In this document: piece after piece, positions 1-64,000 of the stretch
How the letters are laid out: every line of letters starts with the position of its first letter
Numbering within the stretch: position 1 is the stretch's first letter
Assembly (NCBI RefSeq): GCF_013001025.1
Contig: NZ_CP053021.1
Coordinates: forward strand, 3,562,001 to 3,626,000
Direction: 5' to 3'
Length of the DNA: 64,000 nucleotides
Source: Sphingobium yanoikuyae
Lineage (GTDB): Bacteria > Pseudomonadota > Alphaproteobacteria > Sphingomonadales > Sphingomonadaceae
Position numbers and translations under genes: made by a program
Notes under the pieces: model-generated
Seen by the model: the letters and a program-made list of their open reading frames with translations, nothing else
Told to the model about the DNA's origin: nothing
The model's database searches: none

Positions 1-401
1 AGCCGGCCCCAGAAATCGATTTCCCAGCTGGCGCTGAGTTGGGCGGTGATCGATTTCACGTCGACGATCTGGTCGCCGATCACCGGCAGGCTGTAGAAGG
101 CCTGACCGCGCGTGCCCGTCGCCACCGCATCGAGCTGAGGATAGAGCGAGGCACCCTCGATCCGCCAGGCGCCGCGCGCCTGCGCCACGCGGGCGGCGGC
201 GATGCGAATGTCGCGATTATTGGCCAGCGCCTGGGCGACCAGCCTGCGCAATTCGGGATCGGGAAAAACCTGCTCCCAGTCGCGCCCGGCCAGCGAAGCC
301 CCGGCCGGCGTCGCCACGGCATAGCTGTCGGGCACCGGCAGGGATGGCTGAACATAATCGGGCGCAAAGGAACAACCGGTCAGGGAAAGAGCCAGAAGCA
401 T
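1..401 (-). CDS. NodT-type outer-membrane efflux lipoprotein, 5' part
   Basis: This is the first ~133 codons of an outer-membrane factor of an RND/MFS efflux pump; the gene runs off the left edge. Starting at ATG 401 the protein opens with a short hydrophobic signal and the lipobox LTGC (Cys10), then FAPDY, which is typical of NodT/OprM lipoproteins. Further on, SASWEIDFWGR matches the conserved W-E-(I/L)-D motif of the family's coiled-coil domain. An in-frame TTG at 407 and a GTG further upstream are alternative starts. Such proteins form the trimeric channel that connects an inner-membrane pump and periplasmic adaptor to the outside. No adaptor or pump gene is visible in the window. The family call is firm; the substrate is unknown. 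Confidence 0.85.
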   Translation of the reverse strand, partial: MLLALSLTGCSFAPDYVQPSLPVPDSYAVATPAGASLAGRDWEQVFPDPELRRLVAQALANNRDIRIAAARVAQARGAWRIEGASLYPQLDAVATGTRGQAFYSLPVIGDQIVDVKSITAQLSASWEIDFWGR

Positions 402-703
402 CGTCAAGGCCTCAGGGATAACCCTCCCCTTCACGCCATGACCTATCGCAAAATCGGAATTGCCAAGCGACACCAAGCACCCCTTTTCGAGCAACATGGA
501 CCCCTATTCAATCGATATAGCATCGACCGACTTCATCTATTCTCGATTTTGTGAGACATGATGCTTCAGAACATCACAAGGACTCACTAATAACTTATGC
601 CTTTAATATATTTGTGTTTATCTACCACAACCAGTATCGTCAATCGCACCTGACCTGACCGCTCGCGCCGTTGCGAGGGGCGCAACGCGACAAGGGACGC
701 AGG
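402..703. promoter_or_regulatory. divergent intergenic region between the efflux gene and pldA
   Basis: These 302 bases separate two divergently transcribed genes and must hold both promoters. The stretch around 585-625 is AT-rich compared with its surroundings (TTTAATATATTTG), which suits a promoter. I see no convincing -35/-10 pair or strong operator. Small open frames across it lack homology-like features and a good ribosome binding site. Confidence 0.35.
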
Positions 704-1966
704 ATGATCCGCAACCGCCGCGCGCAACCACGACACTTGCCCGCCCCCTGGTCGAGCCTGGCATGGCTGCTGGCTGTCCTGTCGCCTTCTTTTGCGACAA
801 GCGCCCTGGCCGGGGAACCCGTAGAAACCCTGATAGGGCGGATCGCCCTGCCCGATGACCAGAATATGGCGAGCGTGGAACTGCGCTTCCTCAACATGGG
901 CACGGCACCCGCCGCCATGCCGCTGCCCGACCGGGTCGAGGCGCGGGTGGAACAGGATGGCGCCGCGCGCCGGCTGTGGCTGCGCCGGGCGCCGGGCGTG
1001 CCGGAGACGGTGGAGATTGCGCCGGGCGGCTTTGCCCAGGCGCGCTATCAACTGGCCGCAAGCGACATGGCCGAGGGCGCGTTGCTGTCGATCCCGGCCT
1101 GGAATTCGCCGCAGGTTGCGCTGCATGGCGCGGCTGCCTCGCGGATGGCGGCCGCTTCGCCGGTGCCTGTCCCACCGCCGCCGCCGCCGCCCGGAACCCC
1201 GGTGCCGCCGCCGGTCGCGCCGCCGGCCGATCGCAGCGCCGGCAATGCCTTCATCGGCAATCTGGCGCCCTATGAGCCGATCTATGCGGTCTATGGCCCC
1301 GGCACCAATACCGATGCCCGGTTGCAGTTGAGCTTCGAATATCGGTTGTTCGGATCGCGCGATGCCGCGCATTTGCCCAGTTCCTGGCGGGACGGCCTGC
1401 ATTTCGCCTATACCCAGCGCATGTTCTGGGATCTGGGCGCCAATTCCATGCCCTTCCGCAACATCGATTATCAGCCAGAGATCATCTATGTGACGCCGAC
1501 CCGGATGCTGAAGAACGGCATGTCGCTGGCGCTGCAGGGCGGGCTTCGGCACGAATCCAACGGCCGGGACGGCGATGCGTCGCGCAGCATCAACAGCGTC
1601 TATGTCGCGCCGATGGCGGCCTTCTCGCTGGGCGAGGAACGGCGGCTGCTGGTGGCACCGCGCCTGACCTTCTATGTCGGCGACAAGTCCGACAATCCCG
1701 ATATCGTCCGCTATCGCGGCCATGCCGGCCTGTTCCTGCAGGTCGGCGATGATGATGGGCTGCGCCTGTCGACCAACAGCCGGTTCAATTTCGGATCGGG
1801 CAAGGGCGCAATCAACGCCGACCTGTCCTATCCGCTGCCGCGCCTGCTGGGCGGTGGCCCCGATCTCTATTTGTTCGCTCAGGGATTTGCCGGATATGGC
1901 GAGAACCTGTTGGACTATAATCGTTCCATAACAAGATTGCGGATCGGCTTCGCGCTGGTGCGCTGA
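704..1966 (+). CDS. pldA: outer-membrane phospholipase A (OMPLA) with extra N-terminal domain
   Basis: The protein hydrolyses phospholipids in the outer membrane. ATG 704 was chosen because GGGACGCAGG lies just upstream; an in-frame TTG at 671 would only add 11 residues before the signal peptide. A signal peptide (about residues 15-37) is followed by a ~110-residue domain, a proline-rich linker (about 156-175), then the 12-strand barrel domain. The OMPLA catalytic triad is visible as His283, Ser285 (HESNG) and Asn297, with exactly the 14-residue His-Asn spacing of E. coli His142/Asn156. Ser293 fits the calcium-site serine. The protein is 420 aa against about 290 in E. coli; the N-terminal domain explains the difference and I do not recognise it. 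Confidence 0.87.
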   Translation: MIRNRRAQPRHLPAPWSSLAWLLAVLSPSFATSALAGEPVETLIGRIALPDDQNMASVELRFLNMGTAPAAMPLPDRVEARVEQDGAARRLWLRRAPGVPETVEIAPGGFAQARYQLAASDMAEGALLSIPAWNSPQVALHGAAASRMAAASPVPVPPPPPPPGTPVPPPVAPPADRSAGNAFIGNLAPYEPIYAVYGPGTNTDARLQLSFEYRLFGSRDAAHLPSSWRDGLHFAYTQRMFWDLGANSMPFRNIDYQPEIIYVTPTRMLKNGMSLALQGGLRHESNGRDGDASRSINSVYVAPMAAFSLGEERRLLVAPRLTFYVGDKSDNPDIVRYRGHAGLFLQVGDDDGLRLSTNSRFNFGSGKGAINADLSYPLPRLLGGGPDLYLFAQGFAGYGENLLDYNRSITRLRIGFALVR

Positions 1967-2016
1967 CCGCCGGGTGGCTTGCCCCCGGCCGCTCGACGCG
2001 ACTGAAAGGGAAGCCG

Positions 2017-4689
<2,673 letters not shown>

Positions 4690-4734
4690 CCGCCATTATC
4701 CACAGTCCAACAGCCGCAGAAGAAGGAGGAAATC

Positions 4735-5760
4735 ATGCCGACGACCATGCGAGCCGCGATTGCCAGGACGTTCAAGGCGCCGCTGACGATCGAGGAGATA
4801 GCGATACCCGAGCCGGGGCCTGGCGAGGTGCTGGTGAAGATCGTCGCCAGTGGCGTATGCCATACCGATCTGCACGCAATCGATGGCGACTGGCCGGTGA
4901 AGCCGACCCTGCCGCTGATCCCCGGCCATGAAGGCGTGGGCCATGTCGTGGCGCTGGGTGCGGGTGTCACCGACCTGAAGGAAGGCGACGCCGTCGGCAT
5001 CCCCTGGCTGCACGATGCCTGCCGCGCCTGCGAATATTGCGAGACCGGCTGGGAAACGCTGTGCGAGCGGCAGCATAATACCGGCTATAGCGTCAACGGC
5101 ACCTATGCCGAATATGCGATCGCCAGCGCGCCCTTTGCCGGCCGCCTGCCCGACACTGTCGATTTCGTGACGATGGCGCCGATCCTGTGCGCGGGCGTCA
5201 CCGTTTACAAGGGGCTGAAGGAAACCGAGGCGAAGCCGGGCGAATGGGTGACCATTTCCGGCGTCGGCGGGCTGGGTCATGTCGCCGTGCAATATGCCAA
5301 GGCGATGGGCCTGCATGTCGTGGCGCTGGACATTGGCGAGAGCAAGCTGGAGCTGGCCCGGTCGCTGGGCGCGGACCTGGCGCTGGATGCGCGGGCCGAC
5401 AATGTCGTGGCGGAAGTGCAGAATGCGACCGGCGGCGGCGCCCATGGCGTGCTGGTGACGGCGGTGTCGCCCCCCGCCTTTGCCCAGGCGATCGCCTGTA
5501 CCCGCCGGCGCGCAACCGTGAGCCTGGTCGGCCTGCCGCCGGGCGATTTCCCGACGCCGATCTTCGACGTGGTGCTCAAGCGCGTGACCGTGCGCGGGTC
5601 GATCGTCGGCACCCGGCGCGACCTGGCCGAAGCGATCGCCTTCGCGGTCGAGGGCAAGGTGAAGGCGCATGTGACGCCCCGGCCGTTCGATGATGTGAAC
5701 GCCGTGCTGGACGAATTGCGCGCCGGCAAGGTGGACGGGCGCATCTCGCTCACCCTGTAA
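4735..5760 (+). CDS. adhP: zinc-dependent alcohol dehydrogenase, AdhP type
   Basis: This is a medium-chain NAD(H)-dependent alcohol dehydrogenase of 341 aa, the normal AdhP length. Catalytic zinc ligands Cys42, His65 and Cys152 are present. The structural zinc cluster Cys96, Cys99, Cys102 and Cys110 is complete, and the Rossmann motif GVGGLG lies at 176-181. A strong ribosome binding site (AAGGAGG) precedes ATG 4735. It would interconvert small primary alcohols and aldehydes in the cytoplasm. The gene ends at a strong hairpin shared with the convergent neighbour. The family is certain; physiological substrate and direction are not. Confidence 0.9.
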   Translation: MPTTMRAAIARTFKAPLTIEEIAIPEPGPGEVLVKIVASGVCHTDLHAIDGDWPVKPTLPLIPGHEGVGHVVALGAGVTDLKEGDAVGIPWLHDACRACEYCETGWETLCERQHNTGYSVNGTYAEYAIASAPFAGRLPDTVDFVTMAPILCAGVTVYKGLKETEAKPGEWVTISGVGGLGHVAVQYAKAMGLHVVALDIGESKLELARSLGADLALDARADNVVAEVQNATGGGAHGVLVTAVSPPAFAQAIACTRRRATVSLVGLPPGDFPTPIFDVVLKRVTVRGSIVGTRRDLAEAIAFAVEGKVKAHVTPRPFDDVNAVLDELRAGKVDGRISLTL

Positions 5761-5770
5761 CGGGCGGGTG

Positions 5771-5814
5771 ATGGCCGGGCGCGGGCGGTGCATGCCGCCC
5801 GCGCCGCCGGTCAT
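5771..5814. terminator. GC-rich hairpin between convergent genes
   Basis: Positions 5778-5788 pair perfectly with 5795-5805 (11 bp, 6-base loop). An outer stem of ATGGCC with GGTCAT can form with one wobble pair. It sits between adhP and the convergent beta-helix gene, where a bidirectional terminator is expected. There is no T-tract on either side, so intrinsic termination is inferred from position only. Confidence 0.55.
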
Positions 5815-7382
5815 CGGCGCGCTTCGAAGATGGAGATGCGGCGCGGCTGGCGCGGCTGCACCGCCTGGCCCAGTTCGCGTTGCAGCATGGCCAGCATCCA
5901 GGCGCGGTGCCGGGCCATGAATTCGGGAAAGCCCTCTGCCCTGGCCGGGTCGAACACCGGCACCTGCCAGTCGGCGGGCTGATCGAGATAGGGCGGGATC
6001 ACGTCGCCCGCCGCCTCGGCCGGCAGGTCGACATGGCTGCCCCAGTAGCGATTGTCGCGGAAGCGGATAAATTGGGCCGGGGCGAAGCCCGCCTTGATCA
6101 GGTAATCGGGGCCTGACCGGCCGCTTTCGCTGCCATAGCGGGCGGTGCCGGCGACCTTGAAGTCATTTTCGACGATGCGGACATCCTGCGCCCAGCCATC
6201 CCAGTTGGTCGCCACCACCATCTGCACATCCATGCCCTTGCCGACATGGATCACATTCTTTTCCACCAGCACGTCGGAGACATTGCCGGCGAGCTGGAAG
6301 ATGCGCAGCGCGTCGTTGCGGCTGACATTGTAGCGCGCGACGGTGCCGCGATTGCCCAGATTATCCTTGTCGTTGCGGCCGGGCGAACAGATCAGCAGGA
6401 AGCCGCCGGCATTGTCGTGGCTGTAATTGTAGAGCAATGTCGTGCGACGCGAATTGAAGTCGCTGTCAAAGCCCTGCCCGTCATAGCGGGTGCGGGTATA
6501 GGCGGCCTCGTTGAGCTGGATCAGACTGTTGTCGGTGCTCCACTGCCAGATGCCGGCATTATAGCCGGGTGCTCGGGCACCGGCATAGCGCACGATATTA
6601 TGTTCGATCAGGGCGCCGTCGGTGCCGCGCGGGACGATGCCGTCGCCGCCAATATCCTCGACCAGATTGTCGCGGATCACGATCTTTTCGCTGGGGAACC
6701 AGTCCTTGGCGCTGATCCGGTCGGCGATGCCGGCAATGCCGGACCGGTCGACCTTCCAGACGATATTGCGTTCGATCACCAGATCCTGAAAGCGGGTCGG
6801 CAGCTTCTTGCCGGTCGCGCTGAAGACGATGCCGCCATTATCCTTGCGATCATTCACGCCGCGCACGTCGTGGATATACATGTCGCTGATGCGGATGCCG
6901 CGCGTCACGCCCCGGTCGACCGCCGAGACCAGCACGCCGAAACGCTGGGCCGGGGCGGGATTGTCGTTCGTGACTTCCAGCCCGCTGACGCTGACATATT
7001 CGGCGTTGATGACGCCCACGCCATGGGGCGAGACACCGCCGGCGTCGATGCGCGGCCGTGCGCCGGCGCCGAAGGCGGCGACGCTGATCGGCGCGCCGGA
7101 GCGGCCCGATCGGGTGATGGTGAGCGGCTCCTGCCAGCGCGATCCGGCCATCAGCAGCACCTGATCGCCCGGCATCAGCGGATAGTCGCGCACCCGCGCC
7201 AGACTGCGCCAGGGCTGGTCGGCGGTGGTGCCGGCGGCGCGATCATTGCCGGTGGCGCTGTTGACATAATAGGTCGTCGCCTGCGCCGCGGATGTCGCAC
7301 CCGCGGTCAGGACCAGGAAAGGCAGGAAGATTGTCAGCGCCCGGCCATGCCGGCTTTTACCCATGATCATATTGCGCGCCAT
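5811..7382 (-). CDS. exported right-handed parallel beta-helix protein
   Basis: About 523 aa, with a signal peptide (hydrophobic stretch followed by an alanine-rich cleavage region) and a start of the type YYVNSATGND, typical of pectate-lyase-like beta-helix proteins. Repeated units such as LVIERNIVW, IVIRDNLVED and VLVEKNVIH have the spacing of PbH1 coils. The family includes polysaccharide lyases, epimerases and glycoside hydrolases, and no catalytic triad can be assigned by eye. I chose ATG 7382; ATGs at 7370 and 7364 are equally plausible, and the open frame reaching 7709 overlaps the deacetylase gene and is not coding. It follows the deacetylase by 37 bases and is probably cotranscribed with it. 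A role in extracellular polysaccharide processing is inferred. Confidence 0.75.
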   Translation of the reverse strand: MARNMIMGKSRHGRALTIFLPFLVLTAGATSAAQATTYYVNSATGNDRAAGTTADQPWRSLARVRDYPLMPGDQVLLMAGSRWQEPLTITRSGRSGAPISVAAFGAGARPRIDAGGVSPHGVGVINAEYVSVSGLEVTNDNPAPAQRFGVLVSAVDRGVTRGIRISDMYIHDVRGVNDRKDNGGIVFSATGKKLPTRFQDLVIERNIVWKVDRSGIAGIADRISAKDWFPSEKIVIRDNLVEDIGGDGIVPRGTDGALIEHNIVRYAGARAPGYNAGIWQWSTDNSLIQLNEAAYTRTRYDGQGFDSDFNSRRTTLLYNYSHDNAGGFLLICSPGRNDKDNLGNRGTVARYNVSRNDALRIFQLAGNVSDVLVEKNVIHVGKGMDVQMVVATNWDGWAQDVRIVENDFKVAGTARYGSESGRSGPDYLIKAGFAPAQFIRFRDNRYWGSHVDLPAEAAGDVIPPYLDQPADWQVPVFDPARAEGFPEFMARHRAWMLAMLQRELGQAVQPRQPRRISIFEARR

Positions 7383-7419
7383 TCTATCGGTCGCGCGCTG
7401 AATGCAAGGTGAAGTCGCC

Positions 7420-8349
7420 TCAGCCGGGGGTACGGCAGGCCTGGCGCAGGTCGATTCCGGGTGCCGGCGCGCTATCGGCGGGGAGAGCGATGCCCTGCGC
7501 CTGCGCCACCCGTTCGATGATGCCGCCGCCGCCCGGCAGGGCTTCGGCCTGGGCATAGGCCGGGTCGGCCTCCGCCTGTGCCAGCGGAATATAGCGCGCG
7601 CCGGCGGCGTCGAGCCGGGCCATGACATCGGGCAGGGTGTCGGCGGTCCAGGCGCCGACATGGAGCAGCAGCACATGCGGGATCGGGCGGCCATGGACGC
7701 GCTGCGCATTGGCCTTTGCCCGCGCGATCGCCTGATCGACCACGGCCAGATAATGGCGCTTCATCGCCGCGATCATGCGATCGTCGCCCTGCGCGCGGCA
7801 GCGGGCATAGGCGTCGCTATAATCCCAGTCCTCGAAAGCCAGGCTGACGCTGGCGATGCGATAGCCGCGCTGTTTCAGAAAGGCGGCGGCGCCGTCATGG
7901 CGGGTCGCATCCTTGCCGCTCGACAGGTTGGGGAAACGCAGCCAGTGCCAGTCCCCTTTCCCCATATGCCGTTCCAGCGCCGGCTCGCCCGCGATCACAT
8001 CCGCCTGCCAGGCGTCGAGCGAGGGCGCGCCGTCGAGATTCAAATGGCTGTAGCTGTGGTTGGCGAGCGGATAGCCCGCCTGGCGCCAGAGCGTCAGCAC
8101 CGCGTCCGACGCCGGATCGTCCGCCAGGCCGCGCGCGTTGACGAAACCATAGGCCTCCGTGACATGATGCGCCTTCAACGTCGCCAGGAAGCGGCGGGCG
8201 ATATCGGCGCGGGTCGTGCCGGGCGGCAGCTGGCCATGGGCAGGCAGATCATCGACCGTGATCGCGACATCGAACCGGGGCGGATCGCCCGCCTGTGCCG
8301 CCGCTGCGCTGCCCAGCAGCAGGCAAAGGGCCATGGCCCGCTTGATCAT
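7420..8349 (-). CDS. exported polysaccharide deacetylase (CE4/NodB domain)
   Basis: 309 aa. A signal peptide (residues 1-20) is followed by a NodB-type domain. The metal-binding motif shows as TVDD (Asp33-Asp34) and HSYSH (His98, His102), the Asp-His-His triad of carbohydrate esterase family 4. These enzymes remove N- or O-acetyl groups from polysaccharides such as peptidoglycan, chitin or exopolysaccharide, here probably in the periplasm or outside. It is followed by the exported beta-helix protein, so the pair may act on one polymer. The substrate cannot be inferred. Confidence 0.82.
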   Translation of the reverse strand: MIKRAMALCLLLGSAAAAQAGDPPRFDVAITVDDLPAHGQLPPGTTRADIARRFLATLKAHHVTEAYGFVNARGLADDPASDAVLTLWRQAGYPLANHSYSHLNLDGAPSLDAWQADVIAGEPALERHMGKGDWHWLRFPNLSSGKDATRHDGAAAFLKQRGYRIASVSLAFEDWDYSDAYARCRAQGDDRMIAAMKRHYLAVVDQAIARAKANAQRVHGRPIPHVLLLHVGAWTADTLPDVMARLDAAGARYIPLAQAEADPAYAQAEALPGGGGIIERVAQAQGIALPADSAPAPGIDLRQACRTPG

Positions 8350-8400
8350 CTCGGCCTCTCCCGCTGAATGTCCGCAGCGGTCCTAGCCGGGCCGCGCGGA

Positions 8401-9489
8401 TCATTCGAGCAGTTTCAGCACATCCTGTTGCCGGGCATTGGCCTGGGCCAGCATCGCCGTCGCCGCCTGCGACAGGATCTGGCTCTTGGCGAGGGCGGTG
8501 GATTCGGTGGAGAAGTCCGCATCCTCGATCCGCGAGCGGGCGTCGGTGAGGTTGACGATATTGGTGTCGAGCTGGCTGGAGATAGATTCCAGCCGGCTCT
8601 GCGCCGCGCCCAGATTGACGCGGGCGGTCGAAATCTGCGCCAGCGCCGCATCGATCACCGCCAGCCCTTGCTGCGCGGTCACGCCGATCTGGGCGTAGGA
8701 TTTATAGTCGGAATCGGTGAAGGCGACATAGCCTTCCGGGTCCATCCAGCCAAATCCACCAAGATCATTGGTGCGCTCCACAGCAGCCACACCGACATCA
8801 TAGTCCAGGGTCAGGTCGATATTGCTGATTCCCACGAAGCGCATCGTGCCACCAACCGACAGGTCGGTGCCCAGCAGGGTGAAATCGTCGCTGTTGCTGC
8901 GCAGGGTCGGCAGGGTGATGGCGACATTGTCCGTCGCATTGGCGCCCGCCTGGACATTGATGACGGTGCTGCCGGCACTGTGGTCGAGTTCGTTGCGATA
9001 ATTGTAGGGGCCGTGGATATCGAGCAGATCGCCATCCGCATTATAATCGCGGGCTGCGACACCCTGCGCGGTGTTGGAAAACAGGTTCACGCCGTTGAAC
9101 TCGCTGTTCTGCAGCAGCGCGTTGATATGGGCGACAGTCTGGTCCATTTCGGTCTGGAGCGCGGCGCGATCCTCCGGCCGGTTGACGCCATTGGCCGCCT
9201 GGAGCGTCAATTCGCGCATCCGCTGCAGGCTGTTCTGGACCTCGCCCAATATGCCTTCGGCGGTCTGGGTCAGCGATATGGCGTCGGCGGCGTTGCGCTT
9301 GGCCACTTCCATGCCGCGCAACTGGCTGGTCATGGTCTGGGCGATGGCCATGCCGGCCGCATCATCCTTGGCCGAATTGATCCGCTTGCCGGTCGACAAT
9401 TTCTCGCTTGCCTGGCCCTGGGCCTTGGTGGCCGCCTCGATCGCCCGCTGCGCGCGCAGCGCCGCGCTGTTGGTTCCGATCACGCTCAT
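8401..9489 (-). CDS. fliC: flagellin
   Basis: 362 aa. The N-terminus MSVIGTNSAALRAQ and the C-terminal end with SRIEDADF and a glutamine/leucine-rich tail are the D0/D1 helices that build the filament core. The middle domain is short and variable. ATG 9489 follows GGAGGACAT; a longer open frame to 9621 has no support. No chaperone, cap, hook or export gene lies nearby, so this is a detached flagellin locus. Next to it, transcribed the other way, lies a histidine kinase and response regulator pair. Confidence 0.93.
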   Translation of the reverse strand: MSVIGTNSAALRAQRAIEAATKAQGQASEKLSTGKRINSAKDDAAGMAIAQTMTSQLRGMEVAKRNAADAISLTQTAEGILGEVQNSLQRMRELTLQAANGVNRPEDRAALQTEMDQTVAHINALLQNSEFNGVNLFSNTAQGVAARDYNADGDLLDIHGPYNYRNELDHSAGSTVINVQAGANATDNVAITLPTLRSNSDDFTLLGTDLSVGGTMRFVGISNIDLTLDYDVGVAAVERTNDLGGFGWMDPEGYVAFTDSDYKSYAQIGVTAQQGLAVIDAALAQISTARVNLGAAQSRLESISSQLDTNIVNLTDARSRIEDADFSTESTALAKSQILSQAATAMLAQANARQQDVLKLLE

Positions 9490-9715
9490 GGGATGTCCTC
9501 CATCCATGCCAGGCAGGAAGATGCCGGCGTCTGTGGGGCCGGGCGACACGGGTCGCAATGCGCCGCCCGGCAACCGAAAGGCGTTGCCCCCAAACGGTCG
9601 TCCCCGTGATGGCCGCGTCACAGCGCCCGGCCTATCCGGTTAATTCCCGGATAAGATTGAAACGGCAGGGAATTTCCCGGCTTGGCAGGCGGGTGATCCG
9701 GGCTAGGACAGGGCC
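9490..9715. promoter_or_regulatory. divergent region between flagellin and histidine kinase genes
   Basis: This region must carry both promoters. A perfect inverted repeat, TATCCGG at 9633-9639 and CCGGATA at 9647-9653 with a 7-base spacer, lies about 65 bases before the kinase gene. A second short one, GGGAA-T-TTCCC, is at 9668-9678. These are operator-like but match no motif I can name. On the minus strand 9555-9569 shows GG and GC spaced like a sigma-54 -24/-12 element, with otherwise poor consensus, at a plausible distance from the flagellin start. Confidence 0.4.
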
Positions 9716-11326
9716 ATGGCCACCCTGTCCCCCCTGAGCGCCCGGCCGCGCCCTTTTCGCCTGGAGGCACGCGCCATCGACTGGCGGCTGGTGGCGCTGC
9801 TGCTGGCCTATCCCTTCGCGTTCAAGCTGGCGCATATGGCGGCCAGCCCGTGGGGCGGCGCCCATTTCTTCAGCCTCTGGTATCCCGCCGCCGGCGTGCG
9901 GCTGGCGCTGCTGTGGCGGATCGGCGCGCGCTTCACGCCGGTCCTGATCGTCGAGGAATGCGTGATCCAGTTGCTGACCGGCACGATCGTGTGGGGCGGT
10001 CCCGAATTTCTCAACCAGCTGGGCGGGGTGGCGCGCGCGCCCGCCGCCTATGGCCTGATGATCGCGCTGGTGCGCTTCATCGAGCGGCGCAGCCGGTCGG
10101 AACTGGCGATCGCGCCGATGCCCTTCGGCCTGGCCGCGGTGCTGGCGCCGACGCTGGTGTCCTTCACCGCCGGCTTCTGGGAATGGCTGTGGCCTGGCGT
10201 GTCGGGCACCCTGCCCAGCCAGCCGGTCGCCACCACCATCGCCGCCTTCCTGGTCGGCGACCTGCTGGGCGTGCTGCTGGTCGCGCCGCCCCTGCTGTGG
10301 ATCGGCACGCGCAATGAGGAGGCGCGGCGGCTGATGCAGATCGGGCGCGGCCGCGCGGTCGAGGCGGCCGCCGTCTTCGTCTTTGCCTGGCTGCTCGCCT
10401 GGGGGCTGGCGCGGGTCGAGCCGCAGATCGCGGTCACGCCGGTGCTGATCGGCGCGATCTGGGTGGGGCTGCGCTGCGGCCGGCTGGGCGCGTGGATCGC
10501 GATCATCCTGTCGGCCGCGATCATCCTGCCCTGGTCGGCACCATTGTCGGCTAGCGCCACCCGCTTCGCGCTGCACATGGGCCTCGCCGCGATGGCGATC
10601 GCCACCTATCTGGCCGGCAGCTTTGCCGAGGCGCAGATCCGCGCCCGCGAGGATATCGCCCGGCGCGACCGCATCCTGTTCCAGGCCGAACGGCTGAAGA
10701 CGCTGCGCGCCATGTCGGTGGCGATCATTCACGAGATCAGCCAGCCGCTGTCGACGCTGGCGATCGAGACCCGGCATCTGTCCGCCCTGTCGCGCGATCC
10801 GCAGCCCGACCTGGCGGAGATGCGCGAGAGCATCGAGCTGGTCGATCGCAAGGCGGCTTTGCTGGCCGACATGGTGCGACGGCTGCGCAGCTTTGGCGGG
10901 CGCGCGGTCGACGAACCATCGCCGATCATCGTCGGCCAGATGCTGCGCGACTGTGCCGGCATGGTCGGCGGCGAGGCGCGCAGCCTGGGCTGCACCATCA
11001 GCCTGCCGCCGATGGATGCGCGGTTGCTGGTCACCGGGCATGAGATCGAACTGACCCAGATATTGCTCAACCTACTGCGCAACGCGATGCTGGCGGCGCC
11101 CGGATCGACCATCGAGATCGCCGTGGAAAGCCGGGCCGATCAGGTGACGATCCATGTCGCCAACCCGGTCCCTTCCCCCACCCCCGACTATGGCGGCATG
11201 GGCATCGGCCTGCCGGTGGCGCGCGCCATCGCCGACGCCCATGGCGGCACGCTGACCCGCGACATCGCGCAGGGCCGGGCGCGCGCCAGCCTGTCCCTGC
11301 CCCGCACGGAGCCCAGCCATGACTGA
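9716..11326 (+). CDS. MASE1-domain sensor histidine kinase
   Basis: 536 aa. The N-terminal ~300 residues form about eight hydrophobic segments resembling the MASE1 integral-membrane sensor domain. They are followed by a short coiled linker, a HisKA domain with the phosphorylated His339 in SVAIIHEISQPL, and an ATPase domain with an N-box (NLLRNAMLAA) and a G-box (GGMGIGLPVARA). It should autophosphorylate in response to an unknown membrane or cytoplasmic cue and pass phosphate to the response regulator whose start codon overlaps its 3' end by 8 bases. The neighbouring divergent flagellin gene suggests, without proof, a link with motility. Confidence 0.87.
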   Translation: MATLSPLSARPRPFRLEARAIDWRLVALLLAYPFAFKLAHMAASPWGGAHFFSLWYPAAGVRLALLWRIGARFTPVLIVEECVIQLLTGTIVWGGPEFLNQLGGVARAPAAYGLMIALVRFIERRSRSELAIAPMPFGLAAVLAPTLVSFTAGFWEWLWPGVSGTLPSQPVATTIAAFLVGDLLGVLLVAPPLLWIGTRNEEARRLMQIGRGRAVEAAAVFVFAWLLAWGLARVEPQIAVTPVLIGAIWVGLRCGRLGAWIAIILSAAIILPWSAPLSASATRFALHMGLAAMAIATYLAGSFAEAQIRAREDIARRDRILFQAERLKTLRAMSVAIIHEISQPLSTLAIETRHLSALSRDPQPDLAEMRESIELVDRKAALLADMVRRLRSFGGRAVDEPSPIIVGQMLRDCAGMVGGEARSLGCTISLPPMDARLLVTGHEIELTQILLNLLRNAMLAAPGSTIEIAVESRADQVTIHVANPVPSPTPDYGGMGIGLPVARAIADAHGGTLTRDIAQGRARASLSLPRTEPSHD

Positions 11327-11927
11327 CCCGGCCGATCCCGCCATCATCCATGTTGTCGATGACGATCATGATCTGGGCCGGGCGGTAGCGCGGCTGCTGG
11401 GCCGGCACGGCTATCGCACCCAGGCGTTCGACACGCCCCGCGCGATGCTGCGCGCCCAGGCCGACGAGCCGGCCCATTGCCTGGTCACCGACGTGATGAT
11501 GGCGGACATGGACGGCTTTGCCTTTGCCGAGCGGATGCGGGCGCAGGATCCGGCGGTGGCGATCATCTTCATGACCGCCTGGCCGACCACCAGCAGCGCG
11601 GTGGATTCGGTACGCCGCTATGGCGGCCTCGACTATCTGGAAAAGCCGATCGACGAAGGCCGGCTGCTGGCCGCCGTGGCGGAGGGCGCACGCTGGAGCC
11701 GGCAGCGGCGCGGGGCGCTGGCCCGGCTGGCGCCGCTGACCCCGCGCGAGCGCGAGGTGCTGCACTGCCTGGCCCAGGGGATGAGCAACAAGATGGTCGC
11801 CGCCGCCCTGTCGCTGAGCCCCAAGACGATCGAGGATCATCGCGCCGCGATCGTCGCCAAGACCGGGGCCAGCAGTCCCGCCGCCCTGATCGCCCTGGTG
11901 CGGGAGGCGAGCGGCACCGACGGCTAG
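11319..11927 (+). CDS. FixJ/NarL-type response regulator with LuxR HTH
   Basis: 202 aa. A receiver domain (about residues 9-120) carries the acidic pocket VVDDDH, the phosphoacceptor Asp58 in LVTDVMM and the conserved lysine in YLEKPI. The C-terminal LuxR-type helix-turn-helix has PLTPREREVLHCLAQG and ends with the KTIEDHRA recognition helix. It overlaps the kinase gene by 8 bases, so the two form a cognate pair and are translationally coupled. It is a DNA-binding regulator; its targets are unknown and may include nearby genes. Confidence 0.9.
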   Translation: MTDPADPAIIHVVDDDHDLGRAVARLLGRHGYRTQAFDTPRAMLRAQADEPAHCLVTDVMMADMDGFAFAERMRAQDPAVAIIFMTAWPTTSSAVDSVRRYGGLDYLEKPIDEGRLLAAVAEGARWSRQRRGALARLAPLTPREREVLHCLAQGMSNKMVAAALSLSPKTIEDHRAAIVAKTGASSPAALIALVREASGTDG

Positions 11928-11969
11928 ATTGTCTTGTTGTGCGCGGCGATGGTCGGGCTATCTAGGCCG

Positions 11970-12866
11970 ATGATCGATCCCCGCGCGCTTCGCACCTTCC
12001 TCGCCGTCTGCCGTGCCAACTCGATCAGCGGCGGCGCGCGGCTGCTCAACATCTCCCAGCCATCGGTGTCCAATGCGATCGCGCAACTGGAACAGTCGGT
12101 CGGCGCGGCCCTGTTCGCCCGGTCGCGCAGCGGCATCAGCCTGACGCCGGAGGGCGAAGTGCTGCTGCGCCGGGCGGAGGCGGTCGACAGCCTGATCAGC
12201 GGCGCGGAAGAGGAATTGCGGCTGGCGCGCGCGGGCGTGACCGGCCCGCTGCGCGTCGGCGGCACGCCGGGTGCGCTGGTCAGCCTGCTGCCCGACGCAG
12301 TACGCCGGCTGGAGGACAAGATGGGCCATTTCGCGCTGCATGCGGTAGAGCGGCCCGACCATGACCTGGCCGACATGCTGCACCGGGGCGAGATCGAGCT
12401 GGCCTTCGTCACCACGGGGCTGGAGGAGCCGCCCGAGGGGATCGAGGAAATCACCTTCGCGCAGGATCCGTTCGCGCTAGTCGTGGGCCGTCGCAACGAT
12501 CATCTGCCCGCCGAGGTCTCGCTGCGCGACATGATGGCCAAGCGCTGGGTGCTGCCGGAGGCGCGCGGCGCCTTTCGCCGGCAGATCGACGCGCTGTTCA
12601 TGGCGGCCGGCGTGCCGGTGCCACAGGATGTGATCCGCTGCGACTCCCTGCTGACGACCAAAGCGATGGTGCGGAACAGCAGCCGGCTGACCATCCTGCC
12701 GATGAAGGTGGCGGCGGCCGAACTGTCGATCGGCGTGCTGCGCGCGATCGCGATCCGCGAAGCGACATTCCAGCGCAGCATCGGCATCCGAAAGCTGAAG
12801 GACGCGCGCCTGTCGCGGCTGGGCGAGGCGCTGCTGGACATCATGATCCATAGCTCCAAGCTATGA
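11970..12866 (+). CDS. LysR-family regulator, probably of the downstream aromatic/glycoside cluster
   Basis: 298 aa when started at ATG 11970 (IDPRALRTFLAV); ATG 11949 or TTG 11934 would only lengthen the N-terminus. The winged helix-turn-helix is seen in NSISGGARLLNISQPSVSNA, followed by the usual coinducer-binding domain. It ends 80 bases before the catabolic array and reads in the same direction, so it is the obvious candidate regulator, with an aromatic intermediate as the likely effector. It carries no feature that identifies the ligand. Confidence 0.85.
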   Translation: MIDPRALRTFLAVCRANSISGGARLLNISQPSVSNAIAQLEQSVGAALFARSRSGISLTPEGEVLLRRAEAVDSLISGAEEELRLARAGVTGPLRVGGTPGALVSLLPDAVRRLEDKMGHFALHAVERPDHDLADMLHRGEIELAFVTTGLEEPPEGIEEITFAQDPFALVVGRRNDHLPAEVSLRDMMAKRWVLPEARGAFRRQIDALFMAAGVPVPQDVIRCDSLLTTKAMVRNSSRLTILPMKVAAAELSIGVLRAIAIREATFQRSIGIRKLKDARLSRLGEALLDIMIHSSKL

Positions 12867-12946
12867 CGTTCCCAAAAATCATTATTATTCTTGCGTATAA
12901 ATTCGGCGCATAAGGGCATTCAACAAGAGACTTCGGGAGAGCCCTC
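12867..12946 (+). promoter_or_regulatory. probable promoter region of the aromatic/glycoside array
   Basis: This 80-base gap is clearly more AT-rich than its surroundings (ATCATTATTATTCTTGCG, then TATAAAT) and precedes the first catabolic gene, whose GTG start follows GGGAGA. It is the most likely site for a LysR-controlled promoter. I cannot fix the -35/-10 hexamers; a short TGCG/CGCA inverted pair flanks the TATAAAT. Confidence 0.4.
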
Positions 12947-14182
12947 GTGCGGCAGCTGATCCGCAATATTGCGATTTTCGACGGGACCGGCAGTGCGCCC
13001 TTCCCCGGCGCGGTCATGATCGAGGGCGATCGCATCGCAGACATTCTGCGCGACGAAGCCGCGATCGACGTGGCGCAGGCCGACATGGTGATCGACGGCC
13101 AGGGCGCGACGCTGATGCCCGGCATGGTCGACGCCCATACCCATCTGACCTGGGGCAGCTCGGTCGAGAAAATCTATCATCAGTTCATCCTGCCGCCCGA
13201 GGAGCTGAAGGTCGCCGCCTGGCGCAATGCCCGCGTGCTGCTCGACCATGGCTATACCAGCCTCTATTCGGCCGGCGCGCTGGGCGACCAGATCGAACCG
13301 GAACTGGCCCGCGCCATCGCGGCCGGCGAAACCCCCGGCCCGCGCCTGGTGCCCTCCACGCTGGAGCGCAGCCCGGAAGGCGAGGAAGGGGTCGAAACCG
13401 GCGATGTGTTCAACGGGCGGGGGCCCGAAGCGATGCGCGCCTTCGTCGCCTATTGCGCGGCGGAGGGCGTCAAGTCGCTCAAGCTGGTGATTTCGGGCGA
13501 AGATGCGCTCAAGCCCGGATCGTCGCAGGACATTCTCTATACCGACGAAGAGATGATCGCGGCCGGCGAGGCGGCGAAGGACGCGGGCCTGTGGATCGCC
13601 ACCCATGCCTATAGCCCGCGCGCTATCAACCTGGCGCTCGAAGCCGGCGCCCGCATCCTCTATCATTGCTCCTTCGCCGATGACGCGGCGGTCGATGCCA
13701 TGGCGGCGAAGAAGGACGCCATCTTCTACGCCCCCGGTCCCGGCGTATCGGTCGCCGCGCTGGAGGCCAATCCGCCGCCCCATATCAATATGGCGTCGAT
13801 GAAGGCGAGCGCGGCCGAGCGGCTGGAACTGGAAAAGACATTGGTGCCCAAATTGAAGGCGCGCGGCGTGCGCGTCCTGCCCGGCGGCGACTATGGCTTC
13901 CCCTTCAACCCCCATGGCCGCAACGCCCGCGACCTGGAACATTTCGTCACCTATTATGGCTTCACCCCGGCCGAGGCGCTGCATGCCGCCACCATGCTGG
14001 GCGGCGAGCTGATGGATCAGCCCGTCGGCCAGGTGAAGCCGGGCTATCTCGCCGACCTGCTGCTGGTCGAGGGTGATCCGACCACGGACGTCCGCCTGCT
14101 GCAGGATGCGGCCAATATCAAGATGATCATGCTGGGTGGGCGGATGCACAAATCCCCCGTGCCCGAGCCCCTGACGGTCTGA
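12947..14182 (+). CDS. metal-dependent amidohydrolase
   Basis: 411 aa of the prolidase/imidazolonepropionase-like amidohydrolase superfamily. The metal site is visible as HTH (His64, His66), a probable carboxylated Lys179, His220, His240 and Asp315. The start is GTG 12947, supported by GGGAGA six bases upstream. No signal peptide is seen, so it is cytoplasmic. Being first in a run with a FAD monooxygenase, ring-cleavage dioxygenase and acylpyruvate hydrolase, it probably hydrolyses a C-N, C-O or C-C bond in the same aromatic pathway. The superfamily is sure; the reaction is inferred. Confidence 0.8.
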   Translation: MRQLIRNIAIFDGTGSAPFPGAVMIEGDRIADILRDEAAIDVAQADMVIDGQGATLMPGMVDAHTHLTWGSSVEKIYHQFILPPEELKVAAWRNARVLLDHGYTSLYSAGALGDQIEPELARAIAAGETPGPRLVPSTLERSPEGEEGVETGDVFNGRGPEAMRAFVAYCAAEGVKSLKLVISGEDALKPGSSQDILYTDEEMIAAGEAAKDAGLWIATHAYSPRAINLALEAGARILYHCSFADDAAVDAMAAKKDAIFYAPGPGVSVAALEANPPPHINMASMKASAAERLELEKTLVPKLKARGVRVLPGGDYGFPFNPHGRNARDLEHFVTYYGFTPAEALHAATMLGGELMDQPVGQVKPGYLADLLLVEGDPTTDVRLLQDAANIKMIMLGGRMHKSPVPEPLTV

Positions 14183-14198
14183 CCGGAAAGACGCTTTC

Positions 14199-15707
14199 AT
14201 GTTCGATGTTGCGATCATCGGCTGCGGGCCGGTGGGGGCCTTTGCGGCCAATTTACTTGGGAAGGCGGGCGTCTCGGTCCTGGTGATCGAGCGCGAGGCC
14301 AACCCCTATCCCCTGCCCCGCGCGGTCCATCTGGACCATGAGATGATGCGCCTGTTCCAGTCGGCCGGCGTCATCGACCGGGTCGCCCCGGACATGCGCG
14401 ATACCGAAGGCCATCTGCACGTCGGCGCCGATCATGGCGTGATCCGCTATATGGGCACGGTCGGCCGCCCCCGCCCCTTCAGCTGGTCCAACGATTATTT
14501 CTTCTACCAGCCCGAACTGGAAGACCATCTGCGCGATGCGCTGGACGTCTATCCCAATGTCGAGCTGTCGCTGGGCACCGCGTTCGAGGCGCTGGCGCAG
14601 GACGAGGACGGCGTCACGCTGACGCTGCGGTCGGACGCCGGCGAGGAGCAGGTCCGCGCCCGCTATGTCGTCGCCTGCGACGGCGCCCGCAGCGCGGTGC
14701 GCAAGGCGCTCGACATCGGCCTGGATGATCTCGATTTCGAGGAACCCTGGCTGGTGGTCGATGCCGAGGTCGATGGCCCGGTCCGCTTCCCCGACCTGTG
14801 GGGCGTGCCGCAAGCGGCCGACCTGCAGAAATTGTCGGTGATGATGTGCGATCCCAAGCGCCCGGCCACCATCGTGCCGGGGCGCGGCAATCATCGCCGC
14901 TGGGAATTCATGCTGCTGCCCGGCGAAGACGACCAGGCGATGATGCAGCCAGACGCCGTGGCCGCGCTGGTAGCCCCTTATCTCGACGGCGTGCCGCACC
15001 AGGTGGTGCGCGCCGCCACCTATCGTTTCCATGGCCTGATCGCCGAGCGGTGGCGGCAGGGCGGCGTCTTCCTGGCCGGCGATGCCGCGCACCAGACGCC
15101 GCCCTTTTTCGGCCAGGGCATGTGCCATGGCCTGCGCGATGCCGCGAACCTGGCCTGGAAGCTGGAGCTGGTGCTGGCGGGCAAGGCGCCCGAAACGCTG
15201 CTCGACAGCTATCAGCCAGAGCGCGATCCCCATGTCCGCGCCGTCATCTCCGCCGCCGTGGGCGCGGGTCGCTATATCTGCGTGCTCGACCCCGACGCCG
15301 CCACCGCGCGCGACCATCAGCTGCGCGAAGCGGCCAAGGGCGCCCAGAGCGGCACGGCCGCCGACCTGATCCCCGCCATCGCCACCGGCATCATCGCCAC
15401 CGGAACGCCGGGCGCGGGCGAACGCTTCATCCAGCCGCGCGTCGGCGACCGGCTGCTGGACGATGTGACCGGCGATGGCTGGCGCCTGTTCACCCGCCAG
15501 CCGGTTGTCGGCGGTGACGTAGCCGTCGTCGATGTGGCGGACCTGGGCGATGACGGTCATGTCGCCGACTGGCTCGACGCGCGCGGCGCCGAGGCGGTGC
15601 TGGTCCGCCCCGACCATTATGTCTTCGGCACTGGCGCGCCCGCAGAGCTGATCGCCCGGCGCGACGCGCTGATCGCCGGCACCGCCCGGCAGGAGATTGC
15701 CGCATGA
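14199..15707 (+). CDS. FAD-dependent aromatic monooxygenase (MhpA/FdeE-like)
   Basis: 502 aa class A flavoprotein hydroxylase. It has the FAD-binding GxGxxG at residues 8-13, the DG motif at 161-162 (ACDGARSAVR) and the GD motif at 294-295 (LAGDAAHQTPPFFGQGM). A thioredoxin-like C-terminal extension, as in MhpA-type hydroxylases, fits the length. These enzymes use NAD(P)H and O2 to hydroxylate phenolic rings, often just before extradiol cleavage, which suits the VOC dioxygenase two genes downstream. Naringenin 8-hydroxylase FdeE of Herbaspirillum belongs to this family as I recall. The substrate here is not proven. Confidence 0.85.
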   Translation: MFDVAIIGCGPVGAFAANLLGKAGVSVLVIEREANPYPLPRAVHLDHEMMRLFQSAGVIDRVAPDMRDTEGHLHVGADHGVIRYMGTVGRPRPFSWSNDYFFYQPELEDHLRDALDVYPNVELSLGTAFEALAQDEDGVTLTLRSDAGEEQVRARYVVACDGARSAVRKALDIGLDDLDFEEPWLVVDAEVDGPVRFPDLWGVPQAADLQKLSVMMCDPKRPATIVPGRGNHRRWEFMLLPGEDDQAMMQPDAVAALVAPYLDGVPHQVVRAATYRFHGLIAERWRQGGVFLAGDAAHQTPPFFGQGMCHGLRDAANLAWKLELVLAGKAPETLLDSYQPERDPHVRAVISAAVGAGRYICVLDPDAATARDHQLREAAKGAQSGTAADLIPAIATGIIATGTPGAGERFIQPRVGDRLLDDVTGDGWRLFTRQPVVGGDVAVVDVADLGDDGHVADWLDARGAEAVLVRPDHYVFGTGAPAELIARRDALIAGTARQEIAA

Positions 15708-16132
15708 CCCTCTCGCTCGCGCAGGCCCGTGCCATCATCGACGCCGCGCTCGCCAAGGCGCGCGCCGATGGCGCCCAGCCGCTGGCCGTCATCATATTGG
15801 ATGCCGGCGCCCATCCGGTCGCCTTCGCCCGCGAAGATGGCGCCAGCCTGTTCCGTTTCGACATCGCGAAGGCCAAAGCCTCGGGTGCGCTGGGGATGGG
15901 CGCGGATACGCGGGTGCTGGCCACCCGCGCCGCGTCCAACCCTGTCTTTTTCCAGAGCATAGCCGCCGCCACCGGCCAGATGGCCTTTTCGCCGGGCGGC
16001 GTACTGATCCGCGATGCGGACGGCGCGCTGGTCGGCGCGGTCGGCATCAGCGGCGATACCGGCGAGTGCGACGAGGCCTGCGCCATCGCCGGCATTGACG
16101 CCGCCGGACTTTTCCACGGAGACAGAAAATGA
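15704..16132 (+). CDS. GlcG/HbpS-family protein (DUF336)
   Basis: 142 aa with the family pattern: an N-terminal helix, PLAVIILDAGAHPVAF, GGVLIRD and the C-terminal GAVGISGDTGECDEA. It overlaps the monooxygenase gene by 4 bases and the dioxygenase gene by 4 bases, so it belongs to the operon. Members bind haem or small cofactors, or are of unknown function, and they recur in aromatic and glycolate operons. No signal peptide is present. Its role in the pathway is unknown; a scaffold or isomerase-like task is a guess. Confidence 0.78.
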   Translation: MTLSLAQARAIIDAALAKARADGAQPLAVIILDAGAHPVAFAREDGASLFRFDIAKAKASGALGMGADTRVLATRAASNPVFFQSIAAATGQMAFSPGGVLIRDADGALVGAVGISGDTGECDEACAIAGIDAAGLFHGDRK

Positions 16133-17049
16133 AGCTGCGCAGCATCGAACTGGCGCTGCCCCATGCGGGTGAGGCCGCCGCCTTCCTGACCGACATCTGG
16201 GGCATGGCCCCGGCGGCGCAAGAGGGCGAGACCCATTATCTGCGCGGATCGGGCAGCTATCCCTATCTCGTGGCGCTGACGGAATCGGCGGACGCCTATG
16301 TCCGCTCGACGACCTTCGTCTGCACCGCCGACCGGTTGGAGCAGCTGAAGCGCAGCGTCACCGCCGCCGGCCTGCCCGCGACGCCGACTGTGTCGGAAGA
16401 TTTGGGCGGCGGCCATGGCATCATCGTCGAACTGGCCGAGGGCGAATTGCTGCGCTTCCTGGTCGATTCCGAGGAAGTCGCACCGATCGCGGGCGCCGAC
16501 CTGCCGGTGAAGCTGACCCATGTCGTCTTCAACAGCGCCGACGCGGAGGCAACCGGCCATCTGGTCGAGCAGGCGCTGGGCTTTCGCGTCTCGGACCGGA
16601 CCAAGGGCATGGTGTTCGTGCGCTGCAATGACTCGCATCATTCGACCGCCTTCGCCCGCGCCGGCTTCCCCTCGCTCAACCATATCGCCTTCGAAATGGC
16701 GGACATGGACGCAGTGATGCGCGGCATCGGCCGGTTGCGCGACCATGACATGGTCCCCGCCTGGGGGCCGGGTCGCCATGGTCCGGGCGCCAATGTCTTT
16801 GCCTATTTCATCGCCCCCTTTGGCCCGGTGATCGAATTTTCGACCGCCGTGGAAAAGGTGGCCGAGGATTATCAGGCCGGCGCGCCGGAGGACTGGACCT
16901 GGCCCGAGGGCCGGATCGACCAGTGGGGCATGTCCGACAAGGACTTCGCCGGCCTGCGCGCCGCCGAGGAGAAATTCCGCCATCGCCGCGACTGGGACGC
17001 CCAGCCCCTGATCCAACCGCAAGACCTGATCAACGAGGAACAAGCCTGA
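16129..17049 (+). CDS. VOC-superfamily extradiol ring-cleavage dioxygenase
   Basis: 306 aa with two vicinal-oxygen-chelate modules, like catechol 2,3-dioxygenases. The Fe(II) site is preserved: His131 (LTHVVF), His185 (LNHIAFEM) and Glu236 (PVIEFS), with a conserved GRH at 215-217. The PROSITE-type extradiol histidine near Asn222 is replaced. The enzyme should open a hydroxylated aromatic ring made by the upstream monooxygenase, giving a product for the following acylpyruvate hydrolase. It overlaps both neighbours. Dioxygenase activity is well supported; the ring is unknown. Confidence 0.82.
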   Translation: MKLRSIELALPHAGEAAAFLTDIWGMAPAAQEGETHYLRGSGSYPYLVALTESADAYVRSTTFVCTADRLEQLKRSVTAAGLPATPTVSEDLGGGHGIIVELAEGELLRFLVDSEEVAPIAGADLPVKLTHVVFNSADAEATGHLVEQALGFRVSDRTKGMVFVRCNDSHHSTAFARAGFPSLNHIAFEMADMDAVMRGIGRLRDHDMVPAWGPGRHGPGANVFAYFIAPFGPVIEFSTAVEKVAEDYQAGAPEDWTWPEGRIDQWGMSDKDFAGLRAAEEKFRHRRDWDAQPLIQPQDLINEEQA

Positions 17050-17879
17050 TGCGCTATGTCAGTTTCCGCCGTCCCGACGGCACCCCCAGCTTCGGCCGGA
17101 TCGAGGGCGAGACGATCGTCGAGCTGGCGACCGATGCGGCGCCCAGCCTGAAGGCCGCGCTGACCGACGGCAGCCTGTCGGGCCTGGCCGATGGCGCATC
17201 CTATGCCGCCGCCGATGTCGTGCTGCTGCCGGTGATCCCCGACCCCGCCAAGATCCTGTGCGTCGGCCTCAACTATGCCGAGCATGTCAAGGAAACCGGC
17301 CGCGAGCAGAAGGCGCATCCAGCGATCTTCGTGCGCTATGCCGACAGCCTGATCGCCGACGGCCAGCCGATGGTGAAGCCGGCCGTGACCGAACGCTTCG
17401 ACTATGAAGGCGAACTGGCGCTGGTGATCGGCAAGCCCGCGCACAAGGTCGCGGCCGCCGACGCCTGGGACTATGTCGCCGGCTACGCCGCCTTCAACGA
17501 TGGCAGCGCGCGCGACTGGCAGCGCCACAATATCCAGTTCACGCCGGGCAAGACCTTTCCCGGCACCGGCGGCTTCGGCCCGGCGCTGGTGACGCCCGAA
17601 GAGATTGACGATCTTGCCGCGCTGCGCGTCCAGACCCGCCTCAATGGCGAACTGGTGCAGGACCAGCCGGTCAGCGACATGATCTGGGATATTCCCACGG
17701 TCATCGAATATGTCACCGCCTTCACGCCGTTGAGCCCCGGCGACGTGATCGCCACCGGCACGCCCGGCGGCGTCGGCGATAAGCGCACCCCGCCGCTCTA
17801 CATGAAGGCCGGTGACAAGGTCGAAGTGACCATCGGCACCATCGGCACGCTCAGCAACCGCATCATCGACGAACAATAA
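17049..17879 (+). CDS. fumarylacetoacetate hydrolase-family acylpyruvate hydrolase/hydratase
   Basis: 276 aa starting at ATG 17049, which overlaps the dioxygenase stop codon by one base. Family hallmarks are VGLNYAEH, the metal-binding FDYEGELALVIG and the C-terminal GDVIATGTPGGVG. These enzymes cleave C-C bonds in acylpyruvates or hydrate 2-oxo-pentenoates, the usual step after meta-cleavage. With the preceding genes it forms a hydroxylase, dioxygenase, hydrolase cassette. Hydrolase and hydratase cannot be told apart by sequence alone. Confidence 0.85.
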   Translation: MRYVSFRRPDGTPSFGRIEGETIVELATDAAPSLKAALTDGSLSGLADGASYAAADVVLLPVIPDPAKILCVGLNYAEHVKETGREQKAHPAIFVRYADSLIADGQPMVKPAVTERFDYEGELALVIGKPAHKVAAADAWDYVAGYAAFNDGSARDWQRHNIQFTPGKTFPGTGGFGPALVTPEEIDDLAALRVQTRLNGELVQDQPVSDMIWDIPTVIEYVTAFTPLSPGDVIATGTPGGVGDKRTPPLYMKAGDKVEVTIGTIGTLSNRIIDEQ

Positions 17880-17914
17880 CAATCATCAACCCGCATACCG
17901 GGGGAGGACAGACC

Positions 17915-20200
17915 ATGCGTAACATCCACATCACCATTGCGGCCCTCGCCAGCGCGAGCGCCATCGCGATCGCCGCGCCGGCCTTTGCACAGGACGCGCC
18001 CGCGCCCGAACAGGCGGCACAGCCGGCGGACAATTCGGACATCATCGTCACCGCCCAGCGCAAGGCGGAAAAGGTGACCGAGGTGCCGATCTCCATCACC
18101 GTGGCCAATGCCGCCCAGCTGGAACGGCAGCAGGTCAACACGATGAACGACCTCAACCGCATCGCGCCAAGCCTGGAAATCCAGCAGGCGCCGGGCCAGA
18201 ATACCGGCGGCGGCGGGTCGATCCGCGGCATCGGCACCCAGACCTTCTCGGCCGGCGCCGTCGCATCGGTCGGCGTGGTCGTCGACCAGGTGAGCCAGGG
18301 CAATGCCAATATCTCCGACCTGTTCGACGTCAGCCGGATCGAAGTGCTGAAGGGACCACAGGGCACGTTGTTCGGCCTCACCACATCGGCCGGCGTCATC
18401 AACATCACCACCAATGCGCCCGATCCGACCGGCTTTGCCGCCCGCGTCCGCACCGAATTGTCCGACGCCGGCACGCTGGGGTCGAAGTTCGGCAACCAGA
18501 TCGTGCAGGGCATGGTCAACATCCCGCTGGCCACCAACGCCGCGATCCGCCTGTCGGGCGTCGCCAATTTCCGCCAGGGGCCGAACCGCAATGCCAGCAC
18601 CGGCGACTATAATGATACCGATCGCTACGGCATTCGCGGCCGCTTCCTGTGGGAGCCGACCGATCGCCTGACCGTCAATGTCATCGGCGACTACACCAAG
18701 AGCCGGATCGAGAATGGCGGCGACTTCTTCACCTTCGTCAAGACCAGCGGTCCGGGCACGGCGCTGGGTGGCCTGCTGGCCGACACCACCGGCATCACCG
18801 CCCGGCTTGCCAGCTGCGGCGTGACGCCGGGCGAGGGCAATCGCGACTATTGCAGCGACGACAGCTATGTGGGCCATACCGAAAATTATGGCGGATCGCT
18901 GCAGGTCGATTATGAGGCCGATCCCTTCACCCTCACCTCCATCACCGCCTATCGCAAGTCGAACGAGACCGGCTATGGTGCGGCGACCAACGTGTTCCGT
19001 GGCGATCCGCTGGAATTGCAGGTCGCCAATGGCCCGACCAACCGGCGCCTGAGCCTCTTCACCCAGGAGTTGCGGGTCAGCTCGCCTGCCGACCAGTTCC
19101 TCGAATATACCGCTGGCGTCTTCTATTCGAACCAGAAGCAGACCCGCGATCCCGAAACGCTGGCCGTGTCGGTCGTACCCTTCCCCGGCCTCGTCATTCC
19201 TATCGTGCGCAACCCCGGCGCCGACATCGACATCCAGGATGAATCGCTCGCCGTATTCGGCCAGGGCACCTTCCACCTGTCTCCGGCGCTGCGGCTGATC
19301 GCCGGCGGCCGCTACACCACCGACCGGCTGTCGATGGACCGCTACGACTATTTCACCCCGGCCGATCCGTTCAGCCGCACGGTGCTGGACGTCCAGAAAT
19401 TCTCCTGGCGCCTGGGCGCACAATATGACCTGGCCAATGACACCATGGTCTATGCGACTGCCTCGCGCGGGTTCAAGGGCGGGCAGATCGCCATCCCCTC
19501 GGCGCCGGCCAAGCCCTTCGTCGTGCAGCCGGAAATCCCGACCGCCTATGAACTGGGCCTCAAGAGCACGTTGTTCGGCGGCTGGGTCGCAGACCTCAAT
19601 GTCTTCTACAGCAAGATCAAGAATTTCCAGGCGCAGCAGTGCACGGTGGACAGCACCGCGGTCATTTCCTGCGTCCAGACCAACATCAACGGCGTGCAGT
19701 CGCGCGGCGCGGAAATCAACTTCTTCGGCAAGGTCTTCGATGGCCTGTCGCTCAACACCGGCTTCATCTATGCCAAGGCGACCTATCCGGGCGGCTTCAT
19801 CGGCACCGATGGCACCAATATCGGCGGCAGCCAGCTCGCCTATGCGCCCAAGTACAAGTTCACTTTGTCGGGCGAATATGAAGCGCCGGTCACGAGCCGC
19901 CTGAAGGGCTTCCTGGCTGCGGACACGGTGTGGAAGTCAAAGGTGCGCTACGAAGCCAATTCGAACGACGAAACCACCTTCCGTTCGCACTGGCTGGTCG
20001 GCGGCCGCATCGGCCTGCGCACCGATGATGATCGCTACAGCGTCGCGATCTTCGGTCGCAACCTGTTCAACGTGCATGAGCCTTCGCTGATGCAGAGCGA
20101 CTTCCCCTACACCACCGACCAGGGCGAGCAGAATATCGGCGCCATCTATGGTCCGCAGTCCTTCCGCCAGATCGGCATCAGCCTGGACGCGAAATTCTGA
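17915..20200 (+). CDS. TonB-dependent outer-membrane receptor of the aromatic/glycoside cluster
   Basis: 761 aa. A signal peptide ends near AFAQ (residue 26), a TonB-box-like segment DIIVTAQRK follows, then a plug domain with RIEVLKGPQGTLFG and a 22-strand barrel ending in the typical aromatic C-terminus (LDAKF). GGGGGAGG before ATG 17915 is a strong ribosome binding site. It resembles the sphingomonad receptors that import bulky organic nutrients rather than siderophores. Sitting between the ring-degradation genes and the glycosidases, it most likely imports the glycoside. A rho-independent terminator follows, so later genes may depend on read-through or their own promoter. Confidence 0.88.
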   Translation: MRNIHITIAALASASAIAIAAPAFAQDAPAPEQAAQPADNSDIIVTAQRKAEKVTEVPISITVANAAQLERQQVNTMNDLNRIAPSLEIQQAPGQNTGGGGSIRGIGTQTFSAGAVASVGVVVDQVSQGNANISDLFDVSRIEVLKGPQGTLFGLTTSAGVINITTNAPDPTGFAARVRTELSDAGTLGSKFGNQIVQGMVNIPLATNAAIRLSGVANFRQGPNRNASTGDYNDTDRYGIRGRFLWEPTDRLTVNVIGDYTKSRIENGGDFFTFVKTSGPGTALGGLLADTTGITARLASCGVTPGEGNRDYCSDDSYVGHTENYGGSLQVDYEADPFTLTSITAYRKSNETGYGAATNVFRGDPLELQVANGPTNRRLSLFTQELRVSSPADQFLEYTAGVFYSNQKQTRDPETLAVSVVPFPGLVIPIVRNPGADIDIQDESLAVFGQGTFHLSPALRLIAGGRYTTDRLSMDRYDYFTPADPFSRTVLDVQKFSWRLGAQYDLANDTMVYATASRGFKGGQIAIPSAPAKPFVVQPEIPTAYELGLKSTLFGGWVADLNVFYSKIKNFQAQQCTVDSTAVISCVQTNINGVQSRGAEINFFGKVFDGLSLNTGFIYAKATYPGGFIGTDGTNIGGSQLAYAPKYKFTLSGEYEAPVTSRLKGFLAADTVWKSKVRYEANSNDETTFRSHWLVGGRIGLRTDDDRYSVAIFGRNLFNVHEPSLMQSDFPYTTDQGEQNIGAIYGPQSFRQIGISLDAKF

Positions 20201-20212
20201 TCCTCCTGGGGC

Positions 20213-20243
20213 GGGGCGCCGCTGGTGGCGTCCCGTCTTTTTT
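20213..20243 (+). terminator. rho-independent terminator after the TonB receptor gene
   Basis: GGGGCGCC at 20213-20220 pairs with GGCGTCCC at 20227-20234 (8 bp, one G-T pair, 6-base loop). It is followed closely by six T residues at 20238-20243. It lies 13 bases after the receptor stop codon and 28 before the next start, so it may lower expression of the glycosidase half of the array. Confidence 0.75.
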
Positions 20244-20270
20244 CCTAATCCTTCTGGCCAGAGGGGACAT

Positions 20271-21119
20271 ATGAAGCCGATCAGGGACGCCATCGCCGCA
20301 CTGGGCACCGATCTGGGACCGGACATACTCGGCCAGTGCCGGGCGCTGTTCGATGCCGAGCAGGCGGCGCTGGCGGCGGCGGTGCCAATGACGCAGGCGG
20401 ACATCGCCTATGGCCCGGACACCCGCCACCGGCTCGACCTCTATGCCCCCAAGGGTGATGCCCCTGCCCCCATTCTGGTCTTCGTCCATGGCGGCGGTTT
20501 CCTGAAAGGCGACAAGGGCAGCGCCGACGCCTGGCCCAATGCCAATGTCGGACGGATGGCGGCGGAGGCCGGTTTCCTGGGCGTCGTCATCAATTATCGC
20601 CTCGCCCCCGACCATGGCTGGCCGGCCGGGGCGGAAGATGTCGCGGCCGTCGTCGCCTGGCTCAAGGATCATGCCGCCGAACATGGTGGAGATGCCGATC
20701 GCATCGTCCTGATGGGCACGTCGGCCGGCGCCGTCCATGTTGCGGGCTATCTGAAACTGGCCGGATCGGACGCCGTTCGCGCCGCCGTGCTGCTGTCGGG
20801 TCTCTATGGCTATACCCCGCTCGATCAACGCGACATGCTCTATTATGGCGAGGCTTCGCTCTACCCGAACCGCATGCCGCTGGAAGCCATTGCTTCGACC
20901 GACCTGCCGCTGCTGATCGCCTGCGCCGAGTTCGACCCGCCCCGCTTCCAGGCCGAGTTCCTGAGCCTGTTGCAGGACCGGCTGGTGCGCCATGGCGCCA
21001 TGCCGCGCGCCTTCATCCAATCGGGCCATAATCATTATTCCATGGCCATGCATCTGGGCACCGCCGATCGGCGGCTGTTGCAAGAAATCTGCGCCTTCGT
21101 GCGCGAAACCACTGCCTGA
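20271..21119 (+). CDS. alpha/beta-hydrolase esterase (HSL-type)
   Basis: 282 aa from ATG 20271, which follows AGAGGGGACAT. It has the oxyanion-hole motif HGGGF, the nucleophile elbow GTSAGA, an acid candidate in CAEFDPP and a histidine near the C-terminus (GHNHYS): a full hormone-sensitive-lipase-type catalytic set. No signal peptide is present. It is the first gene after the terminator and precedes two glycosidases. It may release acyl or phenolic ester groups that decorate plant glycosides; the role is inferred. Confidence 0.82.
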   Translation: MKPIRDAIAALGTDLGPDILGQCRALFDAEQAALAAAVPMTQADIAYGPDTRHRLDLYAPKGDAPAPILVFVHGGGFLKGDKGSADAWPNANVGRMAAEAGFLGVVINYRLAPDHGWPAGAEDVAAVVAWLKDHAAEHGGDADRIVLMGTSAGAVHVAGYLKLAGSDAVRAAVLLSGLYGYTPLDQRDMLYYGEASLYPNRMPLEAIASTDLPLLIACAEFDPPRFQAEFLSLLQDRLVRHGAMPRAFIQSGHNHYSMAMHLGTADRRLLQEICAFVRETTA

Positions 21120-21143
21120 CAATTATAATAGGAGAGACGGAAC

Positions 21144-22448
21144 ATGCTGGATCGCCGCACCCTTCTGGCTACCGGCGCCGCGCTGATGGCCGCCCCTGCC
21201 ATCGCCGCGCGCAAGAGCGCCAACCCCAATTTCCCCAAGAGCTTCTACTGGGGCGCTGCCACCGCACCGCATCAGGTCGAGGGCAATAATATCGCCAGCG
21301 ACTTGTGGTTCGTGGAGAATCAGCAGCCGACCGTCTTTGCCCAGCCTTCGGGCGACGCCTGCAACAGCTTCGCGCTGTGGGAAACCGACCTTGATCTGGT
21401 CAAGAATATGGGCCTCAACGCCTATCGCTTCGGCATCGAATGGGCACGGATCGAGCCGGAAAAGGGCCTCTTCTCCCAGGCGATGCTCGATCATTACAAG
21501 GCGGTGATCGACGGCTGCCATGCCCGCGGCCTGGCCCCGATCGTCACCTTCAGCCATTTCACCGCGCCGCGCTGGTTCAGCGCGCAGGGCGGCTGGACCA
21601 ACCCGGAAAGCGCGCAGCTTTTCGCCCGCTATTGCGACAAGGCGATGCGCGCGCTGGGCCAGGGCATCGCCAGCGCCATCACCCTCAACGAACCCAATAT
21701 CCTGCTGCTCCTGAAGCCCATGCTGCCGCCGCAGGTGTGGGACATCCAGAAACTGACGCTGGAAACCGCCGCCAAGCGGCTGGGCGTGCCCAAATATGTC
21801 TGTGTCAATGTCGCTGGCTTCGACGATCTGCCCGCGCTCCAGACCGGCCTCGAAGCGGCGCACAAGGCCGGCAAGGCGGCGATCAAGGCGGTGCGCGGCG
21901 ATCTGCCGGTCGGCTTCTCGCTGGCGCTGATGGACGATCAGGCGGTCGGCGCCCATTCGGTGCGCGACGCCATGCGCAAGCAGCTTTACGGCAACTGGCT
22001 GGAGATCGCGAAGGGCGACGATTTCATCGGCGTCCAGAATTATGAGCGCGCCCTGTGGGGCGACAAGGGCCGCCTGCACGCGCCCAAGGGATCGGCCGTC
22101 AACTGGTCCGGCACCGAAGTCTGGGCGCCCTCGCTTGGCGGCGCGGTCCGCTTTGCCCATGAAGCGACCGGCGTGCCGATCCTGGTGTCCGAACATGGCG
22201 TGGGCAGCGACGATGATGCGGTTCGCGCGAAGTTCATTCCCGAAGCGCTGGCGGGGCTCAAGGCCGCGATCGACGATGGCGTGCCGGTGCTGGGCTATTG
22301 CCACTGGTCGCTGCTCGACAATTTCGAATGGATCTTCGGCTACAAGCCCAAATTCGGCCTGCACAGCGTCGATCCGGTGACCTTCGCCCGCACGGCCAAG
22401 CCCAGCGCCGCCGTCTATGGCGCAATCGCTCGCCGCAACGCGCTCTGA
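21144..22448 (+). CDS. exported GH1 family beta-glycosidase
   Basis: 434 aa. The N-terminus (DRRTLLATGAALMAAPAIAA) is a twin-arginine-like signal, so the enzyme is probably periplasmic. GH1 features are FYWGAATAPHQVEG, the acid/base Glu183 in TLNEP and the nucleophile Glu350 in VSEHG (usually TENG), plus the late HWSLLDNFEW. It should remove beta-linked glucose or a similar sugar. Together with the GH106 rhamnosidase it could strip a rhamnosyl-glucose disaccharide. The family is certain; aryl-glycoside specificity is inferred. Confidence 0.88.
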   Translation: MLDRRTLLATGAALMAAPAIAARKSANPNFPKSFYWGAATAPHQVEGNNIASDLWFVENQQPTVFAQPSGDACNSFALWETDLDLVKNMGLNAYRFGIEWARIEPEKGLFSQAMLDHYKAVIDGCHARGLAPIVTFSHFTAPRWFSAQGGWTNPESAQLFARYCDKAMRALGQGIASAITLNEPNILLLLKPMLPPQVWDIQKLTLETAAKRLGVPKYVCVNVAGFDDLPALQTGLEAAHKAGKAAIKAVRGDLPVGFSLALMDDQAVGAHSVRDAMRKQLYGNWLEIAKGDDFIGVQNYERALWGDKGRLHAPKGSAVNWSGTEVWAPSLGGAVRFAHEATGVPILVSEHGVGSDDDAVRAKFIPEALAGLKAAIDDGVPVLGYCHWSLLDNFEWIFGYKPKFGLHSVDPVTFARTAKPSAAVYGAIARRNAL

Positions 22449-22451
22449 TCG

Positions 22452-22889
22452 ATGGCCACGCCGTCCCTGTCGCTCGGGCGCGAAGCCGCCATCGGCTTCG
22501 CCATCAATGCCGTGCTCAGCATCGCCTTCTTCCTGGGGATCTTCGGCCTGGCCGTCCGGCCGCTCAGCTGGGCAGCGCCCGACGCGCTGGCGATCGACTT
22601 CGTGCCGCAGAGCATCGCCGTCGCTTTGATGAGCGCGCTGGTGCCCGCCCTGCTCGTCCGCAAGCGGTTGGCGCTGGCCGTTCCGGTCCGGACGATTATC
22701 TTGCGGGCGCTGGGCTGCGCCCTCGTCGGGGCGGTGCTCGGCGGCGCGCTCGCGGCGCTGGCACAGGCCGGGGGCGATGCGTCGATCGCCTGGGGCGCGG
22801 CGCTCGTGCTCAAGCTGCTCTATGGCGGCCTGCTCGGCGCCGCGATCACGACCCTGGTACTGAAAAAGATAATGAGAAGGATGGCCTGA
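22452..22889 (+). CDS. small integral membrane protein, unknown
   Basis: 145 aa with about four hydrophobic segments (near residues 12-35, 48-66, 84-106 and 114-135) and a basic C-terminus (KKIMRRMA). It starts three bases after the GH1 stop codon and overlaps the next gene by one base, so it is part of the operon. I recognise no family; the size resembles small inner-membrane proteins sometimes found beside sugar catabolism genes. A transport or accessory role is only suggested by context. Confidence 0.65.
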   Translation: MATPSLSLGREAAIGFAINAVLSIAFFLGIFGLAVRPLSWAAPDALAIDFVPQSIAVALMSALVPALLVRKRLALAVPVRTIILRALGCALVGAVLGGALAALAQAGGDASIAWGAALVLKLLYGGLLGAAITTLVLKKIMRRMA

Positions 22890-23815
22890 TGATCCGATCG
22901 ACGATCGCGCTGCTGGCGCTGCTGGCGGCCACGTCCGCCGCCGCGCAGGATGTCCGGATGGCGCCGGTCGCCCCGGTCGATCAGGCCGATGCCATCCCGC
23001 TCTGGCCTGATCAGCCCGCCCCGGCCAAGGGCGCTGACGAACAATGGTCGACCATGCATGTCCAGATCGGCGCCAACAGCATCGACAATATCATGGTCCG
23101 CAATGTCGTGCGGCCGACCATCACCCCCTATCTGCCCGATCCGGCCAAGGCGACCGGCGCGGCGGTGATCGTCGCTCCGGGTGGCGCCTTCCTCTCGCTG
23201 TCGATGACCGGTGAGGGCAGCGACGTCGCGCGCTGGCTGGCCGATCATGGCGTGGCCGCCTTCGTCCTCAAATATCGGCTGAATGAAACGCCCCGCGACG
23301 ACCGGACCTTTCTGGGTGTCATGGGCCAGCGTTTCGCCGATGCCGCAAAGCCCGGCGCACAGGCCGAGGTGAAGGAACCGCGCGCCACCCAGGATGCGCT
23401 CAAGGCATTGGACATGGTCCGCGCCGATGCAGCCCGCTTCCATGTCGATCCCGCCCGGGTCGGCATGATCGGCTTTTCCGCTGGCGCGATGACCACCCTG
23501 AACGCCGTGCTGGAGGGAAAGCCCGCCCAGCGCCCCGCCTTCATCGGCTATATTTACGGCCCGATGCTGGCGCCCGCCGTCCCGGCCGATGCGCCGCCGA
23601 TGTTCAACGCCATCGCCATGGATGACGGCCTGTTCAAGGGTCAGGGCTTCGCCATCGTCGAAGCCTGGCGCCAAGCAAAGCGGCCGGTCGAGCTGCACGC
23701 CTATGAGCGGGGCGATCATGGCTTTGGCGCCGGTCGCCCCGGCACCACAACCGCGCTGCTGCTGCCCGAATTCCTCGCCTGGATGGATATGCGCGGCCTG
23801 CTCGCCGCCCGCTGA
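22889..23815 (+). CDS. exported alpha/beta hydrolase (acetyl-xylan/feruloyl esterase-like)
   Basis: 308 aa from ATG 22889. A signal peptide ends near AAAQD (residue 20). Next come APGGAF as oxyanion region, the nucleophile motif GFSAGA and a histidine in GDHGFG. This pattern is typical of exported carbohydrate esterases often annotated as dienelactone hydrolase-like or acetyl-xylan esterase. It overlaps the membrane protein gene and lies 18 bases before the rhamnosidase gene. De-acylation of the imported glycoside in the periplasm is the likely job; the acyl group is unknown. Confidence 0.78.
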   Translation: MIRSTIALLALLAATSAAAQDVRMAPVAPVDQADAIPLWPDQPAPAKGADEQWSTMHVQIGANSIDNIMVRNVVRPTITPYLPDPAKATGAAVIVAPGGAFLSLSMTGEGSDVARWLADHGVAAFVLKYRLNETPRDDRTFLGVMGQRFADAAKPGAQAEVKEPRATQDALKALDMVRADAARFHVDPARVGMIGFSAGAMTTLNAVLEGKPAQRPAFIGYIYGPMLAPAVPADAPPMFNAIAMDDGLFKGQGFAIVEAWRQAKRPVELHAYERGDHGFGAGRPGTTTALLLPEFLAWMDMRGLLAAR

Positions 23816-23833
23816 TTGTCTCAAGGATAGCCC

Positions 23834-26800
23834 ATGACCCGTAAAGCCCTGCGCCTCGCCGCCCTGCTCACCTGCGCCTCGCTCGCCATGCCCGCCCAGG
23901 CCGACGACCTGGCCGACGGCTTCAACAATCCGCCCCAGTCGGCCCGGCCGCGCGTGTGGTGGCACTGGCTGAACGGCAATGTGACCAAGGACGGGATCGA
24001 AAAGGATCTCGACTGGCTGGCGCGCATCGGCATTGGCGGGGTGCAGAATTTCGACGCCAATCTGCAGACGCCGCAGATCGTCAAGGAACGGCTGGTCTAC
24101 ATGACCGACGGCTGGAAGGACGCCTTCCGCCACGCCGTCCAGACCGCCGATGCCAAGGGGCTGGAATTCGCCATCGCGGCGTCGCCGGGCTGGAGCGAGA
24201 CCGGCGGCCCCTGGGTCAAGCCGCAGGATGCGATGAAGAAGCTGGTCTGGGCGCTGACCGAGGTCGAGGGCGGCCAGCGGGTCAAGGGCGCCCTGCCCAC
24301 CCCGTCCAATGTGACCGGCGCCTTCCAGAGCGCGAAGTTCAGCGATCCGCTGGCGGGCGACGCGGAGATAACGGACCAGCCGCGCGCCTATGGCGAGGCG
24401 CGGGTGCTGGCCTATCCGATTGCAGCGGCACCCTTGCCGACGCCCCGCATCCTTGACGCCAATGGCCAGCCGATCGCGGGCGCCGCCGCGCTGGGCGATA
24501 GCGATCTGGAAACCGTGGCCCAGATGGCCAAGGGCGGTGCGGCGCATCCCGGCACACTGATCCTCGACTATGGCAAGCCCGTCACGGTGCGATCGGCCAG
24601 CCTGTTCGTGCCCCATGCCCGGCCGCCCTTCGGTGATCCCGCCTATCGCCCGACGATCGAGGCGGAAACGGCGCAGGGCTGGCAGCCGCTCGGCCGCTTC
24701 TCGCTGACCGAAGTCGCCTCCACCACCAGCTTTGCGCCCGTCACGGCGCAGCGCTTCCGGCTGGTCCTGTCGCCCAATGATGCCGCCAAGTCGCCGGGCC
24801 TGGGCGATGGCGCACCCGGCGCGGTGATGATCGACGTGTTCGGCCGCCCGGCCAGCCCGACCCTGGGCATTGGCGACCTGCGCCTGTCGGCCGAGGCGCG
24901 GATCGACCAGTTTGAAGCGAAGGCCGGCTATGCCATCGCCCCCGATTATAACCGTTTGGATATGGGTCCGGCCGATGCGCCGGCGATCGATCCGGCCAGG
25001 GTTATCGACCTGACCGACCGGCTGCGCCCCGACGGCACGCTCGACTGGACCGCGCCCAGGGGAACGCGCTGGCGCATCGTCCGCATGGGCTGGTCGCTGA
25101 CCGGCAAGACCAACCACCCCGCCACGCCCGAAGCCACCGGGCTGGAGGTCGACAAATATGATGCGGCCGCCGTGCGCCGCTATCTCGAAACCTATCTCGC
25201 CATGTATCGCGATGCGGTCGGCGCCGACTGGATCGGCAAGAAGGGCATCAGCGCGCTGCTGACCGACAGTATCGAGGTGGGCGCGTCCAACTGGACGCCG
25301 CGCATGGTGGAGGAGTTCAAGGCGCGGCGCGGATATGATCCGGTCCCCTTCCTGCCGACGCTGACCGGCGCGGTGGTGGGATCGGCGGCGCGCAGCGACG
25401 CCTTCCTGCATGATTATCGCCAGACCCTGGCCGACCTGCTGGCCGACGCCCATTATGGCACGGTGGCCAAGGTCGCGCATGAGCATGGCCTGACCGTCTA
25501 TGGCGAGGCGCTGGAAAATGGCCGGCCGGTGCTGGGCGACGACCTTGCCATGCGCGCGCATACCGACGTGCCGATGGCGGCGATGTGGACCTTCAACCGC
25601 GGCAGCGCGCCGCGCCCGACGCTGATCGGCGACATGAAGGGCGCGGCGTCGGTCGCCCATATCTATGGCCAGAATATCGTGTCGGCCGAAAGCATGACCT
25701 CGGCCTTCGCGCCCTGGGCCTTTGCCCCGGCGGACCTCAAGCGCGTGATCGACCTGGAATTCGTGTCCGGCGTCAACCGGCCGATCGTCCACACCTCCGT
25801 CCACCAGCCGGTGGATGACAAGGTGCCGGGCCTCAGCCTCATGATCTTCGGCCAATATTTCAACCGCCACGAAAGCTGGGCCAATATGGCCAAGCCCTGG
25901 GTCGACTATATGGCGCGCACCGGCTTCCTGTTGCAGCAGGGCCGCGACCATGCCGACATCGCCTATTTCTATGGCGAGGATGCGCCGATCACCGCGCTGT
26001 TCGAGCATGGCGTGCCGGCCGACCTGCCCAGCGATTATGCCTATGACTTCGTCAATGCCGAGATTTTGGCGACCAAGGCGTCAGTGCAGAATGGCGACCT
26101 GATCGCCGGCAAGGCCCGCTACGAGGCACTGTATCTGGGCGGATCGAGCAAGGTGATGACCCTCGCCACGCTGCAGCGCATCGCCGCGCTGGTCGAGGCT
26201 GGCGCCACCCTGATCGGCACGGCACCCGACCGCGCGCCCGGCCTGCAGGATGATCCCGCCGCCTTCCGCGCGCTGGTGGCGAAACTGTGGAGCGGCCAGC
26301 CGGTCGGCAAGGGCAAGGTGATCGCCAGCACCGATGTCGACGCCGCGCTCGCCGGCACGGGCGTCGGCGCCGATTTCCGCGTGACCGGCAGCGGCGATGC
26401 CGGCGCCTATCGCTTTCTCCACCGCGCTTTGCCCGATGGCGACCTCTATTATGTGACCAATGGCAAGGCCCAGGCCGAACATGTCGAAGCGCGCTTCCGT
26501 GTCACCGGCCGCCAGCCGGAAATCTGGCGCGCGATCGACGGCAGCGCCGCGCCGCTATCCTACCGGACCGAGGGCAGTGACACGGTCGTCCCGCTCGATG
26601 TCGGGCCGGAGGATGCCTTCTTCATCCTGTTCCGCAAGCCGGCGCAGACCCCCAGCCGGACGATCGCGCCGGCGGCCGTAAAGCAGGTCGCCACCCTGGC
26701 GCAGCCCTGGACCGTGCGCTTCCAGCCGGGTCGCGGCGCGCCAGCCGAGATTGCGATGCCGACGCTGACGGCGCTCGACAAGAGCAGCGATCCGGGCGTG

Positions 26801-27163
26801 CGCTATTTCTCCGGCGAGGCGACCTATGCCAGCAGCTTTACGCTGCCCAAGGGCGCCAGGCCCGGTGCGCCGCTGTGGCTTGATCTGGGCAGCGTCGGCG
26901 ATGTCGCGGAGGTGCGGGTCAATGGCCAGGTCGCGGGCACAAGCTGGTTCGCCCCCTATCGGCTGGACGTCGGCAGGCTGGTGAAGCCGGGCCGCAACGC
27001 GATCGAGGTGAAGGTCGCGAACCTGTGGGTCAACCGCCTGATCGGCGACCAGCAGCCCGGCGCGGACAAGATCACCTTCACCGCCGCCCCCACTTATCGC
27101 CCCGATGCGCCGCTGCGTCCGTCGAGCCTGATCGGGCCGGTCACGCTGTCGGCGGAACAATAA
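23834..27163 (+). CDS. exported GH106 alpha-L-rhamnosidase
   Basis: 1109 aa with a signal peptide ending near AQADD. The start of the mature protein (FNNPPQSARPRVWWHWLNGN) and the following IEKDLDWLARIGIGG are characteristic of family GH106. The C-terminal ~120 residues form a galactose-binding-like beta-sandwich (LWLDLGSVGDVAEVRVNG). GH106 enzymes of Sphingomonas and Novosphingobium (about 1100 aa) remove terminal alpha-L-rhamnose from flavonoid glycosides such as naringin and rutin. Catalytic glutamates cannot be assigned by eye. It is the last large gene of the array. Confidence 0.85.
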   Translation: MTRKALRLAALLTCASLAMPAQADDLADGFNNPPQSARPRVWWHWLNGNVTKDGIEKDLDWLARIGIGGVQNFDANLQTPQIVKERLVYMTDGWKDAFRHAVQTADAKGLEFAIAASPGWSETGGPWVKPQDAMKKLVWALTEVEGGQRVKGALPTPSNVTGAFQSAKFSDPLAGDAEITDQPRAYGEARVLAYPIAAAPLPTPRILDANGQPIAGAAALGDSDLETVAQMAKGGAAHPGTLILDYGKPVTVRSASLFVPHARPPFGDPAYRPTIEAETAQGWQPLGRFSLTEVASTTSFAPVTAQRFRLVLSPNDAAKSPGLGDGAPGAVMIDVFGRPASPTLGIGDLRLSAEARIDQFEAKAGYAIAPDYNRLDMGPADAPAIDPARVIDLTDRLRPDGTLDWTAPRGTRWRIVRMGWSLTGKTNHPATPEATGLEVDKYDAAAVRRYLETYLAMYRDAVGADWIGKKGISALLTDSIEVGASNWTPRMVEEFKARRGYDPVPFLPTLTGAVVGSAARSDAFLHDYRQTLADLLADAHYGTVAKVAHEHGLTVYGEALENGRPVLGDDLAMRAHTDVPMAAMWTFNRGSAPRPTLIGDMKGAASVAHIYGQNIVSAESMTSAFAPWAFAPADLKRVIDLEFVSGVNRPIVHTSVHQPVDDKVPGLSLMIFGQYFNRHESWANMAKPWVDYMARTGFLLQQGRDHADIAYFYGEDAPITALFEHGVPADLPSDYAYDFVNAEILATKASVQNGDLIAGKARYEALYLGGSSKVMTLATLQRIAALVEAGATLIGTAPDRAPGLQDDPAAFRALVAKLWSGQPVGKGKVIASTDVDAALAGTGVGADFRVTGSGDAGAYRFLHRALPDGDLYYVTNGKAQAEHVEARFRVTGRQPEIWRAIDGSAAPLSYRTEGSDTVVPLDVGPEDAFFILFRKPAQTPSRTIAPAAVKQVATLAQPWTVRFQPGRGAPAEIAMPTLTALDKSSDPGVRYFSGEATYASSFTLPKGARPGAPLWLDLGSVGDVAEVRVNGQVAGTSWFAPYRLDVGRLVKPGRNAIEVKVANLWVNRLIGDQQPGADKITFTAAPTYRPDAPLRPSSLIGPVTLSAEQ

Positions 27164-27224
27164 GCAGGGGCCGCGCGGATGCTCGCTTGAACGCGGGAAA
27201 GTCGCCGCCTATCAGGCGGTCATC

Positions 27225-27455
27225 ATGACCGACGATCAGCAGAGCATCCGCGCCATCCTCGACCGGCTGCGCGCCCCGGCGGGCAATCCCGTGGCCCGCG
27301 CCCGCTGGCTGGTCGAGCGGCAGGTGCCCGAAGCGCGGCGCGGCCCCGGCTGGGACCGGCACTGGCGCGAGCTGGAAGCCTATCTGGACAGCCCGGTCAG
27401 CTGGTCGGGCAATCGCGATGCGGACGGGATCGAAGGGTGGGACGATGACGTCTGA
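27225..27455 (+). CDS. small hypothetical protein
   Basis: 76 aa, charged and tryptophan-containing (ARWLVERQVPEARRG, WDRHWRELEAYLD), no signal peptide or membrane segment. The 3' end overlaps the next small gene by 11 bases in another frame, which supports both being real and translationally coupled. I recognise no family. It starts 61 bases after the rhamnosidase stop codon and may be read from the same transcript. Confidence 0.55.
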   Translation: MTDDQQSIRAILDRLRAPAGNPVARARWLVERQVPEARRGPGWDRHWRELEAYLDSPVSWSGNRDADGIEGWDDDV

Positions 27456-27672
27456 CCGGCTGATCGACATGATGATCGCGCGGCTGGTGATCGCCCATGG
27501 CAAGAGCAAGCATCATTGGCGCAAGGCGATCGGTCCGGTCCGAATCTACAGCCGCGCCACCCATCCCCATTGCAACTGGGCCTTCACGCCGAGCGGCACG
27601 GCGGGCGAGATATCGGTGATCGAGACACTGCTCGACGATCTGCATCTGCGCCATCCGCTGATTGATCGCTAA
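27445..27672 (+). CDS. small hypothetical protein
   Basis: 75 aa from ATG 27445, inside the end of the preceding small gene; an in-frame upstream start at 27418 is less likely. The sequence is rich in His and Arg (HGKSKHHWRKAIGP) and ends HLRHPLIDR. There are no membrane segments. It belongs to no family I can name. The gene ends just before a strong minus-strand terminator of the convergent lig operon. Confidence 0.55.
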   Translation: MTSDRLIDMMIARLVIAHGKSKHHWRKAIGPVRIYSRATHPHCNWAFTPSGTAGEISVIETLLDDLHLRHPLIDR

Positions 27673-27673
27673 C

Positions 27674-27711
27674 AAAAAGGGGCGCGGACGGCTTATCGCC
27701 ATCCACGCCCC
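27674..27711 (-). terminator. rho-independent terminator of the ligJABC operon
   Basis: Read on the minus strand, CGCCCC/GGGGCG arms (27706-27711 and 27679-27684), further paired TCC/GGA and GCC/GGC, are followed by five T residues (A-run at 27674-27678). It begins 25 bases after the ligC stop codon. In the plus direction there is no T-run, so it should act mainly on the lig transcript. Confidence 0.75.
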
Positions 27712-27735
27712 CTTGCGACCCCGAAGGGATTTCGA

Positions 27736-28677
27736 TCAGCCGGCGAGCTGCGTTTCCAGTTCGCCCAGCACGCGATAGCAGTCGAACACCTTGGCGACCG
27801 AGCTGTTGGGCTCGCGGCCCTCGCGGATGGCGCTGATGAACTCGCGGTCCTGCAACTCGATGCCATTGTTCGAGATGGCGACGCCGGCCAGGTCGATCGG
27901 CTCTTCCTTGCCGTTCACCAGATCGTCGTAGCGAGCGATATAGGTGTCGGTGTCGCCGATATAGCGGAAGAAGGTGCCAAGCGGCCCGTCATTGTTGAAG
28001 CTCAGCGACAGGGTGCAGATGGCGCCAGTCTCGCTCTTCAATTGGATCGACATGTCCATGGCGATGCCCAGTTCCGGATGGATCGGCCCCTGCATCGCAT
28101 GGGCGGCGACGATCCTGCCCGCCTGATAGGCGAACAGGTCGACCGTATGCGCGGCGTGATGCCACAGAAGATGGTCGGTCCACGACCGCGGCTCGCCCTT
28201 GGCATTGATGTTCTTACGGCGGAAGAAATAGGTCTGCACGTCCATCTGCTGGACGTTGAACTCGCCCGCCTGGATGCGGTTGTGGACGAACTGGTGCGAC
28301 GGGTTGAAGCGGCGGGTATGGCCGACCATGCAGACAAGGCCGGTTTCCTTCTGCTTGGCCAGCACCGCCTGCGCATCGGCCCAGCTGTCGGCGAGCGGGA
28401 TTTCCACCTCGACATGCTTGCCCGCATTCATGCAGGCGATCGCCTGTTCCGCGTGCATCTGGGTCGGCGTACACAGGATCACCGCGTCGACATCGTCACG
28501 CGCCAGCGTCTCGTTGAGGTCGGTGGTCACATGGCCGATGCCATATTTCTCGGCGACCTTCTTCGTCGTCTCCAGTTCGCGGCCGATGATCGAGGTGACG
28601 GTGACGCCGTCGACATTCTTGAGGCCATCAAGATGCTTTTCGCCAAAGGCGCCGGCACCGGCGAGGGCAATACGCAT
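27736..28677 (-). CDS. ligC: 4-carboxy-2-hydroxymuconate-6-semialdehyde dehydrogenase
   Basis: 313 aa of the Gfo/Idh/MocA fold (SYK-6 LigC is about 315). It starts at ATG 28677 after GGAGAAAA. The Rossmann motif is GAGAFG near the N-terminus, and an EVEIPLADS segment lies where the family has EKP. LigC oxidises the cyclic hemiacetal form of CHMS to 2-pyrone-4,6-dicarboxylate using NADP+. It is last in the ligJ-ligA-ligB-ligC run and is separated from ligB by a 159-base spacer holding a palindromic repeat. The call is strong because of the context and close fit. Confidence 0.93.
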   Translation of the reverse strand: MRIALAGAGAFGEKHLDGLKNVDGVTVTSIIGRELETTKKVAEKYGIGHVTTDLNETLARDDVDAVILCTPTQMHAEQAIACMNAGKHVEVEIPLADSWADAQAVLAKQKETGLVCMVGHTRRFNPSHQFVHNRIQAGEFNVQQMDVQTYFFRRKNINAKGEPRSWTDHLLWHHAAHTVDLFAYQAGRIVAAHAMQGPIHPELGIAMDMSIQLKSETGAICTLSLSFNNDGPLGTFFRYIGDTDTYIARYDDLVNGKEEPIDLAGVAISNNGIELQDREFISAIREGREPNSSVAKVFDCYRVLGELETQLAG

Positions 28678-28697
28678 GGAATTTTCTCCATCTAAAG

Positions 28698-28814
28698 CCC
28701 CTCCCTGGAAGGGAGGGTTGAATAGAGACACCTGTCTCTATTCAAGGGTGGGTGCCTCCGAAGGAGGCTCGCTACGCTCGCACCCACCCCCGGCCCCTCC
28801 CTGGAAGGGAGGGG
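28698..28814. repeat. multi-hairpin palindromic repeat between ligB and ligC
   Basis: The 117-base element has four stacked palindromes. CCCTCCCT-GGA-AGGGAGGG (28699-28717) comes first. A 13-bp perfect hairpin with a 2-base loop (28718-28745) follows. Third is GGGTGGGTGC/GCACCCACCC (28746-28755 and 28780-28789) enclosing CCTCC/GGAGG. A second copy of the first palindrome, one pair longer, ends it (28794-28814). It has no coding capacity and looks like a sphingomonad interspersed REP-type element. In the lig transcript it would form a strong structure between ligB and ligC. Confidence 0.8.
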
Positions 28815-28836
28815 AGGCAGCAGTGCGAACCGAAAT

Positions 28837-30089
<1,253 letters not shown>

Positions 30090-30108
30090 CTCATCCTCTC
30101 TTGGCATC

Positions 30109-30148
30109 CATCCCCCGGCCCTTCCTTCCAACAAAGGACCGGGGGATG
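30109..30148. repeat. inverted repeat in the ligJ-ligA spacer
   Basis: CATCCCCCGGCCCTT (30109-30123) and AAGGACCGGGGGATG (30134-30148) pair over 14 of 15 positions around a 10-base loop. It lies 19 bases upstream of the ligA start on the transcript. It has no T-run, so it is more likely an mRNA stability or processing element than a terminator. Confidence 0.65.
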
Positions 30149-30173
30149 AACGCGCCCCTCCGCGGGGATAGGG

Positions 30174-31196
30174 TTACAGGCCGCGCGCCTTCAATTGCGC
30201 GTCGAGCCGGGGGAAGACCCGGCGGGCATTGCCCTCGAAGATCGCGGCACGCGCGCCCTCGCTGATGTCCAGCGCATCGACATAGCGCTTGGTATCGTCG
30301 AAATAATGGCCGGTGGTGGGATCGATGCCGCGCACCGCGCCGACCATTTCCGACCCGAACAGGATATTCTTGTTGTCGATCACGTCGGCCAGCAGGTCGA
30401 CGCCCGGCTGATGATAGACGCAGGTGTCGAAGAAGATGTTGTTCATCAGATGGGTCGACAGGTCGGGCTTCTTCAACATGTCGGCCAGACCGCGATAGCG
30501 GCCCCAATGATAGGGCACCGCGCCGCCGCCATGCGGGATGATGAACTTGAGGGTCGGGAAGTCCCTGAACAGGTCGCCCTCCAGCAACTGCATGAAGGCG
30601 ATGGTATCGGCGGCGATATAATAGCCGCCGGTCGCGTGCATCGCCGGATTGCAGCTGCCCGACACATGGATCATCGCCGGCACGTCCAGCTCGACCATCT
30701 TCTCGTAGAAGGGATACCAATATTTGTCGGTCAGCGGCGGATGCTGGAAATGGCCGCCGCCCGGATCGGGATTGAGGTTGCAGCCGATGAAGCCCATGTC
30801 GACGCAGCGTTCCAGCTCGGCAATGCTGTTCGCCATGTCCGCCTTGGGCGACTGGGGCAGCATGCACACGCCGACGAAGGTTTCGGGGAACAGGCCGACG
30901 ACGCGCGCGATCAGGTCGTTGCAGCGCATCGCCCATTCCTTCGCCACCGCCGCGTCGCCGACATGGGGGGCCATGGCCGACGCGCGCGGCGAGAAGATGG
31001 TGAGGTCCGCGCCGCGTTCCTTGATCAGGCGCAGCTGGTTCGCCTCGATCGTCTCGCGGATTTCGGCATCGCTGATGTCGGGATAGGCGGGGGCAGGCAC
31101 GCCCGCCTTGAACGCCGCCTTCTGCTCCTCGCGCCAGGCGTCATGCCCCTTGGGCAGCACGGTATAATGGCCGTGGCAGTCGATAATCATGGTCAT
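30174..31196 (-). CDS. ligJ: 4-oxalomesaconate hydratase
   Basis: 340 aa (SYK-6 LigJ about 341) of the amidohydrolase fold. It carries the metal-binding DCHGHY (His8, His10) and the conserved ISGS-like MIHVSGSCNP and IIPHGGGAVPYHWGR segments. LigJ adds water to 4-oxalomesaconate in the enol/isomer form delivered by LigU to give 4-carboxy-4-hydroxy-2-oxoadipate. The start ATG 31196 overlaps the upstream dehydrogenase stop in an ATGA; ATG 31190 is a possible alternative. The context with ligA, ligB and ligC makes the call firm. Confidence 0.93.
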   Translation of the reverse strand: MTMIIDCHGHYTVLPKGHDAWREEQKAAFKAGVPAPAYPDISDAEIRETIEANQLRLIKERGADLTIFSPRASAMAPHVGDAAVAKEWAMRCNDLIARVVGLFPETFVGVCMLPQSPKADMANSIAELERCVDMGFIGCNLNPDPGGGHFQHPPLTDKYWYPFYEKMVELDVPAMIHVSGSCNPAMHATGGYYIAADTIAFMQLLEGDLFRDFPTLKFIIPHGGGAVPYHWGRYRGLADMLKKPDLSTHLMNNIFFDTCVYHQPGVDLLADVIDNKNILFGSEMVGAVRGIDPTTGHYFDDTKRYVDALDISEGARAAIFEGNARRVFPRLDAQLKARGL

Positions 31197-32089
31197 GCCG
31201 CGTCGGCCTTTCCTGTCTGTTCTGCTTTTGCTTGGATGATGCTGTCGATCTTGGCGCCCAGCCCTTCGGGCGGCGTCTTGAGGCCCAGCGTGCCGATCGT
31301 CTGCTGGCGCTCGACCGTGCCGCGCGTCATCGCGGAACCGGTGCCAAGGCCATCGAGCGTCTTGACCACCTCCTCCATCTCGGCTGCGCGGCGCAGCCCG
31401 TGGACCATCATGCGGTCGAGATTATAGTCGGCGCGGATGTCCCAGGGACGCGGTTTCTCGCTGGCGTCGAGCGATCCGATCACCTCGTCCAGCACGCCCG
31501 CCGCATCGGCCGCCAGCATGCATTCGGCGGTCAGCGCCTCCAGCCCCTTGACCATCACCGACCGGATCATCTTGATCGCCGACGCCCGACCGACGGCTTC
31601 GCCGACGACGCGGATATTGGTGAAGCCCAGCCGGGCCAGCCCTGCCCGCGCCGCATCGGCATGGCCACCGCTGACCAGCAGCGGCACGTTCAGCCGGGCC
31701 GGATCGACCGGCGCCATGACGGCGACATCGACATAATGGCCACCGGCCGCCTCGATCGCGCGGGCCGCCGCCTGCTTGGTCTGCGGCGCGACGCTGTTGA
31801 GATCGCAATAGAGCGCGCCGGGCGCGATATGGGCGGCGGCGGCCTGCGCCACGGCGAGCGCCTGGTCGGCGGTGACGAGCGACAGGATGAAGGTGACGGG
31901 CGCGACGGCATCGGCCAGCGTCGGCACGGCCCGGACACCGGCCCTGGCACAGCGTGCCAGCATCGCATCGCGGGTGGCGCCGGCATCCGTCTGGATATCA
32001 TAGACGCGGGCCGCGTCGATCCAGTCCCCCGCCATCGCAAAGGTGGACCCTGCCTCGCCAAATCCGATCAGACCGATTTCCTGCTCCAT
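31193..32089 (-). CDS. NAD(P)-binding 6-phosphogluconate dehydrogenase-like protein (DUF1932), first gene of the lig operon
   Basis: 298 aa. The N-terminal Rossmann domain starts IGLIGFGEAGS; the C-terminal half resembles DUF1932 of beta-hydroxyacid dehydrogenase-like proteins (ALTAECMLAADAAGV). It overlaps ligJ by 4 bases, so it is cotranscribed with it. No step of the known PCA 4,5-cleavage route needs a second dehydrogenase. It may act on a side product, on a substrate feeding into the pathway (a methylated or 3-carboxylated aromatic, or a reduced ring-fission acid), or in repair. Fold sure, role open. Confidence 0.75.
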   Translation of the reverse strand: MEQEIGLIGFGEAGSTFAMAGDWIDAARVYDIQTDAGATRDAMLARCARAGVRAVPTLADAVAPVTFILSLVTADQALAVAQAAAAHIAPGALYCDLNSVAPQTKQAAARAIEAAGGHYVDVAVMAPVDPARLNVPLLVSGGHADAARAGLARLGFTNIRVVGEAVGRASAIKMIRSVMVKGLEALTAECMLAADAAGVLDEVIGSLDASEKPRPWDIRADYNLDRMMVHGLRRAAEMEEVVKTLDGLGTGSAMTRGTVERQQTIGTLGLKTPPEGLGAKIDSIIQAKAEQTGKADAA

Positions 32090-32153
32090 GTCGGGTTGGA
32101 TGACGGATCATGTCAGATGCCGCCAATCGAATCCGCTGGACCAGTATAAGATT
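32090..32153 (-). promoter_or_regulatory. candidate promoter of the lig operon
   Basis: The 64-base gap between the regulator gene and the operon contains, on the minus strand, TATACT (32143-32148), close to a -10 hexamer. It follows an AT-rich GTA-N8-TAC palindrome (32144-32157). No good -35 is visible, as expected for an activator-dependent promoter. It is the most economical start site for the six-enzyme transcript. Confidence 0.35.
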
Positions 32154-33305
32154 TTACGAATTCATATGTGCCGCAGCCTGATCGATCGCGGCCATGAACT
32201 GCTGCTGCAACCGGGTCGGGCGCCAGTCGGCCCGCGTGGTGAGGCCGATGGTCCGGCTGATCGCGCCGGGTGCCGGGCCGATATCGATCAGCAGCCCCGC
32301 CTCCAGCTCCAGCGCCAGCTGATCGTGCGACAGCAAGGTCAGATACTCGCCGCCGACCAGCAATTGCCGGATCGTCATCACCGATCCGCATTCGATCGGC
32401 ACCGCCGGCAGATCGCCGCCCAGCGCCGCGAACATCGCCTGCCACAATTGCCGCAGCGGCGTGCCCTCCGGCGGCAATATCCAGGGATAGCGGCGCAGCG
32501 CATCAGCGTCCCAGCCCACCGCCAGCGCATGGCCGCGCCGCGCCAGGATGGTCGGCCGATCCTCGAACAGGGGCCGTTGCGTCAGGTCCAGCGCCATCGC
32601 CGGATCGCGCAGCGCGCCGACCATCATGTCGATTTCGCCATCGCGCAGCGGGCCGACCAGTTCAGCATGCGATCCTTCATGCACGCTGATGTCGACCAGC
32701 GGAAAATCGGCGCGGAACCGGGCGATCGCATCGGGGATCAGGCGCGCGCGCGACAGCGGCATGGCGCCGACCAGGATGCGCCCGCCCTCCTGCCCGCGCA
32801 GGTCGGCCAGATCCTCCAGCCCCTGCCGCAATTCCGCCAGCGCCAGCCGCAGCCGCTGCGCCAGCACCGTCCCGGCCCTGGTGAGCATCACGCCGCGCCC
32901 GCGCCGGTCGACCAGCCTTTGCCCCAGCGCCAGCCCCAGATCGCCGACCGCCCGGTGCAGCGAGGGTTCGGCCACGCCGGTCGCCACCGCCGCCGAGGCA
33001 TAGCTGCCGCCGCGCGCCAGGGCGACGAAGGCGCGCACCTGCGCCGCCGTCACGCGGTTGCTGCCGATCAGCCGCAGCGCCGCATCGATCCGGGGCTTCA
33101 GCCGCTCCGCCGGCTCCAGCGCGACCATGCCGCCGGGCTGGCGCGCGAACAGCGGCAGGCCCAGTTGCGCCTCCAGCTTGGCAATCCCCTGGGTCACCGC
33201 CGGCTGGGTCAGATTGACCGCGCGCGCCGCCAGGCTGACGCTGCCAAGCTCCACCACGGCCGCCATCGCGGCCAGATGTCGGATATTGAACTGGTCGGGG
33301 TTCAT
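32154..33305 (-). CDS. ligR: LysR-type regulator of the lig genes with two tandem HTH domains
   Basis: 383 aa from ATG 33305 (a GTG at 33314 would add three residues), against about 300 for an ordinary LysR protein. The excess is a second DNA-binding domain. HTH 1 is seen in [18 protein letters not shown] (about 23-40) and HTH 2 in [18 protein letters not shown] (about 101-118). Each continues with the usual LysR wing ([10 protein letters not shown] and [10 protein letters not shown]). A single coinducer-binding domain follows (residues 160-383). It lies between the two divergent lig units and probably senses protocatechuate or an intermediate. The symbol is by position; the tandem architecture is directly visible. 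Confidence 0.82.
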
Positions 33306-33409
33306 GTCCAACACTTAGCAAAAATTTATGCACTGGTTCCAGTTCGGATTTGAGCATCGCGCTGCACCTGTCCACATCGCTGTCAACTTATGCGCTAGGA
33401 GAAGGCTTG
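33306..33409. promoter_or_regulatory. divergent control region between ligR and ligK
   Basis: The 104-base gap carries a LysR-type T-N11-A site, TAGCAAAAATTTA at 33316-33328, in an AT-rich patch next to the ligR start, which fits autoregulation. TTATGC recurs at 33327-33332 and 33389-33394, the second only 16 bases before the ligK ATG. ligK has a ribosome binding site AGGAGAAGG. Confidence 0.45.
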
Positions 33410-34076
33410 ATGTCCGGCATTGTCGTCCAGAATATCGAACGGGCGGACCTCGCCGTCATCGATGGCCTCGCCAAGGCGGGCGTCGCCACCGTCCATGAAG
33501 CCCAGGGCCGCAAGGGCCTGCTCGCCCCCTATATGCGCCCCATCTATCCGGGCGCCCGCATCGCCGGCAGCGCGGTGACGATCTCCGCGCCGCCGGGCGA
33601 CAACTGGATGGTCCATGTCGCGATCGAACAGTTGAAGGAAGGCGACATATTGCTGCTCGCCCCGACCAGCCCCTGCACCGACGGCTATTTCGGCGACCTG
33701 CTCGCCACCTCCGCCCAGGCACGCGGCTGCCGTGGCCTCATCATCGACGCGGGCGTCCGCGACGTGCGCGACCTTAGCCAAATGAACTTCCCGGTCTGGT
33801 CCAAGGCGGTCCACGCCCAGGGCACGATCAAGGGCACGCTGGGATCGGTCAATATCCCGGTCGTGTGCGCCAATGCGCTGGTCAATCCGGGCGACGTGAT
33901 CATCGCCGACGATGATGGCGTGTGCATTGTGCCGCGCGCCGACGCCGCCGCCGTGCTGGAAAAGGCGCAGGCCCGCGAAGCCGTCGAGGAAGCCAAGCGC
34001 GTCCGCCTGGCCGCCGGGGAACTGGGCCTCGACATCTACAATATGCGCCCGCGCCTGCAGGAAATGGGCCTCAAAT

Positions 34077-34084
<8 letters not shown>
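33410..34084 (+). CDS. ligK: 4-carboxy-4-hydroxy-2-oxoadipate aldolase
   Basis: 224 aa of the HMG/CHA aldolase (RraA-like) family, starting at ATG 33410. Family features are [11 protein letters not shown], the central [14 protein letters not shown] with the substrate-binding arginines, and [13 protein letters not shown]. It splits CHA into pyruvate and oxaloacetate, the last pathway step, and usually also decarboxylates oxaloacetate. It overlaps ligU by 8 bases. An upstream in-frame start at 33350 has no ribosome binding site. Confidence 0.93.
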
Positions 34085-36025
<1,941 letters not shown>

Positions 36026-36077
36026 GGGCACAGCCGGTTTCCAATCAGCACACGGCCGCTCCGGCTGGGGCGGCCGG

Positions 36078-36111
36078 TTGCATTTGCGCAACATGCCTTT
36101 CGCAAATGCAA
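36078..36111. promoter_or_regulatory. 11-bp perfect inverted repeat upstream of the siderophore receptor
   Basis: TTGCATTTGCG (36078-36088) and CGCAAATGCAA (36101-36111) are perfect inverse complements around a 12-base spacer. They lie 70 bases before the receptor start. Half-sites of ATTTGC type occur in some alphaproteobacterial Fur boxes, so an iron operator is plausible. A GC-rich 7-bp hairpin (36053-36059 with 36070-36076) sits just before it, behind ligI. A weak promoter TTGCGA (36122-36127), 17 bases, TATGGG (36145-36150) lies downstream. Confidence 0.5.
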
Positions 36112-36181
36112 GTCAACAGAATTGCGAACGAATATCAATATCGCTATGGGCGCCCCATAAACGAGTCACGGGGGATCCCAT

Positions 36182-38251
36182 ATGAAGAAGTTCATCGCAT
36201 TGAGCGGCGCGGCCCTGATCGCGCTGTGCCATGGCACCGCCTGGTCGGCAGAGGCGGCCGCTGCGGACGCCCCCCGCACTGACGAAGACAGCATCGTTGT
36301 CACCGCCGCAACCACCGGGTCCAAGACCGACACCGCGCTGGTCGAACTGCCCCAGCCGATCAAGGTCATCACGTCCGAACAATATCTGTCGCAGGGTGCG
36401 ATCAGCATCAGCGACACGGTGAAATATGCCGCCGGCGTGCTGGCCAACCCCTATGGCCGCGATACCCGTGTCGACGGCTTCAACGTGCGTGGCCTGGACG
36501 CGCTGCAGTTCCGCGACGGCATGCGCGACATCTTCAGCTATTATGCGTCGATCACGTCGGACCCCTATAATTTCTCGCGCGTGGAAATCCTGCGCGGCCC
36601 GGCATCGGTGCTGTTCGGCCAAGGGTCGATCGGCGGCCTGGTCAACCTGGTCAGCAAGACGCCCGATTTCACCACGCGCGGCGAGCTCAACCTCGTCTAT
36701 GGCAGCTATGACCGCAAGGAGGCGATGGGCGACGTCAATGTCGCGCTGGCCGACAATCTGGCAGTGCGCTTCGTCGGCCGCGTCCGCAACGCCGACACCT
36801 ATGTCGACCATGTCCCCGACGACCGCGTGATGTTCGCGCCCTCGATCCGCTGGCAGCCGACGCCCGATACCGACATCGTGCTGACCGGCCTCTATCAGGA
36901 GGATGACACCGGTTCGACATCGCAGTTCCTGCCGATCGTCGGCACCTTCATGCCCAACAATGTCGCGGGCGAGCAGCTGGATCGCTACACCTTCGTCGGC
37001 AAGGCCGGCTGGGATCGCTATGATGGCCGGTCGCTGCAGGGTGGCGGCTCGATCACCCACCGCTTCTCCGACAATGTGAAGCTGAGCCTCAAGGCGCGCT
37101 ATATCGACAGCGACCTGGAATATAACACCCATTATGCCGACAGCTATACCAACCCGCAGGATCCCTTCTCGGTCTATGGCACCGACGGGCGCACCATCGC
37201 GCTGACGGCCGATGCCAGCGACGCGCGGATGAACGTCTTTTCGACCGACAACAACGTCCAGTTCAATTTCAACACCGGCGCCAATATCGAGCACAAGCTG
37301 CTGGTCGGCATCGACTATAGCTGGAACAAGGTGTCCAAGCGTTATGCCGGCGGCTATGAACTGGTCGACCTTTACGACATCGATTATGATGCGCTGGCGA
37401 CCTATGATCCGACTGGCCCCTTCACCAGCGACAGCCAGAAGCAGCTGGGCGTCTACGTCCAGGACCAGATCCGCTTCTATGACCGGGTATCGGTCGTGCT
37501 GGGCGCCCGCCGCGATCGCGTGACCGGTTCTTCGGGCCAGAAGGACAATGCCACCACCTTCCGCGCCGGCATCATCGGCGAAATCGGCGCCGGCATCTCG
37601 CCCTTCTTCAGCTACACCGAAAGCTTCCTGCCGGTCGCCGGCCGGATCGACAATGGCGATGGCAGCTATGGCGATGCCTACAAGCCGCAGACCGGCACCC
37701 AATATGAAGCCGGCGTGAAGTGGCAGCCCGCCCCCAGCACCCTGGTCACCGCCACCGTGTTCAAGATCAAGGAGCGCAACCGCGTCCTCTATCTCGCAGC
37801 GGGCGGCACCGAACAATCGGGCGTGCTCAACACCAAGGGCTTCGAGATCGAGGCGAGCCATACCCTGCCCGGCAATTTCGAACTGCTGGCCAATTATGGC
37901 TATTCGAAGCTGAAGTCGGAAACCAACACCAGCCTCGACTATATGCCGCGCCACACTGCGTCGCTCTGGTCCACCAAGACCTTCGGCCTGGCCGACGAGG
38001 CGCAGCTGCGCCTGGGCGGCGGCGTCGTCTATAGCGGCAAGAGCGTGTCGACCAGCGCGATCTGGTCGATCGTCACGCCGTCGCGCACCACCGTCGACGC
38101 GCTGGCGGAAATCACCTGGCAGGACTGGCGCTTCGCGCTCAATGCGACCAACCTGCTCAACAAGAAATATTACGCGTCCTGCCTGGCGCGTGGCGACTGC
38201 TTCATGGGCGCGCCGCGCAACGTCATGGGCACGGTCGGCTTCCGTTTCTGA
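36182..38251 (+). CDS. TonB-dependent siderophore-type receptor
   Basis: 689 aa. Signal peptide (residues 1-22), TonB-box-like SIVVTAA, a plug with TVKYAAGVLANPYGRD, NVRGLD and VEILRGPASVLFGQGS, then a barrel. The end, NKKYYASCLARGDCFMGAPR, is a hallmark of ferric-siderophore receptors of the FpvA/FoxA type. It should import an iron chelate across the outer membrane using TonB. An adjacent DUF4198 gene 11 bases downstream is probably cotranscribed. Its place directly behind ligI hints that it may handle Fe-catecholate complexes, which is inference. Confidence 0.87.
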   Translation: MKKFIALSGAALIALCHGTAWSAEAAAADAPRTDEDSIVVTAATTGSKTDTALVELPQPIKVITSEQYLSQGAISISDTVKYAAGVLANPYGRDTRVDGFNVRGLDALQFRDGMRDIFSYYASITSDPYNFSRVEILRGPASVLFGQGSIGGLVNLVSKTPDFTTRGELNLVYGSYDRKEAMGDVNVALADNLAVRFVGRVRNADTYVDHVPDDRVMFAPSIRWQPTPDTDIVLTGLYQEDDTGSTSQFLPIVGTFMPNNVAGEQLDRYTFVGKAGWDRYDGRSLQGGGSITHRFSDNVKLSLKARYIDSDLEYNTHYADSYTNPQDPFSVYGTDGRTIALTADASDARMNVFSTDNNVQFNFNTGANIEHKLLVGIDYSWNKVSKRYAGGYELVDLYDIDYDALATYDPTGPFTSDSQKQLGVYVQDQIRFYDRVSVVLGARRDRVTGSSGQKDNATTFRAGIIGEIGAGISPFFSYTESFLPVAGRIDNGDGSYGDAYKPQTGTQYEAGVKWQPAPSTLVTATVFKIKERNRVLYLAAGGTEQSGVLNTKGFEIEASHTLPGNFELLANYGYSKLKSETNTSLDYMPRHTASLWSTKTFGLADEAQLRLGGGVVYSGKSVSTSAIWSIVTPSRTTVDALAEITWQDWRFALNATNLLNKKYYASCLARGDCFMGAPRNVMGTVGFRF

Positions 38252-38262
38252 GGAGAGAGACT

Positions 38263-38895
38263 ATGCTGAAATGGACTAGTGCGCTGCTGGCGATCGCCTG
38301 CCTGCCCGCAATGGCGCAGGCGCATGAAGTGTGGGTCGAGCGTGACGGCGCCGGCCCGGCGCGCATCTATCTGGGCGAACCGGGCGACCCGCTGCCCGAG
38401 GGTGGCGATCCCGAGTTCGAGAAGCTGAAGGCGCCCAAGCTGGTGCCCGCATCCTCCGCCGCGCAGGTGCGCAAGGCCGGCTATATCGAAGTCGCCGTGC
38501 CCGCCGGCGACGTGCGCGTGATCGACGACAGCGTGTTCGAGCCCTGGGGCGAGGAAGGCAAGAAGGAAGGCGTGATCTATTATGCGCGCGCCGGCCGCAG
38601 CGAGGCCAAGGCCGGGATGCCGCTGGAAATCGTGCCGACCGCTGCGGGCGCCAACAGCTTCACGCTGGTCCGCGACGGCAAGCCGCTCGCCGGGGTCAAG
38701 GTGACCGCGATCTCGCCCGACAAATGGTCGAAGGGCTTCGTCACCGACGCCCAGGGCCGCGTGACCCTGCCGATCAAGGAAAAGGGCTGCTATATCCTGA
38801 CCGCGACGCAGGAGGAAAAGGGCGACCTCAGCCTGCGCGGCGCCAAGGTGGCGACACTCTACAACATCGCCACGCTGACCTTCGTCAATAATTGA
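38263..38895 (+). CDS. exported DUF4198-domain protein
   Basis: 210 aa. A signal peptide ends at AQAHE (residue 20-21), and the mature protein starts HEVWVERD, as DUF4198 proteins do. The C-terminal half is an Ig-like domain (PLAGVKVTAISPDKWSKG, TDAQGRVTLPIKEKGCYIL). Such proteins are periplasmic and occur beside TonB receptors and metal uptake systems. AGGAGAGA precedes the ATG and the gene follows the receptor by 11 bases. Metal or iron-chelate handling is inferred from the neighbour. Confidence 0.75.
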   Translation: MLKWTSALLAIACLPAMAQAHEVWVERDGAGPARIYLGEPGDPLPEGGDPEFEKLKAPKLVPASSAAQVRKAGYIEVAVPAGDVRVIDDSVFEPWGEEGKKEGVIYYARAGRSEAKAGMPLEIVPTAAGANSFTLVRDGKPLAGVKVTAISPDKWSKGFVTDAQGRVTLPIKEKGCYILTATQEEKGDLSLRGAKVATLYNIATLTFVNN

Positions 38896-38902
38896 GCGCG
38901 AT

Positions 38903-38925
38903 GGCGCGGGCCGATGGCCCGCGCC
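38903..38925. terminator. perfect hairpin between convergent genes
   Basis: GGCGCGGGCC (38903-38912) pairs with GGCCCGCGCC (38916-38925) around GAT: 10 bp, 3-base loop. It lies 7 bases after the DUF4198 stop and 16 before the convergent mmsB stop. No T-tract, so terminator function is inferred from position. Confidence 0.55.
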
Positions 38926-38941
38926 GTCCCGACCTTCAAGG

Positions 38942-39829
38942 TCAGGCCGCCGCCCCCTTGAGGAAGCGGATCATGGACGAGAAATCCTTGGCCCCGGCGC
39001 CGGTGTTGACGAGCGCCTGATAGAGCGATTCCGCCGCCGCGCCCATCGGCACGCTGGCGTCGACGCCATGGGCGGCCTCCACCGCGAGCTTCAGATCCTT
39101 GAGCATCAGCGCATTGGCAAAGCCGCCCTCATAGTCGCGGTCGGCCGGCGTTTCCGGGCCGACGCCGGGCACCGGGCAATAGCTGGTCATCGACCAGCTC
39201 TGCCCCGATGCCTTGGACGAAATGTCGAAGAAGGTCTGGAGATCGAGACCCAGTTTTTCGGCGAGGGCGAAGGCCTCGCAGGTGGCGACCATGGTTGCGC
39301 CGAGCAGCATGTTGTTGACGATCTTCGCCGCCTGCCCCGCGCCCGCCGCGCCGGCATGGATCACCGCCTTGCCCATCGCCTGCAAGATCGGTTCGGCGCG
39401 GGCGAAGGCGGCACCCTCGCCACCGACCATGAAGGTGAGCGTGCCGCCATTGGCCGCGGCGATGCCGCCCGACACCGGCGCATCGACCATGGCAAGACCG
39501 CGCTCGGCCGCCTGTTCGATGACGGCGCGGGCCGAAGCGACGTCGATGGTCGAGCAGTCGATCAGCAGCGTGTCCGGCGCGACCGCGCCCAGCAATTGCT
39601 CGCCATAGACGGCGCGGACATGCTTGCCGGCGGGCAGCATGGTGACAACGATGTTGACACCTTTCACCGCTCCCGCGGCAGACGCCGCGCGGGTGCAACC
39701 GGCCGCCTCGGCGCGGGCCAGCGCGGCTTCGGACAGGTCGAAGGCGGTGACAGCGTGGCCCGCCTTCACCAGATTGGCGGCCATGCCGCCGCCCATATTG
39801 CCCAGGCCGATGAAGCCGATGCTGCTCAT
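38942..39829 (-). CDS. mmsB: 3-hydroxyisobutyrate dehydrogenase
   Basis: 295 aa from ATG 39829, which has a well-spaced GGAG; ATG 39835 is too close to it. N-terminal IGFIGLGNMGGGMAANL is the NAD-binding signature. DAPVSGGIAAANGGTL and the catalytic lysine in GAGQAAKIVNNMLLG identify the beta-hydroxyacid dehydrogenase family. It oxidises 3-hydroxyisobutyrate to methylmalonate semialdehyde in valine breakdown, and the rest of that pathway lies just upstream in the same transcript. Confidence 0.92.
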   Translation of the reverse strand: MSSIGFIGLGNMGGGMAANLVKAGHAVTAFDLSEAALARAEAAGCTRAASAAGAVKGVNIVVTMLPAGKHVRAVYGEQLLGAVAPDTLLIDCSTIDVASARAVIEQAAERGLAMVDAPVSGGIAAANGGTLTFMVGGEGAAFARAEPILQAMGKAVIHAGAAGAGQAAKIVNNMLLGATMVATCEAFALAEKLGLDLQTFFDISSKASGQSWSMTSYCPVPGVGPETPADRDYEGGFANALMLKDLKLAVEAAHGVDASVPMGAAAESLYQALVNTGAGAKDFSSMIRFLKGAAA

Positions 39830-39852
39830 GTCCATCCTCTCCTTTTATTCTA

Positions 39853-40917
39853 TCAGGCGTCGACCGCCGCCTGGGGCAGCGGGGTCCAGCGCTCGCCTTC
39901 GGGCAGGGGCGCGAAGATCGCGTCGACCAGCTGGTCGGTGACCGCCTCCACCGCCGGCGGGTTCCAGCGCGGCTGGTTGTCCTTGTCGACGATCAGCGCG
40001 CGCACGCCTTCGACAATGTCGGGCCGGGCGATGATGCGGCAGGCGAGATCATATTCCATCGCCATATTGTCGACGAAGCGGGTCAGGCGGCTGGCCTGCG
40101 CCAGTTGCCGCAGCGCGACCTTCATCGTCTGGGGCGATTTGGTGTCGAGCGCGGCAAGTTGCGCCTGCGCCCAGTCCGATCCGTCGGCGCGCAGCGCGGC
40201 ATAGATATCCTCCAGCCGGTCGCTGGCGAACAGCCGGTCGATGTCCGGCAGGCGGGCGGCGAAATGGCTGTCGGGCGGGGTGACGGCGAAGCGCGCCAGC
40301 ACCGCGCCGATATCGGACGGGTCGGCGATGATCGCCGCCTTCGCCTCCTCCAGCCGGTCGCTGGGCAGATAGTCGGTGGCAAGGCCGAGCGCGATCGCGT
40401 CCGCGCCGTCGATGCGCGCGCCGGTGACGGCGAGATAGCGGCCCGACCGGCCCGGCAGGCGGGAAAGATACCAGCCGCCGCCGACATCGGGGAACAGGCC
40501 GATGCCGGTTTCCGGCATGGCATAGACGGTGCGTTCGGTCGCGACGCGATAGCGCGCCGGCTGGGCGATGCCGACGCCGCCGCCCATGGTGATGCCGTCC
40601 ATGAAGGCGATCACCGGTTTCCCATAGGTGAAGAGCAGATGGTTCAGGCGATATTCGGTCGCGAAGAAATCACGCGCGGCGAGATTGTCACCCGCAGCGC
40701 TCTCCGCGATCAGGCGGATGTCGCCGCCGGCGCAGAAGCCGCGTCCTTCGGCATGATCGATCATCACCGCGCGGATCGCCACATCATCCTGCCAGGCGAG
40801 CAGCGCGTCGGTCATGGTTGCGCACATGGCGCGGGTCAGCGCATGGATCGCCTTGGGCCGGTTCAGCCGCAGGCGACCGACGCCGCCTTCCACCGCAATC
40901 AGCACATCGTCGGTCAT
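39853..40917 (-). CDS. 3-hydroxyisobutyryl-CoA hydrolase
   Basis: 354 aa of the enoyl-CoA hydratase superfamily, HIBCH branch. Features are GFCAGGDIR (oxyanion hole), DGITMGGGVG, the diagnostic MPETGIGLFPDVGGGWYL, and a long C-terminal extension ending in an IVDKDNQPRW segment. It hydrolyses 3-hydroxyisobutyryl-CoA to 3-hydroxyisobutyrate, the substrate of the following mmsB product. ATG 40917 has AAGGGG at good spacing, unlike ATG 40923. Confidence 0.9.
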   Translation of the reverse strand: MTDDVLIAVEGGVGRLRLNRPKAIHALTRAMCATMTDALLAWQDDVAIRAVMIDHAEGRGFCAGGDIRLIAESAAGDNLAARDFFATEYRLNHLLFTYGKPVIAFMDGITMGGGVGIAQPARYRVATERTVYAMPETGIGLFPDVGGGWYLSRLPGRSGRYLAVTGARIDGADAIALGLATDYLPSDRLEEAKAAIIADPSDIGAVLARFAVTPPDSHFAARLPDIDRLFASDRLEDIYAALRADGSDWAQAQLAALDTKSPQTMKVALRQLAQASRLTRFVDNMAMEYDLACRIIARPDIVEGVRALIVDKDNQPRWNPPAVEAVTDQLVDAIFAPLPEGERWTPLPQAAVDA

Positions 40918-40928
40918 GGTCATCCCCT

Positions 40929-42071
40929 TCAGGCCTTGAGCAGTTCGCGGGCGGTGATCATGCGCATGATCTCGTTCGTGCCCTCCAGGATGCGGTGGAC
41001 CCGCAGGTCGCGCCAGATGCGTTCGACCGGATAATCCATCAAATAGCCATAGCCGCCATGCAGCTGCAGCGCACGGTCGGCCACGGCCGATCCGGTATCG
41101 GTCGCAAAGCGCTTGGCCATGGCGGCGAATTTGGTCTTGTCGGGTGCGCCCTCGCTTACCTTGGCGGCGGCGAGATAGAGCAGCGCGCGGGCAGCCTGAA
41201 GCTCGGTCTCCATGTCTGCCAGGGTGAATTGGGTATTCTGGAAATCGGCGATCGCGCGATCGAACTGGCGCCGCTCGCGGGTATAACCAACCGCCTCGTC
41301 CAGCGCGCGCTGGGCGCCACCGAGCGAGCAGGCGCCGATATTGAGCCGGCCGCCGTCAAGCCCGGCCATGGCGATGGCGAAGCCCTGACCTTCCGCACCG
41401 ACCCGGTTGGCGACCGGCACGCGGACGCCGTCGAAATTGACCTGAGCGGTGGGCTGCGAATGCCAGCCAAGCTTGCGTTCCTGCGCGCCGAAGCTGACGC
41501 CTTCCATGTCCTTTTCGATCACCAGGCAGCTGATGCCCTTGGGGCCATCCTCGCCGGTGCGGACCATCACGACATAGATGTCATTTTCGCCGCCGCCCGA
41601 AATGAACGCCTTGGAACCGGTGACGACATAATGGTCGCCATCCCGCACCGCGCGGGTGCGCAGTGACGCCGCATCGGAGCCGGCGGACGGTTCGGTGAGG
41701 CAATAGGAAGCGATCGTCTCGCAGCTGACGAGCGACGGGAGATAGCGCTGCTTCACCGCATCGTCGCCGAAGCGGTCGATCATCCAGGCGGCCATATTGT
41801 GGATCGAGATGAAGGCCGAGGTGGAGGGGCAGCCATAGGCCATCGCTTCCATGATGAGCGCGGATTCAAGCCGGCCAAGACCGATGCCGCCGCTCTCTTC
41901 CGAGACATAGATGGCGCCAAAGCCCAGTTCGGCGGCCTGGCGGATGGTGTCGCGGGGGAAATGATGCTCCTCGTCCCACTTGGCCGCATGGGGCGTGATC
42001 GCATCGGCGGTGAAGCGCTGCGCCAGTTCCTGCACGGCGCGCTGCTCGTCGGTGAGGTCAAACTGGGTCAT
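40929..42071 (-). CDS. acyl-CoA dehydrogenase, probably isobutyryl-CoA dehydrogenase
   Basis: 380 aa flavoprotein. It shows the two acyl-CoA dehydrogenase signatures (CLTEPSAGSDAASLRT and QLHGGYGYLMDYPVER) and the catalytic-base region LEGTNEIMR. Placement between mmsA and the 3-hydroxyisobutyryl-CoA hydrolase gene suggests isobutyryl-CoA as substrate, giving methacrylyl-CoA. No separate methacrylyl-CoA hydratase gene is in this operon, so that step must be encoded elsewhere. Confidence 0.88.
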   Translation of the reverse strand: MTQFDLTDEQRAVQELAQRFTADAITPHAAKWDEEHHFPRDTIRQAAELGFGAIYVSEESGGIGLGRLESALIMEAMAYGCPSTSAFISIHNMAAWMIDRFGDDAVKQRYLPSLVSCETIASYCLTEPSAGSDAASLRTRAVRDGDHYVVTGSKAFISGGGENDIYVVMVRTGEDGPKGISCLVIEKDMEGVSFGAQERKLGWHSQPTAQVNFDGVRVPVANRVGAEGQGFAIAMAGLDGGRLNIGACSLGGAQRALDEAVGYTRERRQFDRAIADFQNTQFTLADMETELQAARALLYLAAAKVSEGAPDKTKFAAMAKRFATDTGSAVADRALQLHGGYGYLMDYPVERIWRDLRVHRILEGTNEIMRMITARELLKA

Positions 42072-42100
42072 GGGGCTTGTCTCATTCTTTCAACTTGTCA

Positions 42101-42190
42101 TGCCGGACTTGATCCGACACCCATTAGCGCGACGGGGATATGCAGCGTCAACCTGCCGCGTCCTGTCCGGGGAGGCATCATCGCCTCCCC
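42101..42190. repeat. palindromic repeats in the mmsA-acyl-CoA dehydrogenase spacer
   Basis: TGCCGGA-CTTGA-TCCGACA (42101-42119), a palindrome with one mismatch, resembles an interspersed repeat common in alphaproteobacterial spacers. A second hairpin follows, GGGGAGGC (42169-42176) with GCCTCCCC (42183-42190), perfect over 8 bp. The 127-base spacer has no other content that I can see. It may tune or attenuate the mmsA transcript. Confidence 0.6.
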
Positions 42191-42198
42191 GCTTCCCC

Positions 42199-43695
42199 TC
42201 ACCCCATGGTCGGGATGACGAAGGCGCTGTCGCCGGTCGCGCCGCCATCGGGCCAGCGCTGGGTGACGGTCTTGACCTTGGTGAAGAATTTCACGCCTTC
42301 CATGCCATGCTGGTTGGTGTCGCCAAAGGCGCTGCGCTTCCAGCCGCCGAACGTGTGATAGGCGACCGGCACCGGGATCGGCACGTTGATGCCGACCATG
42401 CCGACATTGACCCGCGCGGCAAATTCGCGCGCGGCATGGCCGTTGCGGGTGAAGATGGCGACGCCATTGCCATATTGGTGGTCGCTCGGCAGGCGCAGCG
42501 CGTCCTCGAAGCTGTCGGCGCGCACCATCTGGAGCACAGGGCCAAAAATCTCCTCCTGATAGCTACGCATCTGCGGCGTCACCCGGTCGAACAGGGTCGG
42601 GCCGACGAAGAAGCCCTGTTCATGGCCCTGCAGCGCGAAGCCGCGGCCGTCGACGACCAGTTCGGCGCCTTCATCGACGCCCATCTGGATATAGCTCTCG
42701 ATCTTCGCCTTGTGCGCGGCGGTGACGACCGGGCCATAATGGGCGGCGGCATCGGTCGAGACGCCGACCCGCAGCGCGTCGATCGCCGGGATCAGCTTCT
42801 CGCGCAACGCGATCGCCGTCGCCTCGCCCACCGGCACCACCACCGGCAGCGCCATGCAGCGCTCGCCGGCCGAGCCGAAGGCCGCGCCGGCCAGGTCATT
42901 CACCACCTGGTCGAGATCGGCGTCGGGCATGACGATGCCATGATTCTTGGCGCCGCCCATCGCCTGGACGCGCTTGCCCGCCTCGACGCCGCGGCGATAG
43001 ACATAATGGGCAATGTCGGACGAGCCGACGAAGCTGACCGCCCTGATCTCGGGATGGTCGAGGATCGCATCGACCATTTCCTTGTCGCCATGGACGACCT
43101 GCAGCACGCCGTCGGGCAAGCCCGCCTCACGCATCAGTTCGGCCAGGCGCACAGGCACGCTGGGGTCGCGCTCGCTGGGCTTGAGGATGAAGGCATTGCC
43201 GCAGGCGATGGCGACGCCGAACATCCACATCGGGATCATCGCCGGGAAATTGAACGGGGTGATGCCGGCGACCACGCCGAGCGGTTGGCGCATCGAGTAT
43301 ACGTCGATGCCGGGACCGGCGCCCTGGGTATATTCGCCCTTGAGCAGATGGGGAATGCCGCAGGCGAACTCGATCACCTCCAGCCCGCGCTGGATGTCCC
43401 CCTTTGAGTCGGCAATCACCTTGCCATGTTCGGAACTGAGCAGATGGGCGAGTTCGTCCATATTCTGTTCGACCAGCGTCTTGAACGCGAACATGACACG
43501 GGCGCGGCGTTGCGGGTTGGTCGCGGCCCAGGCCGGCTGGGCGGCAAGCGCGGCAGCCATGGCGGCGTCCAGGTCGGCCTGGGTGCCGAGGCGCAGCTGC
43601 GCCTGCACGCCGCCGTTATTGGGGTCGAAGACGTCGCTGGTGCGGCCGCCGCCACCTGCCGAATGACCGCTGATGACATGATCGATGATACGCAT
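42199..43695 (-). CDS. mmsA: CoA-acylating methylmalonate-semialdehyde dehydrogenase
   Basis: 498 aa aldehyde dehydrogenase from ATG 43695 with GGAGAGGA upstream; a longer frame to 43794 is rejected because it runs into the divergent LysR promoter. Typical motifs are TPFNFPAMIPMWMFGVA, FVGSSDIAHYVY, the catalytic cysteine in GSAGERCMALPVVV, and EEIFGPVLQ. It converts methylmalonate semialdehyde to propionyl-CoA and CO2 with NAD+ and CoA. It is first in the valine operon and is divergently transcribed from a LysR gene. Confidence 0.93.
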   Translation of the reverse strand: MRIIDHVISGHSAGGGGRTSDVFDPNNGGVQAQLRLGTQADLDAAMAAALAAQPAWAATNPQRRARVMFAFKTLVEQNMDELAHLLSSEHGKVIADSKGDIQRGLEVIEFACGIPHLLKGEYTQGAGPGIDVYSMRQPLGVVAGITPFNFPAMIPMWMFGVAIACGNAFILKPSERDPSVPVRLAELMREAGLPDGVLQVVHGDKEMVDAILDHPEIRAVSFVGSSDIAHYVYRRGVEAGKRVQAMGGAKNHGIVMPDADLDQVVNDLAGAAFGSAGERCMALPVVVPVGEATAIALREKLIPAIDALRVGVSTDAAAHYGPVVTAAHKAKIESYIQMGVDEGAELVVDGRGFALQGHEQGFFVGPTLFDRVTPQMRSYQEEIFGPVLQMVRADSFEDALRLPSDHQYGNGVAIFTRNGHAAREFAARVNVGMVGINVPIPVPVAYHTFGGWKRSAFGDTNQHGMEGVKFFTKVKTVTQRWPDGGATGDSAFVIPTMG

Positions 43696-43761
43696 GGCCC
43701 ATCCTCTCCAATATAGTTTCACCCCGCCTTGCAGGATATCAGAAATGCAGGCAAGCTGACG

Positions 43762-43773
43762 GATATGCATATC
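43762..43773. promoter_or_regulatory. 12-bp palindrome in the mmsA-LysR divergent region
   Basis: GATATGCATATC is a perfect palindrome midway between the two divergent starts (66 bases from mmsA, 23 from the LysR gene). TGCAGG occurs on both sides of a nearby GATATC. This is where a LysR protein that represses itself and controls mmsA would bind. The motif itself is seen; its use is inferred. Confidence 0.4.
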
Positions 43774-43796
43774 ACCCCTGCAAAAATGCCGCACCG

Positions 43797-44690
43797 ATGA
43801 ACTGGGACGATCTGCGCCTGTTCCTGGCGGTGGCGCGCACCGAGCGGCTGAGCGCGGCGGCGGCGATGACCAGGATGGACGCCACCACCATATCGCGGCG
43901 GATCAAGCGGCTGGAGCAGGCGCTGGAGCAACGCCTGTTCGAGCATACGCCGGCCGGCCATGTGCTGACCGACCATGGCACCCGCCTGCTGGAACAGGCC
44001 GAGCGGATGGAGGCGGCGGCGCTCGGCGTGCAGCGGAGCGGCAGCGCGGCGGGCACGCAGATGGCCGGGACGATCCGCCTGAGCGCATCGGAGGGCTTTG
44101 GCAGCCGGGTGATCGCGCCGCATCTGCGCAGCTTCACCGCAGATCATCCCCGGATCGAGATCGACCTGGTGGCGTCGAGCGGCTTCCTCAACCCCTCGCG
44201 GCGCGAGGCGGATATTGCGGTGATGCTGGCCCGGCCCAAGACCGGCCCGCTGATCACCCGCAAGCTGACCGACTATCATCTCGGCCTCTATGCCACACCC
44301 GCTTATCTGGAGGGTGCACCGCCGTTGAAGGCCAAAGGCGACCTGCTGCGCCATGTGCTGGTCGGCTATGTCCCCGACCAGATCTACGCGCCCGAACTGC
44401 GCTATCTGGCGGAGGTCGATGCCCGGCTGGAACCGGCGATCCGGTCGAGCAGCATCAATGCCCAGGCGGAGATCATCGCCAGCGGCGCGGGCTGCGGCAT
44501 ATTGCCCTGCTTCATTGGCGACGCCATGCCGGGGCTGGTCCGCGTGCTGCCCGAGGCGGTCGATATCCAGCGCAGCTTCTGGCTGGTGGTGCCCCGCGAC
44601 CTGCGCGGCATTGCCCGGATCGATCAGTTTGTCGGCTGGCTGGTGGCGACCAGCGAGCGCCTGCGACCGGTGATGCTGGGCGTGGGTTAG
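43797..44690 (+). CDS. LysR-family regulator of the valine operon
   Basis: 297 aa with an N-terminal HTH (RLSAAAAMTRMDATTISRRI) and a LysR substrate-binding domain. The arrangement (LF-EHTPAGHVLTDHG, IRLSASEGFGSRVIAPHL) is of the type found in the subgroup with short N-termini. It is transcribed divergently from mmsA with a 101-base gap holding a perfect palindrome, so control of valine degradation is likely. Its 3' end overlaps the convergent membrane-protein gene by 4 bases. Confidence 0.83.
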   Translation: MNWDDLRLFLAVARTERLSAAAAMTRMDATTISRRIKRLEQALEQRLFEHTPAGHVLTDHGTRLLEQAERMEAAALGVQRSGSAAGTQMAGTIRLSASEGFGSRVIAPHLRSFTADHPRIEIDLVASSGFLNPSRREADIAVMLARPKTGPLITRKLTDYHLGLYATPAYLEGAPPLKAKGDLLRHVLVGYVPDQIYAPELRYLAEVDARLEPAIRSSSINAQAEIIASGAGCGILPCFIGDAMPGLVRVLPEAVDIQRSFWLVVPRDLRGIARIDQFVGWLVATSERLRPVMLGVG

Positions 44691-46492
44691 GACTGCGGGA
44701 TCGCCGTGCGGCCGATCCGGGACCGCTCGAACCACCAGAGCAGGGCGCTGGCGATCAGCCAGCCGATGAACCAGGGCCAGGACGGGCCGGGAACGGCGCG
44801 CCCGGCAGTGGCAAAATCGCTCTTCTGATCGGCGCCCTGTAGCAGTGTCATGGCCTGATGCATCTGCGCGATGCGCAGGGCTGGCAGGGCATTGGCGGGA
44901 TAGATGTAGAAGGCTGCGGATGCGCCATCCGTCCAGCGCAATTGGTGCCAACCTGCGCGATCAGGCCACCAGGCGGCGCAATCGCCGGTCGAGGGATCGA
45001 TCGCCAAGGGCGCGCCATCGACACGCGCACCGGGCTTCAGGCCGCACAGGCTGATCCGTTCGCCCACCCAGGCCAGGCCGGTGAAGGCGGGACCAGCCCC
45101 CGGTGTCGGGCGCACGATGGCGGCCATCATCCGCCCCCACCAGTCGCCATAAAGATCGCCCCGGCCGCTCAGCACCAGGCCGAAACTGTCGAGCCCGGTC
45201 CAGACCGCGACCCGGCCCGCGCCCAGCGCGCGCCAGGCGGCCAGCGACGTGCCGGCAGCGTCCTGCACCAGCGGAACCGCGTCGCCGCCGGCCGGGACGC
45301 CATCCATGCGGGTCGCTTCGGGCAAAATATCGTCGCCGATATTGAGGTCGGCGGGGAGGTCGGCGCTGCCAATGCCGGCACGGGTGCGGGCGCGATCGGC
45401 GGCCAGCGGCGCAGGCAGGGCGATCGGCGCGACGCCATTGCCACCAGACAGATCGAAACCCAGCGCGCGCCACTGGCCGCGCAGCGCGCCGTCGGCCGGG
45501 CCGCTGCCGCGTAGCAGCAGGCCCATGCCGCCGCGCACCGCTTCCAGCACCGCGCCGCGTCCGCCACCCAGGCCGGACCAGGCGCGATCGTCGGCGACCA
45601 GCAGGTCATAGCGGCGCAGGCTGGCGGCGTTGATCGTCACCGGTGCGTCGCCCAGCGCAATGCCGCCGCCCGCGCTCATGTTGACGGTGACGGCATAGCC
45701 GGCATCGGTCGCCCAACGGCGCAGATATTTGACCTCCGGCCCCGGCGCCCCGGCGAGGATCAGAAGGCGCGGCGCGGCATCGCCCTCGACCAGCAATGGC
45801 ACCACGGCCTGTTCGACCAGCCCGCCATCGGCGTGGCGCAGGCGCAGGGTGAATTCGGCGGTGCCGGCGGCGCGCGCGGTGCCGGTCAGGTTGAAGCGGC
45901 CATCGGCATCCACCGGAGCGGCATCGGTGACCCGCCCGGCGGGATCGAGCAGTTCGACCTGCGCCTTGGGCAGGCCGGCCACCTGTCCGCCGACGGCGAA
46001 GGTTGCGCCCGGCGCGATCCGGTCAGGCCGGGCTAGCGCGATCAGTCCTGCGGCGGCGGCCGGCGGCGTATAATCGATCGCGAGCCCCTTAGCCGCATCG
46101 CGGTCGCGGGCGACGAGGCCCTGCCCCAGGATGACGAGGCGGCGCGTGTCGGGATAGCGGCGCAGCGCGGTCGCCAGATCCGGCACTGCCTGCGCGCCCG
46201 CCATGTCCGGCGCTTCGGGCAGCGCGACCAGATGCGCGCCCTTGCCGGCGGAGGCGAAGCGCGCACTGCCCTGGGTCGCGACGGTCAACGTGCCGCCCGC
46301 AACCGGCAACGCGGGCGGGAACAGGCCGAAATAGAGGAGTAGCGCGACAAGCGGCTGGAGCAACAGCAGGGCCGCGAGGCGCAAGGGCCGTGCGCCCAGA
46401 TCGCCGGCTGAACGCTGCCACAGCAGGAGCCTTGCCCAGCCGACCAGCACGGCGACGCCGAGGAGCAGCGCGGTGATGATCTGCGCGCTCAT
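44687..46492 (-). CDS. large membrane-anchored protein at the end of the MoxR cluster, unknown function
   Basis: 601 aa from ATG 46492, overlapping the DUF4175 stop. Two membrane helices near the N-terminus (about 4-24 and 37-57) and one near the C-terminus (WPWFIGWLIASALLWWFERS) bracket a ~500-residue region. That region contains an Ig-like part (VGGQVAGLPKAQVELLDPAGR) and a segment resembling a class I glutamine amidotransferase-like fold (LLILAGAPGPEVKYLRRW). This layout recurs in last genes of MoxR-DUF58-BatA clusters. I cannot name a function. Confidence 0.7.
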   Translation of the reverse strand: MSAQIITALLLGVAVLVGWARLLLWQRSAGDLGARPLRLAALLLLQPLVALLLYFGLFPPALPVAGGTLTVATQGSARFASAGKGAHLVALPEAPDMAGAQAVPDLATALRRYPDTRRLVILGQGLVARDRDAAKGLAIDYTPPAAAAGLIALARPDRIAPGATFAVGGQVAGLPKAQVELLDPAGRVTDAAPVDADGRFNLTGTARAAGTAEFTLRLRHADGGLVEQAVVPLLVEGDAAPRLLILAGAPGPEVKYLRRWATDAGYAVTVNMSAGGGIALGDAPVTINAASLRRYDLLVADDRAWSGLGGGRGAVLEAVRGGMGLLLRGSGPADGALRGQWRALGFDLSGGNGVAPIALPAPLAADRARTRAGIGSADLPADLNIGDDILPEATRMDGVPAGGDAVPLVQDAAGTSLAAWRALGAGRVAVWTGLDSFGLVLSGRGDLYGDWWGRMMAAIVRPTPGAGPAFTGLAWVGERISLCGLKPGARVDGAPLAIDPSTGDCAAWWPDRAGWHQLRWTDGASAAFYIYPANALPALRIAQMHQAMTLLQGADQKSDFATAGRAVPGPSWPWFIGWLIASALLWWFERSRIGRTAIPQS

Positions 46493-48588
46493 GGCCGTCC
46501 CCCGATCGCGCCAAGATAGCGGGCGCCGGCAGCGTCGGCCGGGCGCCACCGCGCCACGCCGCCCTGCGGCCGCTCCATCGCCATCCACAATTGCGCGCGC
46601 AGCTTGTCGCGACAGGAAGCGCAGCCCGGATCGCGCCGCACGGCGTCGATCGCGCCGCTCAATGCCAGCGGATCGGGCAGGCGCGTGGCATTGGCCCGCG
46701 CCCAGCCCTCCAGCGCGCCGAGCGACACCAGTCCCTGGGCCAACCCGCGCCAGGCGGCGGCGGCCGGGCCATCATCACCCTCGACCGCAACCAGCGGCTC
46801 GAAATGACCGGCAATCCCCTCGCGCTTGCCGGTCATGCGGCGGGCAGGATCGATCGGCGGCAATTCCGGGCCGACGCGCGACAGGAAGATGCGGGTCGCC
46901 TGCTGCACTTCCTTGATGAAGCGCAGCGCCTTGTAGGCGAAGGGCAAGGCCAGGTCGGGTCGCCCCTGCTTCAACTGCATTTCCGACTGCCACATTTCAT
47001 CGACCGCCTGTTTCAGGATCGCGCGGGTTTCCGGATCCAGGCTGGAGGCGGGCGATTCATCGTGCGGATGACCGAACTCGGCGAGCACATCCTCCTTCTC
47101 GCCAAAGACATTGGGGGTCGCGACCGGCGGACCATGATCATGGCCGTCACCCTCGCTATGGCCATCCGCATCGGCCGTCGGCAATTTGGGCTCGCCTTCG
47201 CTCTCGCCACCCAGAAACTGGCTGTAGCGGCCGCGCAGGATTTTCTGGTCGTTGCCGATACCGTTGGATTGCGAGAGATATTTGTCGGCCGGCAGGCTGC
47301 GCTTGCGCTTCAGCAGCGCCTCGGCATCGATGATGATCTGGCGCTGGCTGCGGAAATAGGCCGGCAAGGTGGTGTTGACCATGCCCTGCAGGCCGCCGCT
47401 TTCGGGTGCCTTGGCTGCGGGCCAGCGCAGGATGACGCTGGGGCCGCGCACCTCCTGCGGCGACGGTGCGCGATTGTCGCGCACGATGATCTGCACCACC
47501 ATGTCGCCACCAGCCGAAAAGCCGAGCGCACCGAAATCGAGGCGCGGGGCGAAGCGCCGGTCGCGCGCCGGGCCGGTGCCGGACACGGCGATCTCGCGCT
47601 CGGTGAAGCGGATATTCTCGCCCTCGCCGATCGCCAGGGTGATGCGCAGCCGGGCGGTGGCGGCGACGCCATAATCGTCGGTCGCGGCGAAGACGGGCGT
47701 CCAGCTACGCTGGCCCGGCGCCACCATATTGAGGCTGGCGACCGGCGCGATCAGCTTCACCTGCGGCGGCGCATCGGCCACGCCGTCGATCCGGTGCAGC
47801 GGCGGCAGCGGCCCGCGCCCGGATGCCGGATCGACGCGGTAGAGGAAGGAGGCATCGAGCGTGCGGCTGGCAATCCAGTGATCGCCATCGCGGCGCAGCG
47901 CAATGCCCGCCCCGCCCAGCGGCAGCAGCGCCGGCGCGCTTGCCTGCGGATCGAAGCGGAAGGTCCATTCGAGCCGTGACCCGAGCGGCGCGCGCGCATC
48001 GAGCTTCGCCTCGTCGCGCAGCGGCAGGCCGGTGTAGGCGGGCGGGATGATGCGCAGATTCTGGGCGACAAGGCGCGGAATGCCGGGCCTTGCGGCTATG
48101 CCCTCGGCGGCGGGCGCCAGCACGACGGGTTTGTCGCTGCCACGGGGCCAGAGCAGGAGAGCGGCGATGCCGAGCAAAGCCACGGCCCAGAGTGCGATAA
48201 TCATGCGGCGCGACCAGTCCGGCGCTAGTTCGTCCGGCATGCCCTGCCCCAACCGCTGATCGAGCCGGCTGCGCTGCAGCCGTTGCAGCGGCCCCAAGCC
48301 CTGCGGATCGGCGAAGAGCAGCCCGCTGCTATCCTCCAGATCGGCGCGGCTGGCGTCGAGGCGGCAGACCAGCCAGCGCTGATCGAAGCGCTGGGCGCGA
48401 CGGACGATGAGGGCGCCAAGCAGGCCAGCGCCGAGCAGCAACAGGATTGCGGCCGGCACCAGTCCGGCGAAGCGCCAGACCAGCGCGCTCGCCAGCAGCA
48501 GAACCGGCAGACCGAGCAGCAGCGTGTCGAACCGCGCGCGCCGGCGACTGGGCGTCAGCCAGGTGGAGAGCAAGGCGTCGGCACTCAT
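46489..48588 (-). CDS. DUF4175-type membrane protein
   Basis: 699 aa. Membrane helices lie near residues 24-64 (two) and 128-147, then a long extracytoplasmic region starting RIIPPAYTGLPLRDEA. A His/Asp-rich low-complexity part (EGDGHDHGPP) follows, then a helical C-terminal region with QAVDEMWQSEMQLKQGRPDLALPF, a recurrent DUF4175 feature. It overlaps its neighbours by 4 bases on each side, so it is strictly coupled to the BatA-like gene. Function unknown; envelope stress or assembly roles are suggested for MoxR clusters. Confidence 0.75.
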   Translation of the reverse strand: MSADALLSTWLTPSRRRARFDTLLLGLPVLLLASALVWRFAGLVPAAILLLLGAGLLGALIVRRAQRFDQRWLVCRLDASRADLEDSSGLLFADPQGLGPLQRLQRSRLDQRLGQGMPDELAPDWSRRMIIALWAVALLGIAALLLWPRGSDKPVVLAPAAEGIAARPGIPRLVAQNLRIIPPAYTGLPLRDEAKLDARAPLGSRLEWTFRFDPQASAPALLPLGGAGIALRRDGDHWIASRTLDASFLYRVDPASGRGPLPPLHRIDGVADAPPQVKLIAPVASLNMVAPGQRSWTPVFAATDDYGVAATARLRITLAIGEGENIRFTEREIAVSGTGPARDRRFAPRLDFGALGFSAGGDMVVQIIVRDNRAPSPQEVRGPSVILRWPAAKAPESGGLQGMVNTTLPAYFRSQRQIIIDAEALLKRKRSLPADKYLSQSNGIGNDQKILRGRYSQFLGGESEGEPKLPTADADGHSEGDGHDHGPPVATPNVFGEKEDVLAEFGHPHDESPASSLDPETRAILKQAVDEMWQSEMQLKQGRPDLALPFAYKALRFIKEVQQATRIFLSRVGPELPPIDPARRMTGKREGIAGHFEPLVAVEGDDGPAAAAWRGLAQGLVSLGALEGWARANATRLPDPLALSGAIDAVRRDPGCASCRDKLRAQLWMAMERPQGGVARWRPADAAGARYLGAIGGRP

Positions 48589-49748
48589 GGCGCGATCGCC
48601 CGCTTGCGGCGGGTGGCGAACCAGCGTTCAACCAGCAGCAGCGCCGCGATCAGCAGAGCCAGCCAGGGGCGCAGCTCGGCTGGCGGCTGCGGGTAGGCAC
48701 GTCCACCGGTGAGCGGCGCATAGGCGGCGGCCTCGGCACGCTGTGGTGCAACGCTCGGCGGCTGGATCAGCGCGCGCAGGTGGGCGGGGAAATCCGCCTC
48801 CAGCAATTGTGGCATCTGCGCGGGCTGCAACGGGCGGGTGAAATGGAGCAACCGGCCCTTGCCGATCGGCATGACCTCCACCAGCGGCCGGGCAAGATCA
48901 TCCTGCCATAGGGGCGCGGGAGCCGCGCCCTGTGGCAACAAGGCGTCCGACGCGACGATCGCCTGCCCGCCCTGCGTGATCCAGCGTTGCAGCGCTTCGG
49001 GCAGACTGCCCGCGCTCATCCAGAACAAGATCTTGTCCGACGGCGGCAGTGGGGCGTTGAGCGCGCCGCTGTCGACATCGGCCGACTTGCCTGCGGGTTG
49101 CCAGGCAAGTGCAGCAGCATTGAGGTACCGCAGCCCGGCAGCATGGCCCGCGTCGGCGCGGATGGCGATCGACGGCAGCTTCACTGGCACCGGCTTGCCC
49201 GCCGGCATCGCGCCGGGGACGATGCGCCAGTCGACCTTGCGCGACAGGCGGGGCCGCTCCGCATCGGCGCCCTGGATGGTCTGCGGCACGATGATGGTGA
49301 GCGGCGCACCCGATGGCAGTTCCGCGTCCAGCTGGCGCACCAGACTGGCGAGCGGGATGGCGTCGGTAGCAAGCGGCTTGCCCGGTTCGACACGGGGATA
49401 GCGGGGCGCCAGCCAATGTGCCCTGCCCTCGGCCAGCGCCTTGTCATCCACCGCCGCCGGATCGACGCCGGGCGTCAGCGCGACATAGGGCAGCTTGCTC
49501 GCCGCGCCGAACAGCACCGGATGGGCGAGCCACAGCACGACCAGCGCCAGCAAAGCGAGGCGCAGGGCGAGCAACAGCCATTCGTCGAAACGCAGGCGGG
49601 ACCGGGGCTTGGGCTTCTGCCGCAGCCAGCGCAGCGCGGCGAAATCAGTCGGCAACTGCTCGCTGCGCCGCGCGATATGGATCGCGAGCGGGATCAGCAG
49701 CGCCAGCAGGCCGGCCAGCGCGGCGGGGAGCAGCAAGGCGGGCGTCAT
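48585..49748 (-). CDS. BatA-like N-terminal domain membrane protein
   Basis: 387 aa. The first 80 residues show the aerotolerance-operon BatA N-terminal pattern: a hydrophobic start (LLLPAALAGLLALLIPLAIH), RRSEQLPTDFAALRWL, then a second helix (LLLALRLALLALVVLWLAHP). A periplasmic-side domain without a visible vWA MIDAS motif follows, and a C-terminal helix (LALLIAALLLVERWF). It overlaps the DUF58 and DUF4175 genes by 4 bases. Probably part of a membrane complex driven by the MoxR ATPase. Confidence 0.78.
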   Translation of the reverse strand: MTPALLLPAALAGLLALLIPLAIHIARRSEQLPTDFAALRWLRQKPKPRSRLRFDEWLLLALRLALLALVVLWLAHPVLFGAASKLPYVALTPGVDPAAVDDKALAEGRAHWLAPRYPRVEPGKPLATDAIPLASLVRQLDAELPSGAPLTIIVPQTIQGADAERPRLSRKVDWRIVPGAMPAGKPVPVKLPSIAIRADAGHAAGLRYLNAAALAWQPAGKSADVDSGALNAPLPPSDKILFWMSAGSLPEALQRWITQGGQAIVASDALLPQGAAPAPLWQDDLARPLVEVMPIGKGRLLHFTRPLQPAQMPQLLEADFPAHLRALIQPPSVAPQRAEAAAYAPLTGGRAYPQPPAELRPWLALLIAALLLVERWFATRRKRAIAP

Positions 49749-50638
49749 GAATATTCGGCCGCGTCATGGGCGCCGAACAGGCGGCGCAGCGGCAGGTCGA
49801 TCGGCTCGTCCAGCACATGGGTCGCGCGGCGGATGCCGACCGCATCCAGCCGGGCATGCAACTCCGCGCGCGCCTCGCCGAAACGGCGCAGAAATTCGGC
49901 GCGCAGCGCGGCGCCGTCGCCCAGCAGTTCCTCGCCGGTTTCCGGGTCGCGGAAGCGATAGCCGCCGTCGAACGGGAAATCCCGTTCACCCACGGTCAGC
50001 ATCTCGATCACCAGAACCTCGCGCCCGGCGGCTGACAGCTTCTCGACCAGATCGATCGCGCCCGGCTCAAAACAATCGCTGAGCAAAATCACCAGATCAT
50101 GCGCGCCGATCCGCTCCCAGAGCGGTCCCAATTGCGCTTCGGCGGCAAAGCCTCCTTCCGCCTGCAGCGGCAGCATGTCGAGCAGCAGCCGGTCGCGCTG
50201 GCGCAGGCCGGTCGCGGGCGGCAACAGCCGCAGCCCGGTGTCGGACAGCGCCATCCAGCCGAAGCGATCGCCCTGCTGCATCGCCAATTCGGCGATACTG
50301 GCGGCGATCCCCTTGGCCGCGTCGAGCCGGCTATAATCGGGCCGGATCGCATCGGTCTGCGCCATCGACGCGCTGGCATCCATCACGATCCAGACCGCGA
50401 CCGGGCTTTCCCGTTCCGCCTCGCGGACGAAGAATTTGTCCGACCGGGCATAGAGCTTCCAGTCGATCTGGCGCAGTTCGTCGCCCGGCTCATAGGCGCG
50501 ATATTGCGCAAATTCGAGGCCCGCCCCCCGGCTGTGGCTGTGATGGAGGCCGAGGCCATGCGATCCCACCGCCCGGCGCGTGAGCAGGCGCAGGCTTTTC
50601 AGCCGGCTGCGCACATCTGGGGGGATGAAATCGGCCAT
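49745..50638 (-). CDS. DUF58 protein
   Basis: 297 aa. The DUF58 core is seen in FAQYRAYEPGDELRQIDWKLYARSDKFFVREAE, only part of which is needed to recognise the family. It is followed by a vWA-like segment VWIVMDASASM with a DxSxS MIDAS motif, and SDCFEPGAID further on. DUF58 proteins almost always sit behind MoxR ATPases and bind them. It follows the MoxR gene by 15 bases and overlaps the next gene. Confidence 0.87.
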   Translation of the reverse strand: MADFIPPDVRSRLKSLRLLTRRAVGSHGLGLHHSHSRGAGLEFAQYRAYEPGDELRQIDWKLYARSDKFFVREAERESPVAVWIVMDASASMAQTDAIRPDYSRLDAAKGIAASIAELAMQQGDRFGWMALSDTGLRLLPPATGLRQRDRLLLDMLPLQAEGGFAAEAQLGPLWERIGAHDLVILLSDCFEPGAIDLVEKLSAAGREVLVIEMLTVGERDFPFDGGYRFRDPETGEELLGDGAALRAEFLRRFGEARAELHARLDAVGIRRATHVLDEPIDLPLRRLFGAHDAAEYS

Positions 50639-50653
50639 GGCGTCGTGTCCGGA

Positions 50654-51643
50654 TCAGCCGAGCGGCACGGCGCGGACGAGCGCGGCGACGACATCGTCGG
50701 CACTCTTCCCCTCCGCCTCGGCGGCGAAGGACAGCAGCAGGCGGTGGCGCATCACTGGCCCGGCCAGCGCAACGATATCCTCGCGCGTCGCCGCCAGACG
50801 GCCCTGCAGCAGCGCCCGCGCCTTGGCCGCCAGGATCAGCGACTGGCCGGCGCGCGGGCCGGCGCCCCATTTCACATATTTGCGGATTTCCTCCGGCGCA
50901 CCCTCGCCCGGACGGCTCGCCCGCACGATCCGCGTCACCCAGCGCAGCAGATCCTCGCCAAAATGCACGTCGCGCACCAGTTTCTGCAGCGCCAGAACCT
51001 CCTCGCCCTGCATCACCGCCGGCACCGCGCCCGGCTTGGCCCCGGTGGTCTGGGCGAGAATGTCATGCTCTTCCTGCTCGGTCGGATAATCGACCCGGAT
51101 ATGGAGGAGGAAACGATCGAGCTGCGCCTCAGGCAACGGATAGGTGCCGGCCTGTTCCAGCGGATTTTGCGTCGCCAGCACGAAGAAGGGCGATGGCAGC
51201 TGATAGGTGGTGCCGCCATAGCTGACGGTCCGCTCCTGCATCGCCTCCAGCAGCGCCGCCTGCGTCTTGGGCGGGGTGCGGTTGAGTTCGTCGGCCAGCA
51301 GCAGGTTGGTGAAGACCGGCCCCTTCTGGAAGCGGAAGCTGCGATGGCCGGTGCCATGATCCTCCTCCAGCAATTCGGTGCCGAGAATGTCGCTGGGCAT
51401 CAGATCAGGCGTGAACTGTACCCGGCGGAAGTCGAGCTTGAGCGCTTCGCCGAGCGAGCGGACCAGCAACGTCTTGCCGAGGCCCGGCACCCCTTCGAGC
51501 AGGCAATGGCCGCCAGCGAGCAGGCCGATCAGCAACTGTTCGACCACTGCCCCCTGCCCCACGATCGCCTGGCCGATCGCCGCGCGCAATTCGCCCAGGC
51601 GCGCCAGTTTCTGCTGGATTTCCGCTTCGCTGATATCGGTCAT
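50654..51643 (-). CDS. MoxR-family AAA+ ATPase
   Basis: 329 aa. Walker A is GVPGLGKT, Walker B with sensor is LLLADELNRTPPKTQAALLEAMQE (family-typical), followed by FFVLATQNPLEQAGTYPLPEAQLDRF. The C-terminal lid has LLLSFAAEAEGKSADDV. MoxR proteins act as chaperones that remodel or insert cofactors into partner proteins, working with vWA proteins such as the DUF58 and BatA-like products encoded next. Confidence 0.92.
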   Translation of the reverse strand: MTDISEAEIQQKLARLGELRAAIGQAIVGQGAVVEQLLIGLLAGGHCLLEGVPGLGKTLLVRSLGEALKLDFRRVQFTPDLMPSDILGTELLEEDHGTGHRSFRFQKGPVFTNLLLADELNRTPPKTQAALLEAMQERTVSYGGTTYQLPSPFFVLATQNPLEQAGTYPLPEAQLDRFLLHIRVDYPTEQEEHDILAQTTGAKPGAVPAVMQGEEVLALQKLVRDVHFGEDLLRWVTRIVRASRPGEGAPEEIRKYVKWGAGPRAGQSLILAAKARALLQGRLAATREDIVALAGPVMRHRLLLSFAAEAEGKSADDVVAALVRAVPLG

Positions 51644-51677
51644 TCCTGTTTCCTTATTGTCGGCTTTCGGCCACCAA

Positions 51678-51798
51678 ATTCCTCCCCTGCAAGGGGAGGT
51701 GGCAGGCCGCAGGCCTGACGGAGGGGTGTCCCCCTCACGATAGCTTCACACCCCTCCACCGGCTTCGCCGGTCCCCCTCCCCTTCACAGGGGAGGAAT
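51678..51798. repeat. palindromic interspersed repeat, copy A
   Basis: 121 bases bounded by the inverted termini ATTCCTCCCCT (51678-51688) and AGGGGAGGAAT (51788-51798). Inside are CAGGCC-GCA-GGCCTG, GGAGGGGTGT paired with ACACCCCTCC, and ACCGG-CTTCG-CCGGT. The order of modules is the mirror image of copy B at 52533-52665. It lies between the MoxR and DUF4159 genes. It is non-coding. Confidence 0.85.
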
Positions 51799-51811
51799 GA
51801 TGACGCCGCCG

Positions 51812-52507
51812 TCAAGATGACAGCGCATACATCACGATATTGACCGCGAACTTGGTATTATCCTCGGCCAGGAAGCGCTTGTTGCGCCAGTCATAGTCCC
51901 ACTCGCAGCCATAATCCTTGTTGCTGTAGAGAACGCCCAGGCGGCCATTGACCTCTATGCCCTTGAGATAATCATGGACCAGATCGTCGCCCCAGCCGTT
52001 CAGCTCCAGCGCGGTATTGGGCGGCCCGTCGAACTTGAAGAAGCTGCGATAGACCGGATGGGTCTTGGGCAGCGTCTTCAAGCCCTTGGGGCCAAAAATC
52101 TTGGCCATCTGCGCCTCGAACGAGCGGGCGAACAGCCCGTCTATGTCATGGTTGCAATCATCCACCAGGACGAAGCCGCCATTGCGGACATAGCGCTCGA
52201 AATTGCGCCGCTCGGCCTCCGAAAATTCGACCAGCTTGTGCCCCGCCATGTAGCAGAAGGGCGCGGTCAGCATCTTCGGGTCCGAAAGGGCGATGACATG
52301 CTCCTTCGGGTCGACCCGCAGCGTCGTATAATCGATCAGCGAGGTGATGAGGTTGGACGGCATGCGCTGGTCGACATCCCAGTCGCCCGAGTCATAGCGC
52401 AGCCGCGTGAACCAGAAATCATAGCCTCCCGCGGCGGCAAGGGGACGGGCCAGCATTGCGCCAGCCAGACCGCCCGCCATCAACCGAAGAAACTCGCCGC
52501 GTGTCAT
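51812..52507 (-). CDS. DUF4159 protein
   Basis: 231 aa from ATG 52507. A hydrophobic export segment (LRLMAGGLAGAMLARPLAAAGG) is followed by the DUF4159 domain: FTRLRYDSGDWDVDQRMPSN, LVDDCNHDIDGLFARSF and GVLYSNKDYGCEWDYDW. The domain has a glutamine amidotransferase-like fold in related proteins. The gene precedes MoxR on the same strand but is bracketed by two inverted copies of a repeat element, an unusual setting. An upstream extension to 52651 would translate the repeat and is rejected. Confidence 0.82.
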   Translation of the reverse strand: MTRGEFLRLMAGGLAGAMLARPLAAAGGYDFWFTRLRYDSGDWDVDQRMPSNLITSLIDYTTLRVDPKEHVIALSDPKMLTAPFCYMAGHKLVEFSEAERRNFERYVRNGGFVLVDDCNHDIDGLFARSFEAQMAKIFGPKGLKTLPKTHPVYRSFFKFDGPPNTALELNGWGDDLVHDYLKGIEVNGRLGVLYSNKDYGCEWDYDWRNKRFLAEDNTKFAVNIVMYALSS

Positions 52508-52532
52508 CAAAGCTAATCGAACGCCCAATCTG

Positions 52533-52665
52533 CATAATCCTCCCCCATTGGGGGAGGGGGACCATTTGCGCAGCAAATGGTGGAGGGGTGTCCCGCCATC
52601 GATGGGGTGACACCCCTCCGTCTGGCCTACGGCCAGCCACCTCCCCTTCACAGGGGAGGATTATG
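52533..52665. repeat. palindromic interspersed repeat, copy B
   Basis: 133 bases bounded by CATAATCCTCCCC (52533-52545) and GGGGAGGATTATG (52653-52665). Inside are ACCATTTG-CGCA-CAAATGGT-type, GAGGGGTGTC/GACACCCCTC and CTGGCC-TAC-GGCCAG hairpins. Read on the minus strand it has the same module order as copy A on the plus strand. Stem bases differ between copies but stay paired. Confidence 0.85.
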
Positions 52666-52679
52666 GGTTGCTTCCTATC

Positions 52680-54014
52680 TTACACCGCGTCCGAGAGCGA
52701 GGTGAAGGTGAAGTCGCGCAGCTTCATCGGCGGCACGACGATGTTCATCGACACTTCGTCCGGCGGCACGCGGACCGGGCGACCCAGCTCTTCGACATTG
52801 TTGAGCATGATCACCGGGCTCTCGTTGAACCGGAAATTCTTGATCGGATATTTGATCTGGCCGTTTTCGACATAGAAGGTGCCGTCGCGGGTCAGGCCGG
52901 TCAGCAGCACGGTCTGCGGATCGACCATGCGGATATACCAGGTGCGGGTGACGAGCACGCCGCGCTCGGTCGAACGGACCAGATCGGCGGTAGTCTTGGT
53001 GCCACCGGTCATCAGGATATTGCCCATCTGGCCGATCGCAGGCTTGCCCTGCTTGCTCGCCCAGTAACGGCTGTAATTGAGGTTCGTGACCTTACCGTCC
53101 TTGACCATGTCGACGCGCTGGCGGGCGAGGCCATCATCGTCCCAGGGCAGACAGGGCGCGACCGGATCCCACGGGTCGGTGTAGAAATTGACCTGCGGCC
53201 CGAACACCTGTTCGCCCAGCTTGTTGCCGCCGCCCTTCTTCGACAGGAAGCTGCGGCCCTCGTCCGCCTCGCGCGCGCCGAAGAAGTAGAACATGAAGCC
53301 GATCAGGCCCGCGGCCGCCATCGGTTCCAGGATCACGGTATATTTGCCCGGCTCCAGCGCCTTGGCCTCGGAGGAGGCCGATGCCTTGCGCATCGCGATC
53401 TGGATATCGCTGTCCGCCTTGAAACGGGTGGCGTCCTGCGTGTCGGTGCCGACCCAGCCGGAACCCCGGCCATCCTCGGTACGGACGGTGCAGGTATAAT
53501 CCAGCATGGTCGAGCGCTGATAGCCGAAATTGCCTTTGCTGTTGGCGATTGCGACGAAGCTCTGATTATCCTCCAGATAGCCGGCCGCGATCAGCTTCTG
53601 CGACTTGCAGGCGGTGATCGAGGTCGACGCCACCTGGGCGCGATATTCGGGCGTGATGTCGGCGGTCGACTGGGCGAAGGTCGGGCTGGCCTTATAGGCC
53701 TGGCTGTCCACCGCCGGCATGAACTCCGGATTGTCCGGGGCCAGATTGGCCAGCGTTTCCGCCCGGCGCACCACGCGTTCCAGCGAGGCGTCGTCGAACT
53801 GGTTGATGGTGGCGGTGCCGACCTTCTTGCCATAGGCGACCTGGACCGCCAGTTCGATATCGTCGGTGAGGCCCGCGGTCGACACGTCGTTGCGGGCGAA
53901 ACGGATATTGCCCTGGATCTTGCCGGTCAATTGCGCGGTGCACTCGTCGGCCTTCGACAGGGCGACGACCTTGGTCAGGATGGCCTTGGCCTGCGCTTCG
54001 GTAAGGATGCTCAT
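52680..54014 (-). CDS. TldE/PmbA-like protein
   Basis: 444 aa of the TldD/PmbA family. The HExxxH motif is absent, as in TldE, the non-catalytic partner. Recognisable parts are the N-terminal repeat domain, VILEPMAAAGLIGFMFYFFG and the C-terminal GILLTGLTRDG-like TVLLTGLTRDGTFYVENGQI. It follows the tldD gene by 20 bases on the same strand, so the two form the usual heterodimeric metalloprotease. Unlike the partner it has no visible export signal. Confidence 0.85.
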   Translation of the reverse strand: MSILTEAQAKAILTKVVALSKADECTAQLTGKIQGNIRFARNDVSTAGLTDDIELAVQVAYGKKVGTATINQFDDASLERVVRRAETLANLAPDNPEFMPAVDSQAYKASPTFAQSTADITPEYRAQVASTSITACKSQKLIAAGYLEDNQSFVAIANSKGNFGYQRSTMLDYTCTVRTEDGRGSGWVGTDTQDATRFKADSDIQIAMRKASASSEAKALEPGKYTVILEPMAAAGLIGFMFYFFGAREADEGRSFLSKKGGGNKLGEQVFGPQVNFYTDPWDPVAPCLPWDDDGLARQRVDMVKDGKVTNLNYSRYWASKQGKPAIGQMGNILMTGGTKTTADLVRSTERGVLVTRTWYIRMVDPQTVLLTGLTRDGTFYVENGQIKYPIKNFRFNESPVIMLNNVEELGRPVRVPPDEVSMNIVVPPMKLRDFTFTSLSDAV

Positions 54015-54034
54015 TTTCTTGTCTCCCTAAGCGA

Positions 54035-55669
54035 TCAGCCGAGCGAACGCGCGGTGTTGATGACGTTGATACCGTTGAAGCGCGCGGTCGAAGACCCGTG
54101 CGACACGGCGGAGACCTGGGCCGGCTGGCCCTTGCCGTCGAAGAAGGAGCCACCCAGGCGATAGTCGCTCTGGTCGCAGACGCCGACGCAGGCATTCCAG
54201 AATTCCGGGGTGCGAATCTGGTAAGCGACATCCTCGATCTGCTGACCGATCTTGCCGTTCTTGATCTCGTAGAAGAGCTGGCCGCCAAACTGGGCGTTGT
54301 AGCGCTGCTGGTCGATCGAGAAGCTGCCGTCGCCAATGATGTAGATGCCGTCCTCGACACCGGAAATCATGTCCGCGACACTCTGCTTGGTCTTGCCCGG
54401 TTCCAGGCTGACATTGGCCATGCGCTGGAACTGCACATTGGACCAGCTGTCGGCATAGGCGCAGCCGTCCGATTCCTTCTTGCCCTCGATATGGGCCTGG
54501 TCACGGATCGCCTGGTAACCGACCAGCTTGCCGTCGCGGATCAGATCCCATTTCTTGGTCTTCACGCCCTCGTCATCATAGGCGACGGCGCCCAGGCTGC
54601 CGGGCTGAACCTTGTCGGCGACGATGTTCACCTTGTCGCTGCCATATTGGAAATGGGCCTGCAGCTTGTCCATGGTGGCGAAGCTGGTGCCAGCATAATT
54701 GGCTTCATAGCCCAGCACGCGGTCCAGCTCGAGCGGATGGCCGACGGACTCGTGGATGGTCAGCCAGGTGTGCGACGGGTCGAGCACCAGGTCATATTTG
54801 CCCGGCTTGACCGACGGCGCCTTGAGCTTCGCACGCGCCTGCTTGGCGGCGGCGATCGCGTCTTCCTTCATGTCATAGCTGTTGCCATAGACGGTGACGC
54901 CATTGGGCAGCACGGTCTTGCCGCTGGCGGCGCCGTCGAGATATTCAAAGCCCAGGCCCATCGGCGAGGATAGCCCCTCGCGCGTGCGGAACTTGCCGCT
55001 GGTCTTGTCGACCGCGGTGACCGTCATCGGCGCCCAGATGCGGTGGACATCCTGGTCGATATAGCTGCCATCGGTGCTGGCGAAATATTTCTGCTCATTG
55101 ACCAGGAACAGGATCGAATTGACGAAGTCGGCGCCCGCCTCCATCGCGGCAGCGTTCACGCCCATCAGCAGCTCGACCTTGTCCTTGATCGGCACGGCCA
55201 TGCTGTTCTTGACGATCGGCGTCTTCCAGCTGACCTCGCCCGCGCCCTTGACCGGGGCGAGCTGGACCGGGGCGCTCTGCTGCGGCGCATTGGCCTTGGC
55301 GATGGCGACCGCCTGCTGCGCGGCCTTGGCCACCGCTTCCTTGCTCAGCTCATTGGTGGCGGCAAAGCCCCAGGCGCCATTGGCCAGAACGCGGATGCCG
55401 ACACCGGTGGATTCGGTGTTGACGATATTCTCGACATTCTTTTCGCGGGTGATGACGAACTGGCGCAGATAGCGGCCAACGCGCACGTCGCAATAGCTGG
55501 CACCGGCGCTCTTGGCCGCGTTCATCGCGGCGTCGGCCAGCCCCTTCTTGAAGCCGACGTCGAGCGCGCTGCTGAGATCCTCTGCTGCAATGACCTTGCC
55601 GAAAAAGGACGGCAGGACGAGCCCGCCGACACCCATGGTGCCAAAGGCCAGGAAGTCGCGTCTATGCAA
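54035..55669 (-). CDS. tldD: TldD-like metalloprotease with N-terminal twin-arginine signal
   Basis: 544 aa. The zinc-binding HExxxH is at 306-311 (TIHESVGHPLELDR). The N-terminus HRRDFLAFGTMGVGG is a clear twin-arginine signal. The start is TTG 55669, with GTGGAGG six bases upstream; no ATG precedes the signal in a sensible position. The longer open frame to 55858 has no such support. E. coli TldD is cytoplasmic and works with TldE on peptide maturation and degradation, so an exported version is notable. It is first in an eight-gene minus-strand block. Confidence 0.85.
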   Translation of the reverse strand: MHRRDFLAFGTMGVGGLVLPSFFGKVIAAEDLSSALDVGFKKGLADAAMNAAKSAGASYCDVRVGRYLRQFVITREKNVENIVNTESTGVGIRVLANGAWGFAATNELSKEAVAKAAQQAVAIAKANAPQQSAPVQLAPVKGAGEVSWKTPIVKNSMAVPIKDKVELLMGVNAAAMEAGADFVNSILFLVNEQKYFASTDGSYIDQDVHRIWAPMTVTAVDKTSGKFRTREGLSSPMGLGFEYLDGAASGKTVLPNGVTVYGNSYDMKEDAIAAAKQARAKLKAPSVKPGKYDLVLDPSHTWLTIHESVGHPLELDRVLGYEANYAGTSFATMDKLQAHFQYGSDKVNIVADKVQPGSLGAVAYDDEGVKTKKWDLIRDGKLVGYQAIRDQAHIEGKKESDGCAYADSWSNVQFQRMANVSLEPGKTKQSVADMISGVEDGIYIIGDGSFSIDQQRYNAQFGGQLFYEIKNGKIGQQIEDVAYQIRTPEFWNACVGVCDQSDYRLGGSFFDGKGQPAQVSAVSHGSSTARFNGINVINTARSLG

Positions 55670-55906
55670 GATAGCCTCCACTGGAATGCCCGCAGATCGC
55701 GGGTCTGTCTTGTCGCGAAGGCCACCCCCTTGGCACCCCCCGCGTGGATGGCGCGGATCATTGCGAGCCGGACAGATGAGGTCAAACGGCTTTTCCGGAC
55801 GGCAGGGCGTGACATGCGGGCTTTCGACCAAAGGGCAACCAGCGCCGACGAACGACATGTGCGGCGAGCCAGCGTCCGTACGCGCGGCGTGACGGCTATA
55901 GATTCG

Positions 55907-55937
55907 CTATAATTGCCAGTCAGTTAGCTATAGTCAA
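55907..55937 (-). promoter_or_regulatory. candidate promoter for the tldD block
   Basis: On the minus strand TTGACT (55932-55937) is followed after 19 bases by TTATAG (55907-55912). The -35 is good and the spacing long. It leaves a leader of about 230 bases before the TTG start. The 282-base gap 55670-55951 holds nothing else that I can recognise. Confidence 0.35.
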
Positions 55938-55951
55938 AACGGGCAGCAGGC

Positions 55952-56635
55952 TCAGGCGTCGGCCCAGCGGCGCAGCAGATTATGATAGACGCCGGTCAGG
56001 CGGATCACCTGCGCATCGTCATGGCCGCGATCGAGCGCCAGTTGCTGGATCGAACTGTCGAGATCGAACAGCATCTGGCGCGCGGCATCGTCGCGGATCA
56101 TCGACTGCATCCAGAAGAAGCTGGCGACGCGCCGGCCCTGCGTCACCGGTTCGACCCGATGCAGCGAGGAGGAGGGATAGAGCACCGCCTGCCCCGCCGG
56201 CAGCTTCACCTGCTGCACGCCGAAATTGGTCTCGATCGTCAGTTCGCCGCCCTCATAGCTTTCCGGCTCCTCCAGGAAGACGGTGATCGACAGGTCGGAT
56301 CGCACGCGAAAGCCGGTGCCGGCCTGGATGCGCACGGCATTGTCGACATGGGTGCCGAACGCCTGCCCGCCGGCATAGCTGTTGAACAAAGGCGGAAAGA
56401 TCTTGAGCGGCAGCGCGGCGGCGATGAACAGGGGCGATCGCCCAAGCGCATCGAGGATCATCTGTCCCGCCTGGCGCGCTTCCGGCGCGCTTTCGGGCAG
56501 TTGCAGGTTGCGCTTGGCCAGCGCCGACTGATGGCCGGAGGTGACATTGCCATCGACCCATTGCGCGGCATCGATCAGCGCGCGGATGTGGGCGACGCCG
56601 GCGGCATCGATCAGGTCGGGAATGACGATCAGCAT
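55952..56635 (-). CDS. piuC: PiuC-type Fe(II)/2-oxoglutarate dioxygenase (PKHX-type hydroxylase)
   Basis: 227 aa. The 2-His-1-carboxylate iron site is His96-x-Asp98 (GTHVDNAV) and His159 ([10 protein letters not shown]), with an arginine in GRRVASFFW for 2-oxoglutarate. N-terminal [14 protein letters not shown] is typical of PiuC. Family members are repressed by Fur and usually neighbour TonB receptors for catecholate siderophores. Here the tonB gene lies immediately upstream on the same strand. Confidence 0.9.
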
Positions 56636-56718
56636 GAAGGATACTCCGGGGCGGGATGGCCTGGGCCTGCGGTCGGGCGAGGCGCGCCGGTGAGGCGCTG
56701 TCTGTCAGGCCCTGTCTG

Positions 56719-57486
56719 TCAGACCTTGTCGGTGCGGATGACGAAGGGGATTTCGACCACGCCCTTCACCCGCACGGCCTGACCGTCACGGATGATCGGG
56801 CGCCAGCGCCAATGCTTCACCGCATCGCGCGCGGCATCATCCAGTCGCGCAAAACCACTGCTGCGGGCGATGCCGATGCTCTCGACACCGCCGTCGGTGC
56901 CGACCACCAGCACCAGGACGACGGTGCCCTGCTCGCGCTTGCGCCGGCTGTCGATCGGATAGCGGGGCGGCTTGCCCGACACCATCTGCGCGCCGATATC
57001 GCCCGCCTGGACGACCGAAGGGGCCGCGGCAGCCATGACCGGCGCGGCAGGGGCCGGCGGCGATGGCGGGGCCGACACGGCGACCGGCGATGGCGCGGGG
57101 ATCGGATCGGGCGTGGTGGCGATCTGCACCGGCGGCACCGGCGTCTGGACGATCGGCGGCGGCGCCACGACCTGCGGCTGGGATGGCGGCGGCGGGGGCG
57201 CTTCGGCGGCGGGCGGTGGCGGGGGTGGCGACAGGTTCACCACCGTCAGCTTCGCCTCTTCGGCCCGGACGACATGATTGCGCACCTGGATCAGCGCGCC
57301 GATCAGCAGCGCATGCACGACCAGGATGGCGGCAATGGCGGGCAGGTTCGGACCGCGCCGGGCGCCATAGCGTTCGGCCGGAACAGCGATGGCACGCCCG
57401 CTGGCAACGGGCATCGGACGATCGTCACCGACATCGGCGAAATCGGTCGCATAGACCTCCGCCCTGCCCTGTGCCGCCTGCAGCAT
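56719..57486 (-). CDS. tonB: energy transducer TonB
   Basis: 255 aa. One membrane helix (AIAAILVVHALLIGALIQV) is followed by a long proline-rich periplasmic spacer (about residues 85-145). The TonB C-terminal domain comes last, with YPIDSRRKREQGTVVLVLVV, the family's tolerated variant of YP..A...G.EG.V. It transmits proton-motive energy to TonB-dependent receptors such as the two in this window. No exbB/exbD follow. A Fur-like box covers its promoter. Confidence 0.9.
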   Translation of the reverse strand: MLQAAQGRAEVYATDFADVGDDRPMPVASGRAIAVPAERYGARRGPNLPAIAAILVVHALLIGALIQVRNHVVRAEEAKLTVVNLSPPPPPPAAEAPPPPPSQPQVVAPPPIVQTPVPPVQIATTPDPIPAPSPVAVSAPPSPPAPAAPVMAAAAPSVVQAGDIGAQMVSGKPPRYPIDSRRKREQGTVVLVLVVGTDGGVESIGIARSSGFARLDDAARDAVKHWRWRPIIRDGQAVRVKGVVEIPFVIRTDKV

Positions 57487-57516
57487 TGCCCGTCCTCCGT
57501 CCGTCAGCCCCGGTCC

Positions 57517-57556
57517 GCGATACAGCGGACCATAATGCGAATCAATTTCATTCGCA
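57517..57556 (-). promoter_or_regulatory. tonB promoter with Fur-like box
   Basis: TGCGAAT-CAATTTC-ATTCGCA (57536-57556) is a perfect 7-bp inverted repeat that resembles proteobacterial Fur boxes. On the minus strand it overlaps a -35 TTGATT (57540-57545), followed after 17 bases by TATCGC (57517-57522). A further hairpin GGTCCGC/GCGGACC (57512-57518 and 57525-57531) covers the -10. Iron repression of tonB is the natural reading. Confidence 0.6.
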
Positions 57557-57633
57557 GCGCCCTAGCCTATTTCGCCCCGGCGCAGAAGTGCGGAAGAAAC
57601 GCTATAGCAATAAGGGAAAGCGGCGGGAGACGC

Positions 57634-57924
57634 TCAGCCCGGCGGCGAATCCTGTGTCCGGACGCGGGCAAAGAGCCAGCAGCGGATCGCGCTGGCCAGA
57701 TTGGGGGGATCGTCGGCCGCCATCCGCGTCACGTCGATGCGGGCGATCAGCGCATTGATCGGCAATTCGGCCTCGGCCGCGGCATCGCGCAGCGCCTGCC
57801 AGAAAATCGGCTCCAGGCTGATCGCGGTCTGGTGCCCGGCAATGGTCACGCTGCGCTTGACCGGAGGGGCAAAGGGCGACGCCCCGGACGCGGCTGCGCC
57901 ATCGGAAGCGTCGCCCTTGGCCAT
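57634..57924 (-). CDS. ribbon-helix-helix domain protein
   Basis: 96 aa from ATG 57924, overlapping the phaB stop. The core VKRSVTIAGHQTAISLEPIFW resembles the PF13467-type ribbon-helix-helix domain. It has the beta-strand (RSVTIAG) that would contact DNA, then two helices (EPIFWQALRDAAAEAELPIN, ALIARID). It may be a small DNA-binding regulator; linkage to phaB is by overlap only. Confidence 0.7.
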   Translation of the reverse strand: MAKGDASDGAAASGASPFAPPVKRSVTIAGHQTAISLEPIFWQALRDAAAEAELPINALIARIDVTRMAADDPPNLASAIRCWLFARVRTQDSPPG

Positions 57925-58646
57925 CAATACATGTGCTGGCCGCCGTTGATCGACAGCGTGCTGCCGGTCACGAAGCCGCCTTCGTCGCTGCAGAAGAAGG
58001 CGACGCCGCGCGCGATCTCATGCGCCTGGCCCAGACGGCCGACCGGGATCTTGGCGACGATCTTTTCCAGCACCGGTGCCGGCACGGCGGCGACCATGTC
58101 GGTGTCGATATAGCCGGGCGCGATCGCATTGACGGTGACGCCATATTTGGCGCCTTCCTGCGCCAGCGCCTTGGTGAAGCCGTGGATGCCCGACTTGGCG
58201 GCGGCATAGTTGACCTGGCCATATTGGCCGGCCTGGCCGTTGATCGAACCGATATTAACGATCCGGCCCCAGCCGCGCTCGCGCATGCCGCCAAAGGTCG
58301 CCTTGGCCATGTTGAAGCAACCGCCAAGGTTGATGCGCATGACTTCGTTCCAGTCGTCGAAGCTCATCTTGGCGAGCACGCCGTCACGGGTGATGCCCGC
58401 ATTGTTGACGACGATGTCGACCGGGCCGAGCGCTTCCGCCACCGCAGCGCAGCCATCCAGGCAGGCCTGATGATCGCCGACGTCCCATTTGAAGCTGGCA
58501 ATGCCGGTGGCGTCGGTGAAGGCCTTGGCCTTTTCCTCGTTGCCGGCATAGTTGGCGGCAACCGTATATCCCATTTCCTTGAGTGCCAGGCTGATGGCTT
58601 CCCCGATACCGCGGGTTCCGCCGGTCACGATCGCTACTCTCGACAT
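57924..58646 (-). CDS. phaB: acetoacetyl-CoA reductase
   Basis: 240 aa short-chain dehydrogenase. It has TGGTRGIG, NNAGITRD, the catalytic serine in NIGSINGQ and YAAAK, and the PhaB-typical tail GFVTGSTLSINGGQHMY. It reduces acetoacetyl-CoA to (R)-3-hydroxybutyryl-CoA with NADPH for polyhydroxybutyrate synthesis. No phaA or phaC is adjacent. FabG is the nearest alternative, but the length and C-terminus fit PhaB better. Confidence 0.9.
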   Translation of the reverse strand: MSRVAIVTGGTRGIGEAISLALKEMGYTVAANYAGNEEKAKAFTDATGIASFKWDVGDHQACLDGCAAVAEALGPVDIVVNNAGITRDGVLAKMSFDDWNEVMRINLGGCFNMAKATFGGMRERGWGRIVNIGSINGQAGQYGQVNYAAAKSGIHGFTKALAQEGAKYGVTVNAIAPGYIDTDMVAAVPAPVLEKIVAKIPVGRLGQAHEIARGVAFFCSDEGGFVTGSTLSINGGQHMY

Positions 58647-58665
58647 GCGCCTGTCCTCTCCTGTG

Positions 58666-59673
58666 CTAGACCCTCTGGTCCACCCATCCTGAAAGCTCGC
58701 GGCCGACCAGCCGCTGGTAGAGGGTGATAGCTTCGGGGGATGCGTTTAGACAGGGCAAAAAGGCAAATTTTTCGCCACCTTCCGCTAAAAAAACTTCTTT
58801 CGCGCGAAGTCCGATTTCCTCTAGGGTTTCCAGACAATCTGCCGAAAATCCGGGTGTCACGACAGCAATGTTCCGGACACCTTCCTTCACCAATCTGGTG
58901 AGCGTCGCCTCTGTCTCCGGTTCCAGCCATTTGGCCCGGCCGAAACGCGACTGGAAGCTCATATGGACGGGCAGGTCCATCGCCGCATCGAGCAGCCGGA
59001 CCGTCTCCACCGACTGGTGATAATAGGGGTCGCCCAGCTTCAGCGTCCGTTCCGGCATGCCATGGAAACTGGCGAGCAGCGCGTCGGGCCTGAAGTCGAG
59101 CTGCGCCAGATGGCCGTCGATCGACGCCTTCAACGCGGCGATATAGTCGGGATCGGCATAATAAGGCGGCAGGGTGCGGATCGCCGGTTGCAGCCGCATG
59201 TCGGCCAGCGCGGCAAAGGCCTTGTCCAGCGCGGTCGCGGTGGTCGCGCCGGAATATTGCGGATAGAGCGGCGCCAGAAGGATGCGCTCGCAACCCTGCG
59301 CCATCATCGCCTGGAGCCGGCTGGCGATCGACGGATTGCCATAGCGCATCGCCCAGTCGACGATCAGGTCCGGCCCCATCGCCTGCTGCAACGCCTCCGC
59401 CGTCTCGCGGGTATAGACCGCCAGCGGCGATCCGCCGGGCATCCACACCTGCTGATAGGCATGGGCCGACTTTTTCGGCCGCGTCGTCAGCACCGCGCCG
59501 CGCAGGATCGGCTGCCAGATAATCTGCGGAATTTCCACCACGCGCGGGTCGGACAGGAATTCCGCCAGATAACGGCGCACCGATTTGGCATCGGGCGCGT
59601 CGGGCGTGCCGAGATTGATCAGCAACACGCCGACGCGCGATGGCGTTCGAGTGTCAATTTCGCTGTCAGGCAT
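58666..59673 (-). CDS. hemH: ferrochelatase
   Basis: 335 aa from ATG 59673, overlapping the preceding stop codon by one base. Ferrochelatase features are VLLINLGTPDAPDA, LLAPLYPQYSGATTAT, the metal-site histidine region ASFHGMPERTLKLGDPYYHQ and PGFSADCLETLEEI. It inserts Fe2+ into protoporphyrin IX, the last haem step, at the inner membrane. An open frame continuing to 60150 merely runs antiparallel through the upstream gene. Confidence 0.94.
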   Translation of the reverse strand: MPDSEIDTRTPSRVGVLLINLGTPDAPDAKSVRRYLAEFLSDPRVVEIPQIIWQPILRGAVLTTRPKKSAHAYQQVWMPGGSPLAVYTRETAEALQQAMGPDLIVDWAMRYGNPSIASRLQAMMAQGCERILLAPLYPQYSGATTATALDKAFAALADMRLQPAIRTLPPYYADPDYIAALKASIDGHLAQLDFRPDALLASFHGMPERTLKLGDPYYHQSVETVRLLDAAMDLPVHMSFQSRFGRAKWLEPETEATLTRLVKEGVRNIAVVTPGFSADCLETLEEIGLRAKEVFLAEGGEKFAFLPCLNASPEAITLYQRLVGRELSGWVDQRV

Positions 59674-61952
59674 CAGCCATTTCCCATGATTGGCAGACTG
59701 CGGAATCGCTGCCCGGTGACGGTGAAGAGCGCATTGGCGATCGCCGGCGCGGCGAGCGGCGCGCCAAGGTCGGTGACGCCGGCCGGATCGGCCGTGCTGC
59801 GGATCAGTTCCACGCTGATCTCTCCGATGTCGCCCAGCCGCGGCAGGTTCATCCGCCCCAGCATCGCGCGCGTCGGCATGCCACCGGCATAGGGCACCGA
59901 CGCCCCCATGGCGAGCGCGAGGCCATGGATCAGCCCGCTTTCTATCTGCTGCCGCGCGATATCGGGATTGACCTGATCGCCGCAATCCACCGCCGCAACC
60001 ATCCGCCGGACGCTGAGCTTGCTGCCCTCGATCCCCGCCTCGACCATCACGGCGGCATAGGCGCCGTTCATCATATGCGCGGCGATCCCCTGACCGCTGC
60101 CGGCAATGCCACCCTGCCAGCCGCCCATGGCTGCGGCGGTGGACAGGCAATGCGCCAAGCGCGGATTGCCGCCCAGCATCTGGATGCGGAAGGACATCGC
60201 CTCGATCCCCGCCAGATGGGCGAGTTCATCCAGGAAGCATTCGGTGAAAAAGGCGCCATGGAGATGCGCATTGCCGCGCATGAAGCCGAGCGGCAGGCCA
60301 ACGTCAGCGGGATAATGATCCACCGCCCAGTTCGGAATGGCATAGGGCGGCACCATGCCGGCCACCGCCAGCCGGGTCGCCTTGTCGCCCGCTTCGGCGG
60401 CCGCCTCATGCGGCAGCTTGCCATGGGCGATGCGCGACCAGGTCTGGGTCATGGCACAGGGGGCCGCCACCTTGGCCAGCCACCCCTCGACCATCCCACC
60501 ACGGCCCAGCTTGGCCGCCATGCGGGCATGGGCCGGCGCGCCGGGCCGATCCTGGATCACATCCTCCAGCCGCGACCAGAGCAGTTGCACCGGGCGGCTA
60601 ACATCACGCGCGATCAGCGCCGCCTGCACGCCCGCCTCCCAATCCATATGCCGTCCGGTCGCGCCGCCGGCATGGAGCGGGTAGAGCGTCACCGCGCTGT
60701 CCGACAGGCCGAGCGCATCGGCGATCGCGGCGCGGGCCAGCGCGGGCGCCTGCGTCGCCATCCAGACTTCGGCGCCCTCCTCCGTCACCCGCGCCGTCGC
60801 GCACATCGGCTCCAGCGCCAGATGCAGGCCGGGATCGACCTGATATTCGCTGGCCAGGATCGTCGCCTTCTCGAACACCGGCAGCAGGTCGCCCTGTACA
60901 TAGAGACGCCGGCCGGCATCCCCGGAAAAGGCATCCTCCAGCGCAGCATCGATGCGGCCGCTGTCGACCGGCGTGCCGCGCAGGGTGAAGCTGGGATCGA
61001 TCAGGTCGAGCGCCCGGTTCGCCGCCCACCAGTTGGTGCCGACCGCCGCGATCCAGCGCTCGGTGCGGACCAGTTTCAGGAAGCCGGTGACCTTCTGCGC
61101 CTCGGCATCGCGCGCATCCTTCAGCACGGCGTCGCCGATCGGCCCCTGCCGGATCGAGGCGAAGACCATGTCGGGCAGGCGGATGTCGGCGGCGAAATTA
61201 TGGCTGCCGTCGATCTTGGACGGGGTGTCGAGCCGCGGCAGATCCTGCCCGGTCAGCCGGCCGTCATTGCCCTGTCGATAGGGCAGGATGTCGGGCAAGG
61301 TGAAACCGGCGGCATCCTCCACCACATCGCCCAGCCGCAGCTTGCGCTCCGCGCCGTCGGTGATGATGCCATTCTGGATGTCGCAGCTTTCCCAGGGCAC
61401 GCCCCAGCGCGCCGCCGCCGCCTTGCACAGCAGCACGCGCGCCGCCGCACCGGCCCTACGATAGGCATCATGGAACATCGGCACCGACGTGCCCGCCCCG
61501 GTCAGCATCAGCGCGCTGCGCGTCGCATATTGGTCGATTGCCCAGGTGCCGGCATCGCCCGCCACGCGGGTCCAGTCGCTCGCCAGCCAGTCACGCGCCA
61601 GCAGGCCGTTGGCATAGAGCGGGCTGATCGGCGCGCTCTGCACCGCGACGGTGCGCCAGTCGGCGCCCAGTTCGTCCGCCAATATCTGCGGCAGGATGGT
61701 GGACACCCCCTGCCCCATTTCGGTCTGCGGCACGATGGCGATCACCTGCCCCGCCCGGTCGATCTTGAGGAAGGCGTCGAATACCTGTTCGCCCGGCCCG
61801 ACATTGAGATTGGGCCGATAGCTGCGCGGCCAGGCCGCCCAGGCCAGAACCAGTCCCGCTGCCGCACCGCCACCGATCAGCAGCGTGCGACGGCTCACAC
61901 CTCTATCGCTCAAACCTCTGTCTTTGCGTCGTTTCAACGGTGCCCGCGCCAT
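59673..61952 (-). CDS. orphan molybdopterin-binding subunit, isoquinoline 1-oxidoreductase beta type, Tat-exported
   Basis: 759 aa of the xanthine oxidase family. The N-terminus has a twin-arginine signal, SRRTLLIGGGAAAG (Arg21-Arg22), then MGQGVSTILPQILADELG and the molybdopterin dehydrogenase domains. The C-terminal active-site loop reads GVTDLGAPLAAPAIANA at about 725-741, where relatives have GVGEPG, so the catalytic glutamate position holds Asp728. No [2Fe-2S] small-subunit gene lies beside it. It probably oxidises an aldehyde or N-heterocycle in the periplasm if a partner is supplied elsewhere. Confidence 0.83.
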   Translation of the reverse strand: MARAPLKRRKDRGLSDRGVSRRTLLIGGGAAAGLVLAWAAWPRSYRPNLNVGPGEQVFDAFLKIDRAGQVIAIVPQTEMGQGVSTILPQILADELGADWRTVAVQSAPISPLYANGLLARDWLASDWTRVAGDAGTWAIDQYATRSALMLTGAGTSVPMFHDAYRRAGAAARVLLCKAAAARWGVPWESCDIQNGIITDGAERKLRLGDVVEDAAGFTLPDILPYRQGNDGRLTGQDLPRLDTPSKIDGSHNFAADIRLPDMVFASIRQGPIGDAVLKDARDAEAQKVTGFLKLVRTERWIAAVGTNWWAANRALDLIDPSFTLRGTPVDSGRIDAALEDAFSGDAGRRLYVQGDLLPVFEKATILASEYQVDPGLHLALEPMCATARVTEEGAEVWMATQAPALARAAIADALGLSDSAVTLYPLHAGGATGRHMDWEAGVQAALIARDVSRPVQLLWSRLEDVIQDRPGAPAHARMAAKLGRGGMVEGWLAKVAAPCAMTQTWSRIAHGKLPHEAAAEAGDKATRLAVAGMVPPYAIPNWAVDHYPADVGLPLGFMRGNAHLHGAFFTECFLDELAHLAGIEAMSFRIQMLGGNPRLAHCLSTAAAMGGWQGGIAGSGQGIAAHMMNGAYAAVMVEAGIEGSKLSVRRMVAAVDCGDQVNPDIARQQIESGLIHGLALAMGASVPYAGGMPTRAMLGRMNLPRLGDIGEISVELIRSTADPAGVTDLGAPLAAPAIANALFTVTGQRFRSLPIMGNG

Positions 61953-61991
61953 GGCCTTGCTGATAGAGGCGCGGGGCCGTGCTGCCTAGGG

Positions 61992-62426
61992 CTAATCCGC
62001 CGCGATCGGCGCAAGGCCAAGCCGCCGGATCTCGATCGCCGGGCAATAGTCCATCACGACCTTGAGGCCCGCCGCTTCGGCCCGCGCCGCGGCATCGGCA
62101 TCGATCACCCCCAATTGCATCCAGACCGACTTGGCGCCAGCGGCGATCGCCTGGTCCACCACCTCGCCCGCGACCTCGCTGCGTCGGAAGATATCGACCA
62201 TGTCGATCCGCACGCCAATGTCCGACAGCCGATCCCAGACAAATTCGCCATGGACATGTTCGCCGGCGATCTGCGGATTGACCGGCAGCACCCGATAGCC
62301 ATGATCCTGCAGCGTCTTCATCACACTATAGCTCGGCCGGTCGGGGCGATCGGAAATACCGACCAGCGCGATCGTCCGGGTTTCGTTGAGCAGATCGGCA
62401 ATATCCTGCGCGGCGGTGAGCGGCAT
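61992..62426 (-). CDS. CoA-binding domain protein (YccU-like)
   Basis: 144 aa Rossmann-fold CoA-binding protein. Features are TIALVGISDRPDRPSYSVMK, YRVLPVNP, VDIFRRSE, VWMQLGV and a C-terminal VVMDYCPAIE. The size and motifs fit the succinyl-CoA synthetase-like CoA-binding family typified by YccU. The cellular role is not established; it may sense or bind acyl-CoA. It is 39 bases upstream of the molybdopterin gene, same strand. Confidence 0.85.
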   Translation of the reverse strand: MPLTAAQDIADLLNETRTIALVGISDRPDRPSYSVMKTLQDHGYRVLPVNPQIAGEHVHGEFVWDRLSDIGVRIDMVDIFRRSEVAGEVVDQAIAAGAKSVWMQLGVIDADAAARAEAAGLKVVMDYCPAIEIRRLGLAPIAAD

Positions 62427-62589
62427 GGCGGTCCTCCTGTTCTAATCCCCGATATGGGCAGGGCGAAGGCGCGAACAAGGGGCCTGGCGCGCCCCGCTCC
62501 TAACCAATTCCTAAGCAGCGTCCAGCTAGGCCGGGCAATGCGCGATTCGCGCCGGCCGGTGGGGACGGGCCGCATTCAGGGGGTCTGAG

Positions 62590-63267
62590 ATGAAGTCTGT
62601 CGTCATTACCGCGCTTGCCATCATGTCCGCGACTGCCCAGCCGCTGCTGGCACAGGCCGATGCGCCGCTGCCCGTCATGCAGCCGCCCGAGGCCAGTCCG
62701 GCCATGGTCCTGCCCGCCAACACCGCCGTCATGCTGCGCATGAACAGCGAATTGTCGAGCAAGACCGCCAAGGAAGGGTCGATGTTCGACCTGTCGGTCG
62801 CCGACCCGGTGATGGTCGATGGCTATGTCGTCATCCCGATGAACGCCCGCGCCGTGGGCGAAGTGACCTGGCTGACCGGCAAGGGCGCCTTCGGCAAGTC
62901 GGGCAAGATGAATATCGAGCTGCGCTATATCGAAGTCGCCGGGCGCCGCATCCCGATCAAGGGCAGCTTCCGCCAGGAGGGCGAAGGCAATACCGCCGCA
63001 ACCATCGGTGGCGTGATCGCGGCCGGCGTGTTCGCGGGCTTCATCACCGGCAAGACGGCTATCATCCCGGCGGGCCGGGAACTGCAGGCCTTCACCCAGA
63101 ATGAGATCGCGCTGGCGCCGCCGCGCCGCCCCGCGCCCATGCCGGGCCAGCCGGCACCGATCCCCGCCAGCTATACGCCCGCACCCCGCGCTGCGCCGCT
63201 GCCGGCCGCCCGGCCAGCACCGCGTCGGTCGATGGTCGACCCGTCGCTGGAGATCAACGTCAAATAA
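62590..63267 (+). CDS. secreted protein of unknown function
   Basis: 225 aa with a signal peptide ending near LLAQAD (residue 22-24). A beta-rich domain follows (TAVMLRMNSELSSKTAKEG, VMVDGYVVIPMNARAVGEV, GKMNIELRYIEVAGRRIPIKG). A glycine-rich hydrophobic stretch (IGGVIAAGVFAGFITGKTA) could insert into a membrane, and a proline-rich tail ends it. It starts after AGGGGG and ends at a strong hairpin, so it is a single-gene unit. I know only that similar proteins are common in sphingomonads. Confidence 0.7.
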   Translation: MKSVVITALAIMSATAQPLLAQADAPLPVMQPPEASPAMVLPANTAVMLRMNSELSSKTAKEGSMFDLSVADPVMVDGYVVIPMNARAVGEVTWLTGKGAFGKSGKMNIELRYIEVAGRRIPIKGSFRQEGEGNTAATIGGVIAAGVFAGFITGKTAIIPAGRELQAFTQNEIALAPPRRPAPMPGQPAPIPASYTPAPRAAPLPAARPAPRRSMVDPSLEINVK

Positions 63268-63277
63268 GCCGGACTTG

Positions 63278-63304
63278 GCCGTGGCGCACCGCACGCGCCA
63301 CGGC
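63278..63304. terminator. perfect hairpin after the secreted-protein gene
   Basis: GCCGTGGCGC (63278-63287) and GCGCCACGGC (63295-63304) pair perfectly around a 7-base loop, 10 bases after the stop codon. There is no T-tract; the third such hairpin in the window at a gene end. Confidence 0.55.
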
Positions 63305-63316
63305 TAGACCCTGCCC

Positions 63317-63775
63317 ATGTTCGATATTCGCGAAGACGATCTGAGCGGCGCACCGACCCGCGCGCTATTGGCCATCCATCTGGCCGGCATGCAGGCGGAA
63401 TCGCCGCCAGAAAGCGTCTTCGCGCTCGACCTGTCAGGATTGCAGCAGCCCGACATTTGCGTCTGGACCGCCTGGGATGGCGACAGCATCGCCGGCGTCG
63501 CCGCGCTGCGCGATCTGGGCGGCGGCCAGGGCGAACTCAAATCGATGCGCACCCATCCCGATCATCTGCGCCGGGGCGTGGCCGCAGCGCTGCTGCGCCA
63601 TATCATCGGGCAGGCACGGCAGCGCGGCATGACCCGGCTCAGCCTGGAAACCGGCAGCGGCCCCGCCTTCGATCCGGCGCTGACGCTGTATCGCCGGCAC
63701 GGCTTCGGCAATGGCGAGGCGTTCGGCGATTATCGCGCGAGCGCCTTCAACCAGTTTCTGCACCTCAGCCTCTGA
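63317..63775 (+). CDS. GNAT-family N-acetyltransferase
   Basis: 152 aa. The acetyl-CoA-binding motif is RRGVAAALL (around residues 86-94) after GELKSMRTHPDHL. The C-terminal YRRHGFGNGEAFGDYR is the usual beta-bulge region. It resembles the PhnO/YhhY-like small acetyltransferases, but the substrate cannot be told. Its stop codon abuts the convergent Mrp gene with no gap. Confidence 0.83.
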   Translation: MFDIREDDLSGAPTRALLAIHLAGMQAESPPESVFALDLSGLQQPDICVWTAWDGDSIAGVAALRDLGGGQGELKSMRTHPDHLRRGVAAALLRHIIGQARQRGMTRLSLETGSGPAFDPALTLYRRHGFGNGEAFGDYRASAFNQFLHLSL

Positions 63776-64000
63776 TCAGGCGGCCTTCGCCAGCCAGGCC
63801 GCGACCTTTTCGGCGACGGCGCGGAAGGCATCGGCATGCGGCCCTTCGCCAGCCGCCGGCGGATCACCCGCGTCGGAGCGCTTGCGAATGTCGATCGCCA
63901 GCGGAATGCGGCCGATGAAGGACAGGCCAAGCTCTCCCGCCGCTGCTTCCGCGCCACCACAGCCGAACGGGTCGGACACTTCGCCACAATGCGGGCAGGC
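63776..64000 (-). CDS. mrp: Mrp/ApbC (NBP35) family P-loop ATPase, C-terminal part
   Basis: The last 74 codons of an iron-sulphur carrier ATPase; the 5' part lies beyond the right edge. The fragment starts with ACPHCGE, the CxxC motif that holds the bridging cluster, then DPFGCGGAEAAAGELGLSFIGRIPL and DIRKRSDAGDP. These are standard in ApbC. The frame is unambiguous although the local open frame only starts at an internal methionine (63979). Confidence 0.85.
   Translation of the reverse strand, partial: ACPHCGEVSDPFGCGGAEAAAGELGLSFIGRIPLAIDIRKRSDAGDPPAAGEGPHADAFRAVAEKVAAWLAKAA

Follow-up and report, generated by a model that had tools for sequence, protein, structure and literature searches.

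Twelve genes that follow one another on the same strand in Sphingobium yanoikuyae combine a regulator, ring-degradation enzymes, a TonB-dependent receptor, and exported glycosidases, which raises the question of whether they serve a single purpose and, if so, for which substrate. The genes lie within the window, by which we mean the entire 64,000-nucleotide stretch of DNA that was analyzed. A first-pass annotation had described them as a same-strand array at 11970-27163, and this description holds, as all twelve are present and open on the + strand in the order given, with intergenic gaps of -4 to 80 bp. A histidine kinase and a response regulator encoded upstream were considered as unit members and rejected, because they are unmatched in the 17 stretches scanned. 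The same annotation read the array as one unit for import, deglycosylation, and ring cleavage. This reading now draws support from synteny with the locus of the rhamnosidase RHA-P, from sister clusters with a quercetinase homologue, from rhamnose genes in two clusters, and from lig genes beside three. With a probability of roughly two in three, we consider the array to be a self-contained utilization locus for rhamnosylated flavonoid-type polyphenols of the naringin, rutin, or neohesperidin dihydrochalcone type. From the evidence presented below, we infer this substrate class, the order of the reactions, and all of the activities, including the amidohydrolase step.

The glycoside would be imported by the TonB-dependent receptor (17915-20200; Pfam plug and barrel), which varies between clusters (27-73% identity). 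EstB (22889-23815), an alpha/beta hydrolase that appears to be exported (N-terminus judged by eye) and that weakly resembles the pectin acetylesterase PaeX at a score under the PaeX cut-off, would strip acyl decorations. The exported GH106 alpha-L-rhamnosidase (23834-27163; PF17132, 1008 bits) would take off alpha-L-rhamnose, and a GH1 enzyme of the beta-glucosidase type (21144-22448; Pfam PF00232, 192.9 bits) would take off beta-glucose. The GH1 motifs TLNEP 180 and SEHG 349 are intact and provide the acid/base and nucleophile Glu residues, and the N-terminus, MLDRRTLLATG, has by eye a Tat-like export signal. Its score of 212.9 falls under the cut-off of 478.5 for the GH1 beta-glucosidase equivalog. 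A small membrane protein without a Pfam match is encoded between the GH1 and EstB genes (22452-22889).

Inside the cell, AmhX and EstA would open or split the aglycone. AmhX (12947-14182; Pfam Amidohydro_1) is a metal amidohydrolase, presumably of the cog1228 type, with motif residues HxH 64/66, H220, and H240. EstA (20271-21119; Pfam BD-FAE/Abhydrolase_3, scanned as the open reading frame 20148-21119) is an alpha/beta hydrolase with no apparent signal peptide when its N-terminus is judged by eye. A class A FAD monooxygenase (FMO) of 502 amino acids (14199-15707; MhpA-like, NF004829, 490 bits against a cut-off of 390) has intact GxGxxG and GDAAHQTP motifs and is the proposed hydroxylase of a resorcinol or phloroglucinol-type A-ring, or of a fragment bearing that ring. 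The hydroxylated ring would undergo extradiol fission by a type I dioxygenase of the VOC family, subtype A (16129-17049; Pfam Glyoxalase; 122.9 bits to PDB 3b59). Its intact facial triad, H131/H185/E236, aligns with that of homoprotocatechuate 2,3-dioxygenase and has the 2-His-1-Glu composition of type I extradiol dioxygenases. The acylpyruvate formed by the fission would be hydrolyzed by an FAH-family protein (17049-17879; Pfam FAA_hydrolase, scanned as the open reading frame 16923-17879), for which acylpyruvate cleavage is proposed and whose PDB relatives include 6j57, 8sky, and 1gtt. We rejected this protein as a rhamnose-pathway hydrolase because the corresponding match is weaker (120.6 bits to 8gsr versus 183 to 6j57). 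Also in this group is a gene for an HbpS/GlcG-like small protein (15704-16132; Pfam PF03928).

The GH106 protein links the array to an enzyme with described substrates. It matches structure 6q2f with 1317.5 bits over residues 25-1107, and is thus a full-length protein of the RHA-P kind, being 55-56% identical over its full length to the enzyme of Novosphingobium sp. PP1Y from which the structure derives. That 6q2f is the GH106 of the PP1Y cluster is apparent from three 6q2f fragments that match the PP1Y locus letter for letter. According to the accessible portion of its description, RHA-P hydrolyzes naringin, rutin, and neohesperidin dihydrochalcone (PMC6710449). The surroundings of its gene contain matches to all twelve window genes, with LysR, AmhX, FMO, HbpS, VOC, FAH, EstA, GH1, and EstB at 56-77% identity, although the receptor (28%) and the small membrane protein (41%) are far less similar. 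The PP1Y locus also differs in its gene order and in carrying extra L-rhamnose genes, an AraC regulator, a LigAB-like dioxygenase, and a P450. In the accessible portions of the open-access literature, we found no description of the PP1Y catabolic genes around RHA-P, and nothing on this catabolic cluster, including growth, expression, or enzyme data. The synteny gives RHA-P, which the accessible literature treats as a flavonoid-glycoside biocatalyst, a likely physiological role.

A search for the same synteny in other sphingomonads, which the first-pass annotation had suggested, revealed 13 further loci in which most of the gene set is preserved (V4, TomTYG64, TomTYG65, RAC03, SA1, PP1Y, G171, G340, G288, and G325, plus G029, G045, and G217 in a variant form). 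Among the 14 glycosidase-bearing clusters, the HbpS/GlcG gene is present in 13 (none was seen in G045) and the small membrane protein in 10, at positions that shift between clusters, and EstB was not seen in SA1 and G288. FMO is 60-86% identical to its counterparts in the remaining glycosidase-bearing clusters, whichever of the two forms they have. At the scale of 249 family genomes, the VOC protein is found in 12 (E<=1e-40) and GH106 in 19 (E<=1e-100). The two co-occur in 6 genomes versus 0.9 expected (hypergeometric 6e-5 with the own genome counted and relatedness uncorrected; 4e-4 without the own genome). Their genes are within 10 kb of each other in five of these six genomes, and the sixth carries them on separate contigs of a 380-contig assembly.

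The clusters come in two forms. Form Q (G029, G045, and G217) has a homologue of quercetin 2,3-dioxygenase and one extradiol dioxygenase subtype, whereas form A, represented by the window, has the amidohydrolase AmhX as its marker and the other subtype. The VOC protein of the window is placed in clade A of the tree (99/95), and in none of the clusters examined do the two modules occur together. The quercetinase homologue scores 129.8 bits to 8hfb and 125 to YxaG, and is a rarity within the order, being present in 1 of 396 genomes. It adjoins the FMO, FAH, and EstA genes that both forms share, whereas the window has AmhX and another VOC subtype in that place. Used as a query, the form Q protein detects G045 but matches nothing in the window genome, which makes it unlikely that flavonols are opened by such an enzyme here. 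A similar catabolic set in Alloyangia pacifica (quercetinase-like cupin, alpha/beta hydrolases, FMO, FAH, and VOC) has no glycosidase annotated nearby.

The LysR-type regulator (11970-12866; Pfam HTH_1 and LysR_substrate), which has a syntenic match in 14 other loci, would act at a putative ATAG-N7-CTAT box that is conserved in form A and form Q. In the window, this is the palindrome CATAG-N7-CTATG (12849-12865, + strand), a LysR-type T-N11-A box that precedes the AmhX gene and is the sole exact match within the 64 kb. Among the 15 loci that have this LysR, the box is located in the same gap in 14 (13 exact and one relaxed, in G340), and it is absent from the corresponding gap in G325. In form Q, the shared box precedes both operons.

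A different interpretation, also raised by the first-pass annotation, is that the array resembles the fde operon for naringenin in Herbaspirillum seropedicae. The fde genes and the ifc genes for isoflavones in Variovorax share with the window the logic of an FAD monooxygenase paired with a VOC dioxygenase, and the published pathways, as far as their accessible texts describe them, proceed by C8 hydroxylation followed by A-ring cleavage (PMC11069340, PMC11303751). If the array were of this type, FMO would correspond to FdeE and VOC to FdeC, and an intact flavanone would be 8-hydroxylated before its A-ring is cut by the known route. The reaction classes do agree, Massilia putida carries a cassette of the window type beside an fde-like operon, and 7 of 80 fde-like loci have a distant AmhX relative (30-32%; Nitrospirillum and Pseudomonas) together with an HbpS gene (46-53%). 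A contig scan of 396 relatives kept 80, none named Herbaspirillum. Against the Massilia proteins, which serve as proxies for Herbaspirillum in a VOC/Rieske/FMO set named from published FdeC/D/E descriptions, the window VOC is 36% identical over 126 residues and FMO is 25% identical. The MhpA-like FMO of 502 residues is thus unlike the short FdeE type, and the VOC protein is unlike FdeC; in the tree, a separate deep branch (100/100) unites the fde-like VOCs at a great distance from the window VOC. In addition, FdeD is a Rieske protein in the accessible text of PMC8552027, yet no Rieske protein is encoded among the twelve genes, and nothing in the genome that contains the window matches the fde-like set over its full length. 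The published descriptions compared, so far as accessible, do not mention glycosidases, whereas the window has GH1 and GH106. On the evidence of subfamily, Rieske partner, and genome content, the suggested likeness is not borne out and orthology to fde, as represented by this description-based set, was rejected, and we regard an fde/ifc-type operon as unlikely.

Several observations were counted against the flavonoid reading. GH106 occurs without VOC in 13 of the 19 family genomes that carry it, and G204 has GH1, the receptor, and GH106 but lacks the catabolic cassette, which indicates that the sugar part also serves elsewhere. Genes for an arabinofuranosidase and GH43 adjoin the RAC03 cluster, and one for an alpha-L-fucosidase adjoins the G045 cluster. 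One Sphingobium GH106 acts on steroidal saponins, according to the accessible text of PMC10653915. Rhizobial relatives of the FMO-VOC-FAH trio adjoin TRAP or TTT transporters, which suggests small acids as substrates there, and lig genes adjoin only 3 of the 14 glycosidase-bearing clusters (the window, PP1Y, and G288, in the stretches read).

Some of these observations would fit two unrelated neighbors, namely a rhamnosidase locus for a pectin-type polysaccharide or a saponin, and a separate aromatic operon. Such an arrangement would explain why GH106 is frequently found without VOC, why other glycosidase genes sit beside two clusters, why EstB is weakly like a pectin acetylesterase, and why N. 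aromaticivorans and ES2-1 have the catabolic core without these glycosidases within 14 kb. A hairpin with a T-run also sits between the two halves, 3′ of the receptor stop codon. The earlier annotation recognized this hairpin as a terminator at 20213-20243; the structure is real, but its position is corrected to 20208-20239 (+ strand), and it is predicted to be terminator-like or to stabilize the 3′ end of the mRNA. Strong hairpins recur in 7 of the 12 receptor-EstA spacers examined (the window, V4, RAC03, TomTYG64, TomTYG65, G340, and G288), with a clear T-run only in the window and TomTYG65, and so the hairpin is not clearly a divider. The idea of two expression halves divided by the hairpin is further weakened by EstA, which lies beyond it and yet belongs to the catabolic core, its gene coming after that of FAH in both N. 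aromaticivorans (60%) and ES2-1 (63%). Moreover, largely the same gene set is joined in 14 loci of several genera, GH106 is visible in 8 of 10 FMO-bearing genomes (contig ends cut the other two), and no polysaccharide lyase is encoded among the twelve genes. Two chance neighbors are therefore quite improbable. We also doubt that GH106, GH1, and the esterases cut a phenylethanoid or hydroxycinnamoyl glycoside of the verbascoside type, whose phenols would enter the cassette and the lig pathway. The combination of rhamnose, glucose, and two esterases suits such a compound, FAH resembles HpaG and VOC weakly HpaD, and caffeate can reach the lig pathway through protocatechuate. However, a hydroxytyrosol moiety would not require a monooxygenase, and the quercetinase in sister clusters suggests flavonols instead.

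If the flavonoid-glycoside reading is right, one LysR-controlled sphingomonad locus takes a plant glycoside from the outer membrane to central metabolism by a chemistry that differs from both published A-ring pathways, fde and ifc. Its two interchangeable aglycone modules predict the flavonoid classes used by each strain, and the locus singles out an amidohydrolase with probably novel chemistry. Perhaps AmhX replaces the quercetinase in form A and, together with its own co-inherited extradiol subtype, uses hydrolysis to split the skeleton of a flavone, flavanone, or dihydrochalcone, either ahead of A-ring cleavage or following it. This tentative proposal fits the distant AmhX relatives beside fde-like operons. 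If true, AmhX would bring to the cog1228 amidohydrolases a hydrolase activity of a new kind, on C-C bonds or lactones, and two modules would be swapped like cartridges, by flavonoid class, on one regulatory and glycosidase chassis. The best PDB relatives of AmhX are Arg carboxypeptidase, prolidases, and ochratoxinase, and it counts against the flavonoid reading that the closest relatives with a solved structure hydrolyze peptides and amides.

The products may also have an outlet. Overlooked previously, a protocatechuate 4,5-cleavage set (ligCBAJ and ligKUI) is located immediately downstream at 27736-36025, as in the lig pathway of Sphingobium. On the - strand are ligC (27736-28731), ligB (28837-29685; 457.5 bits to 1b4u_B), ligA (29685-30134), ligJ (30174-31196), a DUF1932 gene (31193-32089), and a LysR gene (32154-33314), and on the + strand are ligK (about 33485-33928; the only RraA-like gene of the genome), ligU (from about 34100 to 35141), and ligI (35138-36025). 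Curated models identify LigA, LigB, and a 4-oxalomesaconate tautomerase, and ligC, ligJ, and ligI are assigned by Pfam and position only. The set differs from the locus in having its own LysR, and the exact box of the locus is present only before the AmhX gene. The B-ring fragment would drain as protocatechuate into this adjacent pathway. For the rhamnose itself, the PP1Y and G340 clusters include genes for an isomerase, an aldolase, a kinase, and a transporter. A phosphorylative rhamnose pathway of the PP1Y type was not found in the window genome with a RhaI query that detects G340 by tblastn, and we rejected that route here. Free rhamnose would instead enter a non-phosphorylative route, as a gene for L-rhamnonate dehydratase is present ~0.9 Mb from the locus.

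The locus at positions 11970-27163 of the window is real and conserved, and its substrate class, proposed in the first-pass annotation as a flavonoid-like aromatic glycoside, is strongly indicated. As claimed there, all twelve genes are real and share one strand: those for a LysR regulator, an amidohydrolase (AmhX), a monooxygenase, an HbpS/GlcG protein, a VOC enzyme, an FAH hydrolase, a TonB receptor, the esterase EstA, a GH1 glycosidase, a small membrane protein, the esterase EstB, and a GH106 glycosidase. Five of the eleven intergenic gaps are overlaps or at most 3 bp, and the remaining six span 16 to 80 bp. The GC content of the genes (0.64-0.70) is similar to that of the remainder of the window. 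The VOC enzyme, the monooxygenase, and GH1 retain unbroken catalytic motifs, and a metal-binding HxH motif is present in AmhX. GH106 scores 1008 bits against its Pfam family, to which it is the sole match across the 5.94-Mb genome.

The proposal that the array forms one unit was supported by synteny in other sphingomonads. Largely the same genes were read in Sphingobium sp. V4, TomTYG64, TomTYG65, and RAC03, in N. resinovorum SA1, and in Novosphingobium sp. PP1Y, and GH106 and VOC protein queries both match the same neighborhoods in plasmid records. Among 249 genomes of the family, VOC occurs in 12, GH106 in 19, and both in 6, with the two genes within 10 kb in five of these six; in the sixth, the fragmented assembly G025, they lie on different contigs. 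GH106 occurs without VOC in 13 of its 19 genomes, and VOC without such a GH106 in six, where VOC identity is 34-36%. The monooxygenase query matches 10 of 397 genomes (E<=1e-150), eight of which have GH106 inside the cluster; for the others, the contig stops after the receptor (G303) or the pieces are split over different contigs (G025). Among the 14 glycosidase-bearing clusters, window included, EstB was not seen in SA1 and G288, nor HbpS in G045, and the TonB receptor is often distant (27-32%). The small membrane protein (window 22452-22889) has no Pfam match and shifts position among the 10 of 14 clusters that carry it, being unseen in TomTYG64, TomTYG65, G288, and G340.

These clusters fall into two forms that share the monooxygenase (60-86% identity), FAH, EstA, GH1, and GH106. 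Form A, with AmhX and VOC subtype A, comprises 11 clusters (window, V4, TomTYG64, TomTYG65, RAC03, SA1, PP1Y, G171, G340, G288, and G325). Form Q comprises three (G029, G045, and G217), all without AmhX, in which the VOC protein is 37-44% identical to that of the window and adjoins a bicupin most closely related, among solved structures, to quercetin 2,3-dioxygenases. The two combinations never occur together in any cluster examined (Fisher 0.003, relatedness not corrected). AmhX accompanies VOC subtype A in 15 of 15 loci, including G303, G025 (a pairing that rests on two contigs), N. aromaticivorans, and ES2-1, which are clusters without glycosidases in view. It is found in none of the eight loci with the other VOC subtype, of which four have the quercetinase (G029, G045, G217, and Alloyangia) and four lack it (Falsirhodobacter, R. 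binae, Bosea, and Massilia). Homologues of this quercetinase are rare: 1 of 396 genomes of the order has one at E<=1e-60 (G029 and G217 presumably fell outside that sample), and the genome of the window has no match.

Following known chemistry, the quercetinase of form Q would yield a depside, which EstA would split into protocatechuate and phloroglucinol carboxylate; the latter would then be degraded by the monooxygenase, VOC, and FAH enzymes. The monooxygenase, common to both forms, suggests that form A acts on the same ring, where AmhX and the form's own VOC subtype might handle a different opening.

The sugar end can be compared with a studied enzyme. The best solved relative of the window GH106 is PDB entry 6q2f (1317.5 bits), three fragments of which match the GH106 of the PP1Y cluster letter for letter. 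RHA-P of PP1Y is listed among GH106 rhamnosidases (PMC6828813); because strain, family, and fragment identity agree, we equate 6q2f with RHA-P. The cloned PP1Y rhamnosidase is reported to hydrolyze naringin, rutin, and neohesperidin dihydrochalcone (PMC6710449). The PP1Y stretch opens with RhaT, LldD-type, RhaK, RhaD-dehydrogenase, and RhaI genes, with curated models confirming RhaD and RhaI, and RhaI, RhaD, RhaK, and RhaT adjoin GH106 in G340. The PP1Y RhaI and aldolase domain have no match in the window genome, which encodes an L-rhamnonate dehydratase ~0.9 Mb away (768 bits versus a cut-off of 393).

Neighboring genes nevertheless argue against a purely flavonoid reading. Arabinofuranosidase and GH43 genes adjoin the RAC03 cluster, an alpha-L-fucosidase lies beside that of G045, and G204 has GH1, the receptor, and GH106 with all ring genes absent. 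A saponin-degrading Sphingobium likewise employs a GH106 (PMC10653915). As a separate observation, the TomTYG64 cluster is flanked by P450/ferredoxin and 3-oxosteroid dehydrogenase genes (L120 10737-12252 and 30428-34922).

The suggested likeness to the naringenin (fde) operon of Herbaspirillum did not hold. With an fde-like set named by published descriptions, orthology was rejected on subfamily: the window monooxygenase and VOC enzyme fall outside the FdeE- and FdeC-like subfamilies, and the window's own genome has no full-length fde-like counterpart. Among 80 fde-like loci listed of 396 relatives, 69 have a short FAD monooxygenase and an fde-like VOC, as does Massilia putida, and 73 have a Rieske protein, a gene set that fits FdeE, FdeC, and FdeD as described in two papers (PMC8552027, PMC11069340). 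Seven of these 80 loci (Nitrospirillum L019 7806-9621, L031, and L035; Pseudomonas L040, L050, L051, and L064) encode a remote relative of AmhX (30-32%) together with a nearby HbpS gene (46-53%), hinting that such a pair cooperates in fde-like pathways. On a Massilia putida plasmid (L003 10498-24162), a window-type cassette adjoins an fde-like operon (FAD monooxygenase, VOC, Rieske). The pathways may therefore have related substrates, and this organism may possess two adjacent routes to flavonoid ring cleavage. Five records from Rhizobium, Bosea, Variovorax, and Rhodobacterales (L122 7919-15427, L123, L125, L126, and L143) combine the monooxygenase and FAH, with VOC in four; TRAP, TTT, or MFS transporters replace the glycosidases, suggesting a small acid substrate.

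Regulatory features recur as well. The gap between LysR and the following gene contains ATAG-N7-CTAT, a T-N11-A box of the LysR form. The box occurs in 14 of the 15 loci having this LysR (13 exact, G340 relaxed, G325 none); in N. aromaticivorans (relaxed) and ES2-1 it precedes AmhX. All three form Q clusters carry a second box (one exact, two relaxed), placed in the divergent gap that leads into the VOC-quercetinase pair. The CATAG-N7-CTATG form gives one exact match in the 64-kb window, and the relaxed pattern also matches at scattered places elsewhere in the loci. The hairpin 3' of the receptor gene is strong in the window (z -2.74). Of 12 receptor-EstA spacers, all but that of G029 were judged: seven have a hairpin, which varies in sequence, and only those of the window and TomTYG65 show a clear T-run, whereas the spacers of G325, G171, G217, and G045 lack the hairpin. 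We read it as a stabilizer or partial terminator.

Directly 3' of GH106 lies a protocatechuate 4,5-cleavage set with its own LysR (window 27736-36025; LigC, LigB, LigA, LigJ, a DUF1932 protein, LysR, LigK, LigU, and LigI), and past it another TonB receptor is encoded (36182-38251). The PP1Y and G288 clusters adjoin LigU and LigI matches (76% and 89%, and 71% and 80%, respectively), and no lig genes were seen in the other 11 glycosidase-bearing clusters within stretches of 20 to 47 kb. In PP1Y, the stretch separating the cluster from ligI/ligU (L002 26387-31254) encodes an AraC regulator, a P450, and a LigAB-like dioxygenase (42% to LigB of the window), which may make up a gallate-type branch. 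Three genes resembling a valine-catabolism set (acyl-CoA dehydrogenase, enoyl-CoA hydratase, and 3-hydroxyisobutyrate dehydrogenase) occur 12 kb 3' of the array in the window (38942-42071); in TomTYG65, such a trio is immediately upstream of the array (L005 3695-6834).
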